Shown here: positions 1 to 64,000 of the stretch, one piece after another
How positions within the stretch are numbered: position 1 is the stretch's first letter
Layout: every line of letters begins with the position of its first letter
Source of the DNA: Xanthobacter sp. YC-JY1
Lineage (GTDB): Bacteria > Pseudomonadota > Alphaproteobacteria > Rhizobiales > Xanthobacteraceae
DNA: 64,000 nt
NCBI RefSeq assembly: GCF_021730305.1
Contig: NZ_CP032674.1
Span: 186,001 to 250,000 of the forward strand
Reading direction: 5' to 3'
Translations under genes and position numbers: made by a program
The notes under the pieces: model-generated
Seen by the model: the letters and a program-made list of their open reading frames with translations, nothing else
The model's database searches: none
Told to the model about the DNA's origin: nothing

Positions 1-1
1 C

Positions 2-499
2 CCGGTGGACGTGCGCCTCGTCGCCGCCACCAACGCCAACCTCACGGCGCAGGTGGCGGCCGGCCGCTTCCGTCAGGACCTTTATTACCGGCTCAATGTG
101 GTGAACATCCACCTCGCCCCGCTGCGTGAGCGGCCGGAGGATGTGGCGCCGCTGGCCCACCTGTTCATCGCCGAGCTGAGCGCGCGGCTCGGGGTGCCGC
201 CCCTCGACCTCACCGAGCCGGTGCTCGCCTTCCTCACGCGCTATCCCTGGCCGGGTAACGTGCGCGAGCTGCGCAACGTGATCGAGCGCTCGCTCATCCT
301 CGGCGACTTCCCGCGCGACGTGGTGCCCGAGGACGTCGCCGAGGAAGAGGACGCGCCCGGCACCGCCCTCGACGCGGTGGAAAAGGCGCACATGCTGAAG
401 GTGCTGGCCGAAGCCGGCGGCAACCGGGCCGAGGCGGCGCGCCGCCTCAAGGTCTCGCGCAAGACGCTGGACCGCAAGCTGAAGGCCTGGAATGGCTGA
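2..499 (+). CDS. NtrC-family sigma-54-dependent response regulator, C-terminal part (5' truncated by window edge)
   Basis: This is the C-terminal ~165 residues of a sigma-54 enhancer-binding regulator; the reading frame is open to the left edge, so the start lies outside. Visible are the end of the AAA+ domain (VAATN sensor I region, the arginine-rich GRFRQDLYYRLNV segment and the WPGNVRELRNVIERS sensor II motif) and a C-terminal Fis-type helix-turn-helix (GNRAEAARRLKVSRKTLDRKL). Family knowledge: such proteins hydrolyse ATP to remodel the RpoN holoenzyme at -24/-12 promoters. The stop overlaps the downstream histidine kinase by 8 bp, so the two form a two-component pair. The receiver domain expected at the N-terminus is not visible. 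rpoN itself lies at 7.4-9.0 kb. Confidence 0.93.
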   Translation, partial: PVDVRLVAATNANLTAQVAAGRFRQDLYYRLNVVNIHLAPLRERPEDVAPLAHLFIAELSARLGVPPLDLTEPVLAFLTRYPWPGNVRELRNVIERSLILGDFPRDVVPEDVAEEEDAPGTALDAVEKAHMLKVLAEAGGNRAEAARRLKVSRKTLDRKLKAWNG

Positions 500-2576
500 G
501 GCCGCCCGCACGCCAGCCCACAAGGGTGCCGATCCGCCGCGCGGCTTCCTCACACGGCTGCGTTCGGTGCGCGTGCGGCTCCTCGCCATCGCGCTTCTGC
601 CCACGCTGATCATCCTGCCGGCGGTGCTGGCGCTGGTGGTCACTTGGTGGACGCGACAGTTCGACCGCCTCCTCATCTCCAAGGTCAACGGCGACCTCAC
701 CATCGCCCGCCAGTATCTCGACCGGCTGCGGGAGCGCTCCGACGAGACGCTGCATGCGCTAGGGGATTCGGTGGCCTTTGCCCGCGTCACCGGGGCCGGC
801 AACAGCGCGGCTCTCGCCGACTTTCTCGATGCCCGGCGCAAGGTGATGGGGCTCGATTTCCTTTATCTCATCGATGCCGACGGCCACAGCCTTGCCGCAG
901 CGCCCGCCGGGGCCGCGCGCGAGGCACGGGAGATGTGGTCAGTGGAGCGTCGCGCGCTCGCCGGCACCGCTTCCACCGAGATAGACATCTTCGGCCCGCA
1001 GGAGCTGGAACGGCTCTCGCCGCAACTGGCGGAGCGCGCCCATATCGCCCTCGTGCCCACCCCCGGCGCCGTTCCGACCAGCCGGGAGGCGGAGGACAGG
1101 GGCATGGTGGTGCAGTCCGGCACGCCGGTGGAGATGCCGGGCGGCGGGCGTGCGGCGCTGGTGGGCGGCGTGCTGCTGAACCAGAACCTCGACTTCATCG
1201 ACACCATCAACGATCTCGTCTACCGCCCCGGCAGCCTGCCGGAGGGCTCGGCCGGCACCGCCACCCTGTTCGTGGACGACGTGCGCGTCTCCACCAATGT
1301 CCGCCTGTTCGAGGGAAGGCGGGCGCTGGGCACCCGCGTGTCGCAGGAGGTGCGCAACGCGGTGCTCGGCGAGGGCCGGGTGTGGCTCGACCGGGCCTTC
1401 GTGGTGAGCGACTGGTACATTTCCGCCTACGAGCCGGTGGTGGACAGCCACGGCAAGCGCATCGGCATGCTCTATGTGGGCTTTCTGGAAGCGCCGTTCC
1501 TCGCGCTCAAGCGGGCGAGCCTTGCCGCCGTGGCGGTGGGCTTCCTGCTGGTGGCGATGGTCGCGATCCCCGTTCTGTTGCGCTGGGCGGCGGCCATCTT
1601 CCGGCCGCTGGAGGCGATGAACGCCACCATCTCCGCAGTGGAGGGCGGCACCCTCTCCGCCCGCACCGGCGTCGCCGCCACCTCCGACGAGATCGGCCGT
1701 GTCGCCCATCATCTCGACGACATGCTGGACCTCCTGCAGGAGCGCGACGCGGAGCTGCGGCGGTGGACCGAAGAACTGGACCGCCGCGTCGCCGCGCGCA
1801 CCCGTGAGCTGGAGGATGCCAATGCCGAGCTGGCGGCCACCCAGCGCCAGCTCGTCATGTCCGAGAAGCTTGCCGCCATCGGCGAGATTACCGCCGGCGT
1901 CGCCCACGAGATCAACAATCCGGTGGCGGTCATCCAGGGCAATCTGGATGTGGCGCGCGATGTGCTGGGGTCGGCGGCGGGGCCGGTGAAGACCGAGTTC
2001 AACCTCATCGACCAGCAGGTCCACCGCATCAACGTGATCGTCTCGAAGCTCCTGCAGTTTGCGCGGCCCGCCGAGTTCGCCGGTCATCTCGATCCGGTGG
2101 CGCCGGGCGAGGTGGTGGGCGATGCCCTGCTGCTGGTGCAGCATCTGCTCTCGCGCAGCGAGATCCAGGTGGCCCGCACCGATGCCGCAACCCGCCTGGT
2201 GATGATGAACCGGGTGGAGTTGCAGCAGGTGCTCATCAATCTGATGGTCAACGCCGTCCACGCCATGCCCGGGGGCGGCACCCTCACCGTCACCACGCGG
2301 GACGAGACGCGCGGGCGGCAGACGGGCGTCGGCATCGAGGTGGCGGACACCGGGACTGGAATCCCCGAGGAGCGGATCGGCCGCGTCTTCGATCCCTTCT
2401 TCACCACCAAGCCGCAGGGCGGCACCGGCCTCGGCCTCTCCATCAGCTACACGCTCATCGAGCGCGCGGGCGGGACGATGGCGGTGGAGAGCCCGCCGGG
2501 ATCGGGCGCCGTCTTCTCCATCTGGCTGCCGGAGACCGGGAGCGAGGCGGAGGAGGGCGCTCCACATTCCGCCTGA
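492..2576 (+). CDS. Membrane-bound sensor histidine kinase (partner of the NtrC-family regulator)
   Basis: A 694-residue sensor kinase overlapping the upstream regulator gene. It has a first membrane segment at about 29-53, a large periplasmic sensor of about 290 residues (size and layout fit a double-Cache-like domain), a second membrane segment at about 345-370, a HAMP linker to about 420, a coiled coil, then the kinase core: H-box AGVAHEINNP with phospho-acceptor His472, N-box around 583-592, G1 DTGTGIP near 619, DPFFTTK near 634 and G2 GTGLGLS near 644. The arrangement resembles DctB/NtrY-like kinases that feed NtrC-type regulators. The ligand cannot be deduced. A sigma-54-linked role in uptake or metabolism is an inference. 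Confidence 0.93.
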   Translation: MAEAARTPAHKGADPPRGFLTRLRSVRVRLLAIALLPTLIILPAVLALVVTWWTRQFDRLLISKVNGDLTIARQYLDRLRERSDETLHALGDSVAFARVTGAGNSAALADFLDARRKVMGLDFLYLIDADGHSLAAAPAGAAREAREMWSVERRALAGTASTEIDIFGPQELERLSPQLAERAHIALVPTPGAVPTSREAEDRGMVVQSGTPVEMPGGGRAALVGGVLLNQNLDFIDTINDLVYRPGSLPEGSAGTATLFVDDVRVSTNVRLFEGRRALGTRVSQEVRNAVLGEGRVWLDRAFVVSDWYISAYEPVVDSHGKRIGMLYVGFLEAPFLALKRASLAAVAVGFLLVAMVAIPVLLRWAAAIFRPLEAMNATISAVEGGTLSARTGVAATSDEIGRVAHHLDDMLDLLQERDAELRRWTEELDRRVAARTRELEDANAELAATQRQLVMSEKLAAIGEITAGVAHEINNPVAVIQGNLDVARDVLGSAAGPVKTEFNLIDQQVHRINVIVSKLLQFARPAEFAGHLDPVAPGEVVGDALLLVQHLLSRSEIQVARTDAATRLVMMNRVELQQVLINLMVNAVHAMPGGGTLTVTTRDETRGRQTGVGIEVADTGTGIPEERIGRVFDPFFTTKPQGGTGLGLSISYTLIERAGGTMAVESPPGSGAVFSIWLPETGSEAEEGAPHSA

Positions 2577-2640
2577 ATTTCAGGCGAGCCCAACAAATGA
2601 GCGGTTCGGGAGCGCGGCGGGCCTTGCGCGGGCGGGAGAG

Positions 2641-2658
2641 CGTTCGTACCGTTCGTAT
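2641..2658. repeat. 9-bp tandem direct repeat upstream of the small-ORF/globin pair
   Basis: CGTTCGTAC is followed immediately by CGTTCGTAT, 47 nt before the start codon at 2706. Its position between the kinase stop and the next operon would suit an operator or activator site, but no known binding motif was recognised. Confidence 0.35.
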
Positions 2659-2705
2659 ACAAGAGGCGGTCCGGCACCGGCTCCCGTCAGGACGGGGGAA
2701 GCTTC

Positions 2706-2891
2706 ATGAAGTGGGACAAGGGCAACACGCCCATCATGCCGCGCATCGTGCCCGGCACCATGATCCGCATCCTGCCGCCGTGGCAGAAGACCGGGCAGAA
2801 GCGCGCCAACCCCTTGCGCAGCCCCGCTTTGCGCGTGATCGAGACTGAGCGGCCCGAGGCCGCGCCGGTTGCGCCGGAGAAGAAGCCATGA
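2706..2891 (+). CDS. Small conserved-looking hypothetical protein (61 aa), coupled to the truncated haemoglobin
   Basis: This 61-residue basic, proline-rich protein starts at an ATG preceded by a GGGGAA ribosome-binding site. It has no signal peptide or membrane segment and no domain I recognise; the centre carries the stretch IVPGTMIRILPPWQKTGQK. Its stop overlaps the ATG of the globin gene by four bases (ATGA), so the two are almost certainly translated together. Coupling suggests a partner or accessory role for the haemoglobin, but that is inference only. A 9-bp tandem repeat lies just upstream. Confidence 0.6.
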   Translation: MKWDKGNTPIMPRIVPGTMIRILPPWQKTGQKRANPLRSPALRVIETERPEAAPVAPEKKP

Positions 2892-3694
2892 AAGCGGATA
2901 CGGAGCGCGCGGCCACCGACTTCGCCGGCTACGCCTTCACCCCCGCCGAGACCGCGCCCGCCCGCCCCGGCCTCTTCATCCTCACCCGCGCCGTCGCCGG
3001 CCGGCCCTTGCCGCTCTATGTGGGCGAGGGGGAGGACATGGCCGCCGCGCTCGCGGCCTTCCAGGCGGCGAACCCCAAGGAGGCGGGCGTGGCGGACGGC
3101 CTGTTCGTGCTCGACCGCCCCATGGCGCGGGTGCGCTTGCACACGCTGCGCGACATCGTCTCCCGCTTCGATCCGCCATTGAACGCGGAGCACCGCAAAG
3201 CCCCCGCCGCGCCGGAACTCGCGGCCTTGGTGGAGGATCGCGGCGCGGGGCTGGGCGGGCTCAACGAGCAGCCGGGGGCGGCGCTCTCCGTCACCGAGGA
3301 CGATCTGAAGCGGCTGGTGGAAAGCTTCTATGGCCGTGCTGCCGCCGACCCGCTGCTCGGCCCCGTCTTCGCCCGCGCCATTCCCGATTGGGCGGGCCAC
3401 TACCAGATCGTGCAGAACTTCTGGTCGCGCACCTTGCTCGGCACGGCGCGCTATTCGGGCATGCCGTTCGCCGCGCACATCCCGCTCCAGCTGAAGCCGG
3501 AGCACTTCACCCGCTGGGTGGCGCTGTTCAAGGAGACGGCGGGGGAGGTGCTGGAGCCTGTGGCGGCGGCGCGGGCCATCGCCAAGGTGGAGCACATGAG
3601 CACCTGCTTCCAGGCCGGGCTCTTCCCGCCCGACCTCGGTGCGGGCCACGCCCACAGGGCGCACCCGCAACCGGCGCATCCGCACGCGGGGTGA
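2888..3694 (+). CDS. Group III truncated haemoglobin with an N-terminal GIY-YIG-like domain
   Basis: A 268-residue protein. The C-terminal ~120 residues (about 133-250) are a group III truncated haemoglobin: SFYGRAAADPLLGPVF (B-helix with Tyr148), HYQIVQNFWS (Trp179), and LKPEHFTRWVALF, whose His206 is the expected proximal haem ligand. Group III globins are usually about 130-150 aa, so the first ~125 residues are extra. They read as a degenerate GIY-YIG-type fold: a GLFILTR strand, then LPLYVGEGEDM, and near the end SRFDPPLN, matching the family's P-x-x-N end. The catalytic Arg and Glu positions are not kept, so nuclease activity is unlikely. The His/Pro-rich tail is unusual. The gene overlaps the small upstream ORF and converges on rppH with 4 bp between. 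Oxygen or NO chemistry is likely but not shown. Confidence 0.85.
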   Translation: MKADTERAATDFAGYAFTPAETAPARPGLFILTRAVAGRPLPLYVGEGEDMAAALAAFQAANPKEAGVADGLFVLDRPMARVRLHTLRDIVSRFDPPLNAEHRKAPAAPELAALVEDRGAGLGGLNEQPGAALSVTEDDLKRLVESFYGRAAADPLLGPVFARAIPDWAGHYQIVQNFWSRTLLGTARYSGMPFAAHIPLQLKPEHFTRWVALFKETAGEVLEPVAAARAIAKVEHMSTCFQAGLFPPDLGAGHAHRAHPQPAHPHAG

Positions 3695-3698
3695 GCGT

Positions 3699-4232
3699 TC
3701 AGCCCTGCGCGAAGCGGCGGAACTGCTTCACGACTTCCACATAGACGTCGCGCTTGAAGGGGATGATGAGGTCGACGACCGCGTCGAGATCCTCCCACCG
3801 CCAGTCCATGAATTCCGGCTTGTGCTGACCGCCGCCGGGCCGAAGGATGTTGATCTCGCCGTCGGCACCGGTGAAGCGCAGGGCATACCATTTTTGCGTC
3901 TGGCCCCGGTAGCGGCCCTTCCAGGCCTCGCCGGCGATGCGGCCGGGCAGGTCATAGGAGAGCCACTGCTCCACCTCGCCGAGCTTGGTCACGGAGCGGA
4001 TCGAGGTTTCCTCGTAAAGCTCGCGCAGGGCGGCCGCATACGGCTCCTCGCCCTTGTCGATGCCGCCCTGGGGCATCTGCCAGGAATGGGTGGCGTCCAC
4101 ATGCTCCGGCCCGCCGAGGCGGCGGCCCACGAACACCTTGCCGGCGGCGTTGAACACGCACAGGCCCACACAGGGGCGGTAGGGCGCATCCTCGTGCTTC
4201 TCGTGCTTGCCCTCGTGGTGCTTCTTGGACAT
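3699..4232 (-). CDS. rppH: RNA pyrophosphohydrolase (Nudix)
   Basis: A 177-residue Nudix hydrolase of the RppH type, which removes pyrophosphate from 5'-triphosphate RNA ends and so starts mRNA decay. The Nudix box [17 protein letters not shown], continuing into YEETSI, carries the metal-binding REx2EE glutamates; the usual glycine near the end is Ser. The [12 protein letters not shown] opening, WQMPQGGI and WYALRFTG motifs are typical of alphaproteobacterial RppH. I place the start at the ATG coding [15 protein letters not shown] (4230-4232), with AGGG upstream; a longer open frame to 4334 codes unlikely sequence. The His/Lys/Glu-rich first 14 residues are an unusual addition. Confidence 0.9.
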
Positions 4233-4338
4233 GGCGGCAGCCCTGATGAGATGACGTGCCCCCTGATGGCGCGCCCCGCCGCGCCGCGCAAGATGCGGCG
4301 GGCGCAAGTTGGAAACAGGCGGCGCTCCGGACACCCCG

Positions 4339-4968
4339 TCAGTGGGCTGCGCGGTGCTGCGGAAGGGCGGTGGAGCCCCACGCGCGGATCGAGGCCCAGG
4401 TGCGCCGCTCCAGCTGGAACTGGTCCACCGGCACGGACGCGCGCAGCGCCTTCACCCGGCACAGGCCGACGCCCGACCACTGGAAGCCGCACTTCTCCAG
4501 CACCCGGCGCGAGGCCGGATTGACCACGCGGGCGGAGCCGAGGAGGAGCGACACGTCGGTCTCGGAGAAGGCGTAGTCGATGACGGCGCGCACGGCCTCG
4601 GTGGCGATGCCGCGACCCCAGAACTGTTCGCCGATCCAGTAGCCGATCTCGGGCGCGGGCTCGGGGGGGCGGCGGCCGTAGCTGACCATGCCGGCAAAGG
4701 TCCTGTGCCCCTCGCCCTTGAGGAAGACGGCGAAGGTGGCGGCATCGGGCACGGCGGCCAGCGTCTCGACGAAGGCGTGGGCGTCGGAGGGCTTGTAGGG
4801 GAACGGCAGGTTCGCGGTCATCTCCGCGATCCGGCGGTTGTTGGCGAGCTCCGCGACGGCAGCGACGTCCTCGATATGCGGCGCGCGGAGCACGAGCCGC
4901 TCGGTTTCGAGGACGGGGATACAGCTCTCCGCGAGCGGCACTCCGGACTGGGATTCGCACAGGGTCAT
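4339..4968 (-). CDS. GNAT-family N-acetyltransferase (RimJ/RimL-like)
   Basis: This 209-residue single-domain acetyltransferase has the acetyl-CoA-binding motif [19 protein letters not shown] near the middle, preceded by the typical [10 protein letters not shown] strand, and the opening [15 protein letters not shown] of the RimJ/RimL-like GNAT subgroup. [14 protein letters not shown] near the end is also characteristic. The start chosen at 4966-4968 has a strong GAGGAG site; the upstream extension to 5076 would run through a terminator and is rejected. The substrate (a ribosomal protein, other protein N-terminus, or small molecule) cannot be told. It lies between rpmA and rppH on the same strand, separated from rpmA by a terminator. 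Confidence 0.85.
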
Positions 4969-4986
4969 GGCGGGCTCCTCAAGGCA

Positions 4987-5039
4987 CAGACAAACGAAAA
5001 CCGGGGAGAGGGTTGTCCCGTCTCCCCGGTTCGTGTCTG
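4987..5039 (-). terminator. Rho-independent terminator downstream of rplU-rpmA
   Basis: An 11-bp perfect stem AACCGGGGAGA/TCTCCCCGGTT (4999-5009 and 5021-5031) encloses an 11-nt loop, with further imperfect pairing outward to 4987/5039. Read on the minus strand the stem is followed by GGTTTTCGTTTGT, a T-rich tract, so it should end the rplU-rpmA transcript before the acetyltransferase gene. Confidence 0.85.
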
Positions 5040-5115
5040 AGCGTTGAGAGGCCTGCTCAGGCGCCCACCGGATCAACGAGACCGGCGGGATCCTGCATTT
5101 ATCAGGTCTCGCCGT

Positions 5116-5388
5116 TTATTCGGCCGCCTCGGCGGCGGCAGGAACGACCGATACGTAGGTGCGGTCGTTGGCTTTGGTGCGGAAGGCCACTTTGCCTTCG
5201 ACGAGCGCGAAGAGGGTATGGTCCTTGCCCATGCCCACGTTGGTGCCCGGATGCCATTTGGTGCCTCGCTGGCGCACGATGATGTTGCCCGCGATGACGT
5301 CCTGGCCGCCGAAGCGCTTCACGCCAAGTCGGCGACCGTCGGAATCGCGACCGTTACGGGACGAGCCGCCTGCCTTTTTATGAGCCAT
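5116..5388 (-). CDS. rpmA: 50S ribosomal protein L27
   Basis: A 90-residue L27 with the hallmark N-terminus [16 protein letters not shown], then [21 protein letters not shown] and [13 protein letters not shown]27 sits near the peptidyl transferase centre. It is the second gene of the usual rplU-rpmA pair, 21 bp after rplU. The C-terminal alanine/glutamate tail is typical of alphaproteobacteria. A strong terminator follows. Confidence 0.98.
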
Positions 5389-5409
5389 TGTTGCTCTCCT
5401 CGTTCTCGA

Positions 5410-5757
5410 TCAGGCGCCGGTGCCGGCGGCATCAGCCTTGACGGTCTCGCCCAGGCCGGAAATCTCGGTGATACGCACGACGGTGAGGTCGGCGCGGAAG
5501 CCACGCTTGCGGCGGGAATTCTGCCGGCGGCGCTTCTTGAAGGCGATGACCTTGTCGCCGCGGGTGTGCTCGATCACTTCGCCGGTGACGGTGGCGCCAT
5601 CCACGTGGGGCGCGCCGATGGCGACGGAGGAGCCGCCCAGCATCAGGACCGGGAAAGTGAAGATGGAGCCAACCTCGGCTTCGAGGTGGTCGATGGTGAT
5701 CTCGTCGGCGGCGGCAACGCGATACTGCTTGCCGTTTGCCTTGATGACCGCGAACAT
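5410..5757 (-). CDS. rplU: 50S ribosomal protein L21
   Basis: A 115-residue L21: MFAVIKANGKQYRVAA at the N-terminus, the KKRRRQNSRRKRGFR basic motif near residue 75-89 and a VVRITEI strand. The C-terminus carries a short Ala/Gly-rich extension, common in alphaproteobacteria. It is the first gene of the rplU-rpmA operon, with a good sigma-70-type promoter about 100 bp upstream. It is a component of the large ribosomal subunit that binds 23S rRNA. Confidence 0.98.
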   Translation of the reverse strand: MFAVIKANGKQYRVAAADEITIDHLEAEVGSIFTFPVLMLGGSSVAIGAPHVDGATVTGEVIEHTRGDKVIAFKKRRRQNSRRKRGFRADLTVVRITEISGLGETVKADAAGTGA

Positions 5758-5853
5758 TCTTGTCTCGCTTTCGTGTTCCGCCGCGCCTCAAGGGCGGGCT
5801 TCTTTCGGTCGGGTTTTTCGGGATGCGAGCCCATTGGCCCACGCGAAGGTGGT

Positions 5854-5882
5854 CCGATATACGCCGTGGCCCGAAAAGTCAA
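5854..5882 (-). promoter_or_regulatory. Predicted housekeeping promoter for rplU-rpmA
   Basis: On the minus strand a -35 TTGACT (5877-5882) is followed after 17 nt by TATCGG (5854-5859), with an overlapping TATATC alternative. The AT-rich core stands out in this GC-rich DNA and is about 100 bp before rplU. Apart from this, the 5758-5997 interval holds no gene that I can support. Confidence 0.6.
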
Positions 5883-5997
5883 CGCCGCTGGCCTTTATTG
5901 GAGCGGCGAAAGCCCGGCGGCGCGGCCACCGGTTCCCTCTCGACAAAGGGAGCCACGGAACGGCGCACATGCCGCTCATGCGCCGCCTTTGCAAGCC

Positions 5998-7248
5998 TCA
6001 AGTGCAGGCCGCGGCGGATCGCTTCAGGGCTTCGGCATCCACGGGCAGCAGCACGGCCTCGGCCCGGTGCAGCACGTCGGCGAGGCGCGCGCGGGCGGCG
6101 GCGGCGAGGCGAGGCTCATCCATCTCGGCCAGCGATCTCAGGGCCGCCACGAGCCGGAGCCCCACCTCCACCTGCCCGGCGCCGTCGCGGGCGATGGGCC
6201 GAAAGGCGTCCTCCAGCATGTCGTCCATCGACAGGGCGGGAATGGTCACGTTCGTCACCGCATCCTGGACGGGCAGGTTGAGATCCGCGCGCCAGCCCCA
6301 CAGGAGGCGGGTCAGGGTGCCGCTGACGTCGATGGCGGTGCCGGGGTCGTTGACCCCCGGCGACAGCGCCTTCGATGCGATCTCCGCAAGCACCACCATG
6401 CCGAAGCGCGGGTCCTGCTCGAAGCTGCGGATGTCGCCGATGGTGATGGCCCGACGCAGGGCTTCCGCCAGCACGTCGTCGGGTGACACATCGAAGATGG
6501 CGAGGGGGCGGACCGGATCCATGAAGGCGCCCGGCCGCACGGCCAGATGGCACGTCACGCCCTCCGGCAGGGCCGCCGAGAGCTGCCCCACATCCATGTG
6601 CTGGACGTAGCCGATGGCGCTCGCGAAGACCGGATAGCCGGCCGGCGCCGGGCCGTCGCGGACGGTTGCGCCGAGGCCGGGCCGGCGCGCGAAATCCTTC
6701 AGCGCGGATGCGGTGGCTTCTTCGGTCCGGTCGATGATCTCGCCCATGCGCCCCAGGCGTGAGACCCGGTCGATCCAGCGCAGGAGCGTCCCGACGACGA
6801 CGGCGATGAGGACCACCGTCGCGGCGAACAGCAGCAGCCGGCCGGCGTCTGAATAGACACCGCCCACGCTCCCCACCAGCGCCACGATGGAGAACAGGAA
6901 GGCGCCCACGAAGACGCTCAGCGTGCGCTGCAGGCCGGCATCCTCGATGAGGAGGCTGGTGGCGCGCGGCGTCGCGGCCTGTGCGGCCGCCGCGAGGACC
7001 GAGACGATGGCCGACAGGCTGAACGTGACCACCGCCAGCATGCTCGACGCCATCACCGTGAGCACCGGTTCCAGGCTGTCGGAGGCGAAGGTGAGGTAAT
7101 CGGGCAGCGCATATCCCGAAGGCAGGGCTGCGGCGGCCAGCACCACGGCCACGGCCGTGAGGCTGTAGGCGCTGGGCCAGAACCACAGCCGGTGGGCGAG
7201 GCGCTTGAGCTGGAAGCGCACGCGCTCGCTCAGGATCGGGGGGACCAT
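5998..7248 (-). CDS. DUF2254 family integral membrane protein
   Basis: A 416-residue protein with four predicted membrane segments in the first ~165 residues and a soluble C-terminal half. The family hallmark KALSPGVNDPGTAID lies near residue 295-310, and the preceding FGMVVLAEIA and GDIRSFEQDPRFG segments also fit DUF2254. The function of this family is unknown. The start has a GGAGC site. It lies directly downstream of rpoN on the same strand but 139 bp away, in the place where many alphaproteobacteria carry hpf and ptsN. Confidence 0.85.
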   Translation of the reverse strand: MVPPILSERVRFQLKRLAHRLWFWPSAYSLTAVAVVLAAAALPSGYALPDYLTFASDSLEPVLTVMASSMLAVVTFSLSAIVSVLAAAAQAATPRATSLLIEDAGLQRTLSVFVGAFLFSIVALVGSVGGVYSDAGRLLLFAATVVLIAVVVGTLLRWIDRVSRLGRMGEIIDRTEEATASALKDFARRPGLGATVRDGPAPAGYPVFASAIGYVQHMDVGQLSAALPEGVTCHLAVRPGAFMDPVRPLAIFDVSPDDVLAEALRRAITIGDIRSFEQDPRFGMVVLAEIASKALSPGVNDPGTAIDVSGTLTRLLWGWRADLNLPVQDAVTNVTIPALSMDDMLEDAFRPIARDGAGQVEVGLRLVAALRSLAEMDEPRLAAAARARLADVLHRAEAVLLPVDAEALKRSAAACT

Positions 7249-7354
7249 GCAAGCTCCGGGCTGTTGCCTCCGCGCGGGCTGGTCGCGCCGACGGCACGCC
7301 CCGCTTCTCGTCAGGAAGGGGAAGCTTGGCTGGAGGTCTTCGGTTGCATGAGGT

Positions 7355-7374
7355 CGATCACGAGGCCGTGATCG
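7355..7374 (-). repeat. Perfect 8-bp inverted repeat just after rpoN
   Basis: CGATCACG-AGGC-CGTGATCG is a perfect 8-bp stem with a 4-nt loop, 13 bp beyond the rpoN stop. It is not followed by a T-tract on the minus strand, so it could be a weak terminator, an mRNA 3'-end stabiliser or a protein site. Confidence 0.5.
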
Positions 7375-7387
7375 CGCCGGGAGGCGC

Positions 7388-8953
7388 TCAGCTCGCCTCG
7401 CTGCGCATGGCCATCTTCTCGCGGCGGCGCTGGACGGAGGAGGGGATGTTCATACCCTCCCGGTACTTGGCGACTGTGCGGCGGGCGATGTCGATGCCGT
7501 CGTCCTTCAGCTTCTGCACGAGGGTGTCGTCGGAGAGCACATCCTCCGGCGCCTCGGCCTCGATCAGCATCTTGATGCGGTGGCGTACCGATTCCGCCGA
7601 ATGGGCCTCGCCGCCGCCCGAGGCGGAGATGGCGGAGGAGAAGAAGAACTTCATCTCCACCACGCCGCGCGGGGTCGAGATGTATTTGTTCGACGTCACG
7701 CGCGAGACGGTGGATTCGTGCATGCCGATGGCATCCGCCACCGTGCGCAGGTTCAAGGGTCGCAGGAAGCGCACGCCGTGCAGCAGGAAGGCGTCCTGCT
7801 GGCGCACGATCTCGCTCGCCACCTTCAGGATGGTGCGGGCGCGCTGGTCCAGCGAGCGGGTGAGCCAGCTCGCGCTCTGCAGGCAGTCGGCGAGGAAGCT
7901 CTTCTCCTCCTGAGACTTGGCGTGCTTCACCACGGTGGCGTGGTAGCTCTGGTTCACCAGAACCCGCGGCAGGGTCTCGGAATTCAGCTCCACCAGCCAG
8001 GTGCCGTCGGCGCCGGGGCGCACATAGACGTCGGGCACCAGCGGGTGGACCACGCCGGAGCCGAAGGCCAGGCCCGGCTTGGGATCGAGCCGGCGGATCT
8101 CGCCGATCATGTCCGCGAGGTCCTCGTTGTCCACGCCGCAGACGCGCTTCAGCGCGTTGCGGTCGTGGCGGGCGAGGAGTTCGAGATTGGCCACCAGCGC
8201 CTGCATTGCGGGGTCGAAGCGGTCGCGCTCGCGCAGCTGGATGGCGAGGCATTCGGCGAGGTTGCGGGCGCCGACGCCGGAGGGCTCGAAGGTCTGGATG
8301 AGCTTGAGGACGGCTTCCACCTCGGCGCGCGGCACGCCGAACTGCCCGGCGAGGAGATCAAGGTCGCCGGTGAAATAGCCGGTCTCGTCGATGAGGCCGA
8401 TGACGTTGATGCCGATGAGCCGCCGCGCCGGGTCGCTCACCGCCACGGAGAGCTGCGCCTCCAGATGGTCGGCGAGGGTGGTCTCCGCCGTCAGGAAAGC
8501 TTCGGGATTGTAGTCCTCGCCGCGCTCGCCGCCGCCGCTCCATTCGCCCATGGAGGGGCTGGAGGCGGTGGAACCGCCGCCGGCGACGCCGCGATCTGCC
8601 GGGACGTCATCGGGAAAGACGTTGCCGAGGTCGGTGTCGAGGCGGGTCTCCATGGCGGCCCGGCTCTGCTCGTTGTCGTTGCCCGTCCAGTCGCTGGCCG
8701 GGGGCGGCTCGCCATCGAGACCGCCGCGCGCCATCTCCTCGCCGCGGGTCTCGCGCACCTCGGGCTGCGGATCGGACCCGCTCGTGTCGCCCTCGGTGAT
8801 GCGCTCCAGCAGCGGGTTGCGCTCCAGCTCGGCCTCGACATAGGCCACCAGCTCCATATTGGAGAGCTGCAGCAGCTTGATGGCTTGCATCAGCTGCGGC
8901 GTCATCACCAGGGACTGGCTCTGCCGGAACTCTAGCTTGGGGCTCATCGCCAT
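7388..8953 (-). CDS. rpoN: RNA polymerase sigma-54 factor
   Basis: A 521-residue RpoN. Region I is complete (LEFRQSQSLVMTPQLMQAIKLLQLSN, in parts), followed by an acidic, variable region II (about 55-150), the core-binding domain, the helix-turn-helix near 404-425 (TVADAIGMHESTVSRVTSNK) and the RpoN box ARRTVAKYRE at about 490-499 that reads the -24 element. The ATG at 8951-8953 has a GGGGGG tract upstream; the next ATG, two codons on, is possible. It follows lptB by 37 bp, the common alphaproteobacterial order. A sigma-54 activator and its kinase lie 5 kb away at the window's left edge. Confidence 0.97.
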   Translation of the reverse strand: MAMSPKLEFRQSQSLVMTPQLMQAIKLLQLSNMELVAYVEAELERNPLLERITEGDTSGSDPQPEVRETRGEEMARGGLDGEPPPASDWTGNDNEQSRAAMETRLDTDLGNVFPDDVPADRGVAGGGSTASSPSMGEWSGGGERGEDYNPEAFLTAETTLADHLEAQLSVAVSDPARRLIGINVIGLIDETGYFTGDLDLLAGQFGVPRAEVEAVLKLIQTFEPSGVGARNLAECLAIQLRERDRFDPAMQALVANLELLARHDRNALKRVCGVDNEDLADMIGEIRRLDPKPGLAFGSGVVHPLVPDVYVRPGADGTWLVELNSETLPRVLVNQSYHATVVKHAKSQEEKSFLADCLQSASWLTRSLDQRARTILKVASEIVRQQDAFLLHGVRFLRPLNLRTVADAIGMHESTVSRVTSNKYISTPRGVVEMKFFFSSAISASGGGEAHSAESVRHRIKMLIEAEAPEDVLSDDTLVQKLKDDGIDIARRTVAKYREGMNIPSSVQRRREKMAMRSEAS

Positions 8954-8990
8954 GATGCGGGCCCCCCGATGTCGATGGCGCGGCGCATGC

Positions 8991-10082
8991 TCACAGGCGG
9001 AACTCCTCGCCCAGATAGAGCCGCCGCACGTCGGGGCTGGAGACGATGGCTTCCGGATCGCCCTCCATCAGCACCGCGCCGGAATGGATGATGTAGGCGC
9101 GATCGATGAGGCCCAGCGTCTCGCGCACATTGTGGTCGGTGATGAGTACGCCGATGCCGCGCGAGGTGAGGTGGCGCACCAGCGCCTGGATATCGCCCAC
9201 CGCGATGGGGTCGATGCCGGCGAAGGGCTCGTCCAGCAGCATGAAGGCCGGCTTGGTGGCGAGCGCGCGGGCGATCTCGAGGCGCCGCCGCTCGCCGCCC
9301 GACAGGGCGATGGAGGGCGATTTGCGCACGTGGGTGATCTTGAACTCTTCGAGCAGCGCCTCTGTCTCCTCGCGGCGGCGGGCCCGGTTGGGCTCCGACA
9401 CCTCGAGGACGCCCATGATGTTGTCCTCCACCGAGAGGCCCCGGAAGATGGAGGCTTCCTGCGGCAGGTAGCCGACCCCGAGGCGGGCGCGGCGATACAT
9501 GGGCAGAGGCGTGATGTCGTGGCCGTCCAGCTCTATGCGGCCTGCATCGGCCTTCACCAGGCCCGTCACCATGTAGAAGCAGGTGGTCTTGCCGGCACCA
9601 TTGGGACCGAGCAGACCCACCGCCTCGCCGCGGCGGACGTTCATGCTCACGTCCTTCACCACCTTGCGGCCGCCATAGGACTTGGCGAGGCCGAAGGCGG
9701 CCAGCGCGCCGGTGGAATTGAAGGGCAGGGCGTCCCGCCCGTCGCCGGGATAGGATGAGGGATAGTCGTCGCCCGCATCGGCGTCGTCGCCATAGGCGGC
9801 GTCCGGCGGCATGTAGGCGCGGTGGCGGGGATCAGGTGCGGTGCGGGCGGGTGTCTCGTAGCCCGCATCATATCCCGCATCGCTGCGCGGATCGTCCTCT
9901 TCCCACTCGCGGGAATCCCGATCGCCCGCCGTGAGGGGGCCGCCATCCGTTTCACGGGGATCGTCTTCGCGGGGGTCGTACTGGCGCGCATCCTGCCCGC
10001 CACGGGTGCTACCCGAGCCGGACTTTCCCCCCGACTTCGAGTCTCCCGACTTCGACTTGCCGAACATGGACAGGACGTTCAA
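8991..10082 (-). CDS. lptB: LPS export ABC transporter ATP-binding protein LptB with long N-terminal extension
   Basis: This 363-residue protein has a complete LptB ATPase in residues ~124-363: Walker [10 protein letters not shown] at 159-167, [14 protein letters not shown]-loop region, signature LSGGERRR, Walker [14 protein letters not shown] and the H-loop [10 protein letters not shown]. LptB drives LPS extraction by LptFG. The first ~120 residues are extra: Ser/Gly/Lys-rich, then strongly acidic Asp/Arg/Pro-rich low complexity, absent from standard ~240-aa LptB. I favour the TTG start at 10082 because GGAGG lies 5 nt upstream; the ATG five codons later has that site at an unsuitable distance. 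It lies between lptA and rpoN. Confidence 0.93.
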
Positions 10083-10296
10083 CGCGACCTCCGGAAAACC
10101 CGGCCCCCAGATTGGAAGGTTTAGAACGTCCCAGCCGGGGATGCAACGCCTCCATGCAAGAGGCGGGCCGATTTCCGGGGCGGGAGTCCCCCGAACGCGC
10201 GGAAGTGGGAATAGTCAATTGAAACGAAAGAGAAATAATTTAACTTGACAGACGCATGAAGGCTGCAGGAGGCGGCCGCAGGGCCGCCTCGGCCGG
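10083..10296. other. lptA-lptB intergenic spacer with an A+T-rich patch
   Basis: The 214-bp gap between the co-directional lptA and lptB genes contains a strikingly A+T-rich stretch (about 10207-10257) in otherwise GC-rich DNA. It could hold a promoter for lptB-rpoN, but I could not find a convincing -35/-10 pair on the minus strand. No ORF here is credible. Confidence 0.4.
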
Positions 10297-10953
10297 TCAG
10301 CGCTTGGGGGGCTGTTGGCCGCCCTGTTCGGTCTTGGGCTTGTCCGCCTCCTTCAGGCTGCCCGGGACGATGAGGCTCTCCACCCGGCCGCCCTCGAACT
10401 TGGACACGCCGCTGACGAGATCCACCACCAGCTTCTGGCCACGGATGACGTTCGGGCCCTGGGTCAGCACCACGGGCTTGCCCACCATGGTCACGGTGTT
10501 GGTCTTCATGTCGAAGACGCCGCTGTCGCCGGTGGCGGTCTGCTCCTTGGTCTTCACCACCACGCCGCCGGTGGCCTCCAGCTTCTTGATCTGGCCCTTC
10601 TGCGCCGGATCGGTGCCGGCCTGCGGGGTGCCGCCGGCCTGCTCGTTCATCGAGCCTTCGTAATAGACGAGCAGGTCCTTGGAGCGGAGCGTGGTGTCGC
10701 CCTGCGTCACCAGCACGTTGCCGGAGAAGACGGCGACCTTGTCCTTGTCGCGCACCTCCAGCCCGTCGGCATTGATGCGCACGGGCTGGTCGCGGTTGCG
10801 GGCAAAGCCCTGCAGCGCGTTGGGCACGCTGGTGTTGGGCGCCTGCGCGGCCGCAGGACCGGCGACGAGAAAGGCCGCCAGCGCAAGAATGCAGGCGGGT
10901 GCGAGGCTCGAAACCGGGAGGCGGCCCATGAGGGCCGTCGCATGAAACATCAT
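10297..10953 (-). CDS. lptA: LPS transport periplasmic protein LptA
   Basis: A 218-residue periplasmic LptA/OstA-domain protein that carries LPS across the periplasm between LptC and LptD. It has a signal peptide (cleavage after ...AAAQA near residue 36), then the OstA fold: PVRINADGLEVRDKDKVAVFSGNV, in parts, with repeated V/G strand motifs such as GDTTLRSKDLLVYY and MVGKPVVLTQGPNVIRG. The start codon ATG (10951-10953) overlaps the lptC stop as ATGA, so it is coupled. A second ATG follows directly. The Lys/Gln/Pro-rich C-terminus is low complexity. Confidence 0.93.
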   Translation of the reverse strand: MMFHATALMGRLPVSSLAPACILALAAFLVAGPAAAQAPNTSVPNALQGFARNRDQPVRINADGLEVRDKDKVAVFSGNVLVTQGDTTLRSKDLLVYYEGSMNEQAGGTPQAGTDPAQKGQIKKLEATGGVVVKTKEQTATGDSGVFDMKTNTVTMVGKPVVLTQGPNVIRGQKLVVDLVSGVSKFEGGRVESLIVPGSLKEADKPKTEQGGQQPPKR

Positions 10954-11837
10954 TGAGCAGGGACCGGGCGTCGCGGGGGGAGGGGCGCCGGCACCAGCGC
11001 CGGGGCCGCGGGAGTAGGCGCGGGCGGGACAGTAATGGTTCCGGTGGCCGCCGGGGCAGGGGGCGTCGCATCGGCTGCGCGGGCCGGGGCGGTCGCCGCG
11101 GGTGCGGCAGGCGCGGCTGCGGCCGGGTGGGCGCCAGCATTGGCGCCGTCGGGCTTCTGGCCGGGCAGGTTGCTCATGCGGAAATCGAGTTGCACATGGC
11201 CCTGGAACAGGGCGCGCGCGCCGCGATCGGTCACATCCAGCCGGTCGGCCACCAGCTTGCCGTCGAGATAGGTGAAGACCACCGGATGGGAGGTGGCGAT
11301 GGTGCCGGCCTTGATGTCCACGTCGGCGTCTTCCAGCTTGCCGCCGTAGCCGCCGTTCATGGCAAGGTCCACGCCGTCGCCGAGCGTGATGAACTGCTTC
11401 TTGGTGTCGAAGCTGCCGGTCTTGGCGTTGACGCTGGCCCAGCCCTTGTCGGCCAGTTCCAGGCGCGCCTCTATGTCGGAGAGCTCGATCACGTCCGGCC
11501 GGGTGAGGTCCTGCACCGCCGTGCGCGCGGTGATGCGGTAGCCGCGATTGTCGTCGGTGAAGCCGGAGAGCTTGGGCAGCTCCATGGTCAGGCGCGAGCC
11601 CGACAGGGTCAGGTGTCCGATGTCGAACGGCAGGTCGATGGAGAGCTTCAGCCGCGAGAGGATGGACACCGCGCCGATGCCGATGATCGCGACGACGATG
11701 GTGAGCGGTACCAGCCGCTTGATCCAGCGCACACGCGCGCTGTGCCGCCGCGCCTTGGTGAAGTCCGGCGGGGGCGGCGGGGTGAAGGCCTCGGCCTCCC
11801 GCGCATCGAAATCGTGTGGCGGCACGTGTCGGTTCAT
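10950..11837 (-). CDS. lptC: LPS export membrane protein LptC with Pro/Ala-rich tail
   Basis: A 295-residue LptC: a cytoplasmic Pro-rich N-terminus, one membrane helix at about 40-60 (LVPLTIVVAIIGIGAVSIL), and a periplasmic LptC jellyroll domain to about 225. After that, residues ~230-295 are almost pure Ala/Pro low complexity, absent from the ~190-aa enterobacterial protein. LptC bridges the LptBFG pump and LptA. The start was set at MNRHVPPHDF (11835-11837); the longer frame to 11924 has implausible sequence. It is the first gene of lptC-lptA-lptB-rpoN. Confidence 0.9.
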   Translation of the reverse strand: MNRHVPPHDFDAREAEAFTPPPPPDFTKARRHSARVRWIKRLVPLTIVVAIIGIGAVSILSRLKLSIDLPFDIGHLTLSGSRLTMELPKLSGFTDDNRGYRITARTAVQDLTRPDVIELSDIEARLELADKGWASVNAKTGSFDTKKQFITLGDGVDLAMNGGYGGKLEDADVDIKAGTIATSHPVVFTYLDGKLVADRLDVTDRGARALFQGHVQLDFRMSNLPGQKPDGANAGAHPAAAAPAAPAATAPARAADATPPAPAATGTITVPPAPTPAAPALVPAPLPPRRPVPAQ

Positions 11838-12014
11838 GGCCCTGTTCCGGCGGCGGGCCTGCCCCGCTGGCGCCTGTTCTCGGCTGCACGCCTCCTGACG
11901 CAGGCGTCCGTCGCGTCGCCCCACGCGCGGGGTCCAAGGTGTCCGAAATGGCGGTCTGAGGCAAGAGCCGTGCCCAAGCCTCTCATGCGCAACGTTTTTT
12001 TGCGCGTGCCCGGA

Positions 12015-12635
12015 TCACGAATGGGCGAAGATGTCCTCGTCCGCCCAGCCGGAGAGGTCGAGGGCGGCGCGGGCCGGCAGGAAGGCGAAGCAGGCTGCGG
12101 CGAGCCCGGTGCGGCCCTCGCGCGCCAGCATGTCCTCCAGCTTGGCCTTCACCGCATGCAGGTGCAGCACGTCCGAGGCGGCATAGGAGAGCTGGGCGTC
12201 GGAGAGGTCGGCGGCGCCCCAGTCCGAGCTCTGCTGCTGCTTGGAGATGTCCACGTTGATCAGCTCGCGCAGCAGGTCCTTCAGGCCGTGCCGGTCGGTA
12301 TAGGTGCGCACCAGCCGCGAGGCGATCTTGGTGCACCACACCGGCTGCGGCATCACCTTGAAGGTGTGCTGGAGCACGGCGATGTCGAAGCGGCCGAAGT
12401 GGAACAGCTTGGTCACGTTCGGGTCGGTCAGCAGCCGCACCAGATTGGGCGCGCTGCCGGGGCCGGCACCCTGCGGGATCTGCACGAGGTCGGCGCTGCC
12501 GTCGCCGTTGGATAGCTGGACGAGGCAGAGCCGGTCGCGGAACGGGTCGAGCCCCATGGTCTCGGTGTCGATGGCCACGACGGAGGAGGCCACGAAGTCC
12601 GCGGGCAGGTCGCCGCGGTGGAGGCGGATGGTCAT
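12015..12635 (-). CDS. rnd: Ribonuclease D (short, single-domain type)
   Basis: A 206-residue 3'-5' exoribonuclease of the DEDD family with all three exonuclease motifs: Exo I VAIDTETMGLDP (Asp, Glu), Exo II KLFHFGRFDIAVL (Asp) and Exo III LSYAASDVLHLH (Tyr-x3-Asp). Only the catalytic domain is present; the HRDC domains of the ~375-aa E. coli enzyme are absent, as in many alphaproteobacterial short RNase D proteins. It processes the 3' ends of tRNA and other stable RNA precursors. The start at MTIRLHRGDLP is chosen over an upstream GTG because of its family-like beginning. Confidence 0.9.
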   Translation of the reverse strand: MTIRLHRGDLPADFVASSVVAIDTETMGLDPFRDRLCLVQLSNGDGSADLVQIPQGAGPGSAPNLVRLLTDPNVTKLFHFGRFDIAVLQHTFKVMPQPVWCTKIASRLVRTYTDRHGLKDLLRELINVDISKQQQSSDWGAADLSDAQLSYAASDVLHLHAVKAKLEDMLAREGRTGLAAACFAFLPARAALDLSGWADEDIFAHS

Positions 12636-12786
12636 CTGATGTCTTTTGCCTTGTTCGAGCACGGCTTTTAGCGAACGCCCGCTGCCCTGTCGATGCCGCA
12701 GCGCGGGACATGCGCCCGGTGCGCACTGCGGTTCGTCGTGCTAGAAGCTGCGCCGTTCGACCGTTACGAAAAGCCTGGGGGGAGAT

Positions 12787-13449
12787 ATGCGTTCGTTTTT
12801 GGCGACAGGCCTGCGCCTTGCGGGCCTCATTCTGGCGTTCGGCCTGATGGCCGGTACGGTGGCCGAAGCGCGGTCGGTGCCGCCCGGCAGCTACCTGCGC
12901 TCCTGCCGTGAGGCGCAGGTGCGCGACGGCGTCGACCTCGCCGCCTTCTGCGCCACCCGCAACGGCCAGTGGGTGGTCACGCGGCTCAACGATTTTCCCT
13001 CCTGCCGGGGCGACATCTCCAACCAGAACGGCCAGCTCTGGTGCGAGCGCCGCCCGGTGCCGCCCCCGCCGCAGCCCGGCTTCGGCCCGCCCGGCTCCTA
13101 TCGCCAGACCTGCACCCGCGTGGAGTTCCGCAACGGCGTGCTCAGCGCCTTCTGCCTGACCCGCGCCGGCAACTACCAGCCTTCGGTGCTCAACACCCTG
13201 ACCTGCCAGCCGGGCACGGACATCTCGAACCAGAACGGCCAGCTGTGGTGCCGCCCGCGCCAGCAGGTGCAGCCGCCTCCGGGCTCCTACATGCGCACCT
13301 GCCGCAACATCTCGCTGGGCCTCGGCGGCGCGCTCCGCGCCCAGTGCCAGCGCGTGAACGGCTCGTGGAACCCGACCGCGCTGAACATGAACAATTGCGG
13401 CAACTACCGCGACATCTCGAACCAGAACGGCAACCTCGCCTGCTTCTGA
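12787..13449 (+). CDS. Secreted protein with three cyanovirin-N homology (CVNH) repeats
   Basis: A 220-residue protein with a signal peptide (cleavage near AEA|RS, residue 28) and three CVNH-type repeats at about 31-86, 101-152 and 165-220. Each has PGSY-x2-(S/T)C, a second Cys about 13-15 residues later, a Trp or Tyr strand, then C-x3-5-DISNQNG-x-L-x-C, so four cysteines per repeat. The first repeat differs from the others (GVDLAAFC, VVTRLNDFPSC). The first two repeats are joined by a short Pro-rich linker. CVNH domains are carbohydrate-binding in characterised cases, so a periplasmic or surface lectin is plausible but unproven. It is the first of three tandem paralogues, divergent from rnd. 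Confidence 0.85.
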   Translation: MRSFLATGLRLAGLILAFGLMAGTVAEARSVPPGSYLRSCREAQVRDGVDLAAFCATRNGQWVVTRLNDFPSCRGDISNQNGQLWCERRPVPPPPQPGFGPPGSYRQTCTRVEFRNGVLSAFCLTRAGNYQPSVLNTLTCQPGTDISNQNGQLWCRPRQQVQPPPGSYMRTCRNISLGLGGALRAQCQRVNGSWNPTALNMNNCGNYRDISNQNGNLACF

Positions 13450-13528
13450 CATTCGCGTATCGCAAGGTGAGCTAACCCTTCGTCGCTGGTATCATCGCCC
13501 CGATCGATTCGGGCGGGGAGTGATGCGA

Positions 13529-14497
13529 ATGGCGGGGGCGCGTGACAGGCTGCTGGGCGGGGCGCTGGCGGCACTGGGATGGATGCTGGCGGCGGGCCTC
13601 TCGCCCGCCGCGGCGCAATCGGTGCCTCCGGGCAGCTATCTCAACAGCTGCCGGCAGGTTCAGGTCCGGTTCGGGCACGATCTCGCGGCCTTCTGCCCGA
13701 ACCGCGCCGGCCGGGACGTTGTGACCCGCCTCGACAATTTCCCCACCTGCCGCGGCGATATCGCCAATGTGGACGGGCGGCTGACCTGCGCGGCCGGCGG
13801 CGGCGGGGGCATCCTCGGCCCCGGCGGCATCGCCCCCTCGCCCACGCCCTCGTTCCAGCAAGTGCCCGCAGGCCCCTACAAGACGTCCTGCCGCAACATC
13901 CGCATGGATGGCCCGTGGCTGCGCGCCTCGTGCCGGGACGACTGGGGCGGCTGGCGGGATGCGAGCCTGATGCCCGCCGGCTGCATTCCCGGCAAGGGTA
14001 TCGTCTACGAGGATGGGCGGCTCTCCTGCGGCGGCTCCGGCTTCAGCGGCGACCGGCCCCCGGCGGGCTCCTACCGTGCGTCCTGCCGTGACATCAGCTA
14101 TTCCGCCGGGCTCATCCGGGCCACCTGCCGCAACAGCTTCGGCAACTGGGTGCCCACCACGCTTGCCACATCCTGGTGCGGCCACGGCCGCGACATCCGC
14201 AACGAGGGCGGCAGTCTCACCTGCCGGCCGGAAGGCTCGCCCGTGCCGGATGACAAGAAATGGGGCGGCGGAAGCTGGGGTGGAAGCGGCGGAAGCGGTG
14301 GCGGAAGCTGGGGCGGCTCCCTTCCCTCCGGCTCCTACCGCGCCACCTGCCGCGATATCAGCATGTCCGCCGGTTGGCTGAAGGCCTCGTGCAAGAGCAC
14401 GTCGGGCACGTGGACCAACAGCAGCACCTTCGCCAGCTGGTGCTCGGGCGGCTCTCACGACATCGCCAATGTGGACGGGCGCCTGACATGCCGTTAG
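13529..14497 (+). CDS. Secreted protein with four CVNH repeats
   Basis: A 322-residue paralogue of the preceding gene. A signal peptide ends near PAAAQ, followed by four CVNH repeats beginning SVPPGSYLNSC, QVPAGPYKTSC, RPPAGSYRASC and LPSGSYRATC; each ends in a (D/N)-x2-G-x-L-(T/S)-C strand. Gly-rich linkers separate repeats 1-2 and especially 3-4 (a Gly/Ser/Trp stretch). I prefer the ATG at 13529 because GGGGAG lies 9 nt upstream; GTG 13520 and ATG 13523 are in frame and also possible. It lies 79 bp after the first CVNH gene. Confidence 0.83.
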   Translation: MAGARDRLLGGALAALGWMLAAGLSPAAAQSVPPGSYLNSCRQVQVRFGHDLAAFCPNRAGRDVVTRLDNFPTCRGDIANVDGRLTCAAGGGGGILGPGGIAPSPTPSFQQVPAGPYKTSCRNIRMDGPWLRASCRDDWGGWRDASLMPAGCIPGKGIVYEDGRLSCGGSGFSGDRPPAGSYRASCRDISYSAGLIRATCRNSFGNWVPTTLATSWCGHGRDIRNEGGSLTCRPEGSPVPDDKKWGGGSWGGSGGSGGGSWGGSLPSGSYRATCRDISMSAGWLKASCKSTSGTWTNSSTFASWCSGGSHDIANVDGRLTCR

Positions 14498-14568
14498 GTT
14501 CGCTGTGGTAGTTCGGTGCCGTCTCCGGGGCCGCGCCTCATCCTCAATCCTCGTGCGAAGGATGCCGC

Positions 14569-15693
14569 ATGATGAACTTCCGGGTTTGGGCGGCAGCCCT
14601 GCTGTGCCTGTCCGCCACGCCGGCCGCGGCGGTGGGCGACATTCCGGTCGGCAGCTATCTGGAGAGCTGCCGGCAGGTGCAGGTGCGCTGGGGGCGCGAT
14701 CTCGCCGCCTTCTGCGCCACCCGCGCCGGCGAATGGGTGGTGTCGCGCCTCGATGATTTCCCCTCCTGCGACGGCGACATCGCCAACCGCAACGGGCAGC
14801 TCATCTGCAAGGAGGCCCCGGCACCGGGATCGCTCTACGGCACGCTCGCCCCGTCGCCGCCGCCCCGGCCCCAGCCGCCGGCCCCGCCGCCCGTGGTCCA
14901 GCGCCCGCCGGCCGGCACCTACACCTCTTCTTGCCGCGACCTGCGGCTCGAAGGCAGCTGGCTCTCCGCCACCTGTCGCGACGGCTGGGGCAACTGGCGC
15001 GAGGCCGGCCTCTCCCTCACCGGCTGCCCGCTGGGCGCCGACATCGCCAATGTGGAAGGCCGGCTCGCCTGCCGCTCCTTCACCTCCCAGCACGCGGGCG
15101 ACTATCCGCCGCCCGGCTCCTATCAGGAGACCTGCCGCGAGATATCGCTGGAATCCGGCACCCTGCGCGGCAGCTGCCTCAGCCGCCGGGGCGCATGGCT
15201 CTCCTCGTCGCTCTATCTCTCCTGGTGCAGCAACCGCGAGGTGGTGAACGACGACGGCATCCTGCGCTGCGCGTCCTCCGCGTCGTCAGCCGGATCGGGC
15301 TGGAACACCACGCCCGCACCCTATGGCTCCTATCGCTCCACCTGCCGGGACGTGACGGTGAGCGGCGGCTTCCTGCGCGCCATGTGCCAGGATCGAGGCG
15401 GCACGTGGCGCACCTCGGTGCCGCTCCAGCTCTCCCAGTGCCTGCAGGGGGCGGACATCTACAACGACAACAGTGACCTGCGCTGCTCGCGCGGCGGCTC
15501 CTCCGGCTTCAGCGACCGTCCGCCGCCCGGCTCCTACATGGCGAGTTGCCGCGAGATCCGCGTGGTGGCCGGATGGTTGAAGGCCTCCTGTCAGGACCGC
15601 AATGGCCGCTGGTCCGAAGCCACCACCGCCGTCTCCTGGTGCAGCCCCGGCCGCGACATTGCCAACGACAACGGCCGGCTGACCTGCCGCTAG
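14569..15693 (+). CDS. Secreted protein with five CVNH repeats
   Basis: A 374-residue protein, the largest of the three paralogues. It has a signal peptide ending near ATPAAA, then five CVNH repeats starting at IPVGSYLESC, RPPAGTYTSSC, YPPPGSYQETC, APYGSYRSTC and RPPPGSYMASC. A Pro-rich linker separates repeat 1 from the rest. The first repeat again carries the distinct DLAAFC/VVSRLDDFPSC variant seen in all three proteins, pointing to tandem gene duplication plus internal repeat gain (3, 4, 5). AAGGATG serves as ribosome-binding site. A hairpin with a T-tract follows the stop. Confidence 0.83.
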   Translation: MMNFRVWAAALLCLSATPAAAVGDIPVGSYLESCRQVQVRWGRDLAAFCATRAGEWVVSRLDDFPSCDGDIANRNGQLICKEAPAPGSLYGTLAPSPPPRPQPPAPPPVVQRPPAGTYTSSCRDLRLEGSWLSATCRDGWGNWREAGLSLTGCPLGADIANVEGRLACRSFTSQHAGDYPPPGSYQETCREISLESGTLRGSCLSRRGAWLSSSLYLSWCSNREVVNDDGILRCASSASSAGSGWNTTPAPYGSYRSTCRDVTVSGGFLRAMCQDRGGTWRTSVPLQLSQCLQGADIYNDNSDLRCSRGGSSGFSDRPPPGSYMASCREIRVVAGWLKASCQDRNGRWSEATTAVSWCSPGRDIANDNGRLTCR

Positions 15694-15704
15694 CGGGACG
15701 GTTC

Positions 15705-15729
15705 GCCGGCGGGTCCCTGCCGGCTTTTT
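15705..15729 (+). terminator. Rho-independent terminator after the CVNH gene cluster
   Basis: GCCGGC-GGGTCCCT-GCCGGC followed directly by TTTTT, 11 bp beyond the stop of the third CVNH gene. Confidence 0.75.
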
Positions 15730-16108
15730 GCGCCCATCATTTCAGGGTGGTGAACGACCTGTGGGCCATCAAGGCGGGGATGCGGTGCTGCTTGCTCGCA
15801 CGGCACCGCGCCGGCCCGCTGGACCTGATCGCACGCACTGGCGGCGAGGCGTTCGCGGTCATTCGGAGACCGAATAGGCGGCCTGTGATCCACTGGGCGC
15901 GCCGCTCCTGGCGGCGTTGAGGGCGGAGAATTTTCCGCATCCCGCGGGCGGGCGCCTCATCGCGAGCGTCGGCGGTACCACCGCGCGGGATGGCACCTGG
16001 GCGGCCTGTTCGCGGCTCCAGATGCCGCGCTCCGTGCGGCGAAGACCGGCGGCCGCGACCATTGTCGTCGCGGCGCGGCCGGCTGACCGGATCGGGAGCC
16101 TAAAAGGC
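15730..16108. other. Gene-free interval between CVNH cluster and cheY
   Basis: About 380 bp without a credible gene. Short frames are open on both strands, but none has a plausible ribosome-binding site or protein-like composition. It contains a small perfect hairpin ATTCGG-AGA-CCGAAT (15861-15875) and a GAGCC/GGCTC hairpin (16098-16112) overlapping the end of cheY. Otherwise I see nothing in it. Confidence 0.5.
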
Positions 16109-16516
16109 TCAGTCGACCGCCACCTCGGCACCAAGGTTCTCGAACACCGCGTCGATCTTGCCCTTCAGCGTCTGGGCATTGAACGGCTTGACGATGTAGT
16201 TGCTGACGCCGGCCTTCTTGGCGGCGATCACGTTCTCGGATTTGGCTTCCGCCGTCACCATGATGAACGGGATCTGGCCGAGCGCGCCGTCGGCCCGCAC
16301 CTGCTTCAGCAACTCGTAGCCGGTCATCGGCTCCATGTTCCAGTCGGAGATGACGAGGCCGTAGCTGCGTTCCTTCAGCTTGGCCAGCGCTTCGGTGCCA
16401 TCGGAGGCCTCGTCCACATCCTCGAAGCCGATCTGCTTCAGAAGGTTTCGGATGATGCGCACCATGGTCTTGTAGTCGTCCACCACAAGGACGGGCATCC
16501 CAAGATCAACCCCCAT
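16109..16516 (-). CDS. cheY: Chemotaxis response regulator CheY (stand-alone receiver)
   Basis: A 135-residue single receiver domain. The acidic pair is in VLVVDDYKT, the phospho-acceptor Asp in GLVISDWNMEP, the switch Thr in FIMVTAEAK and the conserved Lys in YIVKPFN. The DWNM acceptor motif and MVRIIRNLLKQIGF helix are those of flagellar-switch CheY. The start MGVDLGMPVL is preceded by CTGGAGT; the longer open frame to 16621 is rejected. It is divergent from cheZ, suggesting the pair makes and removes the CheY-P signal. A tandem-repeat box lies 84 nt upstream. A second CheY is in the cheA operon. Confidence 0.93.
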   Translation of the reverse strand: MGVDLGMPVLVVDDYKTMVRIIRNLLKQIGFEDVDEASDGTEALAKLKERSYGLVISDWNMEPMTGYELLKQVRADGALGQIPFIMVTAEAKSENVIAAKKAGVSNYIVKPFNAQTLKGKIDAVFENLGAEVAVD

Positions 16517-16600
16517 GACACACTCCAGAAACGGGGACGATGAACGCGCTCCTTCCATGTTTGGCGAGCGCAACGACGAGAAATGTTCTGATGTCCCGGG

Positions 16601-16617
16601 CTTGTGCGAGGCTTGCA
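16601..16617 (-). promoter_or_regulatory. Motility box upstream of cheY (15/17 to consensus)
   Basis: In gene orientation TGCAAGCCTCGCACAAG, a tandem GCAAG/ACAAG repeat with 11-bp period, 84 nt before the cheY ATG. The hexamer TCAGAA (16586-16591) follows after 9 nt. Confidence 0.65.
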
Positions 16618-16697
16618 TCAAGAATTAGCGTCGTCTTCCGCAATCAAGACGGACGATTTATAGGAGGGTGCAAGCATAGTGCTTTCAGGAGGCCCTA

Positions 16698-17396
16698 ATG
16701 TCGGCTGCCCGGCGACCCTTCAGGATTGAGACCCCGAGTTCCGCCGGCGCCGCCGTCGACCTCTTCGCGGTGGATGGCCTCGACGACCATCTGCGTCGCA
16801 TCTTCGGCGAGCTCGCCGAGGTGCGGGAGGAAATCTCGCGGTTCAAGGCGCGCGATCCCGCTGTTGATCGCGAGCGGGACCGCAACGTGCTCTGGGCCGG
16901 CATCGAGACCATCCAGGACGCGATCCAGCACACCAAGCATGAGATTGCGAGCCTGCACGCCGAGGGCGCGCGGGGCGAGAAGCTGCTGCGCGCCACCAGC
17001 GAACTGGAGGCGGTCGTCACCGACACGGAGGAGGCCACCGAGGCCATCCTCTCCTCCGCCGAGCGCGTCGACGCCTTGATGCTCCAGATGCACACGCTGC
17101 TGACCGGCGATGCAGCGGACCTCGCCTCCGAGATCCAGAACGAGACGACCAAGATCTTCGAGGCCTGCAATTTCCAGGACATCACCGGCCAGCGCATCCG
17201 CAAGGTCGTGAAGCTGCTGCTGTTCATCGAGGAGCGGGTGGCGCGCATGACCGACATCTGGGGCGGCGCCGACCTCGTGGCGCAGGGCGCGCGCATCATC
17301 CCCCGCGAGGGCGACGAGGCCCTGCTCAATGGCCCTGCCCTCAGGAGCGACCAAGGCGTGGTCTCGCAGGACGACATCGACAGCCTCTTCGCCTGA
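16698..17396 (+). CDS. cheZ: CheY-P phosphatase CheZ
   Basis: A 232-residue CheZ-type phosphatase. The long helical hairpin region carries the catalytic signature ACNFQDITGQRIRKVV near residues 155-170, whose Gln corresponds to the catalytic glutamine of CheZ. It ends with VSQDDIDSLFA, the sort of amphipathic C-terminal peptide that CheZ uses to dock on CheY; it also closely resembles the FliM N-terminal CheY-binding peptide. GGAGG lies 6 nt before the ATG. The gene is divergent from cheY. A REP-like palindrome pair follows. Confidence 0.88.
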   Translation: MSAARRPFRIETPSSAGAAVDLFAVDGLDDHLRRIFGELAEVREEISRFKARDPAVDRERDRNVLWAGIETIQDAIQHTKHEIASLHAEGARGEKLLRATSELEAVVTDTEEATEAILSSAERVDALMLQMHTLLTGDAADLASEIQNETTKIFEACNFQDITGQRIRKVVKLLLFIEERVARMTDIWGGADLVAQGARIIPREGDEALLNGPALRSDQGVVSQDDIDSLFA

Positions 17397-17404
17397 ACCG
17401 CCGC

Positions 17405-17514
17405 CGTCATCGCCCGGCTCGTCCGGGCGATCCACGCGTCCGCCGTCCGGCTCTCTCCCGCTTCGCACCCCTCCAGCCGCGCCGTGGATCGCCCGCACAA
17501 GCCGGGCGACGACG
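17405..17514. repeat. Inverted pair of 32-bp REP-like palindromic elements
   Basis: Two 32-bp units, 17405-17436 and 17483-17514, are inverted relative to each other and each is internally palindromic (GCCCGG...CCGGGC core with GTCAT/GGATC flanks). They resemble the short palindromes scattered between genes in many Hyphomicrobiales genomes. A degenerate fragment follows at about 17526-17555. The pair fills the gap between cheZ and the convergent transglycosylase gene and could act as a bidirectional 3'-end structure. Confidence 0.65.
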
Positions 17515-17637
17515 CAGTGGGTGAGCGATGCCGGGTGTGCGGAGGGCGATGACGGGAGAGCGGGGGTGACCCCGGTCCTCACCGTGTAGAACTTTCCACT
17601 TCGGCCTCTCTCCGCCCCGGGGCGTGGGCAGCCTGGC

Positions 17638-18477
17638 TCAGTAGAGCCGACCGGCCACGGCCGGGGGCGCTGCGGCCGCCGGAATCGGCGGCGCCGCGCA
17701 GAAGGCTTCGGCTGTCCCGGTCCACTGGCCGACGCCCGCAGCCACCAGATTCTTCATCACCCGGCAGACATAGCGATGCTGCGCCACCGTGTTCTTGGGG
17801 CCTGCATTGTAGCGCGCGGCCGCCATGGTCCAGCTGCCGTGCCGCTTGCGCAGGACCTGTAGGAAGCGGGCTCCCTGCTCCACATTGAGGCGAGGATCGA
17901 AGATCTCTTCCAGCGAATTGAACTCGTGCCGGTGCCAGTACCAGTTCACCTGCATGCAGCCGATGTCGATCAGCTTGACGCCGCGCCCGTTGGCTTCGTG
18001 GAACAGCCTCAGCGCCTCGGGCAGTGTCGCGGGGATATGGTCCTTGCCCTCGATATGCAGCATCAGCGGCTGAAGCCCGCTGCCCGTGCCGCTCTCGGTG
18101 AGCGCGACGGCGTAGAGGATCTGCAGCGGGATCTCGTATTTCGCCGCCGCCCGCGCCAGCTCGCGCTCGCAGATGCCCTGGGGGACGGGCTTCCGGCCGG
18201 CGTCTTTCTTCGGCGGTGAAGCCGTCGCCTGGCCTGAGACGGGCGGCGCCGGTGCGGCCTTTTGGGGCGCCGGTTGCCGCGGCTCAAGCCCGCGCCGCTC
18301 CCCCCAGATGGGCCCTGTAGGGGCAGAGGGGGCGGAAATCGGAGGCTGAGGCTCGGCGGCCATGTCCCCCGTCTGGTCGGCGACGGGTGGGCCGAACGCG
18401 GCGGATGCGTCGCCGCAGCGCGCCTCAGCCGGCGCCAGCGCGAGGCTCGTCAGCAACAGAAGGCGCAGAGTCGTCAT
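17638..18477 (-). CDS. Lytic transglycosylase (SLT-like), flagellar cluster
   Basis: A 279-residue exported protein: signal peptide MTTLRLLLLTSLALAP..., a Pro/Ala/Lys-rich linker to about residue 105, then an SLT/lysozyme-like catalytic domain. The domain has ILYAVALTESGTGS (catalytic Glu in the ALTESG motif), IDIGCMQVNWYWH and AAARYNAGP, all hallmarks of the lytic transglycosylase fold. It probably opens peptidoglycan for rod or hook passage, given its position as last gene after fliK, motC and motB. The start codon lies inside the end of fliK (53-bp overlap), an unusually deep overlap; no strong ribosome-binding site is visible. Confidence 0.87.
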   Translation of the reverse strand: MTTLRLLLLTSLALAPAEARCGDASAAFGPPVADQTGDMAAEPQPPISAPSAPTGPIWGERRGLEPRQPAPQKAAPAPPVSGQATASPPKKDAGRKPVPQGICERELARAAAKYEIPLQILYAVALTESGTGSGLQPLMLHIEGKDHIPATLPEALRLFHEANGRGVKLIDIGCMQVNWYWHRHEFNSLEEIFDPRLNVEQGARFLQVLRKRHGSWTMAAARYNAGPKNTVAQHRYVCRVMKNLVAAGVGQWTGTAEAFCAAPPIPAAAAPPAVAGRLY

Positions 18478-19864
18478 CGGGAAATGTCCTGTCCTGCCGG
18501 CTGTTCCGGCCCTGCCGGCCGGGGTCGGTGTTGCCGCGGCCCCCACCTTGCCCCTCGTCCGCGCGCTCTTGCCGGGGCGTGGCTTCCATGGCGGCAAGGC
18601 TGCGCACCGGTGCATCGAGTTGCGACAGGACGGGGCCGCCCACCTCCAGCTCCACGTCCGGCAGCCCGGCCGATCTGAGGATGGCGGAGAGATGGTCCTT
18701 GTCGGCCGCGAGGAGTTCGGCGGTGGCCGGGTTGTCCGCCTTGAGGCGCACGGTGAGGCCGTGCGAGGTGAGGCGCATGTGCACCACCACCCGCCCCAGC
18801 GTTTCCGGCGAAAGCGCGATGTCGAGCACGCGCACCGGGCCGGTGGGCGTGGGGCTGTCGGGGGCTTGGACCGCGCTCCCCGCCGGGGCGCTCGCCGCGG
18901 CGGGATCGATCTGCGCCACCTCCGCCGCGATGGCGCGGCCGACCTGCGCAAGGCTGGCGAAGGGCAGCGCGGGGGATGCCTCCGCCTTGATGGCGGACTG
19001 GAGTGTCGGCGGTTCCGCCACGGGCGCGGTGGGCCGGGCGGGCGCTTGGCTCTGGTCCGGGGCGATGCGACGGGGTTGGGGCTGGTCGCTCTGCGCGTCG
19101 TCGGGCGCGGCGCGCGGGGGGAGCGGCCGGAGGGGCATCCGGTTTTCGCGTGGGTCGAGGTGCGGGGGAGGGGCGTCCGCTGTGGGCGCTCCCGTCGCTT
19201 CGCTCGTGGACGTCTCGCGTTGCGTGTCGGCCCGCGCCACGGGCAGGGGCGCGGTTGCGGGCGGGGTGAAGGCGCGTACCGGCGCGAAATGCGTTTCCTG
19301 CCGCAGCACGACGAGCTGCATCGGCGGCGGCGCCTCCGCCGAACCCGTCAGCGCGGCCAGCGGAACGGGAGCCGGCATCGCCTGAGGGCGCGGCGCGATG
19401 TCCGCGGCCGGCGGGTCCCTGACGTCCATGACCGGCGCGGGCGGCGTCGCGAGGAGCGGCATGGCGGCTGGCTGGAGAGGTGTGTCGGGCGCGGGAGTGT
19501 CGGCGGGCGGCTCGGCCTCAGTCTCGGCGGCGTCGATGGGGCGTGTCTGCTGCTGCGGCAGGATCAGCGCGCCGCGCCGAGCGGGGGCAGCGTCGATCCC
19601 GCCGCGCTCCGGGGCGGGGCGTTCGCAGCGCGCGAGCAGCCGGTCGAGGCCAACCGCCGGGGGGCAGGCCGGGGGCTCGGCGGGAGGTGGCTCCGTTGCA
19701 TCCTCGCGGGGCGCCTCCGCCTCGCTGCGGGGCGTGGGGCGGGCATCCTCCATCAGGCTGAGCAGGTCGCCGAAGGGCGGGCCGTCCTGCGGCAGGGGCT
19801 CGCGGCCGGCGGCGGTGTCGGGGTTCAGGGCGAAGGCCGCCAAGGCGACGTCGGCGGTCCTCAT
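18425..19864 (-). CDS. fliK: Flagellar hook-length control protein FliK
   Basis: A 479-residue protein. The first ~330 residues are low-complexity Pro/Ala-rich sequence, as expected for the ruler part of FliK; the C-terminal domain (about 340-420) has the FliK hallmark LDIALSPETLGRVVVHMRL and an LSAILRSAGLPDVELEV-type end. It measures hook length and switches export specificity through FlhB. In S. meliloti the equivalent gene was called motD. Its ATG overlaps the motC stop (ATGA). The C-terminal tail is Gly/Arg/Asp-rich and overlaps the transglycosylase gene. Confidence 0.88.
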   Translation of the reverse strand: MRTADVALAAFALNPDTAAGREPLPQDGPPFGDLLSLMEDARPTPRSEAEAPREDATEPPPAEPPACPPAVGLDRLLARCERPAPERGGIDAAPARRGALILPQQQTRPIDAAETEAEPPADTPAPDTPLQPAAMPLLATPPAPVMDVRDPPAADIAPRPQAMPAPVPLAALTGSAEAPPPMQLVVLRQETHFAPVRAFTPPATAPLPVARADTQRETSTSEATGAPTADAPPPHLDPRENRMPLRPLPPRAAPDDAQSDQPQPRRIAPDQSQAPARPTAPVAEPPTLQSAIKAEASPALPFASLAQVGRAIAAEVAQIDPAAASAPAGSAVQAPDSPTPTGPVRVLDIALSPETLGRVVVHMRLTSHGLTVRLKADNPATAELLAADKDHLSAILRSAGLPDVELEVGGPVLSQLDAPVRSLAAMEATPRQERADEGQGGGRGNTDPGRQGRNSRQDRTFPDDDSAPSVADEPRAGAG

Positions 19865-22146
19865 CGCGGCGCATCCTTCAGAAGGGAGTCGATCTCCCCG
19901 AGCTTCGCCTGCGCCTTCGTCAGCGCCGCCGAGGGCTTCTCGTCTCCCGCCGTCCGCGCGGGCTGGGCGCTGGCGACCACCGCCGGAGCGGACGCGGCCG
20001 CCGCGGGGGCCGGGGAGGGGGCTGGCGAAGTGGCTTGGGAAGGCGCCTCGTCGGCGCGGCGGATCAGCTCCGCGGTGCGGCGCGCGGCCTCCAGCAGCGC
20101 CTGGTCGGAGGGGTCGAGGCGGGCGCGGTCGATGGCCTTCAACGCCTCCTCCGCCGCCTTGTAGCGGTCCGGCGTCGCCGCCTGCGCGGCGCCGAGATAG
20201 ACGCGCGCGCGCTCGGCATCGCGGCTCGCCGCCGGGGCAAGCACCATGGCCCGCTCGGCGGCGGTGGTGGCGAGCGCGGTCTTGCCCTCGACGATGGCCG
20301 AGCGCGACACTAGGAGGAAGACCTCGCGCCGGGCATCCTCGTCGAGGGGCGCGAGCAGGGCGTCGAGCCGCGAAAGGCCGTCCGGCGTCGCCAGCACGTT
20401 CATGCGGCTCAAGGCGGCGGCGAAGCGCTGGCGGAAGTTACCGGCATAGGCGGAATGGCGGAAGCGGCTGAAATACTGCCCCGACAGACGCTCGAACTGG
20501 TCGAGATCGCCGGCCTGCGCCGCCACCAGCACGGCCCGGCGCAGGGCCGCCTCGTCCACCAGCGTGCCGGGCATGAGGAGGCGTGCCACCTCCAGCAGCC
20601 GCGAAGCCTTCGCCGGGTCGCTGCGCACCGTGAGTGCCGCCTGCGCGAGGGCGATCTGCCCGCCGATGCCGTTGGGCAATTGCCGCGCGTCGATCTCGCC
20701 GAGCTGGCGCAGGGCCGGCTCCTCCCGGCCCTCCAGATAGAGCAGGCTACCGGTGAGGAGCTTTTCGTCGATGTTGGGCTTTGGCTCGCGGTTGATGATG
20801 GCGCGCAGCACGGCCGGATTGCCGCCGCCGAGGAAATACATGACCAGCGCCCGGGCATTGGCCGGATCCTGCCAGACGGACGGATCGGCATCGCCGAAGG
20901 CTGCGTCCATCTCGGTGATCATCGCCCGCTGCTGGGCGATGCCGGCGGTGGAGCCGGCGGCGATGAGATCCTGCAGCCGCTGGAGGCGGCGCACCAGCGT
21001 GACGGGATAGATATCGGTGCGCCCGGCAGGCGGCGCGGCCTTGGCGGGCGCCCCATGGGGCGCGGATGCGTCCGCTTGGGCGGGCGAGGGCTCGGCCGGC
21101 GGATCCTGCGCGGGCGCAGGGGCGGAATGGGCCTCGTGAGACGGCTCGGCACCGGCATGGGCCGCGGGAGCGGCGGTCTGGACGGGCTCTGGGATGGGCG
21201 CCATGGGCTCGGACGCCGGGGGCGCGCCGGCCGCGGTCGTGTCGGCGAGAAGGGGAGCCGGGGTTCCGGCCGGGGTTCCGCCCGCCTCCGCCGCGATGGG
21301 GGTCGGCGCAAGAACTGGCGCAGCGGCGGGAGCCCGCGCCGGTGCCATCGGCACCGCTGGCTCGGGCGGCAAGGGACGGCGCGGCGGCAGCGGCATGGGC
21401 GAAGGCCCGAGTGGGGCATAGGCGGAGACCGCCGATGCGGGCACGGACGGCGCCACGGCGGGACGTGGGGCCGGTGCGGGGGCCGGTCCGGGCGCCGAGT
21501 CGGGCGTCCGTCCGGGCGCGGTCTGAGGTGGCGTCGCGGGCGGTGTCACGGGAAGCGTCGCGGGCTTGGTTGCCGCGACGGGATTCGATGGGGCCGCAGG
21601 TTTTGGCGCTGCCGGCTGGGTTGCTGCTGTGGGCTTGGGTGCCGCAGCCGGGACGGATGTTCCCGACGCAGCCGGGCTCGCCGGGGACGTTGCGCCCGGC
21701 GGACGCACGGCCGGTGCCGGGGATGCCACGGGCTTGGGGGCGGGCGGCGGCGCGACGGGCTTCGGGGCGGCGGCGCCGTCGTTCATTGCTTCAGCGGCGG
21801 GGGACCTCGGCGAGGTGCCAGAGGGCGCAGCCGGATTCTGCGTCGTGGCGGCCTTGGGTTGGGCGGGAGCTGCGACAGGCGGCGCCGGCTTGTCGGCGTT
21901 GGCCGTCGCAGGCGTGGGCCTGCCCGGGGTTGCGGTCCCGGAGGTCGTCGTCCCCGTCGTGGGCTTCGGTGCGGCCGGCTTCGGCGCGGCCGGCTTCGCG
22001 GGCGCAGGCCTGGTCACAGCGGGTCGCGCGGGGGCGGCGGCCTCGCCGCGCAGGCCGTCCCACGGGTCGGCGTCGTCCTCGGCGCGGGCGGTGCCGGTTA
22101 GCAGCAGCGATCCGGCAAGGAGGAGCAGAAGGCCGGGCCGGATCAT
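19861..22146 (-). CDS. motC: Periplasmic motility protein MotC with a large Pro/Ala-rich insertion
   Basis: A 761-residue exported protein: a signal peptide (cleavage near ARA|ED, residue 22), then about 350 residues of Pro/Ala/Thr low complexity, then a helical MotC domain from about 375 (VTLVRRLQRLQDLIAAGS...), in parts, through DPSVWQDPANARALVMYFLGGG and LTGSLLYLEGREEPAL. MotC is the rhizobial periplasmic protein that binds MotB and tunes the stator; typical members are about 430 aa, so the insertion nearly doubles the length. It is coupled to both motB and fliK by ATGA overlaps. The C-terminus is again Ala/Pro-rich. Confidence 0.85.
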   Translation of the reverse strand: MIRPGLLLLLAGSLLLTGTARAEDDADPWDGLRGEAAAPARPAVTRPAPAKPAAPKPAAPKPTTGTTTSGTATPGRPTPATANADKPAPPVAAPAQPKAATTQNPAAPSGTSPRSPAAEAMNDGAAAPKPVAPPPAPKPVASPAPAVRPPGATSPASPAASGTSVPAAAPKPTAATQPAAPKPAAPSNPVAATKPATLPVTPPATPPQTAPGRTPDSAPGPAPAPAPRPAVAPSVPASAVSAYAPLGPSPMPLPPRRPLPPEPAVPMAPARAPAAAPVLAPTPIAAEAGGTPAGTPAPLLADTTAAGAPPASEPMAPIPEPVQTAAPAAHAGAEPSHEAHSAPAPAQDPPAEPSPAQADASAPHGAPAKAAPPAGRTDIYPVTLVRRLQRLQDLIAAGSTAGIAQQRAMITEMDAAFGDADPSVWQDPANARALVMYFLGGGNPAVLRAIINREPKPNIDEKLLTGSLLYLEGREEPALRQLGEIDARQLPNGIGGQIALAQAALTVRSDPAKASRLLEVARLLMPGTLVDEAALRRAVLVAAQAGDLDQFERLSGQYFSRFRHSAYAGNFRQRFAAALSRMNVLATPDGLSRLDALLAPLDEDARREVFLLVSRSAIVEGKTALATTAAERAMVLAPAASRDAERARVYLGAAQAATPDRYKAAEEALKAIDRARLDPSDQALLEAARRTAELIRRADEAPSQATSPAPSPAPAAAASAPAVVASAQPARTAGDEKPSAALTKAQAKLGEIDSLLKDAPR

Positions 22147-23276
22147 GAGGGCGCCTTCAGCAGGATCTCGATGCGCCGGTTCTGCGGCGCGTTCGGATCG
22201 GCGGTGTTCTTGAGGTTGCGGTCGGCGAGGCCCTCGATGGCGGTCACGCGCTTCTCGTCGAGGCCCCCGCGCACCATCATGTAGAGGGCCATCTGCGCCC
22301 GCGCGCTGGACAGCCGCCAGTTGTCGTAGGTGTCCGAGCGGAACGGCCGCGCATCGGTGTGGCCGCGAATGACGATCTCCCCCGGCCGTGCGCCGAGCTT
22401 CTTGGCGATCTCGCCCATGGCCCGCACGAAGCGGGCATCCGGCACGGCCGAGCCCACCGGGAACATGGAGAAGTCGAGATCGTCAGTGAGATCGACGACG
22501 AGCCCTTCCTTTGTGGCGCGCACATCCACACGCGGGGCGGCGCCGGCCGTGCCCACGGTGGCGGCGACCACCTGCTTCAGCTCGCCTTCCAGATCGCGCG
22601 CCGCCTTGCCGGCTGCTGCCGCTTGCGCGGCCGCCTGCGCCTTCTCCGCTTCTCCCGGCTTCGCCGCGGCGGTGGTGGCGTCGGGTCGGCCGGCGGGCTG
22701 GTCGACCTTGGAGGGTTTCGCCTGCGGGTTGCGGGCCTGCCGCCCGGAAGACATCTGCCAGTAAGTGGGATCGAATGGATCCCGGTTCACGTCGCCCGCG
22801 CCCGTGCCGGGGGAGCCGGTGTCGCCGACGGCGGCGTCGGACGTGCCGCCCGGGCGCGCATCGGCATCCCCCGCCAGCTTGTTCAGCACCGCATAGGGAT
22901 CGCGGAAGGCGGCGCGCTCCTTGTCGCCCTGCTGGCGGTCGTCGCCCGCGCCGGTCTCGCGACCCGTGGTGTTCTTCAGGCTGGACTGCTTGTCGCCGTC
23001 CGAAGACGTGCCCTTGGCCTTGGTGTCCTCGGGATCGTTGAGCCCGCGCACGTCGGTGATGCTGGAGGCGAGGTCCACCGGGTTGAAGTAGTTGGCGATG
23101 GCCTTGCGCGTATCCTTGTCGGTGACGTTGATGAGCCACATGATGAGGAAGAAGGCCATCATCGCCGTCATGAAGTCGGCGTGCGCCACCTTCCAGGCGC
23201 TCGAATGGTGCTCGTGCTCGTCATCGTCGTGGCGCTTGACGATGATGATCTCGCCGTGACCCTCTTTGCCGGACAT
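22143..23276 (-). CDS. motB: Flagellar motor stator protein MotB
   Basis: A 377-residue stator subunit. A His/Asp-rich cytoplasmic N-terminus is followed by one membrane helix with the proton-carrying Asp34 (HADFMTAMMAFFLIMWLIN), a long hydrophilic linker (about 75-235), and a C-terminal OmpA-like peptidoglycan-binding domain (GEIVIRGHTDARPF, NWRLSSARAQMAL, NRRIEILL). Its partner MotA is encoded separately at 38.0-38.9 kb, as in rhizobia, where motB and motC sit together away from motA. The Asp/Lys/Gly-rich linker is longer than in enterobacteria. Confidence 0.95.
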   Translation of the reverse strand: MSGKEGHGEIIIVKRHDDDEHEHHSSAWKVAHADFMTAMMAFFLIMWLINVTDKDTRKAIANYFNPVDLASSITDVRGLNDPEDTKAKGTSSDGDKQSSLKNTTGRETGAGDDRQQGDKERAAFRDPYAVLNKLAGDADARPGGTSDAAVGDTGSPGTGAGDVNRDPFDPTYWQMSSGRQARNPQAKPSKVDQPAGRPDATTAAAKPGEAEKAQAAAQAAAAGKAARDLEGELKQVVAATVGTAGAAPRVDVRATKEGLVVDLTDDLDFSMFPVGSAVPDARFVRAMGEIAKKLGARPGEIVIRGHTDARPFRSDTYDNWRLSSARAQMALYMMVRGGLDEKRVTAIEGLADRNLKNTADPNAPQNRRIEILLKAPS

Positions 23277-23288
23277 GGCGCGCTCCCG

Positions 23289-23954
23289 TCAGTTGCCGCG
23301 GGCGGCGGCGGCCGCCCAGCCGGAGAGCTGCGTCTCCAGCACGCTGTCGTCGCAGGTGATGCGAAGGTCGCTCGCCGATCCTTCCGCGAGGACGATTCCC
23401 GGCACGTCGGCGAGGCGATCGCGCATCGCCGCAGCAAGGTCCCCCGATCCGGTGATGGTGATGGCCGGTCCCGCTGCTCCGGCCCGCAGAAGGTCGCGCA
23501 CGCGTCGGGCCAGCTCGTCCAGCGCACGGGCGCGCGCCGCTCCGCTTACGAAGGGGCGCAGCACGGCGGCGAGCGCCTCGCAGATGCGCGTTTCCACTTC
23601 GTCGAGGCCCGTGCCGATGAGGCTGGCGAGCCGGTCGCCCTCCTCCATGCACCAGCGGGCGCGGGCCTCGGCGATCTCCTCTTCGAGGCGCGCGGCGAAG
23701 GCCGCCTCGGCATCGGCAAGCTGCTGCTCGCAGGCGGCGAGGGCGATGGCCGCCTCCTCCAGCGCCACACGGCGGGCCTCCTCAGCCGCCGCGCGCACGG
23801 CGTCGGCTCCGGGCGGCTCGTGCGGGCGCAAGGCGGGCGTCGGCGAGAGCGCCGGAACGGGCGGCACGGCGGTCACCGGCGTGGAGCCCTTGGCCGGGCC
23901 GCGCGGCGCGACGCCAAAATGGGGCAGGTGGTGAAGAAGCGCGGTGGTGCTCAT
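23289..23954 (-). CDS. fliH: FliH-like flagellar export regulator
   Basis: A 221-residue protein with a Pro-rich N-terminus and a long Ala/Glu-rich coiled coil (residues ~50-105), then a compact C-terminal domain ending WAAAAARGN. The architecture and position after fliF match the FliH/FlbE-type protein that binds and restrains the FliI ATPase and delivers it to the export gate. Sequence similarity in this family is low, so the call leans on coiled coil and context. The start MSTTALLHHLP at 23952-23954 overlaps the fliF stop by ATGA. Confidence 0.7.
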   Translation of the reverse strand: MSTTALLHHLPHFGVAPRGPAKGSTPVTAVPPVPALSPTPALRPHEPPGADAVRAAAEEARRVALEEAAIALAACEQQLADAEAAFAARLEEEIAEARARWCMEEGDRLASLIGTGLDEVETRICEALAAVLRPFVSGAARARALDELARRVRDLLRAGAAGPAITITGSGDLAAAMRDRLADVPGIVLAEGSASDLRITCDDSVLETQLSGWAAAAARGN

Positions 23955-25618
23955 GCCCGGGCGTCCTGATGCAGCCACTGGCGCAGGATCGCGGCGACCT
24001 GCTCCTCATCGAATTCGACGATCTGCTCCAGTCGCTTTTGCGGCGAGCGGTTGAGGCGGCTGGTGAGATCCTCGATCAGGCTCAGCGCACCCGGCGCTTC
24101 CTCACCGGCCGCGCCCTCGCCCGGCACCATGGACGGGCCGGCGACGGCGGCGAGCGGGGCGCCGCCCGCCAGCATGGCGGCCTCGATGGCCTCGGCATCC
24201 TCCACCTCGTCGCGCTCGGGGCGGGCAAGGATGGCGCGCACGGCGGGCTTCAGCCCGAACCAGATCACCAGGCCGGCGACGATGAGGATGGTGGCGGCGT
24301 TGATCATGGTGCCGGCCTGCCGCAGCAGCAGCTCGGACCACGGCAGCGGCGGCACCGGCTCCAGCGCCGCCCCGCCATTGGCGAAGGAGACCGCCGCGAC
24401 CTTCAGCTTGTCGCCGCGCTCCTTGTCGAAGCCGGCGGCGGAGGCGACGAGCTGCTCCACTTCGTAGAGCTGCTGCTCCACCGGAATGGCATCGGCGCCG
24501 CCGGCCGCGCCCATGAGGCGTTCCTTGTTCACCAACACGGCGATGGAGAGGCCGCGCACCACGAAGGCCTCGCGCACGGTCTGCACGGTGCGGGTGGAGA
24601 CCTCGAAATTGGTCAGTTCCTCGCGGCGGGAGGAGTTCTCGTTGGAATCCGTGCCGCCGTCGCCCTGCTGCGTCTGGCCGGGGATGTTCTGCTGCACGGA
24701 GGTGTTGGGCTGCTTGGTCTTGTTCTGGCTCTGGCCCAGCTCCTTCACCACGCGCACGGAGCGCTCCACCTTGGACGCGGGATCGAAGGTGGTCTCGGAG
24801 GTGGTGACGCGGTCGGTGTCGAGGCGGGCCGACACCTGCACCTCGAAATTGCCGAGGCCGATATAGGGCGCGAGCGTGCGGCGGACTTTCTCCTCGGTCT
24901 CGCGGCTCACCTGCTGCTGGAGCATGGCCTTCTTGCCGGCGGCGGCGCTGGCGCCGTCCTCGCTGGAGGAGAGCACCGCGCCCTCGGTGCTGAGCACGGT
25001 CACCTGGTCCATCTTGAGGCCGGGAATGGCGGCGGCGACGAGGTGGCGGATGGCCTGCGCGGTGGAGGCGTCCTCCGTCGTCTCGGTGCGGATGACCACG
25101 GAGGCGGAGGCGCTCTGCTGGTCGCGGCGGAACGAGCCGCGCTCGGGCAGAACGATGTGGACCCGCGCCGCCTTGATACCCTTCATGGTCTGGATGGTAC
25201 GGGCAAGCTCGCCTTCCAGCGCGCGCACCCGCGTCACCTCCTGCATGAAGGAGGTGAGGCCGAAGGCGCGGACGTCGTTGAACAGCTCGTAACCGGTGTT
25301 GCCGCTCTGCGGCAGGCCCTTCACCGCCAGCAGCATGCGGGCGCGGGCGGTGTCGGAATGGGAGACGAGGACGGTGGTGCCGTCCGCATTCACGTCGAAC
25401 GGGATGCCCGCGTCCTTCAGCGCGCCGCCGATGCGGTTCACGTCCTCGCGGGTGAGGTTGGCATAGAGCGGCTCGCGCTCCGGCTGGCCGAGATACCAGG
25501 CGCCGAGCGCCACCGCCGCCACCGCGGTGAGGCCGATCAGCGCCAGCGCGATCAGGCGCCGGGCGCCGAGGTCGCGCAGGTTGCGCCAGAGTTGCTCCAA
25601 CTGCTCTTTGCCGATCAT
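23951..25618 (-). CDS. fliF: Flagellar MS-ring protein FliF
   Basis: A 555-residue MS-ring subunit with two membrane helices (about 22-44 and near 440-465) flanking the periplasmic ring-building domains. The family motifs EPLYANLTREDVNRIGGAL, RARMLLAVKGLPQSG and VRALEGELARTIQTMKGIKAARVHIVLPE (in parts) are intact. The C-terminus LEQIVEFDEEQVAAILRQWL is the FliG-binding tail. The start MIGKEQLEQLW is chosen; the frame upstream to 25714 codes unlikely sequence. It is the first gene of fliF-fliH-motB-motC-fliK-transglycosylase, with a repeat box 110 nt upstream. Confidence 0.96.
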   Translation of the reverse strand: MIGKEQLEQLWRNLRDLGARRLIALALIGLTAVAAVALGAWYLGQPEREPLYANLTREDVNRIGGALKDAGIPFDVNADGTTVLVSHSDTARARMLLAVKGLPQSGNTGYELFNDVRAFGLTSFMQEVTRVRALEGELARTIQTMKGIKAARVHIVLPERGSFRRDQQSASASVVIRTETTEDASTAQAIRHLVAAAIPGLKMDQVTVLSTEGAVLSSSEDGASAAAGKKAMLQQQVSRETEEKVRRTLAPYIGLGNFEVQVSARLDTDRVTTSETTFDPASKVERSVRVVKELGQSQNKTKQPNTSVQQNIPGQTQQGDGGTDSNENSSRREELTNFEVSTRTVQTVREAFVVRGLSIAVLVNKERLMGAAGGADAIPVEQQLYEVEQLVASAAGFDKERGDKLKVAAVSFANGGAALEPVPPLPWSELLLRQAGTMINAATILIVAGLVIWFGLKPAVRAILARPERDEVEDAEAIEAAMLAGGAPLAAVAGPSMVPGEGAAGEEAPGALSLIEDLTSRLNRSPQKRLEQIVEFDEEQVAAILRQWLHQDARA

Positions 25619-25728
25619 CGGCGGATCTCGTCTGATTGCGGCCGGTCCGCTGATGCGGGGCCGGGACAGGGACCGGGCACGCGCTTGCGGGCGCTCATGT
25701 GCCTTAGCCGGCAATCTCGACGGTCAAA

Positions 25729-25745
25729 CTTGCCTGAGCATTGCG
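25729..25745 (-). promoter_or_regulatory. Motility box upstream of fliF (13/17 to consensus)
   Basis: In gene orientation CGCAATGCTCAGGCAAG, GCAA repeats with 11-bp period, 110 nt before fliF. CGAGAT (25714-25719) follows after 9 nt. It lies downstream of the fliC terminator, as expected for a new promoter. Confidence 0.55.
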
Positions 25746-25779
25746 GGCAACCTCCGCTTCCGCGCGGGAGCACGCGCGC

Positions 25780-25814
25780 AAAAAAATGGCCACGCTCCGG
25801 GGGAGGAGGTGGCC
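25780..25814 (-). terminator. Rho-independent terminator of fliC
   Basis: On the minus strand GGCCAC...GTGGCC (stem extended by CTCC/GGAG with a 1-nt bulge) is followed by ATTTTTTT, about 110 nt past the flagellin stop. A second GC-rich stem CCGCCGC/GCGGCGG at 25891-25914 lies directly after the stop codon. The rest of 25619-25923 holds only the fliF box. Confidence 0.88.
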
Positions 25815-25923
25815 GAGGGAGGCGTCGGGGGGACGCTGAAAGGGAGAGCGCGCCGGAACGCAGCCGGAGGGAGCGGCGCCGGCGCGCGGACCGCCGCACC
25901 CGGAGGCGCGGCGGCGGACGCGA

Positions 25924-26967
25924 TCAGCGGAACAGGGTCATCACGTTCTGCGAAGAGCTGTTCGCGATGGACAGGGACTGTACCGCGAGCTGCTGCTGCG
26001 TCTGCAGGGCCTTCAGCTTGGTCGACTCCTCTTCCATGTTGGCGTCCACGAGGGTGCCGATGGACGAGGTGTTGAGGTCGATCAGGCTCTGGGCGAAGGT
26101 CTGCTGCGAGTCGAGCCGGGTCGAGGTGGTGCCGAGCGTGGTGGCGCCGTTCTGCAGCTGCTGCATGGTGGCGTCCACGATCTTCACATAGGCCTGGATC
26201 TTCGCGAGGTCGGCATCGGTGTTGCCGAGGCCGGATACGTCGAAGTCCGTGATGGCTTCGGTGCCGGCGGTGGCGGTGCCGCCGATGACGTACTTGGTGT
26301 CCATGAAGCCCTTGAGGCTGCCCGCGGTCGTATCCACGGTGACGGTCGCTCCGGCGGTGACGTTCGCCGCCGTCGCCACGGCCGTGACGGCCTTGTCGAG
26401 GGTGGTGGAGGTGCCGGTGGAGGTGCCCGTCGTGGAGGCGTCGTAGACAGTGAACGAGCCGGTGTCGATGGAGGTGGAGCCCACCGTCACGGTCGAGCCG
26501 GTACGCGAGAAGGACGACAGCAGGTTCTTGGTGCCGTTGAAGCCCGAGGCGCTGGTGTCCACCGACAGCCAGTTGCTGCCGTTCATCACGGTGTTGTCGG
26601 CGGTGGTCTTGATTTCGCTGACGTAGGACGAGATTTCGGTCTGCAGCTTGGCCCGGTCGACGTTCGGCGAGAGGGCGGCCGTCAGGTTGTTCTTGATCTT
26701 CGCGAGCGAGGCGACCACCGCGTTGACGCCGCTGGAGGCGGCATCCACCGAGTTCTTGTCGAGGCTCATGGCATCCTTCACCGCGCCGAGCGCTCCGTTG
26801 TCGGAGGTCAGGGTGGTGGCGATGGACCAGTAGGCCGCGCCGTCATTGGCGGAGTTGATCCGCTTGCCGGTGGAGACGTGGGCGTTGGTGGTGTCGAGGT
26901 TGGAGTTGATCGTCCGCAGGGTCTGCAGGGCGACCATGGCGGAGTTGTTGGTGATCAGGCTGGTCAT
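25924..26967 (-). CDS. fliC: Flagellin
   Basis: A 347-residue flagellin. The conserved N-terminal D0/D1 part (TSLITNNSAMVALQTLR, then THE STGKRINSANDGAAYWSIA region) and the C-terminal D1/D0 part (DANMEEESTKLKALQTQQQ, SLSIANSSSQNVMTLFR) are intact. The central variable domain is short and Thr/Ser/Gly-rich, giving a filament protein close to the lower end of flagellin length. It is the only flagellin gene in the window. It has its own strong terminator, its own repeat box (perfect consensus) 162 nt upstream and an AGAGGGA ribosome-binding site. FlaF and FlbT, which control flagellin, are encoded at 46 kb. Confidence 0.97.
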   Translation of the reverse strand: MTSLITNNSAMVALQTLRTINSNLDTTNAHVSTGKRINSANDGAAYWSIATTLTSDNGALGAVKDAMSLDKNSVDAASSGVNAVVASLAKIKNNLTAALSPNVDRAKLQTEISSYVSEIKTTADNTVMNGSNWLSVDTSASGFNGTKNLLSSFSRTGSTVTVGSTSIDTGSFTVYDASTTGTSTGTSTTLDKAVTAVATAANVTAGATVTVDTTAGSLKGFMDTKYVIGGTATAGTEAITDFDVSGLGNTDADLAKIQAYVKIVDATMQQLQNGATTLGTTSTRLDSQQTFAQSLIDLNTSSIGTLVDANMEEESTKLKALQTQQQLAVQSLSIANSSSQNVMTLFR

Positions 26968-27129
26968 GGGAATGTCCCTCTGTGACTTGGAATGAAGGGG
27001 GACATGCCGGGCTCACACCGGCATGGCAGGGCGGCGTCATGCCTTTGGATGGCCGGCCCGCTCGGGGTCCGGCACCCGGCCCTTGCGGAGCCGGTCAACC
27101 TGCCATGGAAGAGACGTTAAACGCGCAAG

Positions 27130-27146
27130 CTTGCGCGAGGCTTGCG
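27130..27146 (-). promoter_or_regulatory. Motility box upstream of fliC (17/17, consensus copy)
   Basis: In gene orientation CGCAAGCCTCGCGCAAG: CGCAAG repeated with an 11-bp period. It lies between the fliP stop and the flagellin start, 162 nt before the ATG. TTAACG (27115-27120) follows after 9 nt. The bases just downstream (CTTGCGCG) also make a partial palindrome with the proximal half. Confidence 0.7.
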
Positions 27147-27158
27147 CCGGCGGGCGCC

Positions 27159-27983
27159 TTAGAAAAACGAGCGGATCAGCCCGCCGACCAGCAGGTTCCA
27201 GCCGTCGATGAGGATGAAGAACAGGATCTTGAACGGCAGGGAGATGACCGCCGGCGGCATCATCATCATGCCCATGGACATGACCAGCGTCGCGACGATC
27301 ATGTCGATGATGAGGAACGGCAGCACGATGAGAAATCCGATCTCGAATCCGCGCCGCAGCTCCGAGATCATGAAGGCGGGGATGAGCACCCGCATGGGCA
27401 CTTTCTCTTCACCGGCCTTTTCCGGCGCCGCCGGGGCATTGGCCTCCTCCGCAGGCTTGTCTCGGGAGGCGATGTCGGCGAACAGCTTCAGGTCCTTGCC
27501 GCGCACATGGGTCAGCATGAAGTCGCGGAACGGGTCGGCGATGCGCTGAAGCGCCTCTTCTTCGCCCATGCGGTTCTCGGTGAGGGGCTTCACCCCATCC
27601 TGCCAGGCGCGGTCGAAGGTCGGCCCCATCACGTAGAAGGTCATGAACAGGGAGAGCGAGACCAGCACGAGGTTGGCCGGCGTGGAGGGCAGGCCAAGGC
27701 CCGAGCGCAGGAAGGAAAAGGCGATCACGAAGCGGGTGAAGCTCGTGACCATGATGAGCAGCCCCGGCGCCACCGACAGCACGGTGAGCAGGGCCACCAT
27801 CTGGATGACCCGCCCGGCGGTACTGCCGCCCCCTTCGGGCAGAAGCTGTTCCAGCGCGGGCATCTGCGATGCCGCCTGCGCTATGCCCTGGGCCGCGCCC
27901 TGCGCAAAGGCCGGCCCGGCGGAGAGGAGCAATGCCGCGAGGAGCGCGGACACGAGCGCCGGATGGCGCGCGGGCGCCCTCAC
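27159..27983 (-). CDS. fliP: Flagellar type III export gate protein FliP
   Basis: A 274-residue export-gate subunit: a cleavable signal peptide (through AFA|QG), then four membrane segments. Family motifs TSFTRFVIAFSFLRSGLG, NLVLVSLSLFMTFYVMGP, PAFMISELRRGFEIGFLI and the last SLPFKILFFILIDGWNLL are clear. FliP with FliQ and FliR forms the gate core; those two genes lie at 47-50 kb. It starts with GTG (27981-27983) overlapping the fliL stop. It is the last gene of motE-flgH-fliL-fliP. Confidence 0.96.
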   Translation of the reverse strand: MRAPARHPALVSALLAALLLSAGPAFAQGAAQGIAQAASQMPALEQLLPEGGGSTAGRVIQMVALLTVLSVAPGLLIMVTSFTRFVIAFSFLRSGLGLPSTPANLVLVSLSLFMTFYVMGPTFDRAWQDGVKPLTENRMGEEEALQRIADPFRDFMLTHVRGKDLKLFADIASRDKPAEEANAPAAPEKAGEEKVPMRVLIPAFMISELRRGFEIGFLIVLPFLIIDMIVATLVMSMGMMMMPPAVISLPFKILFFILIDGWNLLVGGLIRSFF

Positions 27984-28489
27984 TGCACCACCAGCGTGGA
28001 GAGGATCAGTTCGTCCACCTTGCCGTCGGAGCGGGCGCGGGCCCGCTCGTTGAGATCCTCGCGCAGGTGCTGGAGCGCGCTCGGGCCTTCGAGCTGGCTC
28101 AGCGCCAGGGTGCGCATATAGGCCATGATGTCCTCGCGCAGCTCGGCAGCGGTCACATCCGGGTTCACCAGCGCGCCGTTCTTGAACACGATGGCCGCCT
28201 CAACGCGGATGAAGGTGGAGGAGGGCGCGGCGAGGTTCACCACGACCGGCTTTAAGTCCTTCAGGGCCAGGTCGCCGGAATGGCGCAGCGGCGGCGCCGG
28301 CTTCTTCTCCGGCTCGGTCGCCACCTTCTTCGTCACCGCCTGTTCCACGGTGCCGGCGAGCTGGAGGCCGAGCCCCGCCCCGGCGGCGAGCGCCAGCAGC
28401 GTGACGACGAGAAGGGGCACGAGGAGCCCCGGCTTCTTCTCCGGCGCTCCGTTCGGGGCGAGGGCTTTGGCGGGGGCTGCGGTCGCCAT
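27980..28489 (-). CDS. fliL: Flagellar basal-body protein FliL
   Basis: A 169-residue single-pass inner-membrane protein with a membrane helix at about 22-46 (LLVPLLVVTLLALAAGAGLGL, in parts) and a periplasmic domain with LKPVVVNLAAPSSTFIRVEAAI and TLALSQLEGPSALQHLREDLN, typical of FliL. FliL forms a ring round the stator and stabilises it. The ATG at 28489 and the GTG one codon before (28492) are both possible starts. It lies between flgH and fliP, with a short gap to flgH and an overlap with fliP. Confidence 0.92.
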   Translation of the reverse strand: MATAAPAKALAPNGAPEKKPGLLVPLLVVTLLALAAGAGLGLQLAGTVEQAVTKKVATEPEKKPAPPLRHSGDLALKDLKPVVVNLAAPSSTFIRVEAAIVFKNGALVNPDVTAAELREDIMAYMRTLALSQLEGPSALQHLREDLNERARARSDGKVDELILSTLVVQ

Positions 28490-28493
28490 CACG

Positions 28494-29243
28494 TCACCAG
28501 GGCGTCAGGACGTCATAGATGCGCTGGCCCCAGGCGGGCTGCTGCACGTCCGTGAGCCGGCCGCGTCCGCCATAGGAAATTCGGGCTTCGGCGATCTTGT
28601 CGTAGGGAATGATGTTGGTGGACGATACGTCCAGCGGGTTCACGATGCCGGCGATGGTCAATTCGCGCACCTCGTAATTGACGAGGATCTCCTGCGAGCC
28701 GCGGATGACGAAATTGCCGTCCGGCAGGATCTCCGTCACCACCACGGCCACCGACAGGCGCAGCTTCTCGGACCGGTCGATGTTGCCCTTGCCCTTGGTC
28801 TTGGTATCGCCGTTGATGTCGAGATTGCCGGAGCCCGCGCCCGCGGTCGTGCCCTTGCCGAAGCCGGAGAGGGTGAGCGCCGCGTCGAAGCCGAGATTGC
28901 TCTTGGATTCCCGCGAACGGTCGGTGGCGTTGTCGAATTGTGCCTTGTCGTCGATGGCGATGGCGACGCGGATCACGTCGCCCACCTTGGCGGCGCGCAG
29001 GTCACGATACATGCTCGATGAGCGGTTGAGATCCCAGGTGGAGCGGAAGGTGGTCTTGGGCGGCTGCTGGAAGGTCATGGGCAGCGGCTCGCGCTTCGCG
29101 GTGTCGAGCCCGTAGCCCACGGGTGTCAGGGTCGGCCCGGTGGCGAGGTTGTCATAGCTCGTCTTGCAGCCGGCGAGGGCGAGGCACGGGAGCGCGAGAG
29201 CGATGGCCGTTGCGGTGGCGCGAAAGGGAAGCATGGCGCGCAT
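28494..29243 (-). CDS. flgH: Flagellar L-ring lipoprotein FlgH
   Basis: A 249-residue outer-membrane lipoprotein with a lipobox LALAGC (lipidated Cys26). The core has FRSTWDLNRSSSMYRDLRAAKVGDVI (in parts), the KSNLGFD segment and the C-terminal GNFVIRGSQEILVNYEVRELTIAGIVNP (in parts) signature of FlgH. It forms the outer-membrane bushing of the rod. Its ATG overlaps the motE stop by ATGA. Confidence 0.96.
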   Translation of the reverse strand: MRAMLPFRATATAIALALPCLALAGCKTSYDNLATGPTLTPVGYGLDTAKREPLPMTFQQPPKTTFRSTWDLNRSSSMYRDLRAAKVGDVIRVAIAIDDKAQFDNATDRSRESKSNLGFDAALTLSGFGKGTTAGAGSGNLDINGDTKTKGKGNIDRSEKLRLSVAVVVTEILPDGNFVIRGSQEILVNYEVRELTIAGIVNPLDVSSTNIIPYDKIAEARISYGGRGRLTDVQQPAWGQRIYDVLTPW

Positions 29244-29938
29244 CAGCCCGGCCGACCGGTGGTGCGGGGAGCGTCGGGGCGGCCTTCCTGCGCCCGGCGG
29301 GCCATGCCCACCATGGTGGAGGTGAGGCGCGCGGCGCGGGCCGGCTCGCTCTCGTTGAGGATGGCGCTGGCGACGCGGGGGGAGAGCCTGGCCAGCACGG
29401 CGGCCGCCATGTCCTCGTTCATGGCCGCGAGCTGGGCGGCGGCGGCGTCCGGGCGCATCTGCGAGACGACCGCTATGAGGCTTTCGTCGGCCTTCTTCAG
29501 GAAGGCCTCGCGGCGTGCCAGCCAGTCCTGGTATTCGGCGCGCTTGGCCTCGAGCTGGGCGAGGCGGGCCTCGATCTCCTTCTCCATGGCGGCGAGCGCG
29601 GCCTGCTGGCGGGTGAAGCGGGCATCGGCGGCGGCATCGGCGATGTTGCGGCAGTAGAGGGCCGCATTCTCGCCAGCGGCGGCATCGGGCGCCGGGGCGG
29701 CGGGTTCGGCGCGGCCATCAGCCGGGAGCATCAGGACGGTGCCGCAGAGCGCGGCGAGCGCGAGCGCGGTGCCGCTTCTGGCCCGGGCGGCCCTGCGGTG
29801 GCGGGTTGTGACGACGAGGATGCGAAGTCGCGTGCAGGTCACGCGCCGGAGCGCGGCAACGCCCACGAGCAGCGAGCACGAGATCGAGACGATCGCATAG
29901 ATGATTGCGGCGTCGATGAGGACCGTCGAGACGGACAT
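29243..29938 (-). CDS. motE: MotE-like periplasmic motility chaperone
   Basis: A 231-residue protein in the conserved rhizobial slot between flgI and flgH where MotE, the MotC chaperone, is encoded. Residues ~95-145 form a Glu/Arg/Ala-rich coiled coil and the C-terminal part (SQMRPDAAAAQLAAMNEDMAA, split) has the MgtE-N-like repeat of this family. The start has a perfect GGAGGAGG site. Odd: there are two hydrophobic segments, about 5-30 and 57-72, separated by a very Arg-rich stretch (residues 31-54); a normal MotE has only one signal sequence, and only a GTG at residue 33, without ribosome-binding site, could begin after the first. A repeat box lies 77 nt upstream. Confidence 0.78.
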   Translation of the reverse strand: MSVSTVLIDAAIIYAIVSISCSLLVGVAALRRVTCTRLRILVVTTRHRRAARARSGTALALAALCGTVLMLPADGRAEPAAPAPDAAAGENAALYCRNIADAAADARFTRQQAALAAMEKEIEARLAQLEAKRAEYQDWLARREAFLKKADESLIAVVSQMRPDAAAAQLAAMNEDMAAAVLARLSPRVASAILNESEPARAARLTSTMVGMARRAQEGRPDAPRTTGRPG

Positions 29939-30015
29939 GGAACCTCCTCCTCCCCGAGGGGCAGCGCCGGGCGGGGGCACGGGCGCCTTGGATGGTTCCG
30001 GTCTAGGCGCAGAGA

Positions 30016-30032
30016 CTTGCGCGACGCTTGCG
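30016..30032 (-). promoter_or_regulatory. Motility box upstream of motE (16/17 to consensus)
   Basis: In gene orientation CGCAAGCGTCGCGCAAG, 77 nt before motE, in the 108-bp gap after flgI. CTAGAC (30001-30006) follows after 9 nt. It implies a separate promoter for motE-flgH-fliL-fliP inside the long run of basal-body genes. Confidence 0.7.
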
Positions 30033-30046
30033 GGCGAGAGGGCCCG

Positions 30047-31153
30047 TCACTGGAACACCAGCTCGGCCTGCAGCGCGCCGGAGGTCTTCACCGCCTGGAG
30101 GATGGAGATGATGTCCGACGGCTTCAGCCCGAAGCGGTTGAGGCCGTTCACCAGCTGCTGGAGATTGGTGCCGCGGACGATGCCGATGGGGCCGCCGCTT
30201 TCGTCGGCCTGGATATTGGTGCGCGGCACCACCACCGTATCGCCGAAGGTGTAGGGCTCGGGCTGCGACACCTCGGGCGCCTCGGTGACCTGCACGGTGA
30301 GATTGCCCTGGGTGACCGCGAAGGTGGAGACCTGCACGTTGCGGCCGATGACCACCGTGCCGGTGCGCTGGTCCACCACCACCTTGGCCGGCGTGTCGGG
30401 CGTGATGCGCAGTTCGCCGATCTCGGCGATGAAGCGGGCGGTGCCCGTATTGGGCGGGCGCTGCACCACCACCGTGCGCAGGTCGCGCTCGCGGGCGAGG
30501 CGCTTGCCGTAGCGGGCGTGGGTGTAGGCGTTGATGACGTCGGCCATCAGCGCGGCGGTGCGGAAATCCGGATTGGTGAGGTCGATGAGGATTTCCGGCA
30601 GCTCGGAGAGCTGGCCGGGGATCTGCCGCTCCACGAGCGCGCCATTGGCGATGCGCCCTGCGGTGGGGACGCCCTGGCTCAGCGTCTCCGCCTGCCCGGT
30701 GATCTGGATGCCGGAGACGATCTGGCCCTGCGCCACCGCATAGGTCACGCCATCGGCGCCGTTGAGGGGAGTGACGAGCAGCGTGCCGCCGCGCAGGGAG
30801 GTGGCATCGCCCAGCGAGGCGATGGTCACGTCGATGCGGGTGCCGAGGCCCGCGAAGGCGGGCAGGTTGGCGGTGACGGCCACCGCCGCCACGTTTTTGG
30901 CGCGCAGCGACAGGCCCTGCACATTGATGCCCATGCGGTCGAGCATGGATTGCATGGCCTGCTCGGTGAAGGGCGAATTGCGCAGCGTGTCGCCGGTGCC
31001 CTGGAGGCCGATGATGAGGCCGTAGCCCACGAGCTGGTTGTCGCGCACGCCCTGGATGGAGGAGATGTCCTTGATGCGCGTCGTCGACTGGGCGGCCGCA
31101 GGGCTCGCGAGGGCCAGAAGGGCGGCGAGCGCCGTGGCGATCAGGCGGATCAT
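30047..31153 (-). CDS. flgI: Flagellar P-ring protein FlgI
   Basis: A 368-residue periplasmic P-ring protein: signal peptide to AAAQS, then RIKDISSIQGVRDNQLVGYG, in parts, GLQGTGD, and the C-terminal NGLNRFGLKPSDIISILQAVKTSGALQAELVFQ segment, in parts, all diagnostic. Full length. Its ATG (31151-31153) overlaps the flgA stop, so the periplasmic assembly factor FlgA and its client ring protein are coupled. The gene is followed by a gap with a repeat box before motE. Confidence 0.97.
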   Translation of the reverse strand: MIRLIATALAALLALASPAAAQSTTRIKDISSIQGVRDNQLVGYGLIIGLQGTGDTLRNSPFTEQAMQSMLDRMGINVQGLSLRAKNVAAVAVTANLPAFAGLGTRIDVTIASLGDATSLRGGTLLVTPLNGADGVTYAVAQGQIVSGIQITGQAETLSQGVPTAGRIANGALVERQIPGQLSELPEILIDLTNPDFRTAALMADVINAYTHARYGKRLARERDLRTVVVQRPPNTGTARFIAEIGELRITPDTPAKVVVDQRTGTVVIGRNVQVSTFAVTQGNLTVQVTEAPEVSQPEPYTFGDTVVVPRTNIQADESGGPIGIVRGTNLQQLVNGLNRFGLKPSDIISILQAVKTSGALQAELVFQ

Positions 31154-31764
31154 CTGGTCTTCACCCACACGGTGCCGTCGCCCGCCACCTCGCCGACGAT
31201 AATCTGGCCGGAATCCATGTTCTTGAGCCGAATGGTGGCGCCGGCCGCCCCGGAGTCCAGCGGTATGCCATAGCCGGAGATGGCGAGCCCGCCTTCCTTC
31301 AGCTGGATGCGGGTGGCGACGCCCTTGGTGACGAGGGTCACCTCAGCCAGCGCATTGAGCGGCACCGGCTGGCCGGCGGCGATGACCCGCCGGGCCGACT
31401 TGCCCACCACGGCGGAAGCCTGGAGCGCGATGCCGCCGCGGTCGAGCACGGCGTCGGCCACCTCGCGCTGCGCCAGCATGCCGGCGGAAATGACATCGCC
31501 CGGATAGAGGGTGACGGCGGCGACGGGGACGCGCGCCATCGGCGCGGCATCGGCCGTCGGGCGCGCGGGGGCGGGGCGGGGCGGCTCCACCTCCTCGCGG
31601 CCGGCGGCGGCCTGCTGGGCCAGGGAAGAGATGCTCTGTGCCGCAGCGGGGGCGGCCACGGCGCAGAGCAAAGCTGCGGTGCCGGCCCAGAGGCCGAACC
31701 GCAGGCTTCGGGTGCCACGCATGGCGCGCCGCCGCGATTGCGTGTTCATCTCGATTCCGTTCAC
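31150..31764 (-). CDS. flgA: Flagellar P-ring assembly chaperone FlgA
   Basis: A 204-residue periplasmic protein with a signal peptide (cleavage near AAAQS) after an Arg-rich leader, a Pro-rich spacer, and an SAF domain ([22 protein letters not shown], in parts) plus the C-terminal [19 protein letters not shown]. FlgA helps FlgI assemble into the P ring. I use the GTG at 31762-31764: it overlaps the flgG stop and has AAGGG 6 nt upstream, while the ATG five codons later has no such site. Confidence 0.92.
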
Positions 31765-32549
31765 CGGATTCCCTTCGACACGACCCCGGCCATGTCGTCG
31801 GCGGCCTGGATCACCTTGGAGTTCATCTCATAGGCGCGCTGGGCCTGGATGAGCTGGGTGATCTCCTTGATGGGATCGACGTTGGAGCCTTCCAGATACC
31901 CCTGCACCACGGCGCCAAAGCCGGTGGTGCCGGCGACCCCCGTCACCGGCTGGCCGGAGGCGGAGGTCTCGCGATAGAGGTTGTCGCCCAGCGGCTCGAG
32001 GCCGGAATCGTTGGCGAAGGTGGCCAGCGTCAGCTGGCCCACCAGCGTCGGCGCGGACTGGTTCGCGATCTGGGCATAGACTTGGCCCGACTCGTTGATG
32101 ACGATGCTGCTCGCATCCTGCGGCAGGGTGAGCGCGGGGTTCAGGGCATAGCCGTCGGCGGTGACGAGCTGGCCGGTCGGGCCCTTGTTGAACGAGCCGG
32201 CGCGGGTATAGAGCGTGTCGCCCGAGGGGCTGGTGATCTGAAACCAGCCGCGCCCGTTGAGCGCGAGGTCGAGCGGGTTTCCAGTCTGCGCGAGCGGCCC
32301 TTGCAGATGAAGATTGCGGATGCCGATGGTGCGCACGCCGAGGCCGACGAGGGCGCCTTCGGGCACCGGCTCGGCGCCATCCTGGTTCGGCACGCCCTGG
32401 GCGCGCTCGGCCTGATAGAGTAGATCCGTGAACTCGGCGCGGGCGCGCTTGAAGCCGGTGGTGTTGATGTTCGCGATGTTGTTCGCGATCACCTCCACAT
32501 TGGTCTGCTGGGCCGACATGCCGGTCGCGGCGATGGCCAAAGCTCTCAT
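31761..32549 (-). CDS. flgG: Flagellar distal rod protein FlgG
   Basis: A 262-residue rod protein with the N-terminal rod motif [21 protein letters not shown] and the C-terminal [30 protein letters not shown] (in parts) helix. FlgG forms the distal rod. It has a GAGGAG ribosome-binding site and lies 10 bp after fliE. Length and motifs are normal. Confidence 0.97.
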
Positions 32550-32559
32550 GTCACTCTCC

Positions 32560-32886
32560 TCAGATGGCCATCCGGCTGATTTCCTGGTAGGCGGCGACCA
32601 CCTTGTCGCGCACGGCGATGGCGGTCTGGAGCGTCTGCTCGGCCGACATCACCGCCTCCACCACCTGCTGCACTGACACCTTGCCGTGGATGCCGGAGAT
32701 GGCGCTCGCCTCGGCCGTCTTCACCTGGTCCACGGCGTCCGACGACATGCGGGCGAGCATGGTGGAGAAATCGGAGATGCTGCCCGCGCTCTGGGTGGCG
32801 CTCGCCGCCTCTGTGGCGCGGGCGGCGGTGGTGGCGCTGGTGGCGGTGGTGCGGCTCAGCGCATTGAGGGAAACGGCGTCGATCAT
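32560..32886 (-). CDS. fliE: Flagellar hook-basal body protein FliE
   Basis: A 108-residue FliE, the adaptor between MS ring and rod. The C-terminal half carries the family motif [36 protein letters not shown] (in parts); the N-terminal half is Ala/Thr/Ser-rich. The ATG at 32886 or the GTG one codon upstream (32889) may be used; both overlap the flgC stop, giving translational coupling. Confidence 0.93.
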
Positions 32887-33308
32887 CACGGCGTCCTCAA
32901 CAGATCGATGGTCATGGCGACCATGGAGCGTGCCTGCTTGATCATCTGCAGGTTGGCCTGGTAGCTGCGGCCGGCCTCGCGGAGATCCGCCATCTCGGCG
33001 AGCGGGTTGACGTTCGGCACCTTCACCCGGCCGTCGGCGTCGGCGGCGGGGTTGCCGGGGTCGAACTCGATGGAAAAGGCGCTGCGGTCCACGCTCGTCG
33101 CCTTCACCGTCACCCGCGACGCGCCGAGCGCGCGGTCCGGCTCCTGAGCGAACTGAACCGTCTTGCGGCGATAGGGATCGGCGCCGGGCGTCGTGCCGGT
33201 GGAGCGCGCATTGGCGATGTTCTCGGCGACGATGCGCATGCGCTGGGTCTGCGCCGCGAGGCCGCTCGAGGCGATGCCGGTGATGGTCTTGAAGGGATCG
33301 CCGATCAT
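32886..33308 (-). CDS. flgC: Flagellar proximal rod protein FlgC
   Basis: A 140-residue rod protein with [22 protein letters not shown] at the N-terminus, the [22 protein letters not shown] segment and a helical C-terminus typical of FlgC. The ATG (33306-33308) overlaps the flgB stop by ATGA. Only this 3' section of a much longer open frame is the gene. Confidence 0.96.
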
Positions 33309-33685
33309 GACTTCACGCTCGCGAGGATCATGCGGTGGAAGGAGCGGACGATGGAGGTGTTGAGCGAATAAGCGCGGTTCACCTCGTCGGCCTTCAGCAT
33401 TTCCTGCTCGAGGCTCACGCTGTTGCCGGAATGGGAGGTGTCCCAGCCCTCGCGTGCCGCGACCTTGGTGGCACCGATGCCGCCGGCGGCGAGATCCATG
33501 TGGCTGCCGGAGGTGCGGGCGAGGGAGAGCCGCGTGCGGTCGAGGATCGCGCTGAACGGCTCGGTGTCCACCGCCTTGTAGCCGGGGGTATTGGCATTCG
33601 CGATGTTTCCCGCGATGGCCGTCTGCCGCACCGTCGCCCACTGGGCGTGCCGCGAGGCGAGATTGAACAGGAACAGGGGCTCCAT
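33305..33685 (-). CDS. flgB: Flagellar proximal rod protein FlgB
   Basis: A 126-residue rod protein: [32 protein letters not shown] (in parts) and the C-terminal helix ending [11 protein letters not shown] are characteristic of FlgB. It heads the unit flgB-flgC-fliE-flgG-flgA-flgI. GGGGAA lies before the ATG and a repeat box 69 nt upstream. The upstream neighbour ends at 33800, leaving a 114-bp promoter region. Confidence 0.96.
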
Positions 33686-33754
33686 GGCACATTCCCCAGA
33701 TGGCTCGCGCGCCTTTGGAAGGGGCGAGGGATGACCGTTTCCTAGCGCGCGAAA

Positions 33755-33771
33755 CTTGCCCGAGGCTGGCC
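33755..33771 (-). promoter_or_regulatory. Motility box upstream of flgB (14/17 to consensus)
   Basis: In gene orientation GGCCAGCCTCGGGCAAG, 69 nt before flgB. CTAGGA (33740-33745) follows after 9 nt. Confidence 0.6.
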
Positions 33772-33799
33772 GGGTGGTGATCGTCCCCGAACCCGGTCT

Positions 33800-34255
33800 T
33801 CACGCGCCAAGGCGCACCTGATCCAGTGTCGTCGTGAGGTGTTGGAGGAGGGCATCTGGCGCGGGCTCGTCGCCGTGGTAGAGGATGCTGTCCATCTCCA
33901 CGCCGACGGCGCCCGCATCGAAGATGATGCGGAAGTAGAGGGAGCAGTCGTCGCAGCCGAGTTCCATGTCCATGGAGACGGTGGGGGCGACGCCCCAGTC
34001 CGCCTGGATCACCGCCTGCCCGCCATAGCGCAGCGCGCCCGGCTTCAGGGAGCGCTCGGCGCAGGAGGCGACGATGTCGTCGATGATGTTGGTCTGCCCG
34101 GCATGGATATAGGCCATGAGCAGGCCGGCATTGGTGAAGAACAGTTCGGTCATCACCTCGCGCAGCGCGCCGGCCAGCGCCCGCTCGCAGGCAAGCCGCT
34201 CCATCTTCGGCCGGGCGGCGAGACGCTGCAGGCGGAGGAACTCATTTCGCGCCAT
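33800..34255 (-). CDS. Conserved-context hypothetical protein between flhB and flgB
   Basis: A 151-residue soluble protein with no signal peptide or membrane helix and no domain I recognise. The N-terminal third is basic and helical; the middle has [31 protein letters not shown], in parts, with a C-x2-C pair (the adjacent CDDC) in an acidic loop. The chosen ATG has GAGG 7 nt upstream and overlaps the flhB end by 14 bp, so it is the last gene of the motA-fliM-DUF6468-fliN-fliG-flhB unit. Rhizobial flagellar regions carry small unknown genes in this slot. A role in export or switch assembly is a guess from context. Confidence 0.65.
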
Positions 34256-35318
34256 GACCCGGCCTCGCATAGATGTAGTGCAGGATCTTCGCCACCGGCC
34301 GGTAGAAGTCCTGCGGAATCCACTGGTCCACCTCCACCGCCGCGAACAGGGCGCGGGCGAGCGGGCGGTCCTCGATCACCGGCACGCCGTGGCGCTCCGC
34401 GATCTCGCGGATCTTCAGGGCGATGAGGTCCACGCCCTTGGCCACCACCAGCGGCGCGCCGCCCGTCTGCCGGTCGTATTGTAGGGCGACGGCATAGTGG
34501 GTCGGGTTGGCGATCACCACGGTGGCCTTGGGCACGGCGTTCATCATGCGCTGGCGCGCCCGCTCGCGGGCGACGGCGCGGATGCGCGCCTTCACCATGG
34601 GGTCGCCCTCGGCCTGCTTGAACTCGTCCTTCACCTCCTGCTTCGTCATGCGCAGGTTGGTCTTCCAGCTCACCCGCGACCACACGATGTCGGCGGCCAC
34701 CAGCCCGATGGTGACGACGCACACGGTGGCGACCAGGCGCATGGCGAGGGCGAGGAGCACGCTCGGCAGGCGCAGCGGATCGGTGAACATGGCATTCACC
34801 ACCTCGTGCTCCTGCGCATAGAGCACCAGCGCCGCGACGATGCCGATGGCGAAGAGCTTGAACATCGCCTTGCCGAACTCGATCTGCCCCTGGGTGCCGA
34901 AGATGCGCTTGAACCCGGCCGAGGGCGACACCCGCGACCATTGCGGCCGGATGCGCTCGGCCACCAGCGCCGGCACATTCTGGAAGCCCGAAGCCACAAG
35001 CCCGGCCAGCATCAGCACGATCACCATGGGCATCAGGAAGCGTCCCGCCCCGGCCAGCGCCCCCCACAGGATGGACACCGCATCGTTGCCGGTGGCGATG
35101 GGAAAGCCGGCGGGATCGTCGATGAGGCGGGAGAGGTCGGCGGTCAGCAGCCGCATCGGCGCGGTGACGAAGAAGGCGAGGATGGCGAGGATGCCGAGGA
35201 GCGAGGCGAACAGCGCCGCCTCCCGCGAGAACGGCACGTTGCCCTTCTCCACGGCGTCGGAAATCTTCTTCTCGCTCGCCTCTTCTGTCTTGCTCTCCTT
35301 GTCCTGTTCCTCAGACAT
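34242..35318 (-). CDS. flhB: Flagellar export switch protein FlhB
   Basis: A 358-residue type III export protein. Four membrane segments occupy about residues 33-210 after a Glu/Lys-rich cytoplasmic start (MSEEQDKESKTEEASEKKI). The cytoplasmic domain has the autocleavage motif Asn271-Pro-Thr-His in VVIANPTHYAVALQY. FlhB changes specificity from rod/hook to filament substrates on a cue from FliK. It lies 38 bp downstream of fliG and overlaps the following unknown gene. Confidence 0.97.
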   Translation of the reverse strand: MSEEQDKESKTEEASEKKISDAVEKGNVPFSREAALFASLLGILAILAFFVTAPMRLLTADLSRLIDDPAGFPIATGNDAVSILWGALAGAGRFLMPMVIVLMLAGLVASGFQNVPALVAERIRPQWSRVSPSAGFKRIFGTQGQIEFGKAMFKLFAIGIVAALVLYAQEHEVVNAMFTDPLRLPSVLLALAMRLVATVCVVTIGLVAADIVWSRVSWKTNLRMTKQEVKDEFKQAEGDPMVKARIRAVARERARQRMMNAVPKATVVIANPTHYAVALQYDRQTGGAPLVVAKGVDLIALKIREIAERHGVPVIEDRPLARALFAAVEVDQWIPQDFYRPVAKILHYIYARPGHGAK

Positions 35319-35356
35319 GGCACCCCCGCTGCGGGGGGCGGCTCAGGAGGTGGCGT

Positions 35357-36379
35357 TTAGCGCACATAGGCATCCTCCTCCGTGCCGGAGGAGATTTCGA
35401 TCTCGCCGCGGCCGGCCATGTCGAGGGCGAGGTCGGTGACGGTGCGGCGCGCCTCCATCACGTCCTTGGCCGGTGCCGGCTCGCTGCCCGCCATCTCCTG
35501 CTCCACCATGCGGCGCACGCGGGCACCGAGCGACTGGAGGATGATCTCGCGGAACTCGGGATCGGTGCCCTTCAGCGCCAAAACCAGTTTGTCGGTGGGC
35601 ACTTGGTCGAACAGCGCGGTGCGGGCGCGCGGCGTCAGCTTCACGATGTCGTCGAAGGTGAAGAGCAGGCCCTTCAGGATCTCGGCGGACTTCGGTCGCG
35701 TCGAGGCGAGGCTCGCGAGCACCGTCTCCATGGCGTCGCGGTCCATCTTGTTGATGATGTCGGCCATGCGCGCGTGCGGGTCGGCGCCGGCATTGCGCGA
35801 GAAGTTCATCATGAAGTCCTCGTGCACCGTGCGCTCGATGACCTGCATGGTGGCGTCCACGATGGGCTTGAAGGTGAGCATCCGCCGCATGATGCCGTTG
35901 CGCTTCTCCTCCGGGATGAAGCTCAACACCTTGGCGGCGCAGGCGGGCCTGACCTTGGAGAGCATCAGCGCGGCGGTCTGCGGGTGCTCCTTGGCGACGT
36001 AGGTGGCGAGCACGTTCTCGTTGACGGTGGAGATGCGGTCCCAGATCGACTGGTTCGCCGCACCCATGATGTCGTTCATGATGTCGGCGATCTGCTCGGG
36101 CGGTAGAACGCCCTGAAGCAGCCGCTCCACGTCGGCGACCGTGCCGACGAGGTTCGCCCCGCCGGCGAAATTGCTGGCGAAGTCCTCGACCAGGCTCTCG
36201 ATCTGCGCGGTGCTGACCGGCTTCAGCGATGCGATGGAGCGGGTGATGAGGCGGATCTCGTCCGGCTCGAAATGCTTCATCACCCGGTTGGCCGCGGGCG
36301 TGCCCATGGCCATCAGCAGGGCCGCCACGCGGTCTATGCCCTGGAGGGGACGCGGTTTCGCCGCGCTCGCAGCCGGCAT
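35357..36379 (-). CDS. fliG: Flagellar motor switch protein FliG
   Basis: A 340-residue rotor protein with all three domains: N-terminal FliF-binding part (GIDRVAALLMAMGTPAANRVMKHF, in parts), the middle domain with EHPQTAALMLSKVRPACAAKVL (in parts), and the torque-generating C-terminal part with LFTFDDIVKLTPRARTALF and LKGTDPEFREIILQSLGARVRRMVEQEM (in parts). FliG meets the stator MotA. It follows fliN with only 7 bp between. Length is normal. Confidence 0.97.
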   Translation of the reverse strand: MPAASAAKPRPLQGIDRVAALLMAMGTPAANRVMKHFEPDEIRLITRSIASLKPVSTAQIESLVEDFASNFAGGANLVGTVADVERLLQGVLPPEQIADIMNDIMGAANQSIWDRISTVNENVLATYVAKEHPQTAALMLSKVRPACAAKVLSFIPEEKRNGIMRRMLTFKPIVDATMQVIERTVHEDFMMNFSRNAGADPHARMADIINKMDRDAMETVLASLASTRPKSAEILKGLLFTFDDIVKLTPRARTALFDQVPTDKLVLALKGTDPEFREIILQSLGARVRRMVEQEMAGSEPAPAKDVMEARRTVTDLALDMAGRGEIEISSGTEEDAYVR

Positions 36380-36386
36380 GGCCGCC

Positions 36387-36737
36387 TCAGCCGGCGTCGG
36401 CGTCGTTGGGGCCGACGATCTCGGTCAGGGAGACGCCGAAGCGGGAATTGTCGTCCTCCACCACCATCACCTCGCCGCGGGCGATGACGCGGCCGTTCAC
36501 CACCACGTCCACCGGCTCGCCCACCCGATGGTCGAGGGGCACGACGGTGCCGCGATTGAGCTTCAATAGGCTCGAAACGGGCATGCTGGCGGAGCCGAGC
36601 ACCACCTGCAGCAGCACCGGGATGCGCTTGACGGTCTCAAGCCCCGCGCCGGAGCCGAGCGTCTCGCCGGCCTTGGACAGAAGGGCTTCCTCCAGCGCGC
36701 TGGACGGGGTCATGGTTTCGATGTCGGGAGCGGACAT
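36387..36737 (-). CDS. fliN: Flagellar motor switch protein FliN
   Basis: A 116-residue FliN with the C-terminal SpoA domain: IPVLLQVVLGSASMPVSSLLKLNRGTVVPLDH (in parts), then VVNGRVIARGEVMVVEDDNSRFGVSLTEI (in parts). It forms the lower C ring and docks the export ATPase complex. The N-terminal ~30 residues are variable. It sits between the DUF6468 gene and fliG. Confidence 0.95.
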   Translation of the reverse strand: MSAPDIETMTPSSALEEALLSKAGETLGSGAGLETVKRIPVLLQVVLGSASMPVSSLLKLNRGTVVPLDHRVGEPVDVVVNGRVIARGEVMVVEDDNSRFGVSLTEIVGPNDADAG

Positions 36738-36764
36738 GGCTTTGATCCGGAAGTGCGAGGGCGG

Positions 36765-37067
36765 TCAGCGGTCGTGCAGCTCGGGCGCCAGGGACGCGCG
36801 GGACTGGCGCGCGTCGATCTCGGCGAGGAGGGCATGGGCGGTGTCGATGCGGCCGGCGAGCAGCACCAGCACCTCGCGGCCGTCGCGGCCGAAGGTGTCG
36901 AGCGCGTCACGGGCGCAGATGAGGGCCGAGGAGGCCTCCGCCAGCGCCTTGCCATAGTCCGCATTCAGCCGGTCCACCGCCTTGAGCCGGCGGTTGAGCA
37001 AGGCGACGGAAGCGGTCGTGACGACCAGCGCGGCGAGGAGGATGAGATCAGCGGGGAAGGATGTCAT
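36765..37067 (-). CDS. DUF6468-like small membrane-anchored protein
   Basis: A 100-residue protein with an N-terminal membrane segment (about 6-25, ADLILLAALVVTTASVALL) followed by a helical, charged domain (RRLKAVDRLNADYGKAL, then RIDTAHALLAEIDARQ). Placement between fliM and fliN and the single-pass layout match the DUF6468 proteins of alphaproteobacterial flagellar clusters. Its start overlaps the fliM end by 20 bp. Function unknown; a switch-complex or membrane-tether role is inferred from position only. Confidence 0.7.
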   Translation of the reverse strand: MTSFPADLILLAALVVTTASVALLNRRLKAVDRLNADYGKALAEASSALICARDALDTFGRDGREVLVLLAGRIDTAHALLAEIDARQSRASLAPELHDR

Positions 37068-37983
37068 CGATGAAGTCCTGATGCTGGTTGATCTGCTCGT
37101 CGAGGCGCACCACGTAGCCGCCGTCCGACTGGCCGAGATGGCACCAGAAGAGCGGCTGGGCGGCGCTCTCCAGCTTCACCCGGCTTGCAGGGGTGGCGTC
37201 GAGCTTGAGGATCTGGCCGACCTTGAGGGCGGCGATGTCGCCGAGCGTCACCTCGTGCTCGTCCAGCACGGCGCGCAACTCGACCTCGGTGCGGTTGACC
37301 TCGTCGCGGATCTTCTGCGCCCATTTCGGGTCGCGCCCGCCGGTCTCGGCCTGGCTGGTGCTGGCGAGCGCGCGGCGCAGCGGCGTGAGGGCGGACTGCG
37401 GAATGGTGACGAACATCTCGCCGCCGCGGTTCAGCGCCTGCAAAAGGAATTTCGCGGTGACGGCGAGGTTGTTGCGGCGGCCGATCACGGCGAAGTCCAT
37501 GCGGGTTTCCTGCCGCTCGAACTGGAAGGTGGTGTCGCTGACGAGGGCGAAGGCGGATTTCAGCGCCTTCGTCATCTGCTCGAACAGGAGCTGCGCCACG
37601 CGCCCCTCGATGTTGGAGAAGGAGCGCTCGTCCTCCACCGGCGGCTCGGACCCGTCGGCGCCGAACAGCACCTCGATCATGGTGAAGATGAAATCGCGGT
37701 CGAAGCCGACGATGAGCTGGCTGTCCCACGAGGGGGCATTGAAGATGCCGGCGATGGCCATGCCCTCATAGGCTTCCAGCACGTCGCCGATGCGGCCGCT
37801 CTCGACGCTGGAGAGCGAGTAATAGGCCTGCGAGGCGGCCACTTGCCGGAGCCCGTCGGCGCAGAATGTGGCCATGCGGTCGAACAGCACGTGCAGCATG
37901 GGGAGCCGGTCCAGCGAGAGGCCGGCGGCATCCAGCAGCATGTCGCGGATGTCGTGGTGCTTGGAGGCGGATTTGGGTGCCAT
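37048..37983 (-). CDS. fliM: Flagellar motor switch protein FliM
   Basis: A 311-residue C-ring protein. The middle CheC-like domain (LEAYEGMAIAGIFNAPSWDSQLIV, in parts; MIEVLFGADGSEPPVEDER) and the C-terminal SpoA domain (VTLGDIAALKVGQILKLDATPASRVKL, in parts) are present. Odd: the N-terminus MAPKSASKHHDIRDMLLDAAG lacks the LSQxEIDALL-type CheY-binding peptide found at the start of most FliM proteins, while a similar peptide ends CheZ in this window. It lies 3 bp after motA. Confidence 0.92.
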   Translation of the reverse strand: MAPKSASKHHDIRDMLLDAAGLSLDRLPMLHVLFDRMATFCADGLRQVAASQAYYSLSSVESGRIGDVLEAYEGMAIAGIFNAPSWDSQLIVGFDRDFIFTMIEVLFGADGSEPPVEDERSFSNIEGRVAQLLFEQMTKALKSAFALVSDTTFQFERQETRMDFAVIGRRNNLAVTAKFLLQALNRGGEMFVTIPQSALTPLRRALASTSQAETGGRDPKWAQKIRDEVNRTEVELRAVLDEHEVTLGDIAALKVGQILKLDATPASRVKLESAAQPLFWCHLGQSDGGYVVRLDEQINQHQDFIDDILPR

Positions 37984-37986
37984 GGC

Positions 37987-38874
37987 TCAGGCCGCCTGCT
38001 GCACGGTGCCGTTGGCCGAGGGCGCGGCCTGGATGGCCTCGCTCTCCACCTCGTCGATGGTGGGGCGCTCGCCGGCGGAAATGGTCTTGCGGCCGTGCTC
38101 CAGCGCGATGGGGGGCAGCGCGCCGTTCATGAAGGCGATCAGCGCCTGCTTGGTGATGATGAAGGGCTGGCACTGCTTCTCGCGCGTGCTCTTCACCTTG
38201 GCGGCGAGGGGCGAGATGATGGCGTAGGACGAGTAGATGCCGACAAAGGTGCCGATGAGCGCCGAGCCGATATAGTGGCCGAGGATTTCCGGCGACTGGT
38301 CGATGGCGCCCATGGCCTTCACGATGCCGAGCACCGCGGCGCAGATGCCGAGCGCGGGCAGCGCCTCCGCCACCGTGCCGAGGGCGCCGGCGGCCTTGGT
38401 CTTATGCTTCTTGATGGTGGAGATCTCCTGCTCCATCAGCGCCTCGATCTCGTGCGACTTGGCGTTACCGATGAGGATGAGGCGGGCGTAATCGCAGATG
38501 TACTGGGTCAGTTCCTTGTCCTTGAGCAGGCTCGGGAAATGGCCGAACAACGCCGAGCTTGCCGGGTCGTCGATATGCGCCTCGATCTCGTTGCGCGGCT
38601 TCTGGCGCATGTCGCGCATCAGCGCGTAGAGGAGGCTGAGGAGGGCGAGGAAATCCTTGCGCTTCGGCCCGGTCCCCATGGCCGCCTGCATGATGCCCGA
38701 GCCCGTGTCCTTGATGACGGACAGGGGGTTCGCGATGATGAAGGTGGAGAAGGCGATGCCGCCGATGATGAGATACTCGAACGGCTGCCACACCACTTCC
38801 GGGTGTCCGCCCATGGCCATGAAGCCACCGAAGGTAGCAGCCAACCCCAATATAATTCCTATGATGACGGCCAC
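37987..38874 (-). CDS. motA: Flagellar motor stator protein MotA
   Basis: A 295-residue MotA with four membrane segments (about 2-22, 32-52, and two near 170-225), a large cytoplasmic loop with the charged residues that face FliG, and family motifs GGFMAMGGHPEVVW, TVAEALPALGICAAVLGIVKAMG (in parts) and GTFVGIYSSYAIISPLA. It is the first gene of motA-fliM-DUF6468-fliN-fliG-flhB-unknown. MotB and MotC are in a separate unit. A degenerate repeat box lies 43 nt upstream. Confidence 0.97.
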   Translation of the reverse strand: MAVIIGIILGLAATFGGFMAMGGHPEVVWQPFEYLIIGGIAFSTFIIANPLSVIKDTGSGIMQAAMGTGPKRKDFLALLSLLYALMRDMRQKPRNEIEAHIDDPASSALFGHFPSLLKDKELTQYICDYARLILIGNAKSHEIEALMEQEISTIKKHKTKAAGALGTVAEALPALGICAAVLGIVKAMGAIDQSPEILGHYIGSALIGTFVGIYSSYAIISPLAAKVKSTREKQCQPFIITKQALIAFMNGALPPIALEHGRKTISAGERPTIDEVESEAIQAAPSANGTVQQAA

Positions 38875-38917
38875 GGCTTCCCCCGTTCTGTCCGGTGTCC
38901 GGTGGTAGGGGGCGAGG

Positions 38918-38934
38918 ATTGTGCGAGGCTGTGC
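38918..38934 (-). promoter_or_regulatory. Motility box upstream of motA (11/17, core well kept)
   Basis: In gene orientation GCACAGCCTCGCACAAT; the core AGCCTCGCRCAA is kept while the distal half is degenerate. It is 43 nt before motA. CTACCA (38903-38908) follows after 9 nt. Confidence 0.5.
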
Positions 38935-38963
38935 TGTGTCGAGCTTGGCAATGCGCCCGCTTT

Positions 38964-38992
38964 CACTCCATAATCATCGCCAAAATGGAGTG
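38964..38992. repeat. 8-bp inverted repeat in the motA/flgF divergent region
   Basis: CACTCCAT and ATGGAGTG flank a 13-nt spacer. A dyad of this size in a divergent promoter region is compatible with a dimeric regulator site. No T-tract follows, so it is not a terminator. Confidence 0.4.
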
Positions 38993-39224
38993 GATTCTTC
39001 TGCCATCCATGGGTTGTGCATGCTACACAACTCGCGTCTTGGCTCGCAGGCCTTTCTGGTTGCACGTACGGCCTTTGCGAAGCCTTCGATATCCCGTGCC
39101 AAGCCCTGACCGGCACGGGGTGGCCGGACCGGGGGGTGTCAGCGATGACGTCTTCCGGTCCGCGCTGGGCTCGCCCTTAAAAAATCTCACATATTCAATC
39201 GTTTGACGTTGCAAAGCCGGCGCA

Positions 39225-39241
39225 GGCAAGGCTCGCGCAAG
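39225..39241 (+). promoter_or_regulatory. Motility box upstream of the DUF1217-flgF-fliI unit (15/17)
   Basis: GGCAAGGCTCGCGCAAG on the plus strand, 77 nt before the DUF1217 ATG. CGAAAT (39252-39257) follows after 10 nt. This plus-strand copy keeps the same orientation to its gene as the minus-strand copies. Confidence 0.65.
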
Positions 39242-39318
39242 GCAGCGCGGGCGAAATGGGACAGCCCGCGCGGCTCCCGCCGCACGTGCCCCTGCTCCTT
39301 GCCGTTGCGGATGCTCCC

Positions 39319-40083
39319 ATGGAAAGCACGCTCCTCACCTACCGCCTGCTGGCGCGCGACATGACGCGCTCCTTGTCGACCAAGGCGGCCGAGAAGCCGG
39401 TGGCTTTGGAGTCAAGCTATTACCTCAAGCACATCGGCAAGGTGACGAGCATCGACGGCTTCCTGAAGGACACCCGGCTCTTCACCTTTGCCATGAAGGC
39501 GTTCGGCCTCGAGGACATGGCCTATGCCAAGGGCTACATGCGCAAGGTGCTGAAGGAGGGCGTGACCGATCCCAAGAGCTTCGCCAACAAGCTCAACGAC
39601 GATCGCTTCAAGGCTTTCGCCAAAGTGTTCGATTTCAAGGGCCTCGGCGCCGCCGCCACCCAATCGGCCGAGGCCGGACAGAAGGTGGTGGACCGCTATG
39701 TGCGCCAGGCGTTGGAGGCGGACCAGGGCGCCAGCAACGAAGGCGTGCAGCTCGCGCTCTATTTCCAGCGCCAGGCGCCCACCGTGAAATCCGTCTACGG
39801 CCTGCTCGCCGATCCCGCGCTCTGGAAGGTGATGAAGACCATCTACGACTTTCCCGACGCCATGGCGGCCGCCCCCATCGAGAAGCAGGCCAAGGCGGTG
39901 AAGGCGCAGTTCAACATCGCGGACCTGAAGGAGCCGGCGAAGCTCGATGCGCTGCTGCGCCGCTTCACCGCCAAATGGGACGTGGCGCAGGGCGTGGATG
40001 CCGCCCCGGTGCTGGATCTCTTCTCGGTCCGCACGTCGAGCGCGGCATCCTTCTCCATCCTCAATCTGAAGTACGGGGGCTGA
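39319..40083 (+). CDS. DUF1217 family flagellar-cluster protein
   Basis: A 254-residue, mostly helical soluble protein. The motifs ESSYYLKHIGKVTSIDGFLKD (split) and FTFAMKAFGLEDMAYAKGYMRKVLKEG (split), and DPKSFANKLNDDRFKAFAKVF (split), fit the DUF1217 family found next to flgF in rhizobia. No signal peptide. The start MESTLLTYRLL is chosen over the upstream in-frame start at 39256. It is the first gene of the unit, one base before flgF. Function is unknown; context suggests a rod- or hook-related role. Confidence 0.75.
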   Translation: MESTLLTYRLLARDMTRSLSTKAAEKPVALESSYYLKHIGKVTSIDGFLKDTRLFTFAMKAFGLEDMAYAKGYMRKVLKEGVTDPKSFANKLNDDRFKAFAKVFDFKGLGAAATQSAEAGQKVVDRYVRQALEADQGASNEGVQLALYFQRQAPTVKSVYGLLADPALWKVMKTIYDFPDAMAAAPIEKQAKAVKAQFNIADLKEPAKLDALLRRFTAKWDVAQGVDAAPVLDLFSVRTSSAASFSILNLKYGG

Positions 40084-40084
40084 G

Positions 40085-40807
40085 ATGGGCTCGGGTCTCT
40101 ACGTCTCGCTTTCGGCGCAGCTCGCCGCCGACAAGCGCCTGACCACCATCGCCAACAACGTGGCCAACCTCAACACCGCCGGATACCGCGCCGAAGAGGT
40201 GCGGTTCGAGGAGATGGTCTCCAAGGCGGGGGGGCAGGACGTGTCCTTCACCTCCACGGGCGAGACCTACACCTCGCGCAAGTCGGGGCCGATCAACCCC
40301 ACCGGGAATCCGCTGGACATCGCGGTGGAGGGGAAGGGCTGGTTCGCGGTGCGCGACGGCGCGACCACGGCCTATACCCGCGACGGGCGCATGAACATGA
40401 GCCCGGAGGGCGAATTGCGCACCCTCTCCGGCCGGCCGATCCTCGATGCCTCCGGTGCGCCGGTGGTCATCGATCCCACCGGCGGAACCGTGCGTATCGG
40501 CACCGATGGCTCGATCTCCCAGAACCGGCGCGCCATCGGCCGCATCGGCCTGTTCCTGATCCCGGAGGACGCGAAGCTGACCCGCCGCGACGGCGCGCTG
40601 GTGGTGCCGGACAAGCCCGCAGCGCTGGTGCAGAACTACAACCGCAACGTGGTGCGGCAGGGTTTCGTGGAAGGCGCGAACGTGGATGCCATCACCGAGA
40701 TGACGCGTCTCATCGCCCTCCAGCGCGCCTTCGAGATGGCGGCCTCCGCCGTGTCGCAGACCGAGGACTCCACCTCGCAGACCATCCGCGAGCTCGGTCC
40801 GGGATGA
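40085..40807 (+). CDS. flgF: Flagellar rod protein FlgF
   Basis: A 240-residue rod protein with the N-terminal SAQLAADKRLTTIANNVANLNTAGYRAEE motif (split) and C-terminal VDAITEMTRLIALQRAFEMAAS (split), characteristic of FlgF. It forms the proximal rod with FlgB and FlgC. It starts one base after the DUF1217 stop and overlaps fliI by ATGA. Confidence 0.95.
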   Translation: MGSGLYVSLSAQLAADKRLTTIANNVANLNTAGYRAEEVRFEEMVSKAGGQDVSFTSTGETYTSRKSGPINPTGNPLDIAVEGKGWFAVRDGATTAYTRDGRMNMSPEGELRTLSGRPILDASGAPVVIDPTGGTVRIGTDGSISQNRRAIGRIGLFLIPEDAKLTRRDGALVVPDKPAALVQNYNRNVVRQGFVEGANVDAITEMTRLIALQRAFEMAASAVSQTEDSTSQTIRELGPG

Positions 40808-42156
40808 GTGCGGCCCAGGTGAACACGTCCCCGATGAACGCCCTCCAGCGCCTGCGTTCCGCCGTGGAAAGCGGGATGGAGGAACACCCCCTCGTGCGCG
40901 TCGGCGGCATCGTACGGGAGGTGGCGCCGACCCATGTGCGGGTCTCCGGCCTCTCCAGCTTCGTCACGCTGGGCGAGCGGGTGGGCTTCGAGCAGGCGTC
41001 GGGCACCAGCATCGGCGAGGTCGTGCGCATCGATGCCGCCGGCGCGGTGGTGAAGCCGTTCGACGAGCGGGTGTCGGTGGGCATCGGCACGCCGGCCTTC
41101 CGCATCGGCCCCCTCGCGCTCAGCCCGGATCGTTCCTGGAAAGGCCGCGTCATCGACGCGCTGGGCCGCCCGCTGGACCGGCCCGAAACGCTGGCACATG
41201 GCCCCCGCCGCATGCCGCTCGATGCCGAGCCGCCGCCGGCCATGGCGCGCGGGCGGGTGCATCGGCCCCTCGTCACCGGGGTGCGCGCGGTGGATATCTT
41301 CACCCCCATCTGCGAGGGCCAGCGCATCGGCATCTTCGCCGGCTCGGGCGTGGGCAAGTCCACGCTGCTCTCCATGTTCGCGCGCTCGGCCGGCTTCGAC
41401 ACCGTCGTGGTGGCGCTGGTGGGCGAACGTGGACGCGAGGTGCGCGAATTCCTCGAAGGCCCGCTCGCCGCCAGCCGTGATCGAGCGGTGGTCATCGTCT
41501 CCACCTCCGACCAGAGCCCGATGATGCGCCGCCTCGCCCCGCAGGCGGCGCTGGCGGTGGCGGAATATTTCCGCGATGCCGGGGAGAGCGTGCTGCTCAT
41601 CGTCGATTCCGTCACCCGCTATGCCCATGCCGCGCGCGACGTGGCTCTGGCGGCGGGCGAGCCGGCGGTGGCGCGGGGCTATGCGCCGAGCGTCTTCTCC
41701 ACGCTGCCGAAGCTGCTGGAGCGGGCCGGGCCGGGGATGGAGGGGGAGGGGTCGATCACCGGCATCTTTTCGGTGCTGGTGGATGGCGACGACCACAACG
41801 ACCCCGTCGCCGATGCCATCCGCGGCACGCTGGACGGCCACATCGTGCTCGACCGCGCCATCGCGGACCAGGGGCGCTTTCCGGCCATCAATTTGCTCGG
41901 CTCCATCTCGCGGCTGGCCGGCGAGGTGTGGAGCGAGCCGGAGCGCGATCTGGTGCGGCGGCTGAAGGCCATGATCGCCCGCTTCGAGGACACCAGCGAC
42001 CTGCGCCTGATGGGTGGCTACCAGCCCGGCGCCGATGGCGAGCTGGACCAGGCGGTGGCCATCGTGCCGCGCATCTACGACGCGCTCCGGCAGGACCCCG
42101 GCGACCCGCCGAGCCTTGCCGCCTTCTCCGATCTCGCGGCCGCGCTGAAGGCCTGA
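40804..42156 (+). CDS. fliI: Flagellar type III export ATPase FliI
   Basis: A 450-residue F1-beta-like ATPase with Walker A GSGVGKST at 180-187, catalytic-region ALVGERGREVREF, Walker B VLLIVDSVTRYAHA, and the export-ATPase signature near DGDDHNDPVADAIRGTLDGH (split). It powers substrate unfolding at the export gate with FliH (fliH is 17 kb away). The gene overlaps flgF by ATGA and ends the unit. Length and residues are normal. Confidence 0.97.
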   Translation: MSAAQVNTSPMNALQRLRSAVESGMEEHPLVRVGGIVREVAPTHVRVSGLSSFVTLGERVGFEQASGTSIGEVVRIDAAGAVVKPFDERVSVGIGTPAFRIGPLALSPDRSWKGRVIDALGRPLDRPETLAHGPRRMPLDAEPPPAMARGRVHRPLVTGVRAVDIFTPICEGQRIGIFAGSGVGKSTLLSMFARSAGFDTVVVALVGERGREVREFLEGPLAASRDRAVVIVSTSDQSPMMRRLAPQAALAVAEYFRDAGESVLLIVDSVTRYAHAARDVALAAGEPAVARGYAPSVFSTLPKLLERAGPGMEGEGSITGIFSVLVDGDDHNDPVADAIRGTLDGHIVLDRAIADQGRFPAINLLGSISRLAGEVWSEPERDLVRRLKAMIARFEDTSDLRLMGGYQPGADGELDQAVAIVPRIYDALRQDPGDPPSLAAFSDLAAALKA

Positions 42157-42173
42157 CTCCAGCCCCGCGCAAG
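42157..42173 (+). promoter_or_regulatory. Motility box upstream of flgE (14/17 to consensus)
   Basis: CTCCAGCCCCGCGCAAG begins directly after the fliI stop codon, 92 nt before flgE. TCAGAT (42184-42189) follows after 10 nt. Confidence 0.6.
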
Positions 42174-42265
42174 CCATCCGCCCTCAGATGCGCTGATGAC
42201 ACTGGCGCAGGCTCCGCCCTCCGGCGGACGGCGCGCCCCCTCCAGACCGCGATGAGGACCGAGCC

Positions 42266-43522
42266 ATGAGCCTTTACGGAATGCTGCGCACCAGCGTGTC
42301 GGGGATGACCGCGCAATCCAACCTGCTCGGCACGGTCTCCGACAACATCGCCAATGCCGGCACCGCAGGCTACAAGCGCGCCGACACGCAATTCTCCTCG
42401 CTTCTCTTGGAGACCGGCGGCACGGAATATCAATCCGGCTCGGTCAATACGGACGTGCGCTATGCCATCAGCCAGCAGGGCGCGCTGAACTACACGTCGT
42501 CCTCTACCGATCTCGCGGTGCAGGGCTCGGGCTTCTTCCTCGTCACCGACCCCTCCGGCCAGACCCAATTGACCCGCGCGGGCTCGTTCCAGGTTGACGC
42601 CAGCACCGGCAATCTCGTGAACAGCGCCGGCCTCACCCTGATGGGCTATGACGTCTCGGCCGGCGACCCCAACGTGGTGCTCAACGGCACGGCCGGCCTC
42701 GTGCCCATCAATTTGCAGAACACCAAGCTGGCGGCGACGCCCTCCACCGAGGGCACGTTCGCGGCCAACTTGCCGTCCAATGCGGCGGTCGCCGCCGCCC
42801 CCACCGCCGGTGCCAACGTTGCGGGTGCGAGCTTTTCGGAGAAGTCCTCGCTCGTCGCCTACGACAATCTCGGCAATGCGGTGACGCTCGATCTCTACCT
42901 GACCAAGACCGCGGCGAGCCCCGACACCTGGCAGCTCGCGGTCTATGACCGCGCTGGCGCCCCCGCCACGGGCACGTTCCCCTATGCATCCGGGCCGCTG
43001 TTTACGCAGACGCTGAGCTTCGACGCCACCGGCAAGCTCGCCTCGGGCAACAGCATCTCGCTTGCCGTGCCGAACGGGGCGACGCTGACGCTGGATCTTG
43101 CCGGCATGTCGCAGCTCGCGGCGCCCTACACGCCGTTCACTGCCAGCGTGAACGGCAATGCGCCGAGCGCCATTTCCGACTTCTCCATCGCCAAGGACGG
43201 CACCGTCTACGCCACCGATGCCAATGGCCGGAAATCCGCCATCTACCGCATCCCGCTCGGCACCGTTCAGAGCGCCGACCGGCTGGAGCCACTCACCGGA
43301 AATGCCTACACCACCACGCTGGAATCCGGTGCCATCCAGATCGGCTTTCCCAACGAGGGCGGGGTCGGCACGCTGCTCTCCGGAGCCACCGAGCAGTCCA
43401 ACGTGGACATGGCCTCCGAACTCACCCGCATGATCGTGGCGCAGCGCGACTACACCGCCAATTCCAAGGTTTTCCAGACCGGCACCGAGCTGCTCGACGT
43501 GCTGATGAACCTGAAGCGCTGA
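42266..43522 (+). CDS. flgE: Flagellar hook protein FlgE
   Basis: A 418-residue hook protein: N-terminal LRTSVSGMTAQSNLLGTVSDNIANAGTAGYKRAD (split), internal YDNLGNAVTLDLYLTKT, and C-terminal SNVDMASELTRMIVAQRDYTANSKVFQTG (split). It heads flgE-flgK-flgL-flaF-flbT. A GAGG sits before the ATG. The length is close to that of other rhizobial hook proteins. Confidence 0.96.
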   Translation: MSLYGMLRTSVSGMTAQSNLLGTVSDNIANAGTAGYKRADTQFSSLLLETGGTEYQSGSVNTDVRYAISQQGALNYTSSSTDLAVQGSGFFLVTDPSGQTQLTRAGSFQVDASTGNLVNSAGLTLMGYDVSAGDPNVVLNGTAGLVPINLQNTKLAATPSTEGTFAANLPSNAAVAAAPTAGANVAGASFSEKSSLVAYDNLGNAVTLDLYLTKTAASPDTWQLAVYDRAGAPATGTFPYASGPLFTQTLSFDATGKLASGNSISLAVPNGATLTLDLAGMSQLAAPYTPFTASVNGNAPSAISDFSIAKDGTVYATDANGRKSAIYRIPLGTVQSADRLEPLTGNAYTTTLESGAIQIGFPNEGGVGTLLSGATEQSNVDMASELTRMIVAQRDYTANSKVFQTGTELLDVLMNLKR

Positions 43523-43554
43523 TCTGACGCCGCCGCGCCGCGCACGGGTGCATC

Positions 43555-45009
43555 ATGAGCCTTTCCCTCGCCTTCAACACGGCGCAGTCCTCGCTCTCCG
43601 CCAATGCGGCGAAGATCGCCCTGTCCAGCCGCAACGTGGCAGGAGCGGGCGAGGCCTCCGCTTCGCGCAAGATCGCCGTCACCACCACGGCGGCGGATGG
43701 ATCGGTACGGGTGGTTTCCATCACCCGCGCCACCGGCAGCGCGCTGTTCGACCGGATGCTCGGCGCCACCTCCGACAGCGCCGCGCAGCAGGCCCTCGCC
43801 AGTGGCCTCGACCGTCTCGCCCAGACCGTGGGCGACCCGCAGGACCCGACGTCGCCCGTTGCCCGCCTCGGCACGCTGAAGGATGCCCTGACCCGCGCCG
43901 CCGATACGCCGGACGACATGACGCTCGCCCAGGCGGCCGTGACCGCCGCGCAGGACCTCGCCTCTTCCCTCAACACCGCCACCGACACGGTGCAGCAGGT
44001 GCGCACGGATGCGGACGCGGCCATCGCCACCTCTGTCGGCAACGTCAACGACCTGCTCCACCAGTTCGAGGCGGAGAACAGCGGCATCGTGAAGGGCACC
44101 GCCGCCGGCGCCGACATGACCGATGCGCTGGACCGGCGCGATGCCATCCTCGCCAGGCTCTCCGAGGAGATCGGCATCTCCACGGTGACGCGCGCCAACA
44201 ACGACATCGTCATCTACACCGAGGGCGGCGCCACCCTGTTCGAGACCACAGCCCGCGCGGTGGGCTTCACTCCGTCCCATACGCTCGATGCGAAGACGGA
44301 CGGCGGCAGCGTGTTCGTGGACGGCGTGTCGGTGACGGGGCGCGATGCCACAATGCCGGTGCGCAGCGGCCGCATCGCCGGCCTCACCCAATTGCGCGAC
44401 ACGGCCGCGAGCACCTACCAGACGCAGCTGGACGAACTGGCCCGCGGGCTGGTGGATGCCTTCGCCGAGACTGACGGCGCCGGCACTGTCCGCGCCGGCC
44501 TGTTCGTGCCGGCTGCGGCGAGCGCCACCGTGCCCGGCGGTCTCGCGCGCGGCCTTGCGGGAACGCTGGCGGTGAATGCGGCCGTGGACGTCGCGCAGGG
44601 CGGCGACATCCGCCTGCTGCGCGACGGCGGCATGAACGGTGCGGCCTTCGCCTCCAACACCACGGGCGCCGCGAGCTTCGCCGGCCGGCTCAAGGAGATG
44701 GTGGCGGCGGTCGACGCCCCCCGCACCTATGATGGCGCCGCGCAGCTCTCCGACAACCAGAGCCTCGTCTCCTTCGGCACCGCCTCGGTGAGCTGGCTGC
44801 AGGGCGCGCGCAAGGCGGCGGACGCGCGCCTCGATTCCGAAAAGACGGTGCTGGCGCAGGCGTCCAACGCGCTCTCCGCCGCCACCGGCGTGAACCTCGA
44901 CGACGAATATGCCAGCCAGCTCGAACTGGAGCGCGGCTATCAGGCCACCTCCAAGCTGATGGGCGTCGTGAACCAGCTTTATGACAGCCTCTTCCAGATG
45001 ATCGGCTAA
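43555..45009 (+). CDS. flgK: Hook-filament junction protein FlgK
   Basis: A 484-residue HAP1 protein. The N-terminal helix region (SLAFNTAQSSLSANAAKIALSSRNVAG, split), the middle TDALDRRDAILARLSEEIGI (split) motif and the C-terminal GVNLDDEYASQLELERGYQATSKLM segment (split) fit FlgK. It caps the hook before flagellin polymerises. It lies 32 bp after flgE and 3 bp before flgL. Confidence 0.94.
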   Translation: MSLSLAFNTAQSSLSANAAKIALSSRNVAGAGEASASRKIAVTTTAADGSVRVVSITRATGSALFDRMLGATSDSAAQQALASGLDRLAQTVGDPQDPTSPVARLGTLKDALTRAADTPDDMTLAQAAVTAAQDLASSLNTATDTVQQVRTDADAAIATSVGNVNDLLHQFEAENSGIVKGTAAGADMTDALDRRDAILARLSEEIGISTVTRANNDIVIYTEGGATLFETTARAVGFTPSHTLDAKTDGGSVFVDGVSVTGRDATMPVRSGRIAGLTQLRDTAASTYQTQLDELARGLVDAFAETDGAGTVRAGLFVPAAASATVPGGLARGLAGTLAVNAAVDVAQGGDIRLLRDGGMNGAAFASNTTGAASFAGRLKEMVAAVDAPRTYDGAAQLSDNQSLVSFGTASVSWLQGARKAADARLDSEKTVLAQASNALSAATGVNLDDEYASQLELERGYQATSKLMGVVNQLYDSLFQMIG

Positions 45010-45012
45010 GCC

Positions 45013-46062
45013 ATGCGCAGCACCTACATCTCCACCCTCGCCTGGACCTCCCCGTCCCGCGCGGCGCTGCCGAAGCTGCAATCGGACATCTCGAAGGCTA
45101 CGACGGAGATCGCCACCGGCCGTCAGGCGGACGTGGGCCTGGCGCTGGGTGTCGTGACGGGGGAGAGCGTGGCGCTGCATTTGGCGCGCGGGGCCATTCG
45201 CTCCCAGAAGGAGGGCAACGCGCTTGCCACCAGCCTCATTGGTCACAGCCAGGCGGCGCTCTCCCAGATCAGCGATGATGCCAACCTCTTCCTGAAAGAC
45301 ATCCTCGCCGGGCAGGCGGGCAATTCATCCGGCGCCATCCTCGCGGATCAGGCCAAGTCGGCGCTGGATGCACTGACCGCCCATCTCAACGCCACCGACG
45401 GGCAGCGCTACCTGTTCGCGGGCATCAACAGCGCCGAGCCACCCATGGCGGACTATGCCACCGGCCCCAAGGCGGCGGTGAATGCCGCCTTCGCCGGCGC
45501 CTTCGGCCTCGATCCCGCCGATCCGCAGGGGGACCCGAAGGTGGCGGATATCTCTGCTGCCGACATGTCGTCCTTCCTCGATGGCGCGTTCGCGGACCTG
45601 TTCGCCGATCCCGCGTGGGGCGCGAACTGGTCCGGCGCGTCGGACGAGGCGCTGACCAGCCAGATCTCCGACACCGCGCGCGTTCCCGTCACCACCACCG
45701 CCAACACGAAAGCCATGCGCAACCTTGCCATGGCATTCACGATGGTGTCGGAGCTTGGCACGGCCACCCTCTCGGAGGCGACCCGCAAGGTGGTGCTCGG
45801 CAAGGCCGTCACCGTCGCCGGAGCGGCCGTGAGCGGCGTCATCTCCCTGTCGGCTCAGCTCGGGGTGTCCAAGTCCCGCGTGGATGCGGCGGAGGAGGCC
45901 CTCGCCAAGGTTTCCGATCTCGTCGACCAGAGGATCAACGTCCTCGAAGGGGTCGATCCCGCCGAGGCGAAGACCCGCCTCGACACCCTGACGACGCAGT
46001 TGCAGATGTCCTACGCGACCACCTCGAAGGTGATGCAGCTGAGCATCCTGAACTACATCTGA
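45013..46062 (+). CDS. flgL: Hook-filament junction protein FlgL
   Basis: A 349-residue flagellin-like HAP3 protein. It has the helical N-terminus with LPKLQSDISKATTEIATGRQ (split), an LFAGINSAEPP motif in the variable part, and the flagellin-type C-terminus TRLDTLTTQLQMSYATTSKVMQLSILNYI (split). Coupled tightly to flgK. FlgL with FlgK joins hook and filament. Confidence 0.93.
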   Translation: MRSTYISTLAWTSPSRAALPKLQSDISKATTEIATGRQADVGLALGVVTGESVALHLARGAIRSQKEGNALATSLIGHSQAALSQISDDANLFLKDILAGQAGNSSGAILADQAKSALDALTAHLNATDGQRYLFAGINSAEPPMADYATGPKAAVNAAFAGAFGLDPADPQGDPKVADISAADMSSFLDGAFADLFADPAWGANWSGASDEALTSQISDTARVPVTTTANTKAMRNLAMAFTMVSELGTATLSEATRKVVLGKAVTVAGAAVSGVISLSAQLGVSKSRVDAAEEALAKVSDLVDQRINVLEGVDPAEAKTRLDTLTTQLQMSYATTSKVMQLSILNYI

Positions 46063-46076
46063 CATGAGGGTGCGTG

Positions 46077-46424
46077 ATGTACCGTTTCTCCTACGCGGAA
46101 ATACTTGACGAGTCCGCGACGCTCAACCGCGAGCGTGAACGCCTCGCCCTCGACCAGGCGGTGAATCTGCTCACCCTCGCGGCCAAGGCGGAACCCGGCT
46201 CGTGCGAGGTGCTGGCAGCGGTCGCCTATCTGCAGAAGCTCTGGGGCTTCTTCATCACCGATCTCGCCGATGCCAACAACGAGCTGCCGCGCGAGCTGCG
46301 CGCGACGCTCGCCTCACTCGGCCTGTGGGTGATCCAGGAGTGCGACCGGCTGATCTCCGGCACCGGTGGCGACATCCCCATGCTCATCGACGTCAATATT
46401 GCCATCCGGGATGGTCTGAAATGA
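46077..46424 (+). CDS. flaF: Flagellin biosynthesis regulator FlaF
   Basis: A 115-residue FlaF: YRFSYAEILDESATLNRERER, SCEVLAAVAYLQKLWGFFITDL (split) and LRATLASLGLWVIQECDRL are family hallmarks. In alphaproteobacteria FlaF promotes flagellin synthesis or secretion and balances FlbT. The ATG at 46077 has GAGGG 6 nt upstream, so it is preferred over the GTG one codon earlier. It overlaps flbT by ATGA. Confidence 0.94.
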   Translation: MYRFSYAEILDESATLNRERERLALDQAVNLLTLAAKAEPGSCEVLAAVAYLQKLWGFFITDLADANNELPRELRATLASLGLWVIQECDRLISGTGGDIPMLIDVNIAIRDGLK

Positions 46425-46834
46425 CGAAGCCCATGCACATTTCCCTCAAGGCCGGCGAAAAGCTGTTTCTCAACGGCGCCGTCTTCCAGGTGGACCGCAA
46501 GGTGACGCTGGAACTGCTCAACGACGCGACCTTCCTGCTGGAGAGCCACGTGATGCAGCCGGAAGACACCACCACGCCGCTCCGCCAGCTCTATTTCGTG
46601 GCGCAGTCGCTGCTGGTGGACCCGGCCAATGCCGAAGCCGCCCGCCGGCTGTTCTTTCGCCAGCTGGCGTCGCTGATGACGACCTTCACCAAGGCCACGA
46701 TCCTGATGAACCTCGACGAAGCGGGCCGCCTCGTCGGCGAGGGCCGGACGTTCGAGGCCCTGAAGGCGCTCAGGGGCATGTTCCCGCAGGAGGACGCGAT
46801 CCTGAACTGCGCCGTTCCGCCGAAAGTCGCCTGA
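46421..46834 (+). CDS. flbT: Flagellin mRNA regulator FlbT
   Basis: A 137-residue FlbT: MHISLKAGEKLFLNGAVFQVDRKVTLELLNDATFLLESHVM (split) and PLRQLYFVAQSLLVDP are characteristic. FlbT acts after transcription on flagellin mRNA, limiting it until the hook is complete (established in Caulobacter). The true start ATG 46421 overlaps the flaF stop; a longer open frame upstream is out of context. Confidence 0.95.
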   Translation: MTKPMHISLKAGEKLFLNGAVFQVDRKVTLELLNDATFLLESHVMQPEDTTTPLRQLYFVAQSLLVDPANAEAARRLFFRQLASLMTTFTKATILMNLDEAGRLVGEGRTFEALKALRGMFPQEDAILNCAVPPKVA

Positions 46835-46870
46835 CGCGTTCCGCGCGGTTACCCACAAGGCCGCCCGCAA

Positions 46871-46887
46871 GGTCGGCTTCGCGCAAT
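46871..46887 (+). promoter_or_regulatory. Motility box upstream of flgD (11/17, proximal half kept)
   Basis: GGTCGGCTTCGCGCAAT lies in the 90-bp gap after flbT, 37 nt before flgD. CGAGAA (46897-46902) follows after 9 nt. A further CGCAAG half-site sits just upstream at 46866-46871. Confidence 0.45.
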
Positions 46888-46924
46888 CCTCGCGGGCGAG
46901 AAGGGTGGGAAAGGAGATCGCAGC

Positions 46925-47332
46925 ATGACCCAGGTCCAGAGCGTCGCGTCCGCGGCCGGCGCCGCCGCAACCAGCAAGACGGCCTCGGCCGGCAAGGCGA
47001 ACAGCATCGACTACAACGCCTTCCTCCAGCTCCTGGTGGCGCAGTTGCAGAACCAGGACCCGACCCAGCCCATGGATTCCACCGCCTACATGTCCCAGCT
47101 CGCCTCCTTCTCCCAGGTGGAGCAGCAGGTGGCGAGCAATTCCAAGCTCGAGTCCCTGCTCGCCGCCAGCGCCTTGCAGACCGCTAACCTTGCCTTGGGC
47201 CACACCGTGACCTCCGCCGACGGCAGCATCAGCGGCAAGGTTTCCTCGGTGGAGATCACCAGCGACGGGCCGCTGGCGCAGCTCTCCAACGGCAAGAGCC
47301 TGCTCATCGGTCCCGGCGTGACGGTGAGCTGA
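46925..47332 (+). CDS. flgD: Flagellar hook cap / assembly protein FlgD
   Basis: A 135-residue short FlgD with the family motif YNAFLQLLVAQLQNQDPTQPMDSTAYMSQLASFSQVEQ (split) and a short remainder ending IGPGVTVS. The Tudor/FnIII-like domains of the ~230-aa enterobacterial FlgD are mostly missing, as is usual in rhizobia. It forms the scaffold on which the hook grows. GGAG precedes the ATG. It heads flgD-fliQ-flhA-fliR-unknown. Confidence 0.94.
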   Translation: MTQVQSVASAAGAAATSKTASAGKANSIDYNAFLQLLVAQLQNQDPTQPMDSTAYMSQLASFSQVEQQVASNSKLESLLAASALQTANLALGHTVTSADGSISGKVSSVEITSDGPLAQLSNGKSLLIGPGVTVS

Positions 47333-47333
47333 G

Positions 47334-47600
47334 ATGAACGAGGCAGATGCGCTCGGCATTGTCCATTCGGCCATCTGGACCATCCTCGTCGCCGCCGGGC
47401 CGGCGGTCGCCGCGGCCATGCTCATCGGCATCCTCGTCGCCCTGTTCCAGGCGCTGACGCAGATCCAGGAAGTCACCCTCACCTTCGTGCCGAAAATCGT
47501 CGCGGTGCTGGTGGTCGCGGCAGTGACGGGCTCCTTCATGGGCGCCCAGATCATGGCCTTCACCGAGGAAATCTACGGCCGCATCGCCAGCGGCTTCTGA
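47334..47600 (+). CDS. fliQ: Flagellar export gate protein FliQ
   Basis: An 88-residue two-helix membrane protein. GPAVAAAMLIGILVALFQALTQIQEVTLTFVPKI (split) is the FliQ signature. It forms the export gate with FliP and FliR. It starts one base after the flgD stop. Confidence 0.95.
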   Translation: MNEADALGIVHSAIWTILVAAGPAVAAAMLIGILVALFQALTQIQEVTLTFVPKIVAVLVVAAVTGSFMGAQIMAFTEEIYGRIASGF

Positions 47601-47627
47601 GCCGACGTTTGCGGGGGAGCCTGACGC

Positions 47628-49709
47628 ATGTCCGATATCACGGTGCGCGAGGCGGCGCAGGGTTCGCGCCGCGACATCGGCTTCGCCATGGGCATGGTGG
47701 GGATCCTCGCCATCCTGTTCCTGCCCATTCCGCCCGCCCTTATCGATATCGGCCTCGCGCTGTCCATCGCGCTGTCGGTGCTGATCCTGATGGTGGCGCT
47801 GTGGATCGACAAGCCGCTGGAATTCTCCGCCTTTCCCACCGTCCTCCTCATCGCGACGCTGCTGCGCCTCGGCCTCGGCGTGGCGACGACGCGCCTCATC
47901 CTCGCCCACGGCTCCGAGGGGGTGAGCGCGGCCGGGCACATCATCCACGGCTTCTCGCAGCTCGTCATGAGCGGCGATTTCGTCATCGGCATCGTGGTGT
48001 TCCTGATCCTGGTGACGGTGAACTTCCTGGTCATCACCAAGGGTGCCACCCGCATCGCGGAGGTGGGCGCGCGCTTCACGCTCGATGCCATCCCCGGCAA
48101 GCAGATGGCCATCGACGCCGATCTCAACGCCGGCCTCATCGACGACAAGGAGGCGCAGCGCCGCCGCGCCGAGCTGGAGGAGGAGAGCGCCTTCTTCGGC
48201 TCGATGGACGGCGCCTCCAAATTCGTGCGCGGCGAGGCGGTGGCGAGCCTCATCATTATCGCGGTGAACATCTTCGGCGGCATCATCATCGGCGTCACGC
48301 GGCACAAGATGCCCATCGCCGACGCCGCCGACATCTTCACCCGCCTCTCCGTGGGCGACGGCCTGGTGTCGCAGATCCCGGCCCTCGTCGTCTCCCTCTC
48401 CGCCGGCCTGCTCGTCTCCAAGGGCGGCACGCGGGGGCGGGCGGAAAAGGCGGTTCTGGGCCAGCTCGGCGCCTATCCGCGCGCGCTGTTCGTGGCGGCC
48501 GGCCTGCTCTTCGCCCTCGCGCTGGTGCCCGGCCTTCCGTTCCTGCCCTTCGCGCTCATCGGCGGCATGATGGCCTTCGTCGGCTGGTCGGTGCCGCGCC
48601 AGCTCGCCAAAGAGAAGGCGGATGCCGACGCGCGCGAGGCCGATGCGAAGCAGCTGGCGGACCGCGAGGCGCGGGAGTCGGTGAAGGAGCAGCTGAAGAC
48701 CGCCGAGATCGAGGTGTGCGTCGGCAAGCAACTGGCGACACAGGTGCTGCGGACGCCCTCGGAGCTCGGCAACCGGCTCGGCAAGATGCGGCGCAAGTTC
48801 GCCTTGCGCTACGGCTTCGTGGTGCCGGACATCCGCATGTCGGAGAGCCTCGCCGCGCCGGCCAAGGGCTACCAGATCAAGATGCACGGCACGGTCTTGG
48901 CGGCGCAGGAGATGCGCATCGGCGAACTGCTCGTGGTGGTGGGCGACGGCGCGCCGCCGGACGTGCCGGGCGACGAGGCGCGCGAGCCGGCGTTCGGCAT
49001 GAAGGCCATGTGGATTCCGGAGGCCTACGCCACCGAGGTGAAGCGCGAGGGCTTCGCGCCGGTGGACAATCTCACCGTCATCCTCACCCACCTCTCCGAG
49101 GCCATCGCCAACAACCTGCCGCAGCTTTTGTCCTACAAGAGCATGCGGGCGCTGATCGACCGGCTCGACCCCGAATACAAGCGCCTCGTGGAGGACATCT
49201 GCCCGGCGCAGATCTCCTATTCCGGCCTGCAGGCGGTGCTGAAGCTGTTGCTGGCGGAGCGCGTCTCCATCCGCAACCTGCATCTCATCCTGGAAGCGGT
49301 CGCGGAAATCGTGCCCCACGCGCGGCGCTCCGAGCAGGTGGCCGAGCATGTGCGCATGCGCATGGCGCAGCAGATCTGCGGCGATCTCGCCGAGGGCGGC
49401 GTCTTGAACGTGCTGCGCCTCGGCAGCCGCTGGGATCTCGCCTTCCACCAGAGCCTCAAGCGCGACGCCAAGGGCGAGGTCATCGAGTTCGACATCGACC
49501 CGCGCCTCGTGGAGCAGTTCGGCACGGAAGCGGCGACCGCCGTGCGCGAGCGCATGAAGGCGGGCGCGCCCTTCGTGCTCGTCACCGCGCCGGATGCGCG
49601 GCCTTATGTGCGGATGATCGTGGAGCGCATGTTCCCCTCGCTGCCCGTGCTCTCCCATGTGGAGATCGCGCGCGGGGTGGAGATCAAGGCGCTGGGCGCC
49701 ATCTCGTGA
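47628..49709 (+). CDS. flhA: Flagellar export gate protein FlhA
   Basis: A 693-residue FlhA with eight N-terminal membrane segments (about 18-330) and a C-terminal cytoplasmic domain (about 360-693). The FHIPEP-type loop is present as [20 protein letters not shown] (split), and [30 protein letters not shown] (split) is highly conserved. It is the proton-driven core of the export gate and the docking site for chaperone-substrate complexes. It ends in a GTGA overlap with fliR. Confidence 0.97.
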
Positions 49710-50476
49710 CCTCCGGCGCCGTGAGCCTGCTCGCGCGCGAGGCGGTGCTCGACGCCTTCCTCGTCTTCTGCCGGGTGGGCGGCGCGCTGATGCTGATGCC
49801 GGGCATCGGCGGCCGGCACATTCCCATGCGCGTCAAGGTGTTCCTGGCGCTTGCCCTCTCCTTCGCTTTCCTGCCGCTGGTGCTGGACCAGGTGGCGCCG
49901 CGGGTGCGGACGGCGGGTTCGGGAGATTTCGTCTTCATGATCGCCGGCGAGCTTCTCACCGGCCTCCTCATCGGGCTTCTGGCGCGGCTCTATGTGACGG
50001 GGCTGCAGTTCGCCACCAGCTTCATCGCCCAGGCGGTTGGGGTCTCGCCCATGCCGGGCGTATCGGTGGAGGAGGACGAGCAATTGCCCATCCTCGCCAC
50101 CCTCATCGTCTTCGCCGCCACCGCCCTCATCTTCGTCGCCGACCTGCATCTGGAGCTGGTGAAGGGGCTGGTGGACAGCTTTTCCCGCGTGCCGCCGGGC
50201 AGCCTGCTCGCGGTGCGGCCGGCGCTGGTGGATCTCGTGGACCAGATGACGGCGGTGTTCCTGGTGGCGGTGCGGCTCTGCGGCCCCTTCATCCTCTATT
50301 CGGTGATGGTGAATTTCGCCGTGGGGCTCATCAACAAGTTCACTCCGCAGATCCCGGTCTATTTCGTGGCGACGCCCTTCGTCACCGCCGGCGGGCTGCT
50401 GCTGCTCTATGTGAGCGTGGAGCCGCTGCTCTCGGCCTTCCTCGTCGCCTTCTCCCAATGGCTGAAGGCGGGCTGA
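49706..50476 (+). CDS. fliR: Flagellar export gate protein FliR
   Basis: A 256-residue multi-pass protein with [33 protein letters not shown] (split), [22 protein letters not shown] (split) and [31 protein letters not shown] (split), diagnostic of FliR. It starts with GTG at 49706 overlapping the flhA stop. It completes the FliPQR-FlhAB gate; fliP and flhB are on the other strand. Confidence 0.96.
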
Positions 50477-50478
50477 GC

Positions 50479-50880
50479 ATGGTCAAGGAGCGACATCGCA
50501 AAGCCGAGCGCCTCGTTGCCGTGCAACGGCAACTGAAACGTGCCGCCGAGACACGCCATGCGGAGGCGGTGCGCGAGGGGGTGAGGCTCGATGGCGAAAC
50601 GGCGGACCTTGTGGCCGCCCTCGATGACGGGCGGTTCGCCCCGCTGATGCTGGAAAACGTGGCGCGGCGGCTCGAGCGCGTCGCCCTCGCCCGCCAGCAG
50701 GCGCACGCCGCCGAGGTGGCCGCCGCCGGTCAGGTGAAGGCGGAAAGCTTCACCCTGAAGCGCGCCGAGCGCCATGCCGAGACCACCGGACGGCTCGCCC
50801 GCGCCGAAGCCGAGCGCACCGCCACCGACGAGATCGCCGAGGCGAGCCTCGTATCCAGCGGACGTGCAAGCCTCGCATAA
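50479..50880 (+). CDS. Hypothetical FliJ-like coiled-coil protein
   Basis: A 133-residue, highly charged, almost wholly alpha-helical protein (Arg/Glu/Ala-rich; HRKAERLVAVQRQLKRAAE and ALARQQAHAAEVAAAGQ). It has no signal peptide. Size, coiled-coil content and position after fliR suggest the FliJ role (export chaperone that couples FliI to FlhA), and no other fliJ is visible; but no FliJ motif is certain. It starts 2 bp after fliR. Its 3' end overlaps a repeat box for the next unit. Confidence 0.6.
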   Translation: MVKERHRKAERLVAVQRQLKRAAETRHAEAVREGVRLDGETADLVAALDDGRFAPLMLENVARRLERVALARQQAHAAEVAAAGQVKAESFTLKRAERHAETTGRLARAEAERTATDEIAEASLVSSGRASLA

Positions 50881-50881
50881 G
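50865..50881 (+). promoter_or_regulatory. Motility box upstream of the FlgJ-like gene (14/17), inside a coding end
   Basis: TGCAAGCCTCGCATAAG lies across the last five codons and stop of the preceding gene, 49 nt before the FlgJ-like ATG. GCAGGG (50891-50896) follows after 9 nt. Confidence 0.55.
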
Positions 50882-50930
50882 CATGGCGGGGCAGGGTGGC
50901 GTCCGAACCGTTCTCGATGGAAGCCGCACC

Positions 50931-51515
50931 ATGGGCATCTCACCGCCGACCGACCTCGTCTTCGACGTGATGCAGGCCGCCGATGCCGCCCGCGCACGGC
51001 AGGTGATGGGCAAGCTTCAGTCGCTCGCGCCCGCCCCTGACGGTGCCTTCCGCACCGAGCTGGACACGGTGGCCGAGGCGAAAGCCATTGCGCGGGCGGA
51101 CAAGGCCACCGCCCGAGGCGACAAGGATGCGGCCGCCGCCGCTGCGGCGCTGATCCCGCCCGGGGTCGCCTTTTCCGGCGCCAGTCTCACGGGGCTGAAG
51201 AATGCCCACGCCCTCGGCCCGCACCACGCGGCCGGTGCCACCGGCGCCGCGCCGCTTGCCGGCACGCCGGGCGCCGCCTCGCTGCAGAAGTTCGAGGCCA
51301 TGGTGCTCTCCCAATTCCTCGACACCATGATGCCGGCCAAGGGCGCCACCTCGAAGTCGTCCATGTTCGGCGCCGGCACGGCCGGCGACACCTGGAAATC
51401 GCTGCTGACCCAGAAGGTGGGCGAGGAGGCCGCCCGCGCCGGCGGCATCGGCCTCGCCGCGCGCCTCGGCCAATCCTCCGCCGTCTTCGCCAGGGCGAAG
51501 GGAGGTGCGGCATGA
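50931..51515 (+). CDS. Rod-binding protein (FlgJ N-terminal domain type)
   Basis: A 194-residue protein with the rod-binding domain at the C-terminus: LQKFEAMVLSQFLDTMMPAK, FGAGTAGDTWKSLLTQKVGEE and AARAGGIGLAARL. This is the FlgJ rod-cap part without the muramidase domain, as in other alphaproteobacteria; a separate lytic transglycosylase is encoded after fliK. Residues ~60-110 are Ala-rich linker. The ATG at 50931 has GGAAG 7 nt upstream; the earlier in-frame start at 50883 has none. Overlaps the next gene. Confidence 0.85.
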   Translation: MGISPPTDLVFDVMQAADAARARQVMGKLQSLAPAPDGAFRTELDTVAEAKAIARADKATARGDKDAAAAAAALIPPGVAFSGASLTGLKNAHALGPHHAAGATGAAPLAGTPGAASLQKFEAMVLSQFLDTMMPAKGATSKSSMFGAGTAGDTWKSLLTQKVGEEAARAGGIGLAARLGQSSAVFARAKGGAA

Positions 51516-51901
51516 GCTTCGACAGTGCGCTGCATTTCGCCCGCCCGCCGGCGGTCGTCGCACTCATCAGCGCCCTCGACCGGCTGGAAGAGACCATCGA
51601 TCTGGAGAATGCCGCGTTCGAGGAGCGCGGCGCCCTCGATCTCGTGGAGATCAACCGGCGCAAGAGCCGCGCCTTGCTGGAACTGAGCCGTGTCGCCCGC
51701 GGCCTGCCGGACCGCCTCGATGCGGCGACCGCCGGACGGCTGGCGCGGCTGAAGGCGAAGCTCGATCGCAACCAGTATGTCATCGCCCTGCGCATCACCG
51801 CCGCGCGAGAGGTGGGCGCCATCCTCGACCGGGCCCTGGCCGAGGCGGAGTCGGACGGCACCTATTCGGCTCACCCCGCGCGGTCGGGAGCGGGCGCATG
51901 A
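51512..51901 (+). CDS. FlgN-like flagellar chaperone
   Basis: A 129-residue helical protein: LISALDRLEETIDLENAAFEE and LVEINRRKSRALLELSRVARG match the pattern of FlgN-type proteins (FlgK/FlgL export chaperone). No signal peptide or membrane helix. Both ends overlap neighbours (ATGA), so it is coupled to the FlgJ-like and the following membrane protein gene. Confidence 0.72.
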   Translation: MSFDSALHFARPPAVVALISALDRLEETIDLENAAFEERGALDLVEINRRKSRALLELSRVARGLPDRLDAATAGRLARLKAKLDRNQYVIALRITAAREVGAILDRALAEAESDGTYSAHPARSGAGA

Positions 51902-52467
51902 TCCGCTTCGTCATCATCGGCGTGTGGGCCTGCCTCGTGGGGCTCGGCTCCAGCTACGCCGCGGCCTGGTATGCCGCGGGCGCCCCGCGCAAGAGCGAGG
52001 ACCCCTATCTCGCCGGCCTCGAATATCGCCGCCTGCCCGCCATCACCGTGCCCATGATCGTGGACGGCAAGCTGCAGGGCTATGTGCTGGCGAAGTTCGT
52101 CATCACCGCCGACGCGGCCGAGCTGCGCAAGCTGCCCATGGAGCCCACCGTGTTCGCGGTGAACGCCGCCTTCAGTGAGATCTATGTGAATGGCCGCATC
52201 GAGAGCGGAAAGATCACCAAGTATAATCTTCCCGAGATGATGGGCCGTATCAAGTCCAGCACCAATACGTATCTCAAGGGCGAGGTGATCCGTGAAGTGC
52301 TCGTGGATTCCCTCAATTATATTGACAAGACCGACATGCGCACCGGCATCGGCGTCAACGTCGCGAGTTCCTCGGGCGAGAAGCCGGCAGGCAAATCCGG
52401 CGACAAGTCCGGCGACAAGTCCGGCCACGGCGAGGCCGATGCCAAGCCGGCCAAGGGCGGGCATTGA
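51898..52467 (+). CDS. Single-pass membrane protein of unknown function in the flagellar cluster
   Basis: A 189-residue protein with an N-terminal membrane segment (about 2-24), a periplasmic domain of about 120 residues (VPMIVDGKLQGYVLAKFVIT, in two halves; NLPEMMGRIKSSTNTYLKGE; IREVLVDSLNYIDKTDMR) and a Lys/Gly/Ser-rich tail with KSGDKSGDKSG repeats. The layout (short cytoplasmic start, one helix, beta then helix) recalls FliL, but I cannot confirm homology; a fliL is already present at 28 kb. Third gene of the FlgJ-like/FlgN-like unit and just before cheA. Confidence 0.6.
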   Translation: MIRFVIIGVWACLVGLGSSYAAAWYAAGAPRKSEDPYLAGLEYRRLPAITVPMIVDGKLQGYVLAKFVITADAAELRKLPMEPTVFAVNAAFSEIYVNGRIESGKITKYNLPEMMGRIKSSTNTYLKGEVIREVLVDSLNYIDKTDMRTGIGVNVASSSGEKPAGKSGDKSGDKSGHGEADAKPAKGGH

Positions 52468-52557
52468 CCATGCGCGCCCTCACCCTCGCCCTTCGCGCCC
52501 CGCGCCTCATCCCTCACATCAGCCGCGGCCCCGCCGCATCGCCCCGGAGCCAGGATC

Positions 52558-55233
52558 ATGGATGATCTCTTGCGCGAGTTCCTGACCGAGACCAGCGAGA
52601 GCCTCGACGTCGCCGACGTGGAGCTCGTGAAGTTCGAGCAGGACCCGAACAACGCGCAGATTCTGAACAACATCTTCCGCCTGGTGCACACCATCAAGGG
52701 CACCTGCGGCTTCATCGGCCTGCCGCGCCTCGCCTCCCTCGCGCACGCCGCCGAGACGCTGATGGACCGCTTCCGCGAGGGCCGGCCCGTCACCACCGAT
52801 GCGGTGGGGCTGGTGCTTTCCACCATCGATCGCATCAAGCTCCTGCTCCAGCACGTGGAGGAGACCGAGGGTTCCGAGCCCGAGGGTGAGGACCGCGATC
52901 TCATCTCCCTCCTTGAGGCCATGGCGGAGGCCGTGGACGCCCCCGCAGCTCCGCCCCCACCGGCGCCGCCACCCCAGCCGGCGCAGACGCTGGAGCGCCC
53001 GCTGCTGCCCGGCGAGCTGCCGCTGGACGAGCTGGATCGCATCTTCCGCGAGACCAAGGTGGACCCGATCACGCCCGCGCCCGCCGCCCCGGCCGCACCG
53101 CCCAAGCCGGCACCGGCCATGCCCAAGGCCGACGCCGATGCCACCCACGCCGCGGCTCAGGCCGGCGAGGCCCATGGCGTCGCCGCCCAGTCCATCCGCG
53201 TCCATGTGGGGGTGCTGGAACAGCTGATGACCATGGTGTCCGAGCTGGTGCTGACCCGCAACCAGCTGATGGAGATCGCCCGTCGCCACGACGAGCCGGA
53301 ATACAAGGTCTCCCTGCAGCGCCTGTCCAATGTCACGGGCGAGCTGCAGGAAGCGGTGATGCGCACGCGCATGCAGCCCATCGGCAACGCCTGGCAGAAG
53401 CTGCCGCGCATCGTGCGTGACCTCGCGCAGGAGCTGGGCAAGCAGATCGAGCTGGAGCAGGTGGGCGCCGACACGGAACTGGACCGGCAGGTGCTGGACC
53501 AGATCAAGGACCCGCTCACCCACATGGTCCGCAACTCCGCCGACCACGGCCTGGAGATGCCCGAGCAGCGCCGCGCCGCGGGCAAGTCCGAGCGCGGCCT
53601 CATCCGCCTCTCCGCCTATCACGAGGGCGGCCATGTCATCGTGGAGATTTCCGACAATGGCCGCGGCCTCGACGTCGCGCGGATCAAGCAGAAGGCGCTG
53701 GAGAATGGCCTCGCCACCGAGGCCGAACTGGCGAAGATGCCGGACTCTCAAGTGTTCCGCTTCATCTTCCACGCCGGCTTTTCCACCGCGCAGAAGGTGA
53801 CCAATGTCTCCGGCCGCGGCGTCGGCATGGACGTGGTGCGCTCCAACCTCGAATCCATCGGCGGCACCGTCGATGTGCGCTCGCGGCAGGGCGAGGGCTC
53901 CACCTTCGTCATCAAGATCCCGCTGACGCTCGCCATCGTCCCCGCCCTCATCGTGCGCGCCGCCGGCGAGCGCTTTGCCCTGCCGCAGAGCGCGGTGGAG
54001 GAACTGGTGCGGGTGCAGGCGGGCTCGGACCACGAGATCACCTGGCTGAACAACTCCCCCGTGCTCGGCCTGCGCGATCGTCTCCTGCCCATCGTCAGCC
54101 TCGGCGCCCTGCTCGGCCTCTCGCCGGAGCGCGACGGGCGCGACGAGGCGCTGTGGGAGCGGGCGCTCATCGTGGTGATGAAGGTGGGCCACCAGACCTT
54201 CGGCGTGGTGGTCGAGGCGGTGTCCCACACCGAGGAAATCGTGGTGAAGCCCATGGCCTCGGCCCTGCGCCAGCTGCCCATGGTCTCCGGCAGCACCATT
54301 CTCGGCGACGGGCGGGTCATCATGATCCTCGATCCCGCGGGCTTGGCCCAGCATGCGGCGGCGCGCGGCGGCGCTGCCGAGGAGGTCAGCCATCACGGCG
54401 CCGGCCGGCAGTCGCGCGCCAGCCAGAAGCGCTCGTCCCTGCTCCTGTTCCGCGCCGGCTCGCGCGATCTCAAGGCGGTGCCGCTCGGCCTCGTCACCCG
54501 CATCGAGGAGCTTGAGGTGGCGCGCATCGAGCGCGTCAACGGCTACCCGGTGCTGCAGTATCGCGGCGCGCTGATCCCGGTGCTCTACGCCAACGAGGAG
54601 GTCCAGCGCGTGGCCGCCGGCACCCAGCCCATGCTGGTGTTCGCCGATGGCGGGCGGGTCATGGGCCTCGTGGTGGACGAGATCGTCGACATCGTGGAGG
54701 CCGAGCTCGACATGGAGCTGTCGCCGTCCAACATGCCCGAGGTGCTCGGCGCGGCGGTGCTGTCGGGGCAGGCCACTGAGATCCTCGACGTCGCCTTCTA
54801 CGTCCAGGTGGCCTTCGGCGAGCGCTTCCGCCATCTGGTGCGCTCGTCCGAGCGGCCGCGCCTGCTCCTGGTGGACGAGAGCCCGTTCCACCGCGACCTC
54901 TTGGCGCCCATGCTCAACGGCAACGGTTACGAGGTCACGGCCTGTGCCTCCGGCGGCGAGGCGCTGGCGCGGCTCGGCACGGAGGACGGCTTCGACGCCA
55001 TCGTCAGCGACGTGGACCTGCCCGACATGGACGGCTTCGCCCTCGCCGCCGCCGTGCGTGGCGACCCGCGCATCCGCGAGGTGCCGATCATCGCGCTCGC
55101 CACCGCGCAGGACCGCGATGCGCTGGAGCGGGGCCGCGCCGTCGGCTTCACCGACTGCGTTGCCAAGTTCGATCGCTCCGGCCTCATCGCCGCGCTGAAG
55201 GAATTCACCGGCCGACAGGGAATTGCCGCATGA
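52558..55233 (+). CDS. cheA: Hybrid chemotaxis histidine kinase CheA with C-terminal receiver
   Basis: An 891-residue CheA: HPt domain (1-105) with phospho-His44 in HTIKGTCGF; Pro/Ala linker; dimerisation helices (about 208-275); HATPase with HMVRNSADHGLE, DNGRGLD and GRGVGMDVVRSNLESIGG (split); a CheW-like regulatory domain (about 460-600); a second CheW-like domain (about 620-760); and a C-terminal receiver (about 765-885) with DES, SDVDLPDMDG and a late Lys. It phosphorylates CheY and CheB. The attached receiver may act as a phosphate sink. It heads cheA-cheW-cheY-cheB-cheR. Confidence 0.96.
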   Translation: MDDLLREFLTETSESLDVADVELVKFEQDPNNAQILNNIFRLVHTIKGTCGFIGLPRLASLAHAAETLMDRFREGRPVTTDAVGLVLSTIDRIKLLLQHVEETEGSEPEGEDRDLISLLEAMAEAVDAPAAPPPPAPPPQPAQTLERPLLPGELPLDELDRIFRETKVDPITPAPAAPAAPPKPAPAMPKADADATHAAAQAGEAHGVAAQSIRVHVGVLEQLMTMVSELVLTRNQLMEIARRHDEPEYKVSLQRLSNVTGELQEAVMRTRMQPIGNAWQKLPRIVRDLAQELGKQIELEQVGADTELDRQVLDQIKDPLTHMVRNSADHGLEMPEQRRAAGKSERGLIRLSAYHEGGHVIVEISDNGRGLDVARIKQKALENGLATEAELAKMPDSQVFRFIFHAGFSTAQKVTNVSGRGVGMDVVRSNLESIGGTVDVRSRQGEGSTFVIKIPLTLAIVPALIVRAAGERFALPQSAVEELVRVQAGSDHEITWLNNSPVLGLRDRLLPIVSLGALLGLSPERDGRDEALWERALIVVMKVGHQTFGVVVEAVSHTEEIVVKPMASALRQLPMVSGSTILGDGRVIMILDPAGLAQHAAARGGAAEEVSHHGAGRQSRASQKRSSLLLFRAGSRDLKAVPLGLVTRIEELEVARIERVNGYPVLQYRGALIPVLYANEEVQRVAAGTQPMLVFADGGRVMGLVVDEIVDIVEAELDMELSPSNMPEVLGAAVLSGQATEILDVAFYVQVAFGERFRHLVRSSERPRLLLVDESPFHRDLLAPMLNGNGYEVTACASGGEALARLGTEDGFDAIVSDVDLPDMDGFALAAAVRGDPRIREVPIIALATAQDRDALERGRAVGFTDCVAKFDRSGLIAALKEFTGRQGIAA

Positions 55234-55742
55234 ACGCCCATACGCCCCTGACCCACGAGGCAGCGCCGACTGCCGCGCACGACGTCGTCCAGTACGTCAC
55301 GGTACGCATCGGGCCGCAGCTGTTCGGCCTGCCCATCGCGCTGGTGCACGAGGTGTTCGTGCCGGAGGCCATCACCCGCGTGCCGCTCGCCCCCGGCGAG
55401 ATCGCCGGCGTGCTGAACCTGCGGGGACGCATCGTCACCATGGTGGCCATGCGGCGCCTGCTGTCGCTGCCCGACGCGGAAGGCGCGCCCATGGCAGTGG
55501 GCATCGAGCACCACGGCGAGGCCTTCGGCCTCATCATCGACGAGGTGGGCGAGGTGCTCTCCCTCGATGCGGCCCGCCGCGAAGCCAACCCGGCCAACCT
55601 CGACCCGCGCTGGGCGCAGGTGGCCGCCGGCGTCCATCGCCTCTCCGGCGATCTGATGCTGATCCTCAATGTGGACCTGGTGCTCGATCGGGCCGGCTCG
55701 GCCGTCGCCCGCCAGGATGCCGGCAAACGCGCGGAGCTTTGA
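55230..55742 (+). CDS. cheW: Chemotaxis coupling protein CheW
   Basis: A 170-residue CheW: IGPQLFGLPIALVHEVFVP, ITRVPLAPGEIAGVLNLRGRIVTMVAMRRLL (split) and FGLIIDEVGEVLSL are typical. It links CheA to receptors. The ATG overlaps the cheA stop. Confidence 0.95.
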   Translation: MNAHTPLTHEAAPTAAHDVVQYVTVRIGPQLFGLPIALVHEVFVPEAITRVPLAPGEIAGVLNLRGRIVTMVAMRRLLSLPDAEGAPMAVGIEHHGEAFGLIIDEVGEVLSLDAARREANPANLDPRWAQVAAGVHRLSGDLMLILNVDLVLDRAGSAVARQDAGKRAEL

Positions 55743-56120
55743 ATGAAGACCTGTCTCGTGGTGGACGACTCCAGCGTCGTCCGCAAGGTTGCCCGCGGCA
55801 TCCTCGAAGATCTCGGCTTCTGCGTGGAGGAGGCGGCAGACGGCGCCCCGGCGCTGGAGATGTGCGCCCGCGCCATGCCGGACGCCATCCTGCTCGACTG
55901 GTCCATGCCGGTGACGGATGGCCTCGCCGTGCTCGAACAGCTCAGGTCGAGCGAGGCCGGGCGTGCGCCGAAGGTCATCTTCTGCACCGCCAAGAACGAC
56001 ATGGAGCACATCGCCCGCGCCGTCTCTCTTGGCGCGGACGAATACATCATGAAGCCCTTCGATTCCGAAATCCTGCGCGAGAAGCTCGAGGCCGTCGGCC
56101 TCCTGGACAGGGTGGACTGA
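55743..56120 (+). CDS. cheY: Chemotaxis response regulator CheY (che operon copy)
   Basis: A 125-residue single receiver: acidic VVDDSS, acceptor Asp in AILLDWSMPV, Thr in IFCTAKND, Lys in YIMKPFD. It follows cheW without gap and is followed by cheB. It is the second CheY in the window; this one is CheY-like with MPVTDGLAVL, whereas the copy at 16 kb carries the DWNM motif. Which one binds the motor cannot be told. Confidence 0.93.
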   Translation: MKTCLVVDDSSVVRKVARGILEDLGFCVEEAADGAPALEMCARAMPDAILLDWSMPVTDGLAVLEQLRSSEAGRAPKVIFCTAKNDMEHIARAVSLGADEYIMKPFDSEILREKLEAVGLLDRVD

Positions 56121-57265
56121 TGCCGCAATCGATCTCCCCGCCGGCGACGTCCGCGCTCGGCTCCGCCATCCGCGTGATGGTGGTGGACGACAGCGTGTTC
56201 GTGCGCGGCATCGTCTCGCGCTGGTTGTCGGAAGACCCCGCCTTCGAGCTTGTCGGCACCTTTTCCAACGGGAAGGCGGCGCTCGGCGATCTCGATCGGG
56301 TGCAGCCCGACGTGGTCATTCTTGACCTTGAAATGCCGGAGATGGACGGCCTCACCGCCCTGCCGCTGATCCTGAAGCAGCGCCGCAACACCACCGTCAT
56401 CGTCGCCTCGGCGCTCTCCCGACGCGGCGCCGAGGTGAGCCTCAAGGCGCTCACGCTGGGCGCCGCGGACTATCTGCCGAAGCCCGACGCCACTAAGGGC
56501 ACGTTTGCCACCGACGACTTCAAGCGCGAGCTGATGGAGAAGGTCCGCAGCCTCGGCCTGAAGGTGCTGCGGCAGGCGGGCCGCGCCCCGCTCGCGCCGC
56601 CGCCCACCGCCCAGCCGCAGGCGGCGGCATTGCCCAGCCAGCCGAGGGGGCCGATCCGCTTGCGACCCTATTCCGTGTCCGACGTCTCGCTGATCGCCGT
56701 GGGCAGCTCCACCGGAGGGCCGCAGGCGCTGACGCGCCTGTTCGCGGTGCTCGGGCCCTATATCGACCGCATCCCTGTGGTCATCACCCAGCATATGCCG
56801 CCCACCTTCACCGCGCTCCTCGCCGAGCATGTCACCCGCGCCGCGGGGCGGCAGGCGGCGGAGGGGCAGGATGGCGAGGCGCTGCGCGCCGGGCGCATCT
56901 ACATCGCCCCCGGCGGCAAGCACATGCTGCTGGAGCGCGACGGGCCGCGCACCCTCATCCGCCTGTCCGACGGGCCGGCGGTGAATTTCTGCAAGCCGGC
57001 GGTGGACCCCATGTTCGACACCGTGGCGCAGATCTACCGCCGCAACGCGCTGGCCCTCGTGCTCACCGGCATGGGCAGCGACGGCGCGCGCGGGGCCGGT
57101 ATCATCGCCGATGCGGGCGGCAGCGTCATCGTGCAGGACGAGGAGACGAGCGTGGTCTGGGGCATGCCCGGCGCCACCGCCAGCGCAGGGAACGCCAGCG
57201 AGGTGCTCCCCCTCCAGGCCATCGGTCCCAAGGTCATCGCCATGCTTGCCAGGAGGCGCGGATGA
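56120..57265 (+). CDS. cheB: Protein-glutamate methylesterase CheB
   Basis: A 381-residue CheB: receiver domain 15-140 (VVDDSVFVR, acceptor in VVILDLEMPEMDG, Lys in YLPKPD), Pro-rich linker, and methylesterase domain with catalytic Ser in VGSSTGGPQAL, His in ITQHMPPTF and Asp in GMGSDGARG. It removes methyl groups from receptors or deamidates glutamine. It shares one base with the cheY stop codon. The true start is at 56120 within a longer open frame. Confidence 0.96.
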   Translation: MPQSISPPATSALGSAIRVMVVDDSVFVRGIVSRWLSEDPAFELVGTFSNGKAALGDLDRVQPDVVILDLEMPEMDGLTALPLILKQRRNTTVIVASALSRRGAEVSLKALTLGAADYLPKPDATKGTFATDDFKRELMEKVRSLGLKVLRQAGRAPLAPPPTAQPQAAALPSQPRGPIRLRPYSVSDVSLIAVGSSTGGPQALTRLFAVLGPYIDRIPVVITQHMPPTFTALLAEHVTRAAGRQAAEGQDGEALRAGRIYIAPGGKHMLLERDGPRTLIRLSDGPAVNFCKPAVDPMFDTVAQIYRRNALALVLTGMGSDGARGAGIIADAGGSVIVQDEETSVVWGMPGATASAGNASEVLPLQAIGPKVIAMLARRRG

Positions 57266-58107
57266 TCCGCCCCGCGGACTACGAGTTCTTCGCCCGGTTC
57301 CTGAAAGAGAAGTCGGGGCTCATCCTCACCGACGACAAGCACTATCTCCTGGAAAGTCGCCTCATCCCGTTGCTCAACCGCTTCGCGATTCCTGACTTCG
57401 CGCGCTTGGCGGAAATCCTGAAGAGCAACGAGGCGCCCATCATCGCGGAGGCGGTGGTGGAGGCGATGACCACGAATGAGTCCTTGTTCTTCCGCGACAA
57501 GGTGCCGTTCGAGGACATGGCTCGCTCGCTGTTGCCGGCCCTGTGCGCGGCGCGGCTGAAGACCCACACGCTGCGCATCTGGTGCGCCGCCGCCTCCACG
57601 GGACAGGAGCCCTATTCCATTGCCATGCTGCTGGCGGAGCGGCCGGAGCTGACCGGCGGGCGGCGGGTGCAGATCCTCGGCACGGATATCTCAAGCGACG
57701 TGCTGGAGCGGGCCCGCGCCGGCCGCTACAACCAGTTCGAGGTGCAGCGCGGCCTCTCGGTGCAGCAGCTGCTCAAGTATTTCGTGAAGTCGGGCGACTG
57801 GTGGGAGGTCATCCCGCAGCTCAAGTCCGTCGTCGAGTATCGCAAGTTCAACCTCCTCGAACCCTTCGGCGGGCTCGGCACCTTCGATCTCATCATGTGC
57901 CGGAACGTGCTGATCTATTTCGACGTGCCCACCAAGGCCGACATCCTGCTGCGCATGTCGCGCCAGCTCGCGCCCGACGGCTTCCTCCAGCTCGGCGGGG
58001 CGGAGACGGCGATCGGCATCTGCGATGCCTTCCGTCCGCTGCCGGACCATCGCGGCACCTACGTCCACACCCGCGCGCCCTCGACGATCGTCGCCGCCCG
58101 GCGGTAG
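57262..58107 (+). CDS. cheR: Chemotaxis protein methyltransferase CheR
   Basis: A 281-residue CheR with an N-terminal helical domain (YEFFARFLKEKSGLILTDDK), SAM-binding motif LRIWCAAASTGQEPYSIAM and later DLIMCRNVLIYFDV. It methylates receptor glutamates. The ATG overlaps the cheB stop (ATGA). A terminator hairpin follows about 95 bp downstream. Confidence 0.96.
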   Translation: MIRPADYEFFARFLKEKSGLILTDDKHYLLESRLIPLLNRFAIPDFARLAEILKSNEAPIIAEAVVEAMTTNESLFFRDKVPFEDMARSLLPALCAARLKTHTLRIWCAAASTGQEPYSIAMLLAERPELTGGRRVQILGTDISSDVLERARAGRYNQFEVQRGLSVQQLLKYFVKSGDWWEVIPQLKSVVEYRKFNLLEPFGGLGTFDLIMCRNVLIYFDVPTKADILLRMSRQLAPDGFLQLGGAETAIGICDAFRPLPDHRGTYVHTRAPSTIVAARR

Positions 58108-58426
58108 CACGAGCTTTCGCCGGCCGCCCGCGCCCAGCCCGCGGCGGGGATCGTTCCGGATCGGAGCCAATCCGGAGCGAGAATGCCCTCAAAACTCCAG
58201 AGCCGGCGCCGCGGATGCAGAATCCGCCGCCGGCTTTCGTCTTTCGTAGGGTGGCGAGGCCGCGACCACTCCGATCTGGCAATCAATTCGCTTCCAAACC
58301 CGTTCCTCTTCAGATTGCTCGCTCTCCCGCCTCGTCATAGGGATTTTGTGTCGTTCGGCCCGTCAATAAGTCATTAAGACATCGACGCCGACCGCGCGGA
58401 AATGCTGTGACATGATGGAGGGTATC
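58108..58426. other. Spacer between cheR and ftcR
   Basis: This interval holds the che-operon terminator (58201-58245) and, after it, A+T-richer DNA leading to ftcR that should contain the ftcR promoter. I found no motility box and no clear -35/-10 there. No credible gene. Confidence 0.5.
58201..58245 (+). terminator. Rho-independent terminator after cheR
   Basis: AGCCGGC...GCCGGCT with an inner GCGGAT/ATCCGC stem (58211-58216/58222-58227) and a small bulge, followed by TTTCGTCTTTC. Confidence 0.75.
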
Positions 58427-59098
58427 ATGTATGTGGTCGTTGATGAGCGTGCGTCTGTTGCTGAAAGCTATGTGTCGGCCTTCTCTCGTGAAGGATTTTC
58501 TTCGCAGAGCTTCTCGGGCAGCGAGTTTCGGGACTGGATTGAGACCACCTCGGATCAGGACCTCGGCGCGGTCGAAAGCTTCCTGATCGGGGAATCCGAC
58601 GCGCGGATCACCTATCCCGACCTCATCCGCTCCCACAGCCAGGCCCCCATCATCGCGCTGGAGGACGTGAAGTCCCTCACCCAGACGCTGGAACTCTTCA
58701 CCGCCGGCATTGACGACGTGGTGCGCAAGCCCGTCCATGTGCGTGAGATCGTGGCCCGCGCCGATGCGGTGTGGCGGCGGGTGCGCTCGGGCGACATCCA
58801 GATGCCGCTCGACGAGCGCCTGCGCGTGTTCTTCGATGGCCGCGACCCGGAAGTGGATGGCGAGCCGCTGGCCCTGCCGCGCCGCGAGCGGCACATCCTC
58901 GAATATCTGGTGAAGAACTCGAAGCGCCGGGTCACCAAGACCCAGATCTTCAACACCATCTACGGCATCTTCAACGAGGACGTGGACGAGAGCGTGGTCG
59001 AGGGTCACATGAGCAAGCTGCGCAAGAAGCTGCGCCTGAAGCTCGGCCGCGACGTGATCGATGCCCGCCGCTATCTCGGATACCAGTACGTCGGCTGA
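58427..59098 (+). CDS. ftcR: FtcR/Rem-type flagellar transcriptional regulator (OmpR-like)
   Basis: A 223-residue OmpR-type protein. The N-terminal part (about 1-115) is a receiver-like fold starting MYVVVDERASVAESY, but the usual phospho-acceptor Asp is not present at the end of its third strand (FLIGESDAR region), although VRKPV keeps the Lys. The C-terminal winged helix (about 130-223) has LPRRERHILEYLVKNSKRRVTKTQI (split) and VEGHMSKLRKKLRLKLG. This matches FtcR of Brucella and Rem of Sinorhizobium, activators of class II flagellar genes. The start at 58427 has GGAGGG 4 nt upstream; ATGs at 58412 and 58415 overlap that site. It is the best candidate to bind the repeat boxes. Confidence 0.88.
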   Translation: MYVVVDERASVAESYVSAFSREGFSSQSFSGSEFRDWIETTSDQDLGAVESFLIGESDARITYPDLIRSHSQAPIIALEDVKSLTQTLELFTAGIDDVVRKPVHVREIVARADAVWRRVRSGDIQMPLDERLRVFFDGRDPEVDGEPLALPRRERHILEYLVKNSKRRVTKTQIFNTIYGIFNEDVDESVVEGHMSKLRKKLRLKLGRDVIDARRYLGYQYVG

Positions 59099-59121
59099 TG
59101 AGCTGAACAACTCCCTGGGGC

Positions 59122-59138
59122 CGCAAGCTACAACCCAG
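59122..59138 (+). promoter_or_regulatory. Degenerate motility box upstream of the chemoreceptor gene (11/17)
   Basis: CGCAAGCTACAACCCAG keeps the distal CGCAAG half but loses the proximal one. CTAAGA (59148-59153) follows after 9 nt. It is 80 nt before the ATG. Weakest copy. Confidence 0.35.
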
Positions 59139-59218
59139 CTTGAACAGCTAAGACGGGCCGGATCTTTGTCTATCAAAGACGAGACAAGTTCAAAACAGCC
59201 CTTATTGGGGAGACAAAA

Positions 59219-60895
59219 ATGCGTCTGACCGTCAAGAGTACATTGATCGGCCTATATCTTGTCCTGGTCGCTCTGGCGGCCGGACAGGGAGCCCTCGCCC
59301 TGATCAAGCTCAGCCACCTCAACGACAATACGACGGAAATCACCACCAACTGGCTTCCGAGCGTGCGTGCCGTGGGCGAGGTCAAGTATACGATGACCCG
59401 AGTTCGCGTCGCAGCCATGCGCATGCTTCTGGTGTCTGATCCGAAGGAAAGCGCCGCGCTGCAATCGCGTATGACACGCCTCCTCGCCGAGAACGGCAAG
59501 GCGATGACCAATTATGAGAAGCTCATTTCCAGCCAGGAGGAGCGCAACCTCTGGAACTCGGTGATGGTGCATTGGGCTGACTACACGCAGGCTCAGTCGG
59601 AATTCCTCGGCAAGCATCAGTCCGGCATGACGGAAGAGGCCGTCGATCTGGCGAGCAAGACCCTTGCATTGTTCGATTCGGTCATAACGGGCCTCGACAA
59701 GAACGTCGAACTCAACGACCGCTCTGCCGAGGCGGCCGCTGCTGCATCCGTCGCGGATTACAATGAGGCGCGCTTCGTCCTTCTCGTGTCGATCGGCGTG
59801 CAGTTCGCGCTCGGTCTTGCCGCGGTGGCCTTCATCGTCATCGGCATCACCCGCCCGCTCAATCGTGTCACCGCCGCCATGGGCAAGATCGCCGGCGGCG
59901 CCCTCGATACCGACGTGCCGAACCGCGAGACGAAGAACGAGATCGGCGACATCGCCCGCACCCTCGAGGTGTTCCGCGACGGCCTCGCCGACAATGAGCG
60001 CCTGCGCGTCGAGCAGAAGCGCAAGGAAGAGGAGATGGCGCAGCAGCTCGTCGCCGAGCGGGCCAGCATCGCCAACTCGTTCCAGAGCCGCATGGGTGCC
60101 CTCGCCGAGCGCTTCTCCGGCTCGTCCGGCGAGGTGGCCGACGCCGCCCGCAACCTCTCCGCCACGGCGGAGGAGACCTCCCGCCAGGCCCAGTCGGTGA
60201 CGCTCGCCGCCGAGGGTGCCTCCGACAACGTGCAGACGGTCGCCGCCTCCGCCGAGGAGCTGTCCGCCTCCATCCGCGAGATGAGCGACCAGGTGTCGAA
60301 CTCGGCGGTCATCGCCCGCTCGGCGGCCGAGGAAGCCGAGCGCACCAACGAAAACATCCGCCAGCTCTCCGAGGCGGCCCAGTCCATCGGGCAGGTGCTG
60401 AACCTCATCAAGGAGATCGCGGAGCAGACCAACCTGCTCGCCCTCAACGCCACCATCGAGGCGGCGCGGGCGGGTGATGCGGGCCGCGGCTTCGCGGTGG
60501 TCGCTTCCGAGGTGAAGGAACTCGCCGCCCAGACGGCGAAGGCCACCGACGAGATCTCCATGAAGATCGGCGAGATCCAGCACGCCACCTCGGCCACGGT
60601 GACCTCCATCCAGAGCATCGTGACCACCATCAACAATGTGCGCGACCTGACCGCCATCATCGCCGGCGCGGTGGAGGAGCAGCGGGCCGCCACCAGCGAG
60701 ATCGCCGCCAACACCCACCGTGCGGCCCAGGGCGCCACGCAGGTGACGAGCAACATGTCGGGCGTCGGCCAGGCCGCCGGCATGACCGGCTCCGCCGCGA
60801 CCCAGCTCATGAGCCTGTCCTCGGCCCTCTCCGAGCAGTCCCAGGATCTCCAGCGCGAGGTGACGAGCTTCGTCTCCACCCTCCGGGCGGCCTGA
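59219..60895 (+). CDS. Methyl-accepting chemotaxis protein
   Basis: A 558-residue chemoreceptor: membrane helix at about 8-28, a periplasmic four-helix-bundle type sensor (about 30-185), second helix near 190-212, HAMP (about 213-265) and the signalling hairpin with the conserved tip [21 protein letters not shown] (split), then [17 protein letters not shown]. The C-terminus VSTLRAA has no NWETF-type CheR/CheB pentapeptide. The ligand is unknown. GGGGAG lies before the ATG. It follows ftcR on the same strand and ends at a strong terminator. Confidence 0.95.
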
Positions 60896-60912
60896 TCCAA
60901 GGCACGAAAAAG

Positions 60913-60944
60913 AAGGGCCGGTGTCGCGAGACACCGGCCCTTTT
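60913..60944. terminator. Bidirectional Rho-independent terminator
   Basis: A perfect 13-bp stem AAGGGCCGGTGTC/GACACCGGCCCTT closed by a GCGA (GNRA) tetraloop. TTTT follows on the plus strand and CTTCTTTTT on the minus strand, so it serves both the chemoreceptor gene and the convergent REC-winged-helix gene. Confidence 0.95.
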
Positions 60945-60960
60945 CATTTGCGGAAGCGCG

Positions 60961-61776
60961 TCAGTCGAGCTTGATGCCGAAACGGTCGGCCTGGCGCTGC
61001 ACGAAGGCCTCCATGCGGCTGCGGCCCAGCTCGGTCAGCACCACAAGAATGCGCCGCCGGTCGCGGGCGTCCGGCACGCGCTTCACCAGCTCCGCTTCCT
61101 CCAGATCGTCGATGCGGCGCAGCGCCGTGGTGGTGGGCGCGCCGGAGGCGATGCACAGGCTGGTGACGGAGATGGGCCGGGCGCTCGCCTCGGCCACCGC
61201 GAGGTCGAGCATCATCTCCCACGCGGGATCGGAGAACAGGCCAGCCTGGAAGATGGCGTCGCGGTCAGCACGGGCGGCGACCAGCGCCTTCATGTAATTG
61301 GGCCGGGCGATGGTGGCGGGTGGATCGTCCTCACCGTTCGCGGCCAGCGCCTCGTCCTCGACGATGGCCAGCGCGCGGTGGATGGCATGGGCCACCTCCT
61401 CGGCGGCGAGCGGCTTCTGCAGGAAGTCCACCGCCTGGAGGCGCAGCGCGCCCACGGCGCGGTCGAGGGAGGCATGGCCGGTGATGACGATGGCGGCCAT
61501 GGGGTGTTTGCGGCGCCGCACCGAGAGCTTCTGCAGCAGCTCGATGCCGTCGATGCGGGGCATCTGCAAATCGGTGACGATCACCTTCAGGGGATCGTTG
61601 CGCTGCACGAGATCCAGCGCTTCCACGGCCGTGGTGGCGGTGAGGGAGGGGATGCCGAGCATCGAGAGGCCGTCGTGCAGCTCTTCCAGCACGTCGGGGT
61701 CATCATCGACCAGAAGCACCTGCGGCTCGGCCATGGACGCTTCGCCCAGGCCCTGCTTGGAGCTGTCATTGCGCAT
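60961..61776 (-). CDS. Response regulator with MarR-like winged-helix output
   Basis: A 271-residue protein: receiver domain (about 18-135) with acidic VDDDPD, acceptor Asp in VIVTDLQMPRIDG, Thr in VITGHAS and Lys in FLQKPL; a linker; then a C-terminal winged helix (about 185-265) with SVTSLCIASGAPTTTALRRID (split) and RVPDARDRRRILVVLTELG, which resembles the MarR recognition helix and wing. This output domain is uncommon for a receiver. The ATG at 61776 overlaps the REC-EAL gene by 11 bp; an ATG at 61734 (MAEPQVLLVDD) is also possible. Confidence 0.82.
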   Translation of the reverse strand: MRNDSSKQGLGEASMAEPQVLLVDDDPDVLEELHDGLSMLGIPSLTATTAVEALDLVQRNDPLKVIVTDLQMPRIDGIELLQKLSVRRRKHPMAAIVITGHASLDRAVGALRLQAVDFLQKPLAAEEVAHAIHRALAIVEDEALAANGEDDPPATIARPNYMKALVAARADRDAIFQAGLFSDPAWEMMLDLAVAEASARPISVTSLCIASGAPTTTALRRIDDLEEAELVKRVPDARDRRRILVVLTELGRSRMEAFVQRQADRFGIKLD

Positions 61777-63061
61777 TATCTGGCTTGGCGTCCTCGCGTT
61801 GGGCTTCCTCAGCCTTGACGTCCCCGGTTGTGGTGTCCGGTTTGTTCCATTCCTTGAACATCGCGATCAGTTCGGCAAGGGCAAGTTTGCGCGATATCAG
61901 ATAACCTTGGACCAGATCGGCCCCCATCGCCTTGACCCGTGACAAATCCTCTTCGGTCTCAACGCCTTCGGCTACCACCTTCAGGCCGAGGCGATGGCCG
62001 AGCTGGATCAGCGCCTCAAGGATGCTGCGCGACTTCTCCGTGCCCCGGGACTGCACGATCAGCGCGCGGTCGACCTTCAGCTCGGTGATGGGCAGGCGGG
62101 CCAGCTGGAGCAGCCCGCTCTGCCGCTGGCCCACATCGTCCAGGGCGATGCCAAATCCCGCCAGGCGCATCTGGGCGATCGCCATCATGGCATCGCTGGA
62201 GGAGCCATAGAGCGCGTCCTCGGTCAGCTCCAGAATGACGTCGGCGGGGGAGAGCCCGGCATTGCGAACCGTGGTGGCGAGAAGGCTGGCGGCCTGGCGC
62301 TCGGTCAGAACGTCGATGGGCATGTTGATGCTGACGGGGCCGCGAAGGCCGGCCGCCTGCCATGCCGCGGCGCCTCGCGCGGCGGTCTCGACCACGCGGA
62401 GCGTGAGCCGTCGCATCAGATCCTGATTCACGCTTGCGGCCGCGATCACGGCAGATGGCGATATCCGGCCGAGGCCGGGCCACACGTCGCCGAGCAGCGC
62501 CTCGGCTCCCGCGAAGGTGCGGTGGTCCGGGTGGCACTTGGGCTGGAACATCACCGGGACGGTGTCGGCTGCAAGGGAAGCTTCCACCGAGGCGATCACC
62601 TGCGCCTCAGACGGCGCGCCGCCGGGGGTGCCGCGATCGAACTCCTGGGCCGCATCACCCCCGATGAGAGTCAGCAGCTCTTCGGGATCGAACGGCTTGT
62701 GCAGCGTGCCAAGGACACGGATGTTGCTCATGCGCCCGGCCTCCGCGGCGGCCGCAATCACATCTACGTCACTTCCGCTGATGAGGACCACTTGAGGGCT
62801 CAGCACGCAGCGACAGAGATTGCGCAGCACGTCCACGCCATCGATGCCCGGCATGTTCAGATCCAGCAGGAGAAGGTCGATCTGGCACATGAGGGCCGGG
62901 GTCACAGTCTCCGGGTGGGAGGTATGATCCACTTTGTGACCGGCGAATGTGAGGTATTCGGCTAAGTCTTCCCGGAAGGCGTCGTCATCGTCGAGGATGA
63001 GGATCCGCCGAAGCTTCGCGCGTCCGGCACGATGATTGACCGGATCGCGTTCGGCCGACAT
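61766..63061 (-). CDS. Response regulator with EAL domain (c-di-GMP phosphodiesterase-like)
   Basis: A 431-residue protein: receiver (about 17-140) with acceptor in LLLLDLNMPGIDG, and EAL domain (about 155-400). The EAL motif reads AEALLG, and the metal/catalytic positions appear kept (Asn in SINMP, Glu in ELTED, Asp pair in DDVG, Lys in ELKVD, Glu in VAEGVE, Gln in VQGYLIS). Loop 6, normally DDFGTGYSSL, is changed to DDVGQRQSGL, which may weaken activity. The C-terminus is acidic and Lys-rich. AGAGGG precedes the ATG. It could link c-di-GMP to motility. Confidence 0.87.
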   Translation of the reverse strand: MSAERDPVNHRAGRAKLRRILILDDDDAFREDLAEYLTFAGHKVDHTSHPETVTPALMCQIDLLLLDLNMPGIDGVDVLRNLCRCVLSPQVVLISGSDVDVIAAAAEAGRMSNIRVLGTLHKPFDPEELLTLIGGDAAQEFDRGTPGGAPSEAQVIASVEASLAADTVPVMFQPKCHPDHRTFAGAEALLGDVWPGLGRISPSAVIAAASVNQDLMRRLTLRVVETAARGAAAWQAAGLRGPVSINMPIDVLTERQAASLLATTVRNAGLSPADVILELTEDALYGSSSDAMMAIAQMRLAGFGIALDDVGQRQSGLLQLARLPITELKVDRALIVQSRGTEKSRSILEALIQLGHRLGLKVVAEGVETEEDLSRVKAMGADLVQGYLISRKLALAELIAMFKEWNKPDTTTGDVKAEEAQREDAKPDNAQ

Positions 63062-63283
63062 GGAATCCCTCTTTCGCGGCGCCTGAATCTTTTAGATTGC
63101 CCAAGGCGTTCCGCTCTTGTCTTTTATATTTCACTCCGGTTGTCACAATGCAAGGCGGCAACTGGTCCGGATTTCGCTCCAAAACGGAATGAGTTGGCCT
63201 TGACGATGGGGCGGGCGAAGCGTGGAGTGCGGCGCAGTTCCGATAACCGCCAATCAATACCGTCCGAACAGGTCCGACGGCAG

Positions 63284-63667
63284 ATGAATCACGTTCTTAT
63301 CGTCGATGACGAACCGGAATATCTCGACGAACTTGTCGAGGCGCTGGCCTTTCGCGGCTTGTCCACCCGCTCGGTGGGGCGCGGGGCGGATGCGCTCGAC
63401 GTGCTCGCCCACGATCCCGATATCCGCGTGGTGCTCACTGATATGCGGATGCCGGACATGGACGGCGTCGCGCTGGTTGAAACGGTGCTCGGGCGATTCC
63501 CCACCCGCGATCTGCGCTTTCTGATGATGACGGGTCATGCCGCCGAGGCCGACATGGCGCGGGCCCGGGAGGTGGGCGTGTTGCAGTGTTTCCCGAAGCC
63601 GCTGGCCTTCGATGCCTTGTGCGATGCGCTGGTCGAGCTTGGAGGCGTCGCCGATGCCAACGCCTGA
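63284..63667 (+). CDS. Stand-alone receiver-domain response regulator
   Basis: A 127-residue receiver: MNHVLIVDDEPEYLDEL, acceptor Asp in VVLTDMRMPDMDG, Thr in MMTGHAAEAD, Lys in CFPKPL. It is divergent from the REC-EAL gene across a 222-bp gap that must hold both promoters, and overlaps the downstream sensor gene by 14 bp. A long in-frame extension upstream to 63032 crosses into the opposite gene and is rejected. Confidence 0.88.
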   Translation: MNHVLIVDDEPEYLDELVEALAFRGLSTRSVGRGADALDVLAHDPDIRVVLTDMRMPDMDGVALVETVLGRFPTRDLRFLMMTGHAAEADMARAREVGVLQCFPKPLAFDALCDALVELGGVADANA

Positions 63668-64000
63668 CCTCCTCTCGCGCCCGGTCGGCCGGGGCTTCAA
63701 CCGCGTCACGCTGATGCTGGGGGGGCTCGTCTTCCTCGTCGGCGTCATTCCGCTCGTCGCGGCGCTGGTGCTGTTCCAACTGCACAGCCAGGCCGAGATG
63801 GAGAAGGCGGAGATCACGGCGCACCGCATGGCGACGTTGCTGATGCGCAGTTTCGAGCAGGCGGTGGAGCCCATCGACGCCCTGCTGCAGAATTTCGCCA
63901 GCGGCCACGACACCACCGCCGCACCCTACCAGATCTACGAGCAACTGAAGGATTTCAACGTCCCGGCCTCGCTGGTCCAGCTCGCCGTCACGGACAAGAA
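63654..64000 (+). CDS. Membrane sensor protein, N-terminal part (truncated by window edge)
   Basis: The first 115 residues of a longer protein; the frame is open to the edge. MPTPDLLSRPVGRG leads into a membrane segment (about 18-42: VTLMLGGLVFLVGVIPLVAAL, in parts), then a periplasmic helix (MEKAEITAHRMATLLMRSFEQ, in parts) and the beginning of a Cache-like sensor. GGAGG lies 8 nt before the ATG, inside the receiver gene. Coupling to the receiver suggests a histidine kinase or a diguanylate cyclase; the output domain is outside the window. Confidence 0.7.
   Translation, partial: MPTPDLLSRPVGRGFNRVTLMLGGLVFLVGVIPLVAALVLFQLHSQAEMEKAEITAHRMATLLMRSFEQAVEPIDALLQNFASGHDTTAAPYQIYEQLKDFNVPASLVQLAVTDK

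Follow-up and report, generated by a model that had tools for sequence, protein, structure and literature searches.

A conserved tandem-repeat box before flagellar transcription units of Xanthobacter sp. YC-JY1, a probable operator of the FtcR-type regulator

In Xanthobacter sp. YC-JY1, a 17-bp element recurs before the motility genes in a 64,000-nucleotide stretch of contig NZ_CP032674.1 (positions 186,001 to 250,000 of the forward strand; hereafter the window), which raises the question of what reads this element and how it acts in transcription. A sequence-only reading had listed eleven copies, scoring from 17/17 to 11/17 against their consensus, and had assigned them to the FtcR/Rem-type regulator encoded in the same window. 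By 17-bp consensus matching in the 64-kb window, all 11 copies were present at the positions given below, together with the gene of the proposed binder. Every listed copy points towards its gene, and the likely start codon lies 37 to 162 nt past the box end, just as had been described.

16601..16617, minus strand: cheY box, 15/17; -10-like CAGAAC at 16585-16590
25729..25745, minus strand: fliF box, 13/17; -10-like GAGATT at 25713-25718
27130..27146, minus strand: flagellin fliC box, 17/17; -10 TAACGT at 27114-27119
30016..30032, minus strand: motE box, 16/17; -10 TAGACC at 30000-30005
33755..33771, minus strand: flgB operon box, 14/17; -10 TAGGAA at 33739-33744
38918..38934, minus strand: motA-fliM operon box, 11/17 to the consensus of the sequence-only reading; -10 TACCAC at 38902-38907
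39225..39241, plus strand: DUF1217-flgF-fliI box, 15/17; divergent from the motA box; likely start codon 39319
42157..42173, plus strand: flgE box, 14/17; -10-like TCAGAT at 42184-42189
46871..46887, plus strand: weak box-like site of flgD, 11/17; poor -10 GAGAAG
50865..50881, plus strand: box of the FlgJ-like gene, 14/17; -10-like CAGGGT at 50892-50897; likely start codon 50931
58427..59098, plus strand: ftcR, OmpR/PhoB-type winged-helix regulator with a degenerate receiver; proposed binder
59122..59138, plus strand: weak box of the chemoreceptor gene, 11/17; -10 TAAGAC at 59149-59154

The reported 11-bp period of GCAAG was also found, in the form GCMAG-N6-GCAAG. With up to 3 mismatches, the window contained 9 matches, far beyond the 0.99 expected by chance (sd 1.04), and 0 of 100 shuffles reached 9. 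Two of the nine, at 18943 and 24562, were not among the sites listed and had no motility gene start just downstream. The whole genome (5.39 Mb) contained 65 matches at this stringency vs 25 for the reversed pattern, and four of its 10 matches with up to 2 mismatches were in the window. Some box matches fell inside genes. A genome scan, which the sequence-only reading had named as the means of refuting its claim, came out in the claim's favour: among the best 11 whole-genome model matches (E up to 0.13), of which that of fliC ranked first (E 6.7e-5), nine were window promoters and the other two preceded chemoreceptor genes, the model having been built with eight of those nine promoters and without the flgD site.

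In a G+C-rich genome, such a repeat might simply arise from base composition or codon usage. GC-rich words do recur, some matches are intragenic, and when de novo EM was run on the 61 upstream regions of the window itself, codon-like patterns came out and the box was not ranked. However, neither shuffles nor Markov sequences reproduced the box count, and the box was conserved at orthologous promoters in genomes of 13 further families, where it was recovered prior-free. The compositional explanation is thus refuted and can be dismissed for practical purposes.

The conservation of the box was assessed with a weight matrix built only from window sites. In nearer relatives, this matrix found the box at the same promoters. 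The distant test set consisted of 16 untrained genomes from 13 families, in which the box was found before flgB in 13/15, motA in 14/15, flgE in 13/16, the FlgJ-like gene in 11/15, DUF1217-flgF-fliI in 8/14, fliC in 6/13 and cheY in 2/5 genomes; the cheY box was also in the same place in G026, both Aquabacter genomes and Ancylobacter. Pooled over nine promoter types, the box was present in 74/117 cases (74/132 with flgD added), vs 2/174 for twelve other cluster genes. Told apart from these control genes were flhA (7/16), fliQ (3/15) and ftcR (1/11, the one being in G154). Moreover, prior-free EM on the distant flgB, motA and flgE promoters placed the box in 45 of 46. In the clusters of the other kind, 0/34 gene starts had a box (cheY 3, fliF 5 and 26 others), a control that leaves out flgB, motA and flgE, whose orthologues were below the cut-off there.

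The fliF box, whose first half-site is the variant GCAAT, had a whole-genome E of 1.29; this variant type recurred in the 8 nearer relatives compared, mostly below 13 bits, and reached at least 13 bits in 6/11 distant genomes. The chemoreceptor box was absent from the whole-genome model matches at E up to 10 and was in the same place in X. aminoxidans, the MAG G014 and Aquabacter. Two of the eleven listed sites had been given too much weight. The flgD site (whole-genome E 0.129) had similar sites in near kin and 0/15 among distant orthologues, which marks it as lineage-specific, and the motE box, also present in near kin, was found in 1/13 distant genomes. Among the nearer relatives compared, ftcR and cheA lacked a box of at least 13 bits (best 10.7 and 9.8), and of the distant ftcR genes only the one mentioned above had one.

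A feature that the sequence-only reading had missed is a fixed -10 hexamer after the box. This sigma-70-type hexamer (TAnnnT) begins 10 bp past the box, and the spacing is strongly preferred. In a 54-site set TAnnnT occupied +27 to +32, with TA at +27 in 27 sites, and at 70-71 untrained distant sites T was found in 65% at +27, A in 83% at +28 and T in 56% at +32; the scanning matrix spans the 17-mer alone and leaves out the -10 positions. The box has sequence features of an OmpR/PhoB-type class II activator site: half-sites in tandem, spaced by about 11 bp and in one orientation relative to the gene, and a constant distance to a sigma-70 -10 element, with overlap of the -35 region. The preferred spacing would also suit a box that is the -35 part of an alternative sigma factor promoter needing no activator. 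This is very improbable, as the downstream element resembles ordinary sigma-70 TAnnnT and a tandem repeat of 17 bp exceeds the length of a -35 hexamer. Scanned with the consensus elements of each, the window contained 0 sigma-28-type sites vs 0.33 expected and 6 sigma-54-type sites vs 11.6 expected, and neither type explains the box.

FtcR is the strongly favored candidate for the protein that binds the box. FtcR matched Pfam Trans_reg_C at 1.6e-13, with Response_reg below the cut-off, and no other protein in the subset of window proteins that was scanned with Pfam had Trans_reg_C. FtcR was 75% identical to its G026 orthologue, and in an alignment its recognition helix hardly varied within the order. 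Of the 249 genomes of the order, 67 contained FtcR (E up to 1e-25), and 62 of those 67 also had own-kind flhA. Conversely, all 62 own-kind flhA genomes had FtcR, so that ftcR co-occurs with the matching flagellar system, as is characteristic of FtcR/Rem/LafR regulators.

Box counts followed FtcR across genomes, in support of the earlier assignment of the operator. At E up to 0.1, 20 FtcR-positive genomes had 103 genome-wide matches vs 7 in 20 flagellated FtcR-negative genomes; at E up to 0.5 the means for the same genomes were 8.55 and 2.0 (p = 2e-6). Comparison of 14 FtcR-positive with 47 FtcR-negative relatives, training sites subtracted, gave p = 5e-6. Fifty-six of the 103 matches were within 40 kb of own-kind flhA, and none at this cut-off was close to flhA of the other kind in the genomes with a listed position for it. 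In three genomes with dual flagella, the second flagellar cluster likewise had no match nearby at this cut-off. Among untrained selected matches of nearer genomes, 19/38 preceded motility genes in FtcR-positive and 0/20 in FtcR-negative ones. The out-of-cluster matches of distant FtcR-positive genomes mostly did not precede motility genes (2/20 by BLAST; 0/7 in FtcR-negative genomes). Match counts were low in some FtcR-positive genomes (G199, 1; G125, 3; G170, 3), and at a weaker cut-off the FtcR-negative G262 had one match (E 0.18) at a distance of about 21 kb from flhA.

Because all 62 own-kind flhA genomes have FtcR, counting genomes does not tell FtcR apart from other parts of the cluster, and with FtcR tied to one flagellar type a co-inherited binder is an alternative. 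On this reading, the box would serve as operator for a different DNA-binding protein that came with the flagellar type, and FtcR would act elsewhere, upstream or indirectly. That the motif reported for Brucella FtcR is unlike the box also fits this explanation. Its candidate binder was the response regulator encoded at 60961-61776, which has a receiver and a sub-threshold match to the MarR-like winged helix HTH_27 and whose gene is near ftcR in nearer relatives. However, this protein (E up to 1e-25) occurred in only 3/20 distant FtcR-positive genomes, in which the box persists, and it was rejected as the binder because of this rarity. Against any other binder stand the 11-bp direct repeat, typical of the OmpR/PhoB family, and the restriction of Trans_reg_C to FtcR among the proteins scanned. 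G053 also speaks against it, having FtcR and box plus -10 sites and no MotA, FlhA or FlgG match, although it has no more boxes than some FtcR-negative genomes do and also keeps a 60961-61776 homologue. Another binder is therefore unlikely, if less so than an alternative sigma factor.

Very probably, then, the box is the operator through which FtcR activates flagellar units at promoters with sigma-70 -10 elements. FtcR, a relative of Rem and LafR among the activators of the OmpR/PhoB family, would place two winged-helix domains, head to tail, on the 11-bp-spaced half-sites GCMAGC(C/T)TCGC and GCAAGCTT. The box would stand in for the -35 element, with the hexamer 10 bp past its last G, and transcription is expected to start about 6-8 nt beyond the hexamer. 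Box-bound FtcR would contact RNA polymerase. The units predicted to be co-activated are fliF, fliC, flgB, motA, flgE, DUF1217-flgF, the FlgJ-like gene, cheY and the chemoreceptor gene. In the acceptor column, located through a RegX3 alignment, 23 FtcR sequences had no conserved phospho-acceptor Asp (Glu 12, Gln 9, Asp 1, Lys 1). Given that the receiver usually lacks a phosphorylatable Asp, activity probably depends on how much FtcR is present and not on phosphorylation.

CtrA, whose sites are TTAA-N7-TTAA, was considered for control of ftcR. The window had one CtrA-type match, at 1 mismatch, before ftcR. Of 33 ftcR upstream regions, only three had the exact TTAA-N7-TTAAC (G059, X. sp. NM-59 and X. 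agilis); some others, that of the window among them, had forms with one mismatch. CtrA control was rejected as a general rule.

Among plant-associated and environmental members of the Hyphomicrobiales, FtcR, Rem and LafR have been called motility master regulators. One conserved box followed by a -10 at fixed spacing would allow the regulon to be defined by sequence and would explain how a flagellar cascade could run through sigma-70 and one activator. Predicted candidate members are chemoreceptors, DUF1217 proteins, ALTTAQ-repeat and FlxA-like proteins and a sugar nucleotidyltransferase. A more speculative proposal, which we consider doubtful, is that GCMAGCYTCGCGCAAG-N10-TAnnnT is an ancient, phosphorylation-independent FtcR code that has governed this flagellar type throughout the order, with a regulon beyond flagella. 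Under this proposal, FtcR and its boxes would have outlasted the loss of flagella in G053, where the boxes would serve c-di-GMP enzymes and candidate small RNAs whose loops are C-rich. The small-RNA candidates matched no Rfam family, and an Rfam scan of the window returned nothing.

FtcR of Brucella, Rem of Sinorhizobium, LafR of Bradyrhizobium and ActR of Azorhizobium are described, in the portions of the papers covered, as homologous regulators that flagellar genes require (PMC8639532, PMC8429497); the Azorhizobium work found FtcR (ActR) to be needed for such flagellar operons, and LafR reportedly does not need phosphorylation (PMC8429497). For Brucella FtcR, the covered part of the ChIP-seq report gives the motif TGTGGGCA (PMC9456535), which is unlike the Xanthobacter box, has 0 occurrences in the window and is absent from the 52-site alignment consensus. 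The parts of the literature covered describe no operator box for ActR, LafR or Rem. The literature search found no description of the present box; the main Rem and LafR papers were beyond its reach, so that an earlier description is possible.

In layout, the promoters with the box resemble those of PhoB. At PhoB class II promoters, direct repeats spaced by 11 bp, with the half-site CTGTCAT in the Pho box, replace the -35 element in one orientation, about 10 bp upstream of a -10 hexamer. Similar to CtrA, the predicted binder is an OmpR-type regulator on spaced repeats near alphaproteobacterial flagellar promoters; the CtrA sequence, however, is unlike the box. With the Pho box, the Xanthobacter box shares the repeat spacing, -35 replacement, -10 distance and single orientation. 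Different from the Pho box, it has the half-site GCAAGC(C/T)T, a proposed regulator with a degenerate receiver, and flagellar instead of phosphate genes downstream.

All eleven copies of the box that the sequence-only reading had placed ahead of motility units were recovered at the positions it gave, and the reported distances of 37–162 nt hold from the end of the box to the likely start codon. Nine matches with three mismatches or fewer occurred in the window vs 0.99 expected, and none of 100 shuffles reached nine. Similarly, a matrix built from the eleven sites gave nine matches with a score of at least 16, vs 0.35 in third-order Markov sequences. As this matrix was scored on its own training sites, the independent test lies in the relatives. 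The whole genome, a single contig of 5.39 Mb of which the window is bases 186001–250000, contained 10 matches with two mismatches or fewer, of which 4 were inside the window. Searches in NCBIfam and Pfam were used to check ftcR and the genes headed by a box, and FliP, FliL (weak), MotB, MotC, CheZ, FlaF, CheW and CheR were likewise checked by family search. For motE, no clear family was found in NCBIfam or Pfam, the sole match being a sub-threshold one to MgtE_N. The remaining gene names were taken from the sequence-only reading or from gene order.

When 54 sites of the present genome and its relatives were aligned, they gave GC(A/C)AGC(C/T)TCGCGCAAG, followed by a weaker C(T/C)T and then by TAnnnT at +27 to +32. 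The half-sites are spaced by 11 bp and the -10 element starts 10 bp past the box. The TA was exactly at +27 in 27 of the aligned sites and at +28 in 5. In sites from 16 genomes not used for training, the same hexamer columns contained T in 65%, A in 83% and T in 56% (70–71 of 74 sites were long enough). These sites were located by the window 17-mer matrix alone; the hexamer lay outside the search, so its recurrence points independently to promoter function. A C was found at +38 in 57% of 67 sites, with purines after it, which suggests that transcription would start near +39.

X. agilis, X. sp. NM-59, Aquabacter, Ancylobacter and the genome G026, probably an Azorhizobium caulinodans strain, carry the box at the corresponding promoters. 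In G026, it preceded the flgB and motA units, with a weaker variant at fliF. Relatives at the level of the order kept the box at several of these promoters, and the sites of G037 were weak or absent. A distant test set of 16 genomes from 13 families was then scored with a cut-off of 13 bits.

Distant genomes with the box ahead of the gene
flgB: 13 of 15
motA: 14 of 15
flgE: 13 of 16
FlgJ-like gene: 11 of 15
DUF1217 gene: 8 of 14
fliF: 6 of 11
fliC: 6 of 13
cheY: 2 of 5
motE: 1 of 13
flgD: 0 of 15
Counted apart from the control genes: flhA, 7 of 16; fliQ, 3 of 15; ftcR, 1 of 11

Summed over the ten promoter types, the box was present in 74 of 132 cases, and in 2 of 174 for the control, twelve other cluster genes that are taken to be mostly operon-internal. 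flhA, fliQ and ftcR were kept apart because an additional transcription unit may begin there in some lineages. In seven flagellar clusters of the other kind, whose equivalent promoters were mostly unrecognisable, the box was found in 0 of 34 cases. When 46 promoters of flgB, motA and flgE were searched by EM without a prior, CAGCCTCGCGCAAGctt emerged in 45, and the control genes yielded codon-like patterns. Judged from sequence, the box is real and looks like a functional activator element, shared across the order, whose placement in the promoter is preferentially fixed.

A genome scan, proposed as a check by the sequence-only reading, agreed with it. With a 38-column model built from 52 sites, the 11 best matches in this genome (E ≤0.13) were nine window promoters, eight of which were training sites, and two outside sites, both ahead of MCP-domain genes. 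Ten weaker matches (E 0.5–6) were fliF and nine outside sites, and no gene downstream of the latter, where read, resembled a window motility gene. Among 61 relatives, the 14 with an FtcR orthologue had more model sites than the 47 without (p 5e-6 after removal of training sites). Forty further genomes, spread over families, were hand-picked before the search: 20 FtcR-positive ones new to the model, found in neither training nor earlier search, and 20 flagellated FtcR-negative ones, six of which overlapped with the 61 relatives. Mean matches at E ≤0.5 were 8.55 vs 2.0 (p 2e-6), and matches at E ≤0.1 were 103 vs 7. Of those 103, 56 lay no more than 40 kb from their matching flhA. None of the 110 matches (E ≤0.1) was near an other-kind flhA in the 22 genomes with its place listed, including G071, G154 and G272, which have dual flagella; G262 had one match at E 0.18 near its other-kind flhA.

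In nearer FtcR-positive relatives, 40 regions from the matches listed, mostly outside the cluster, were read, two of which were training sites. By BLAST against the window genes, 19 of the other 38 preceded motility genes, a count in which orthologous chemoreceptors of three near-identical Xanthobacter genomes appear more than once; in FtcR-negative genomes, 0 of 20 regions did so. In more distant genomes, the outside matches ahead of motility genes were 2 of 20 (FtcR-positive) vs 0 of 7 (FtcR-negative), so single out-of-cluster matches there are unreliable. Candidate new regulon members are the genes behind boxes for a glucose-1-phosphate cytidylyltransferase (region L150, G026), an ALTTAQ-repeat protein (37 stretches matched; L168, G013) and a protein that matched FlxA below the threshold (L160, G019). 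In another G026 region (L153), a tRNA gene lies ~110 nt downstream of a box match.

FtcR was found in 67 of 249 genomes of the order, including all 62 with own-kind flhA. Among the same-genus genomes G001–G013, window-type MotA was found in only 4 of 13, and an FtcR orthologue in the same four. The window FtcR shares 99% identity with the Xanthobacter aminoxidans protein, and on this basis the genome is taken as a Xanthobacter. In the window protein, Trans_reg_C was matched at 1.6e-13 and the receiver weakly, under the curated cut-off. Its recognition helix, ESVVEGHxSKLRKKLR, is nearly invariant over 23 orthologues, as is the box. The CtrA-like TTAA-N7-TTAA site ahead of ftcR has one mismatch in the window (58363–58377) and none in X. 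agilis, X. sp. NM-59 and G059 (regions L003, L010 and L112).

Beside ftcR and the chemoreceptor, window 60961–63061 encodes two response regulators, the second with an EAL domain of the c-di-GMP phosphodiesterase type. The first (60961–61776) couples a receiver to a MarR-like winged helix that was matched below threshold, and is a widespread companion of ftcR in nearer relatives, as would suit a box that is the operator of another co-inherited DNA-binding protein such as this one. At E ≤1e-25, however, its homologue was found in just 3 of 20 distant FtcR-positive genomes (G120, G064 and G166), which excludes it as the general binder; this scarcity slightly lowered an already small probability, and we regard a binder other than FtcR as quite unlikely. 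FtcR is the strongest candidate by a wide margin and the predicted binder of the box.

FtcR may also act beyond flagella. G053 kept FtcR (65%) without a MotA, FlhA or FlgG match, and G166, which belongs to the same genus, has FtcR together with FlhA and FlgG. G109 also has FtcR and no FlhA or FlgG match. Boxes in G053 (regions L105, L173, L174 and L176) precede genes for an MHYT-PAS-GGDEF-EAL protein, an EAL protein and a PAS histidine kinase; as the G053 match count by itself is within the FtcR-negative range, they are a lead to a possible non-flagellar role. Behind two adjacent boxes of G053 lie short stretches that contain C-rich loops, and one of these stretches has a terminator-like hairpin. 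At L105 17927–18350 and L146 ~3000–3336 (minus strand), boxes with no close gene start are found with hairpin stretches of 150–200 nt, whose C-rich loops are CCTCCCACC, CCTCCTCCCCC and CCCCCCACCC. Rfam at its gathering cut-off assigned these stretches to no family; possibly they are FtcR-driven small RNAs.

A published experiment in A. caulinodans, where FtcR is needed for such operons, links the regulator to box-headed operons; its binding to the box is predicted. Within the limited literature covered, the box is new as a described operator, and the kind of element is known. The Brucella FtcR motif from ChIP-seq, TGTGGGCA, reported together with gel shifts (PMC9456535), differs from the Xanthobacter box and has 0 occurrences in the 64-kb window. 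The Brucella protein or the analysis may be different, or FtcR may have two modes. In the column aligned with the phospho-acceptor, the 23 orthologues have Glu (12), Gln (9), Asp (1) or Lys (1). Thus 21 of 23 receivers look phosphomimetic or dead, and the lone Asp is that of G071, which has two flagellar systems. This picture is in line with LafR of Bradyrhizobium, for which phosphorylation is reported to be unnecessary (PMC8429497).
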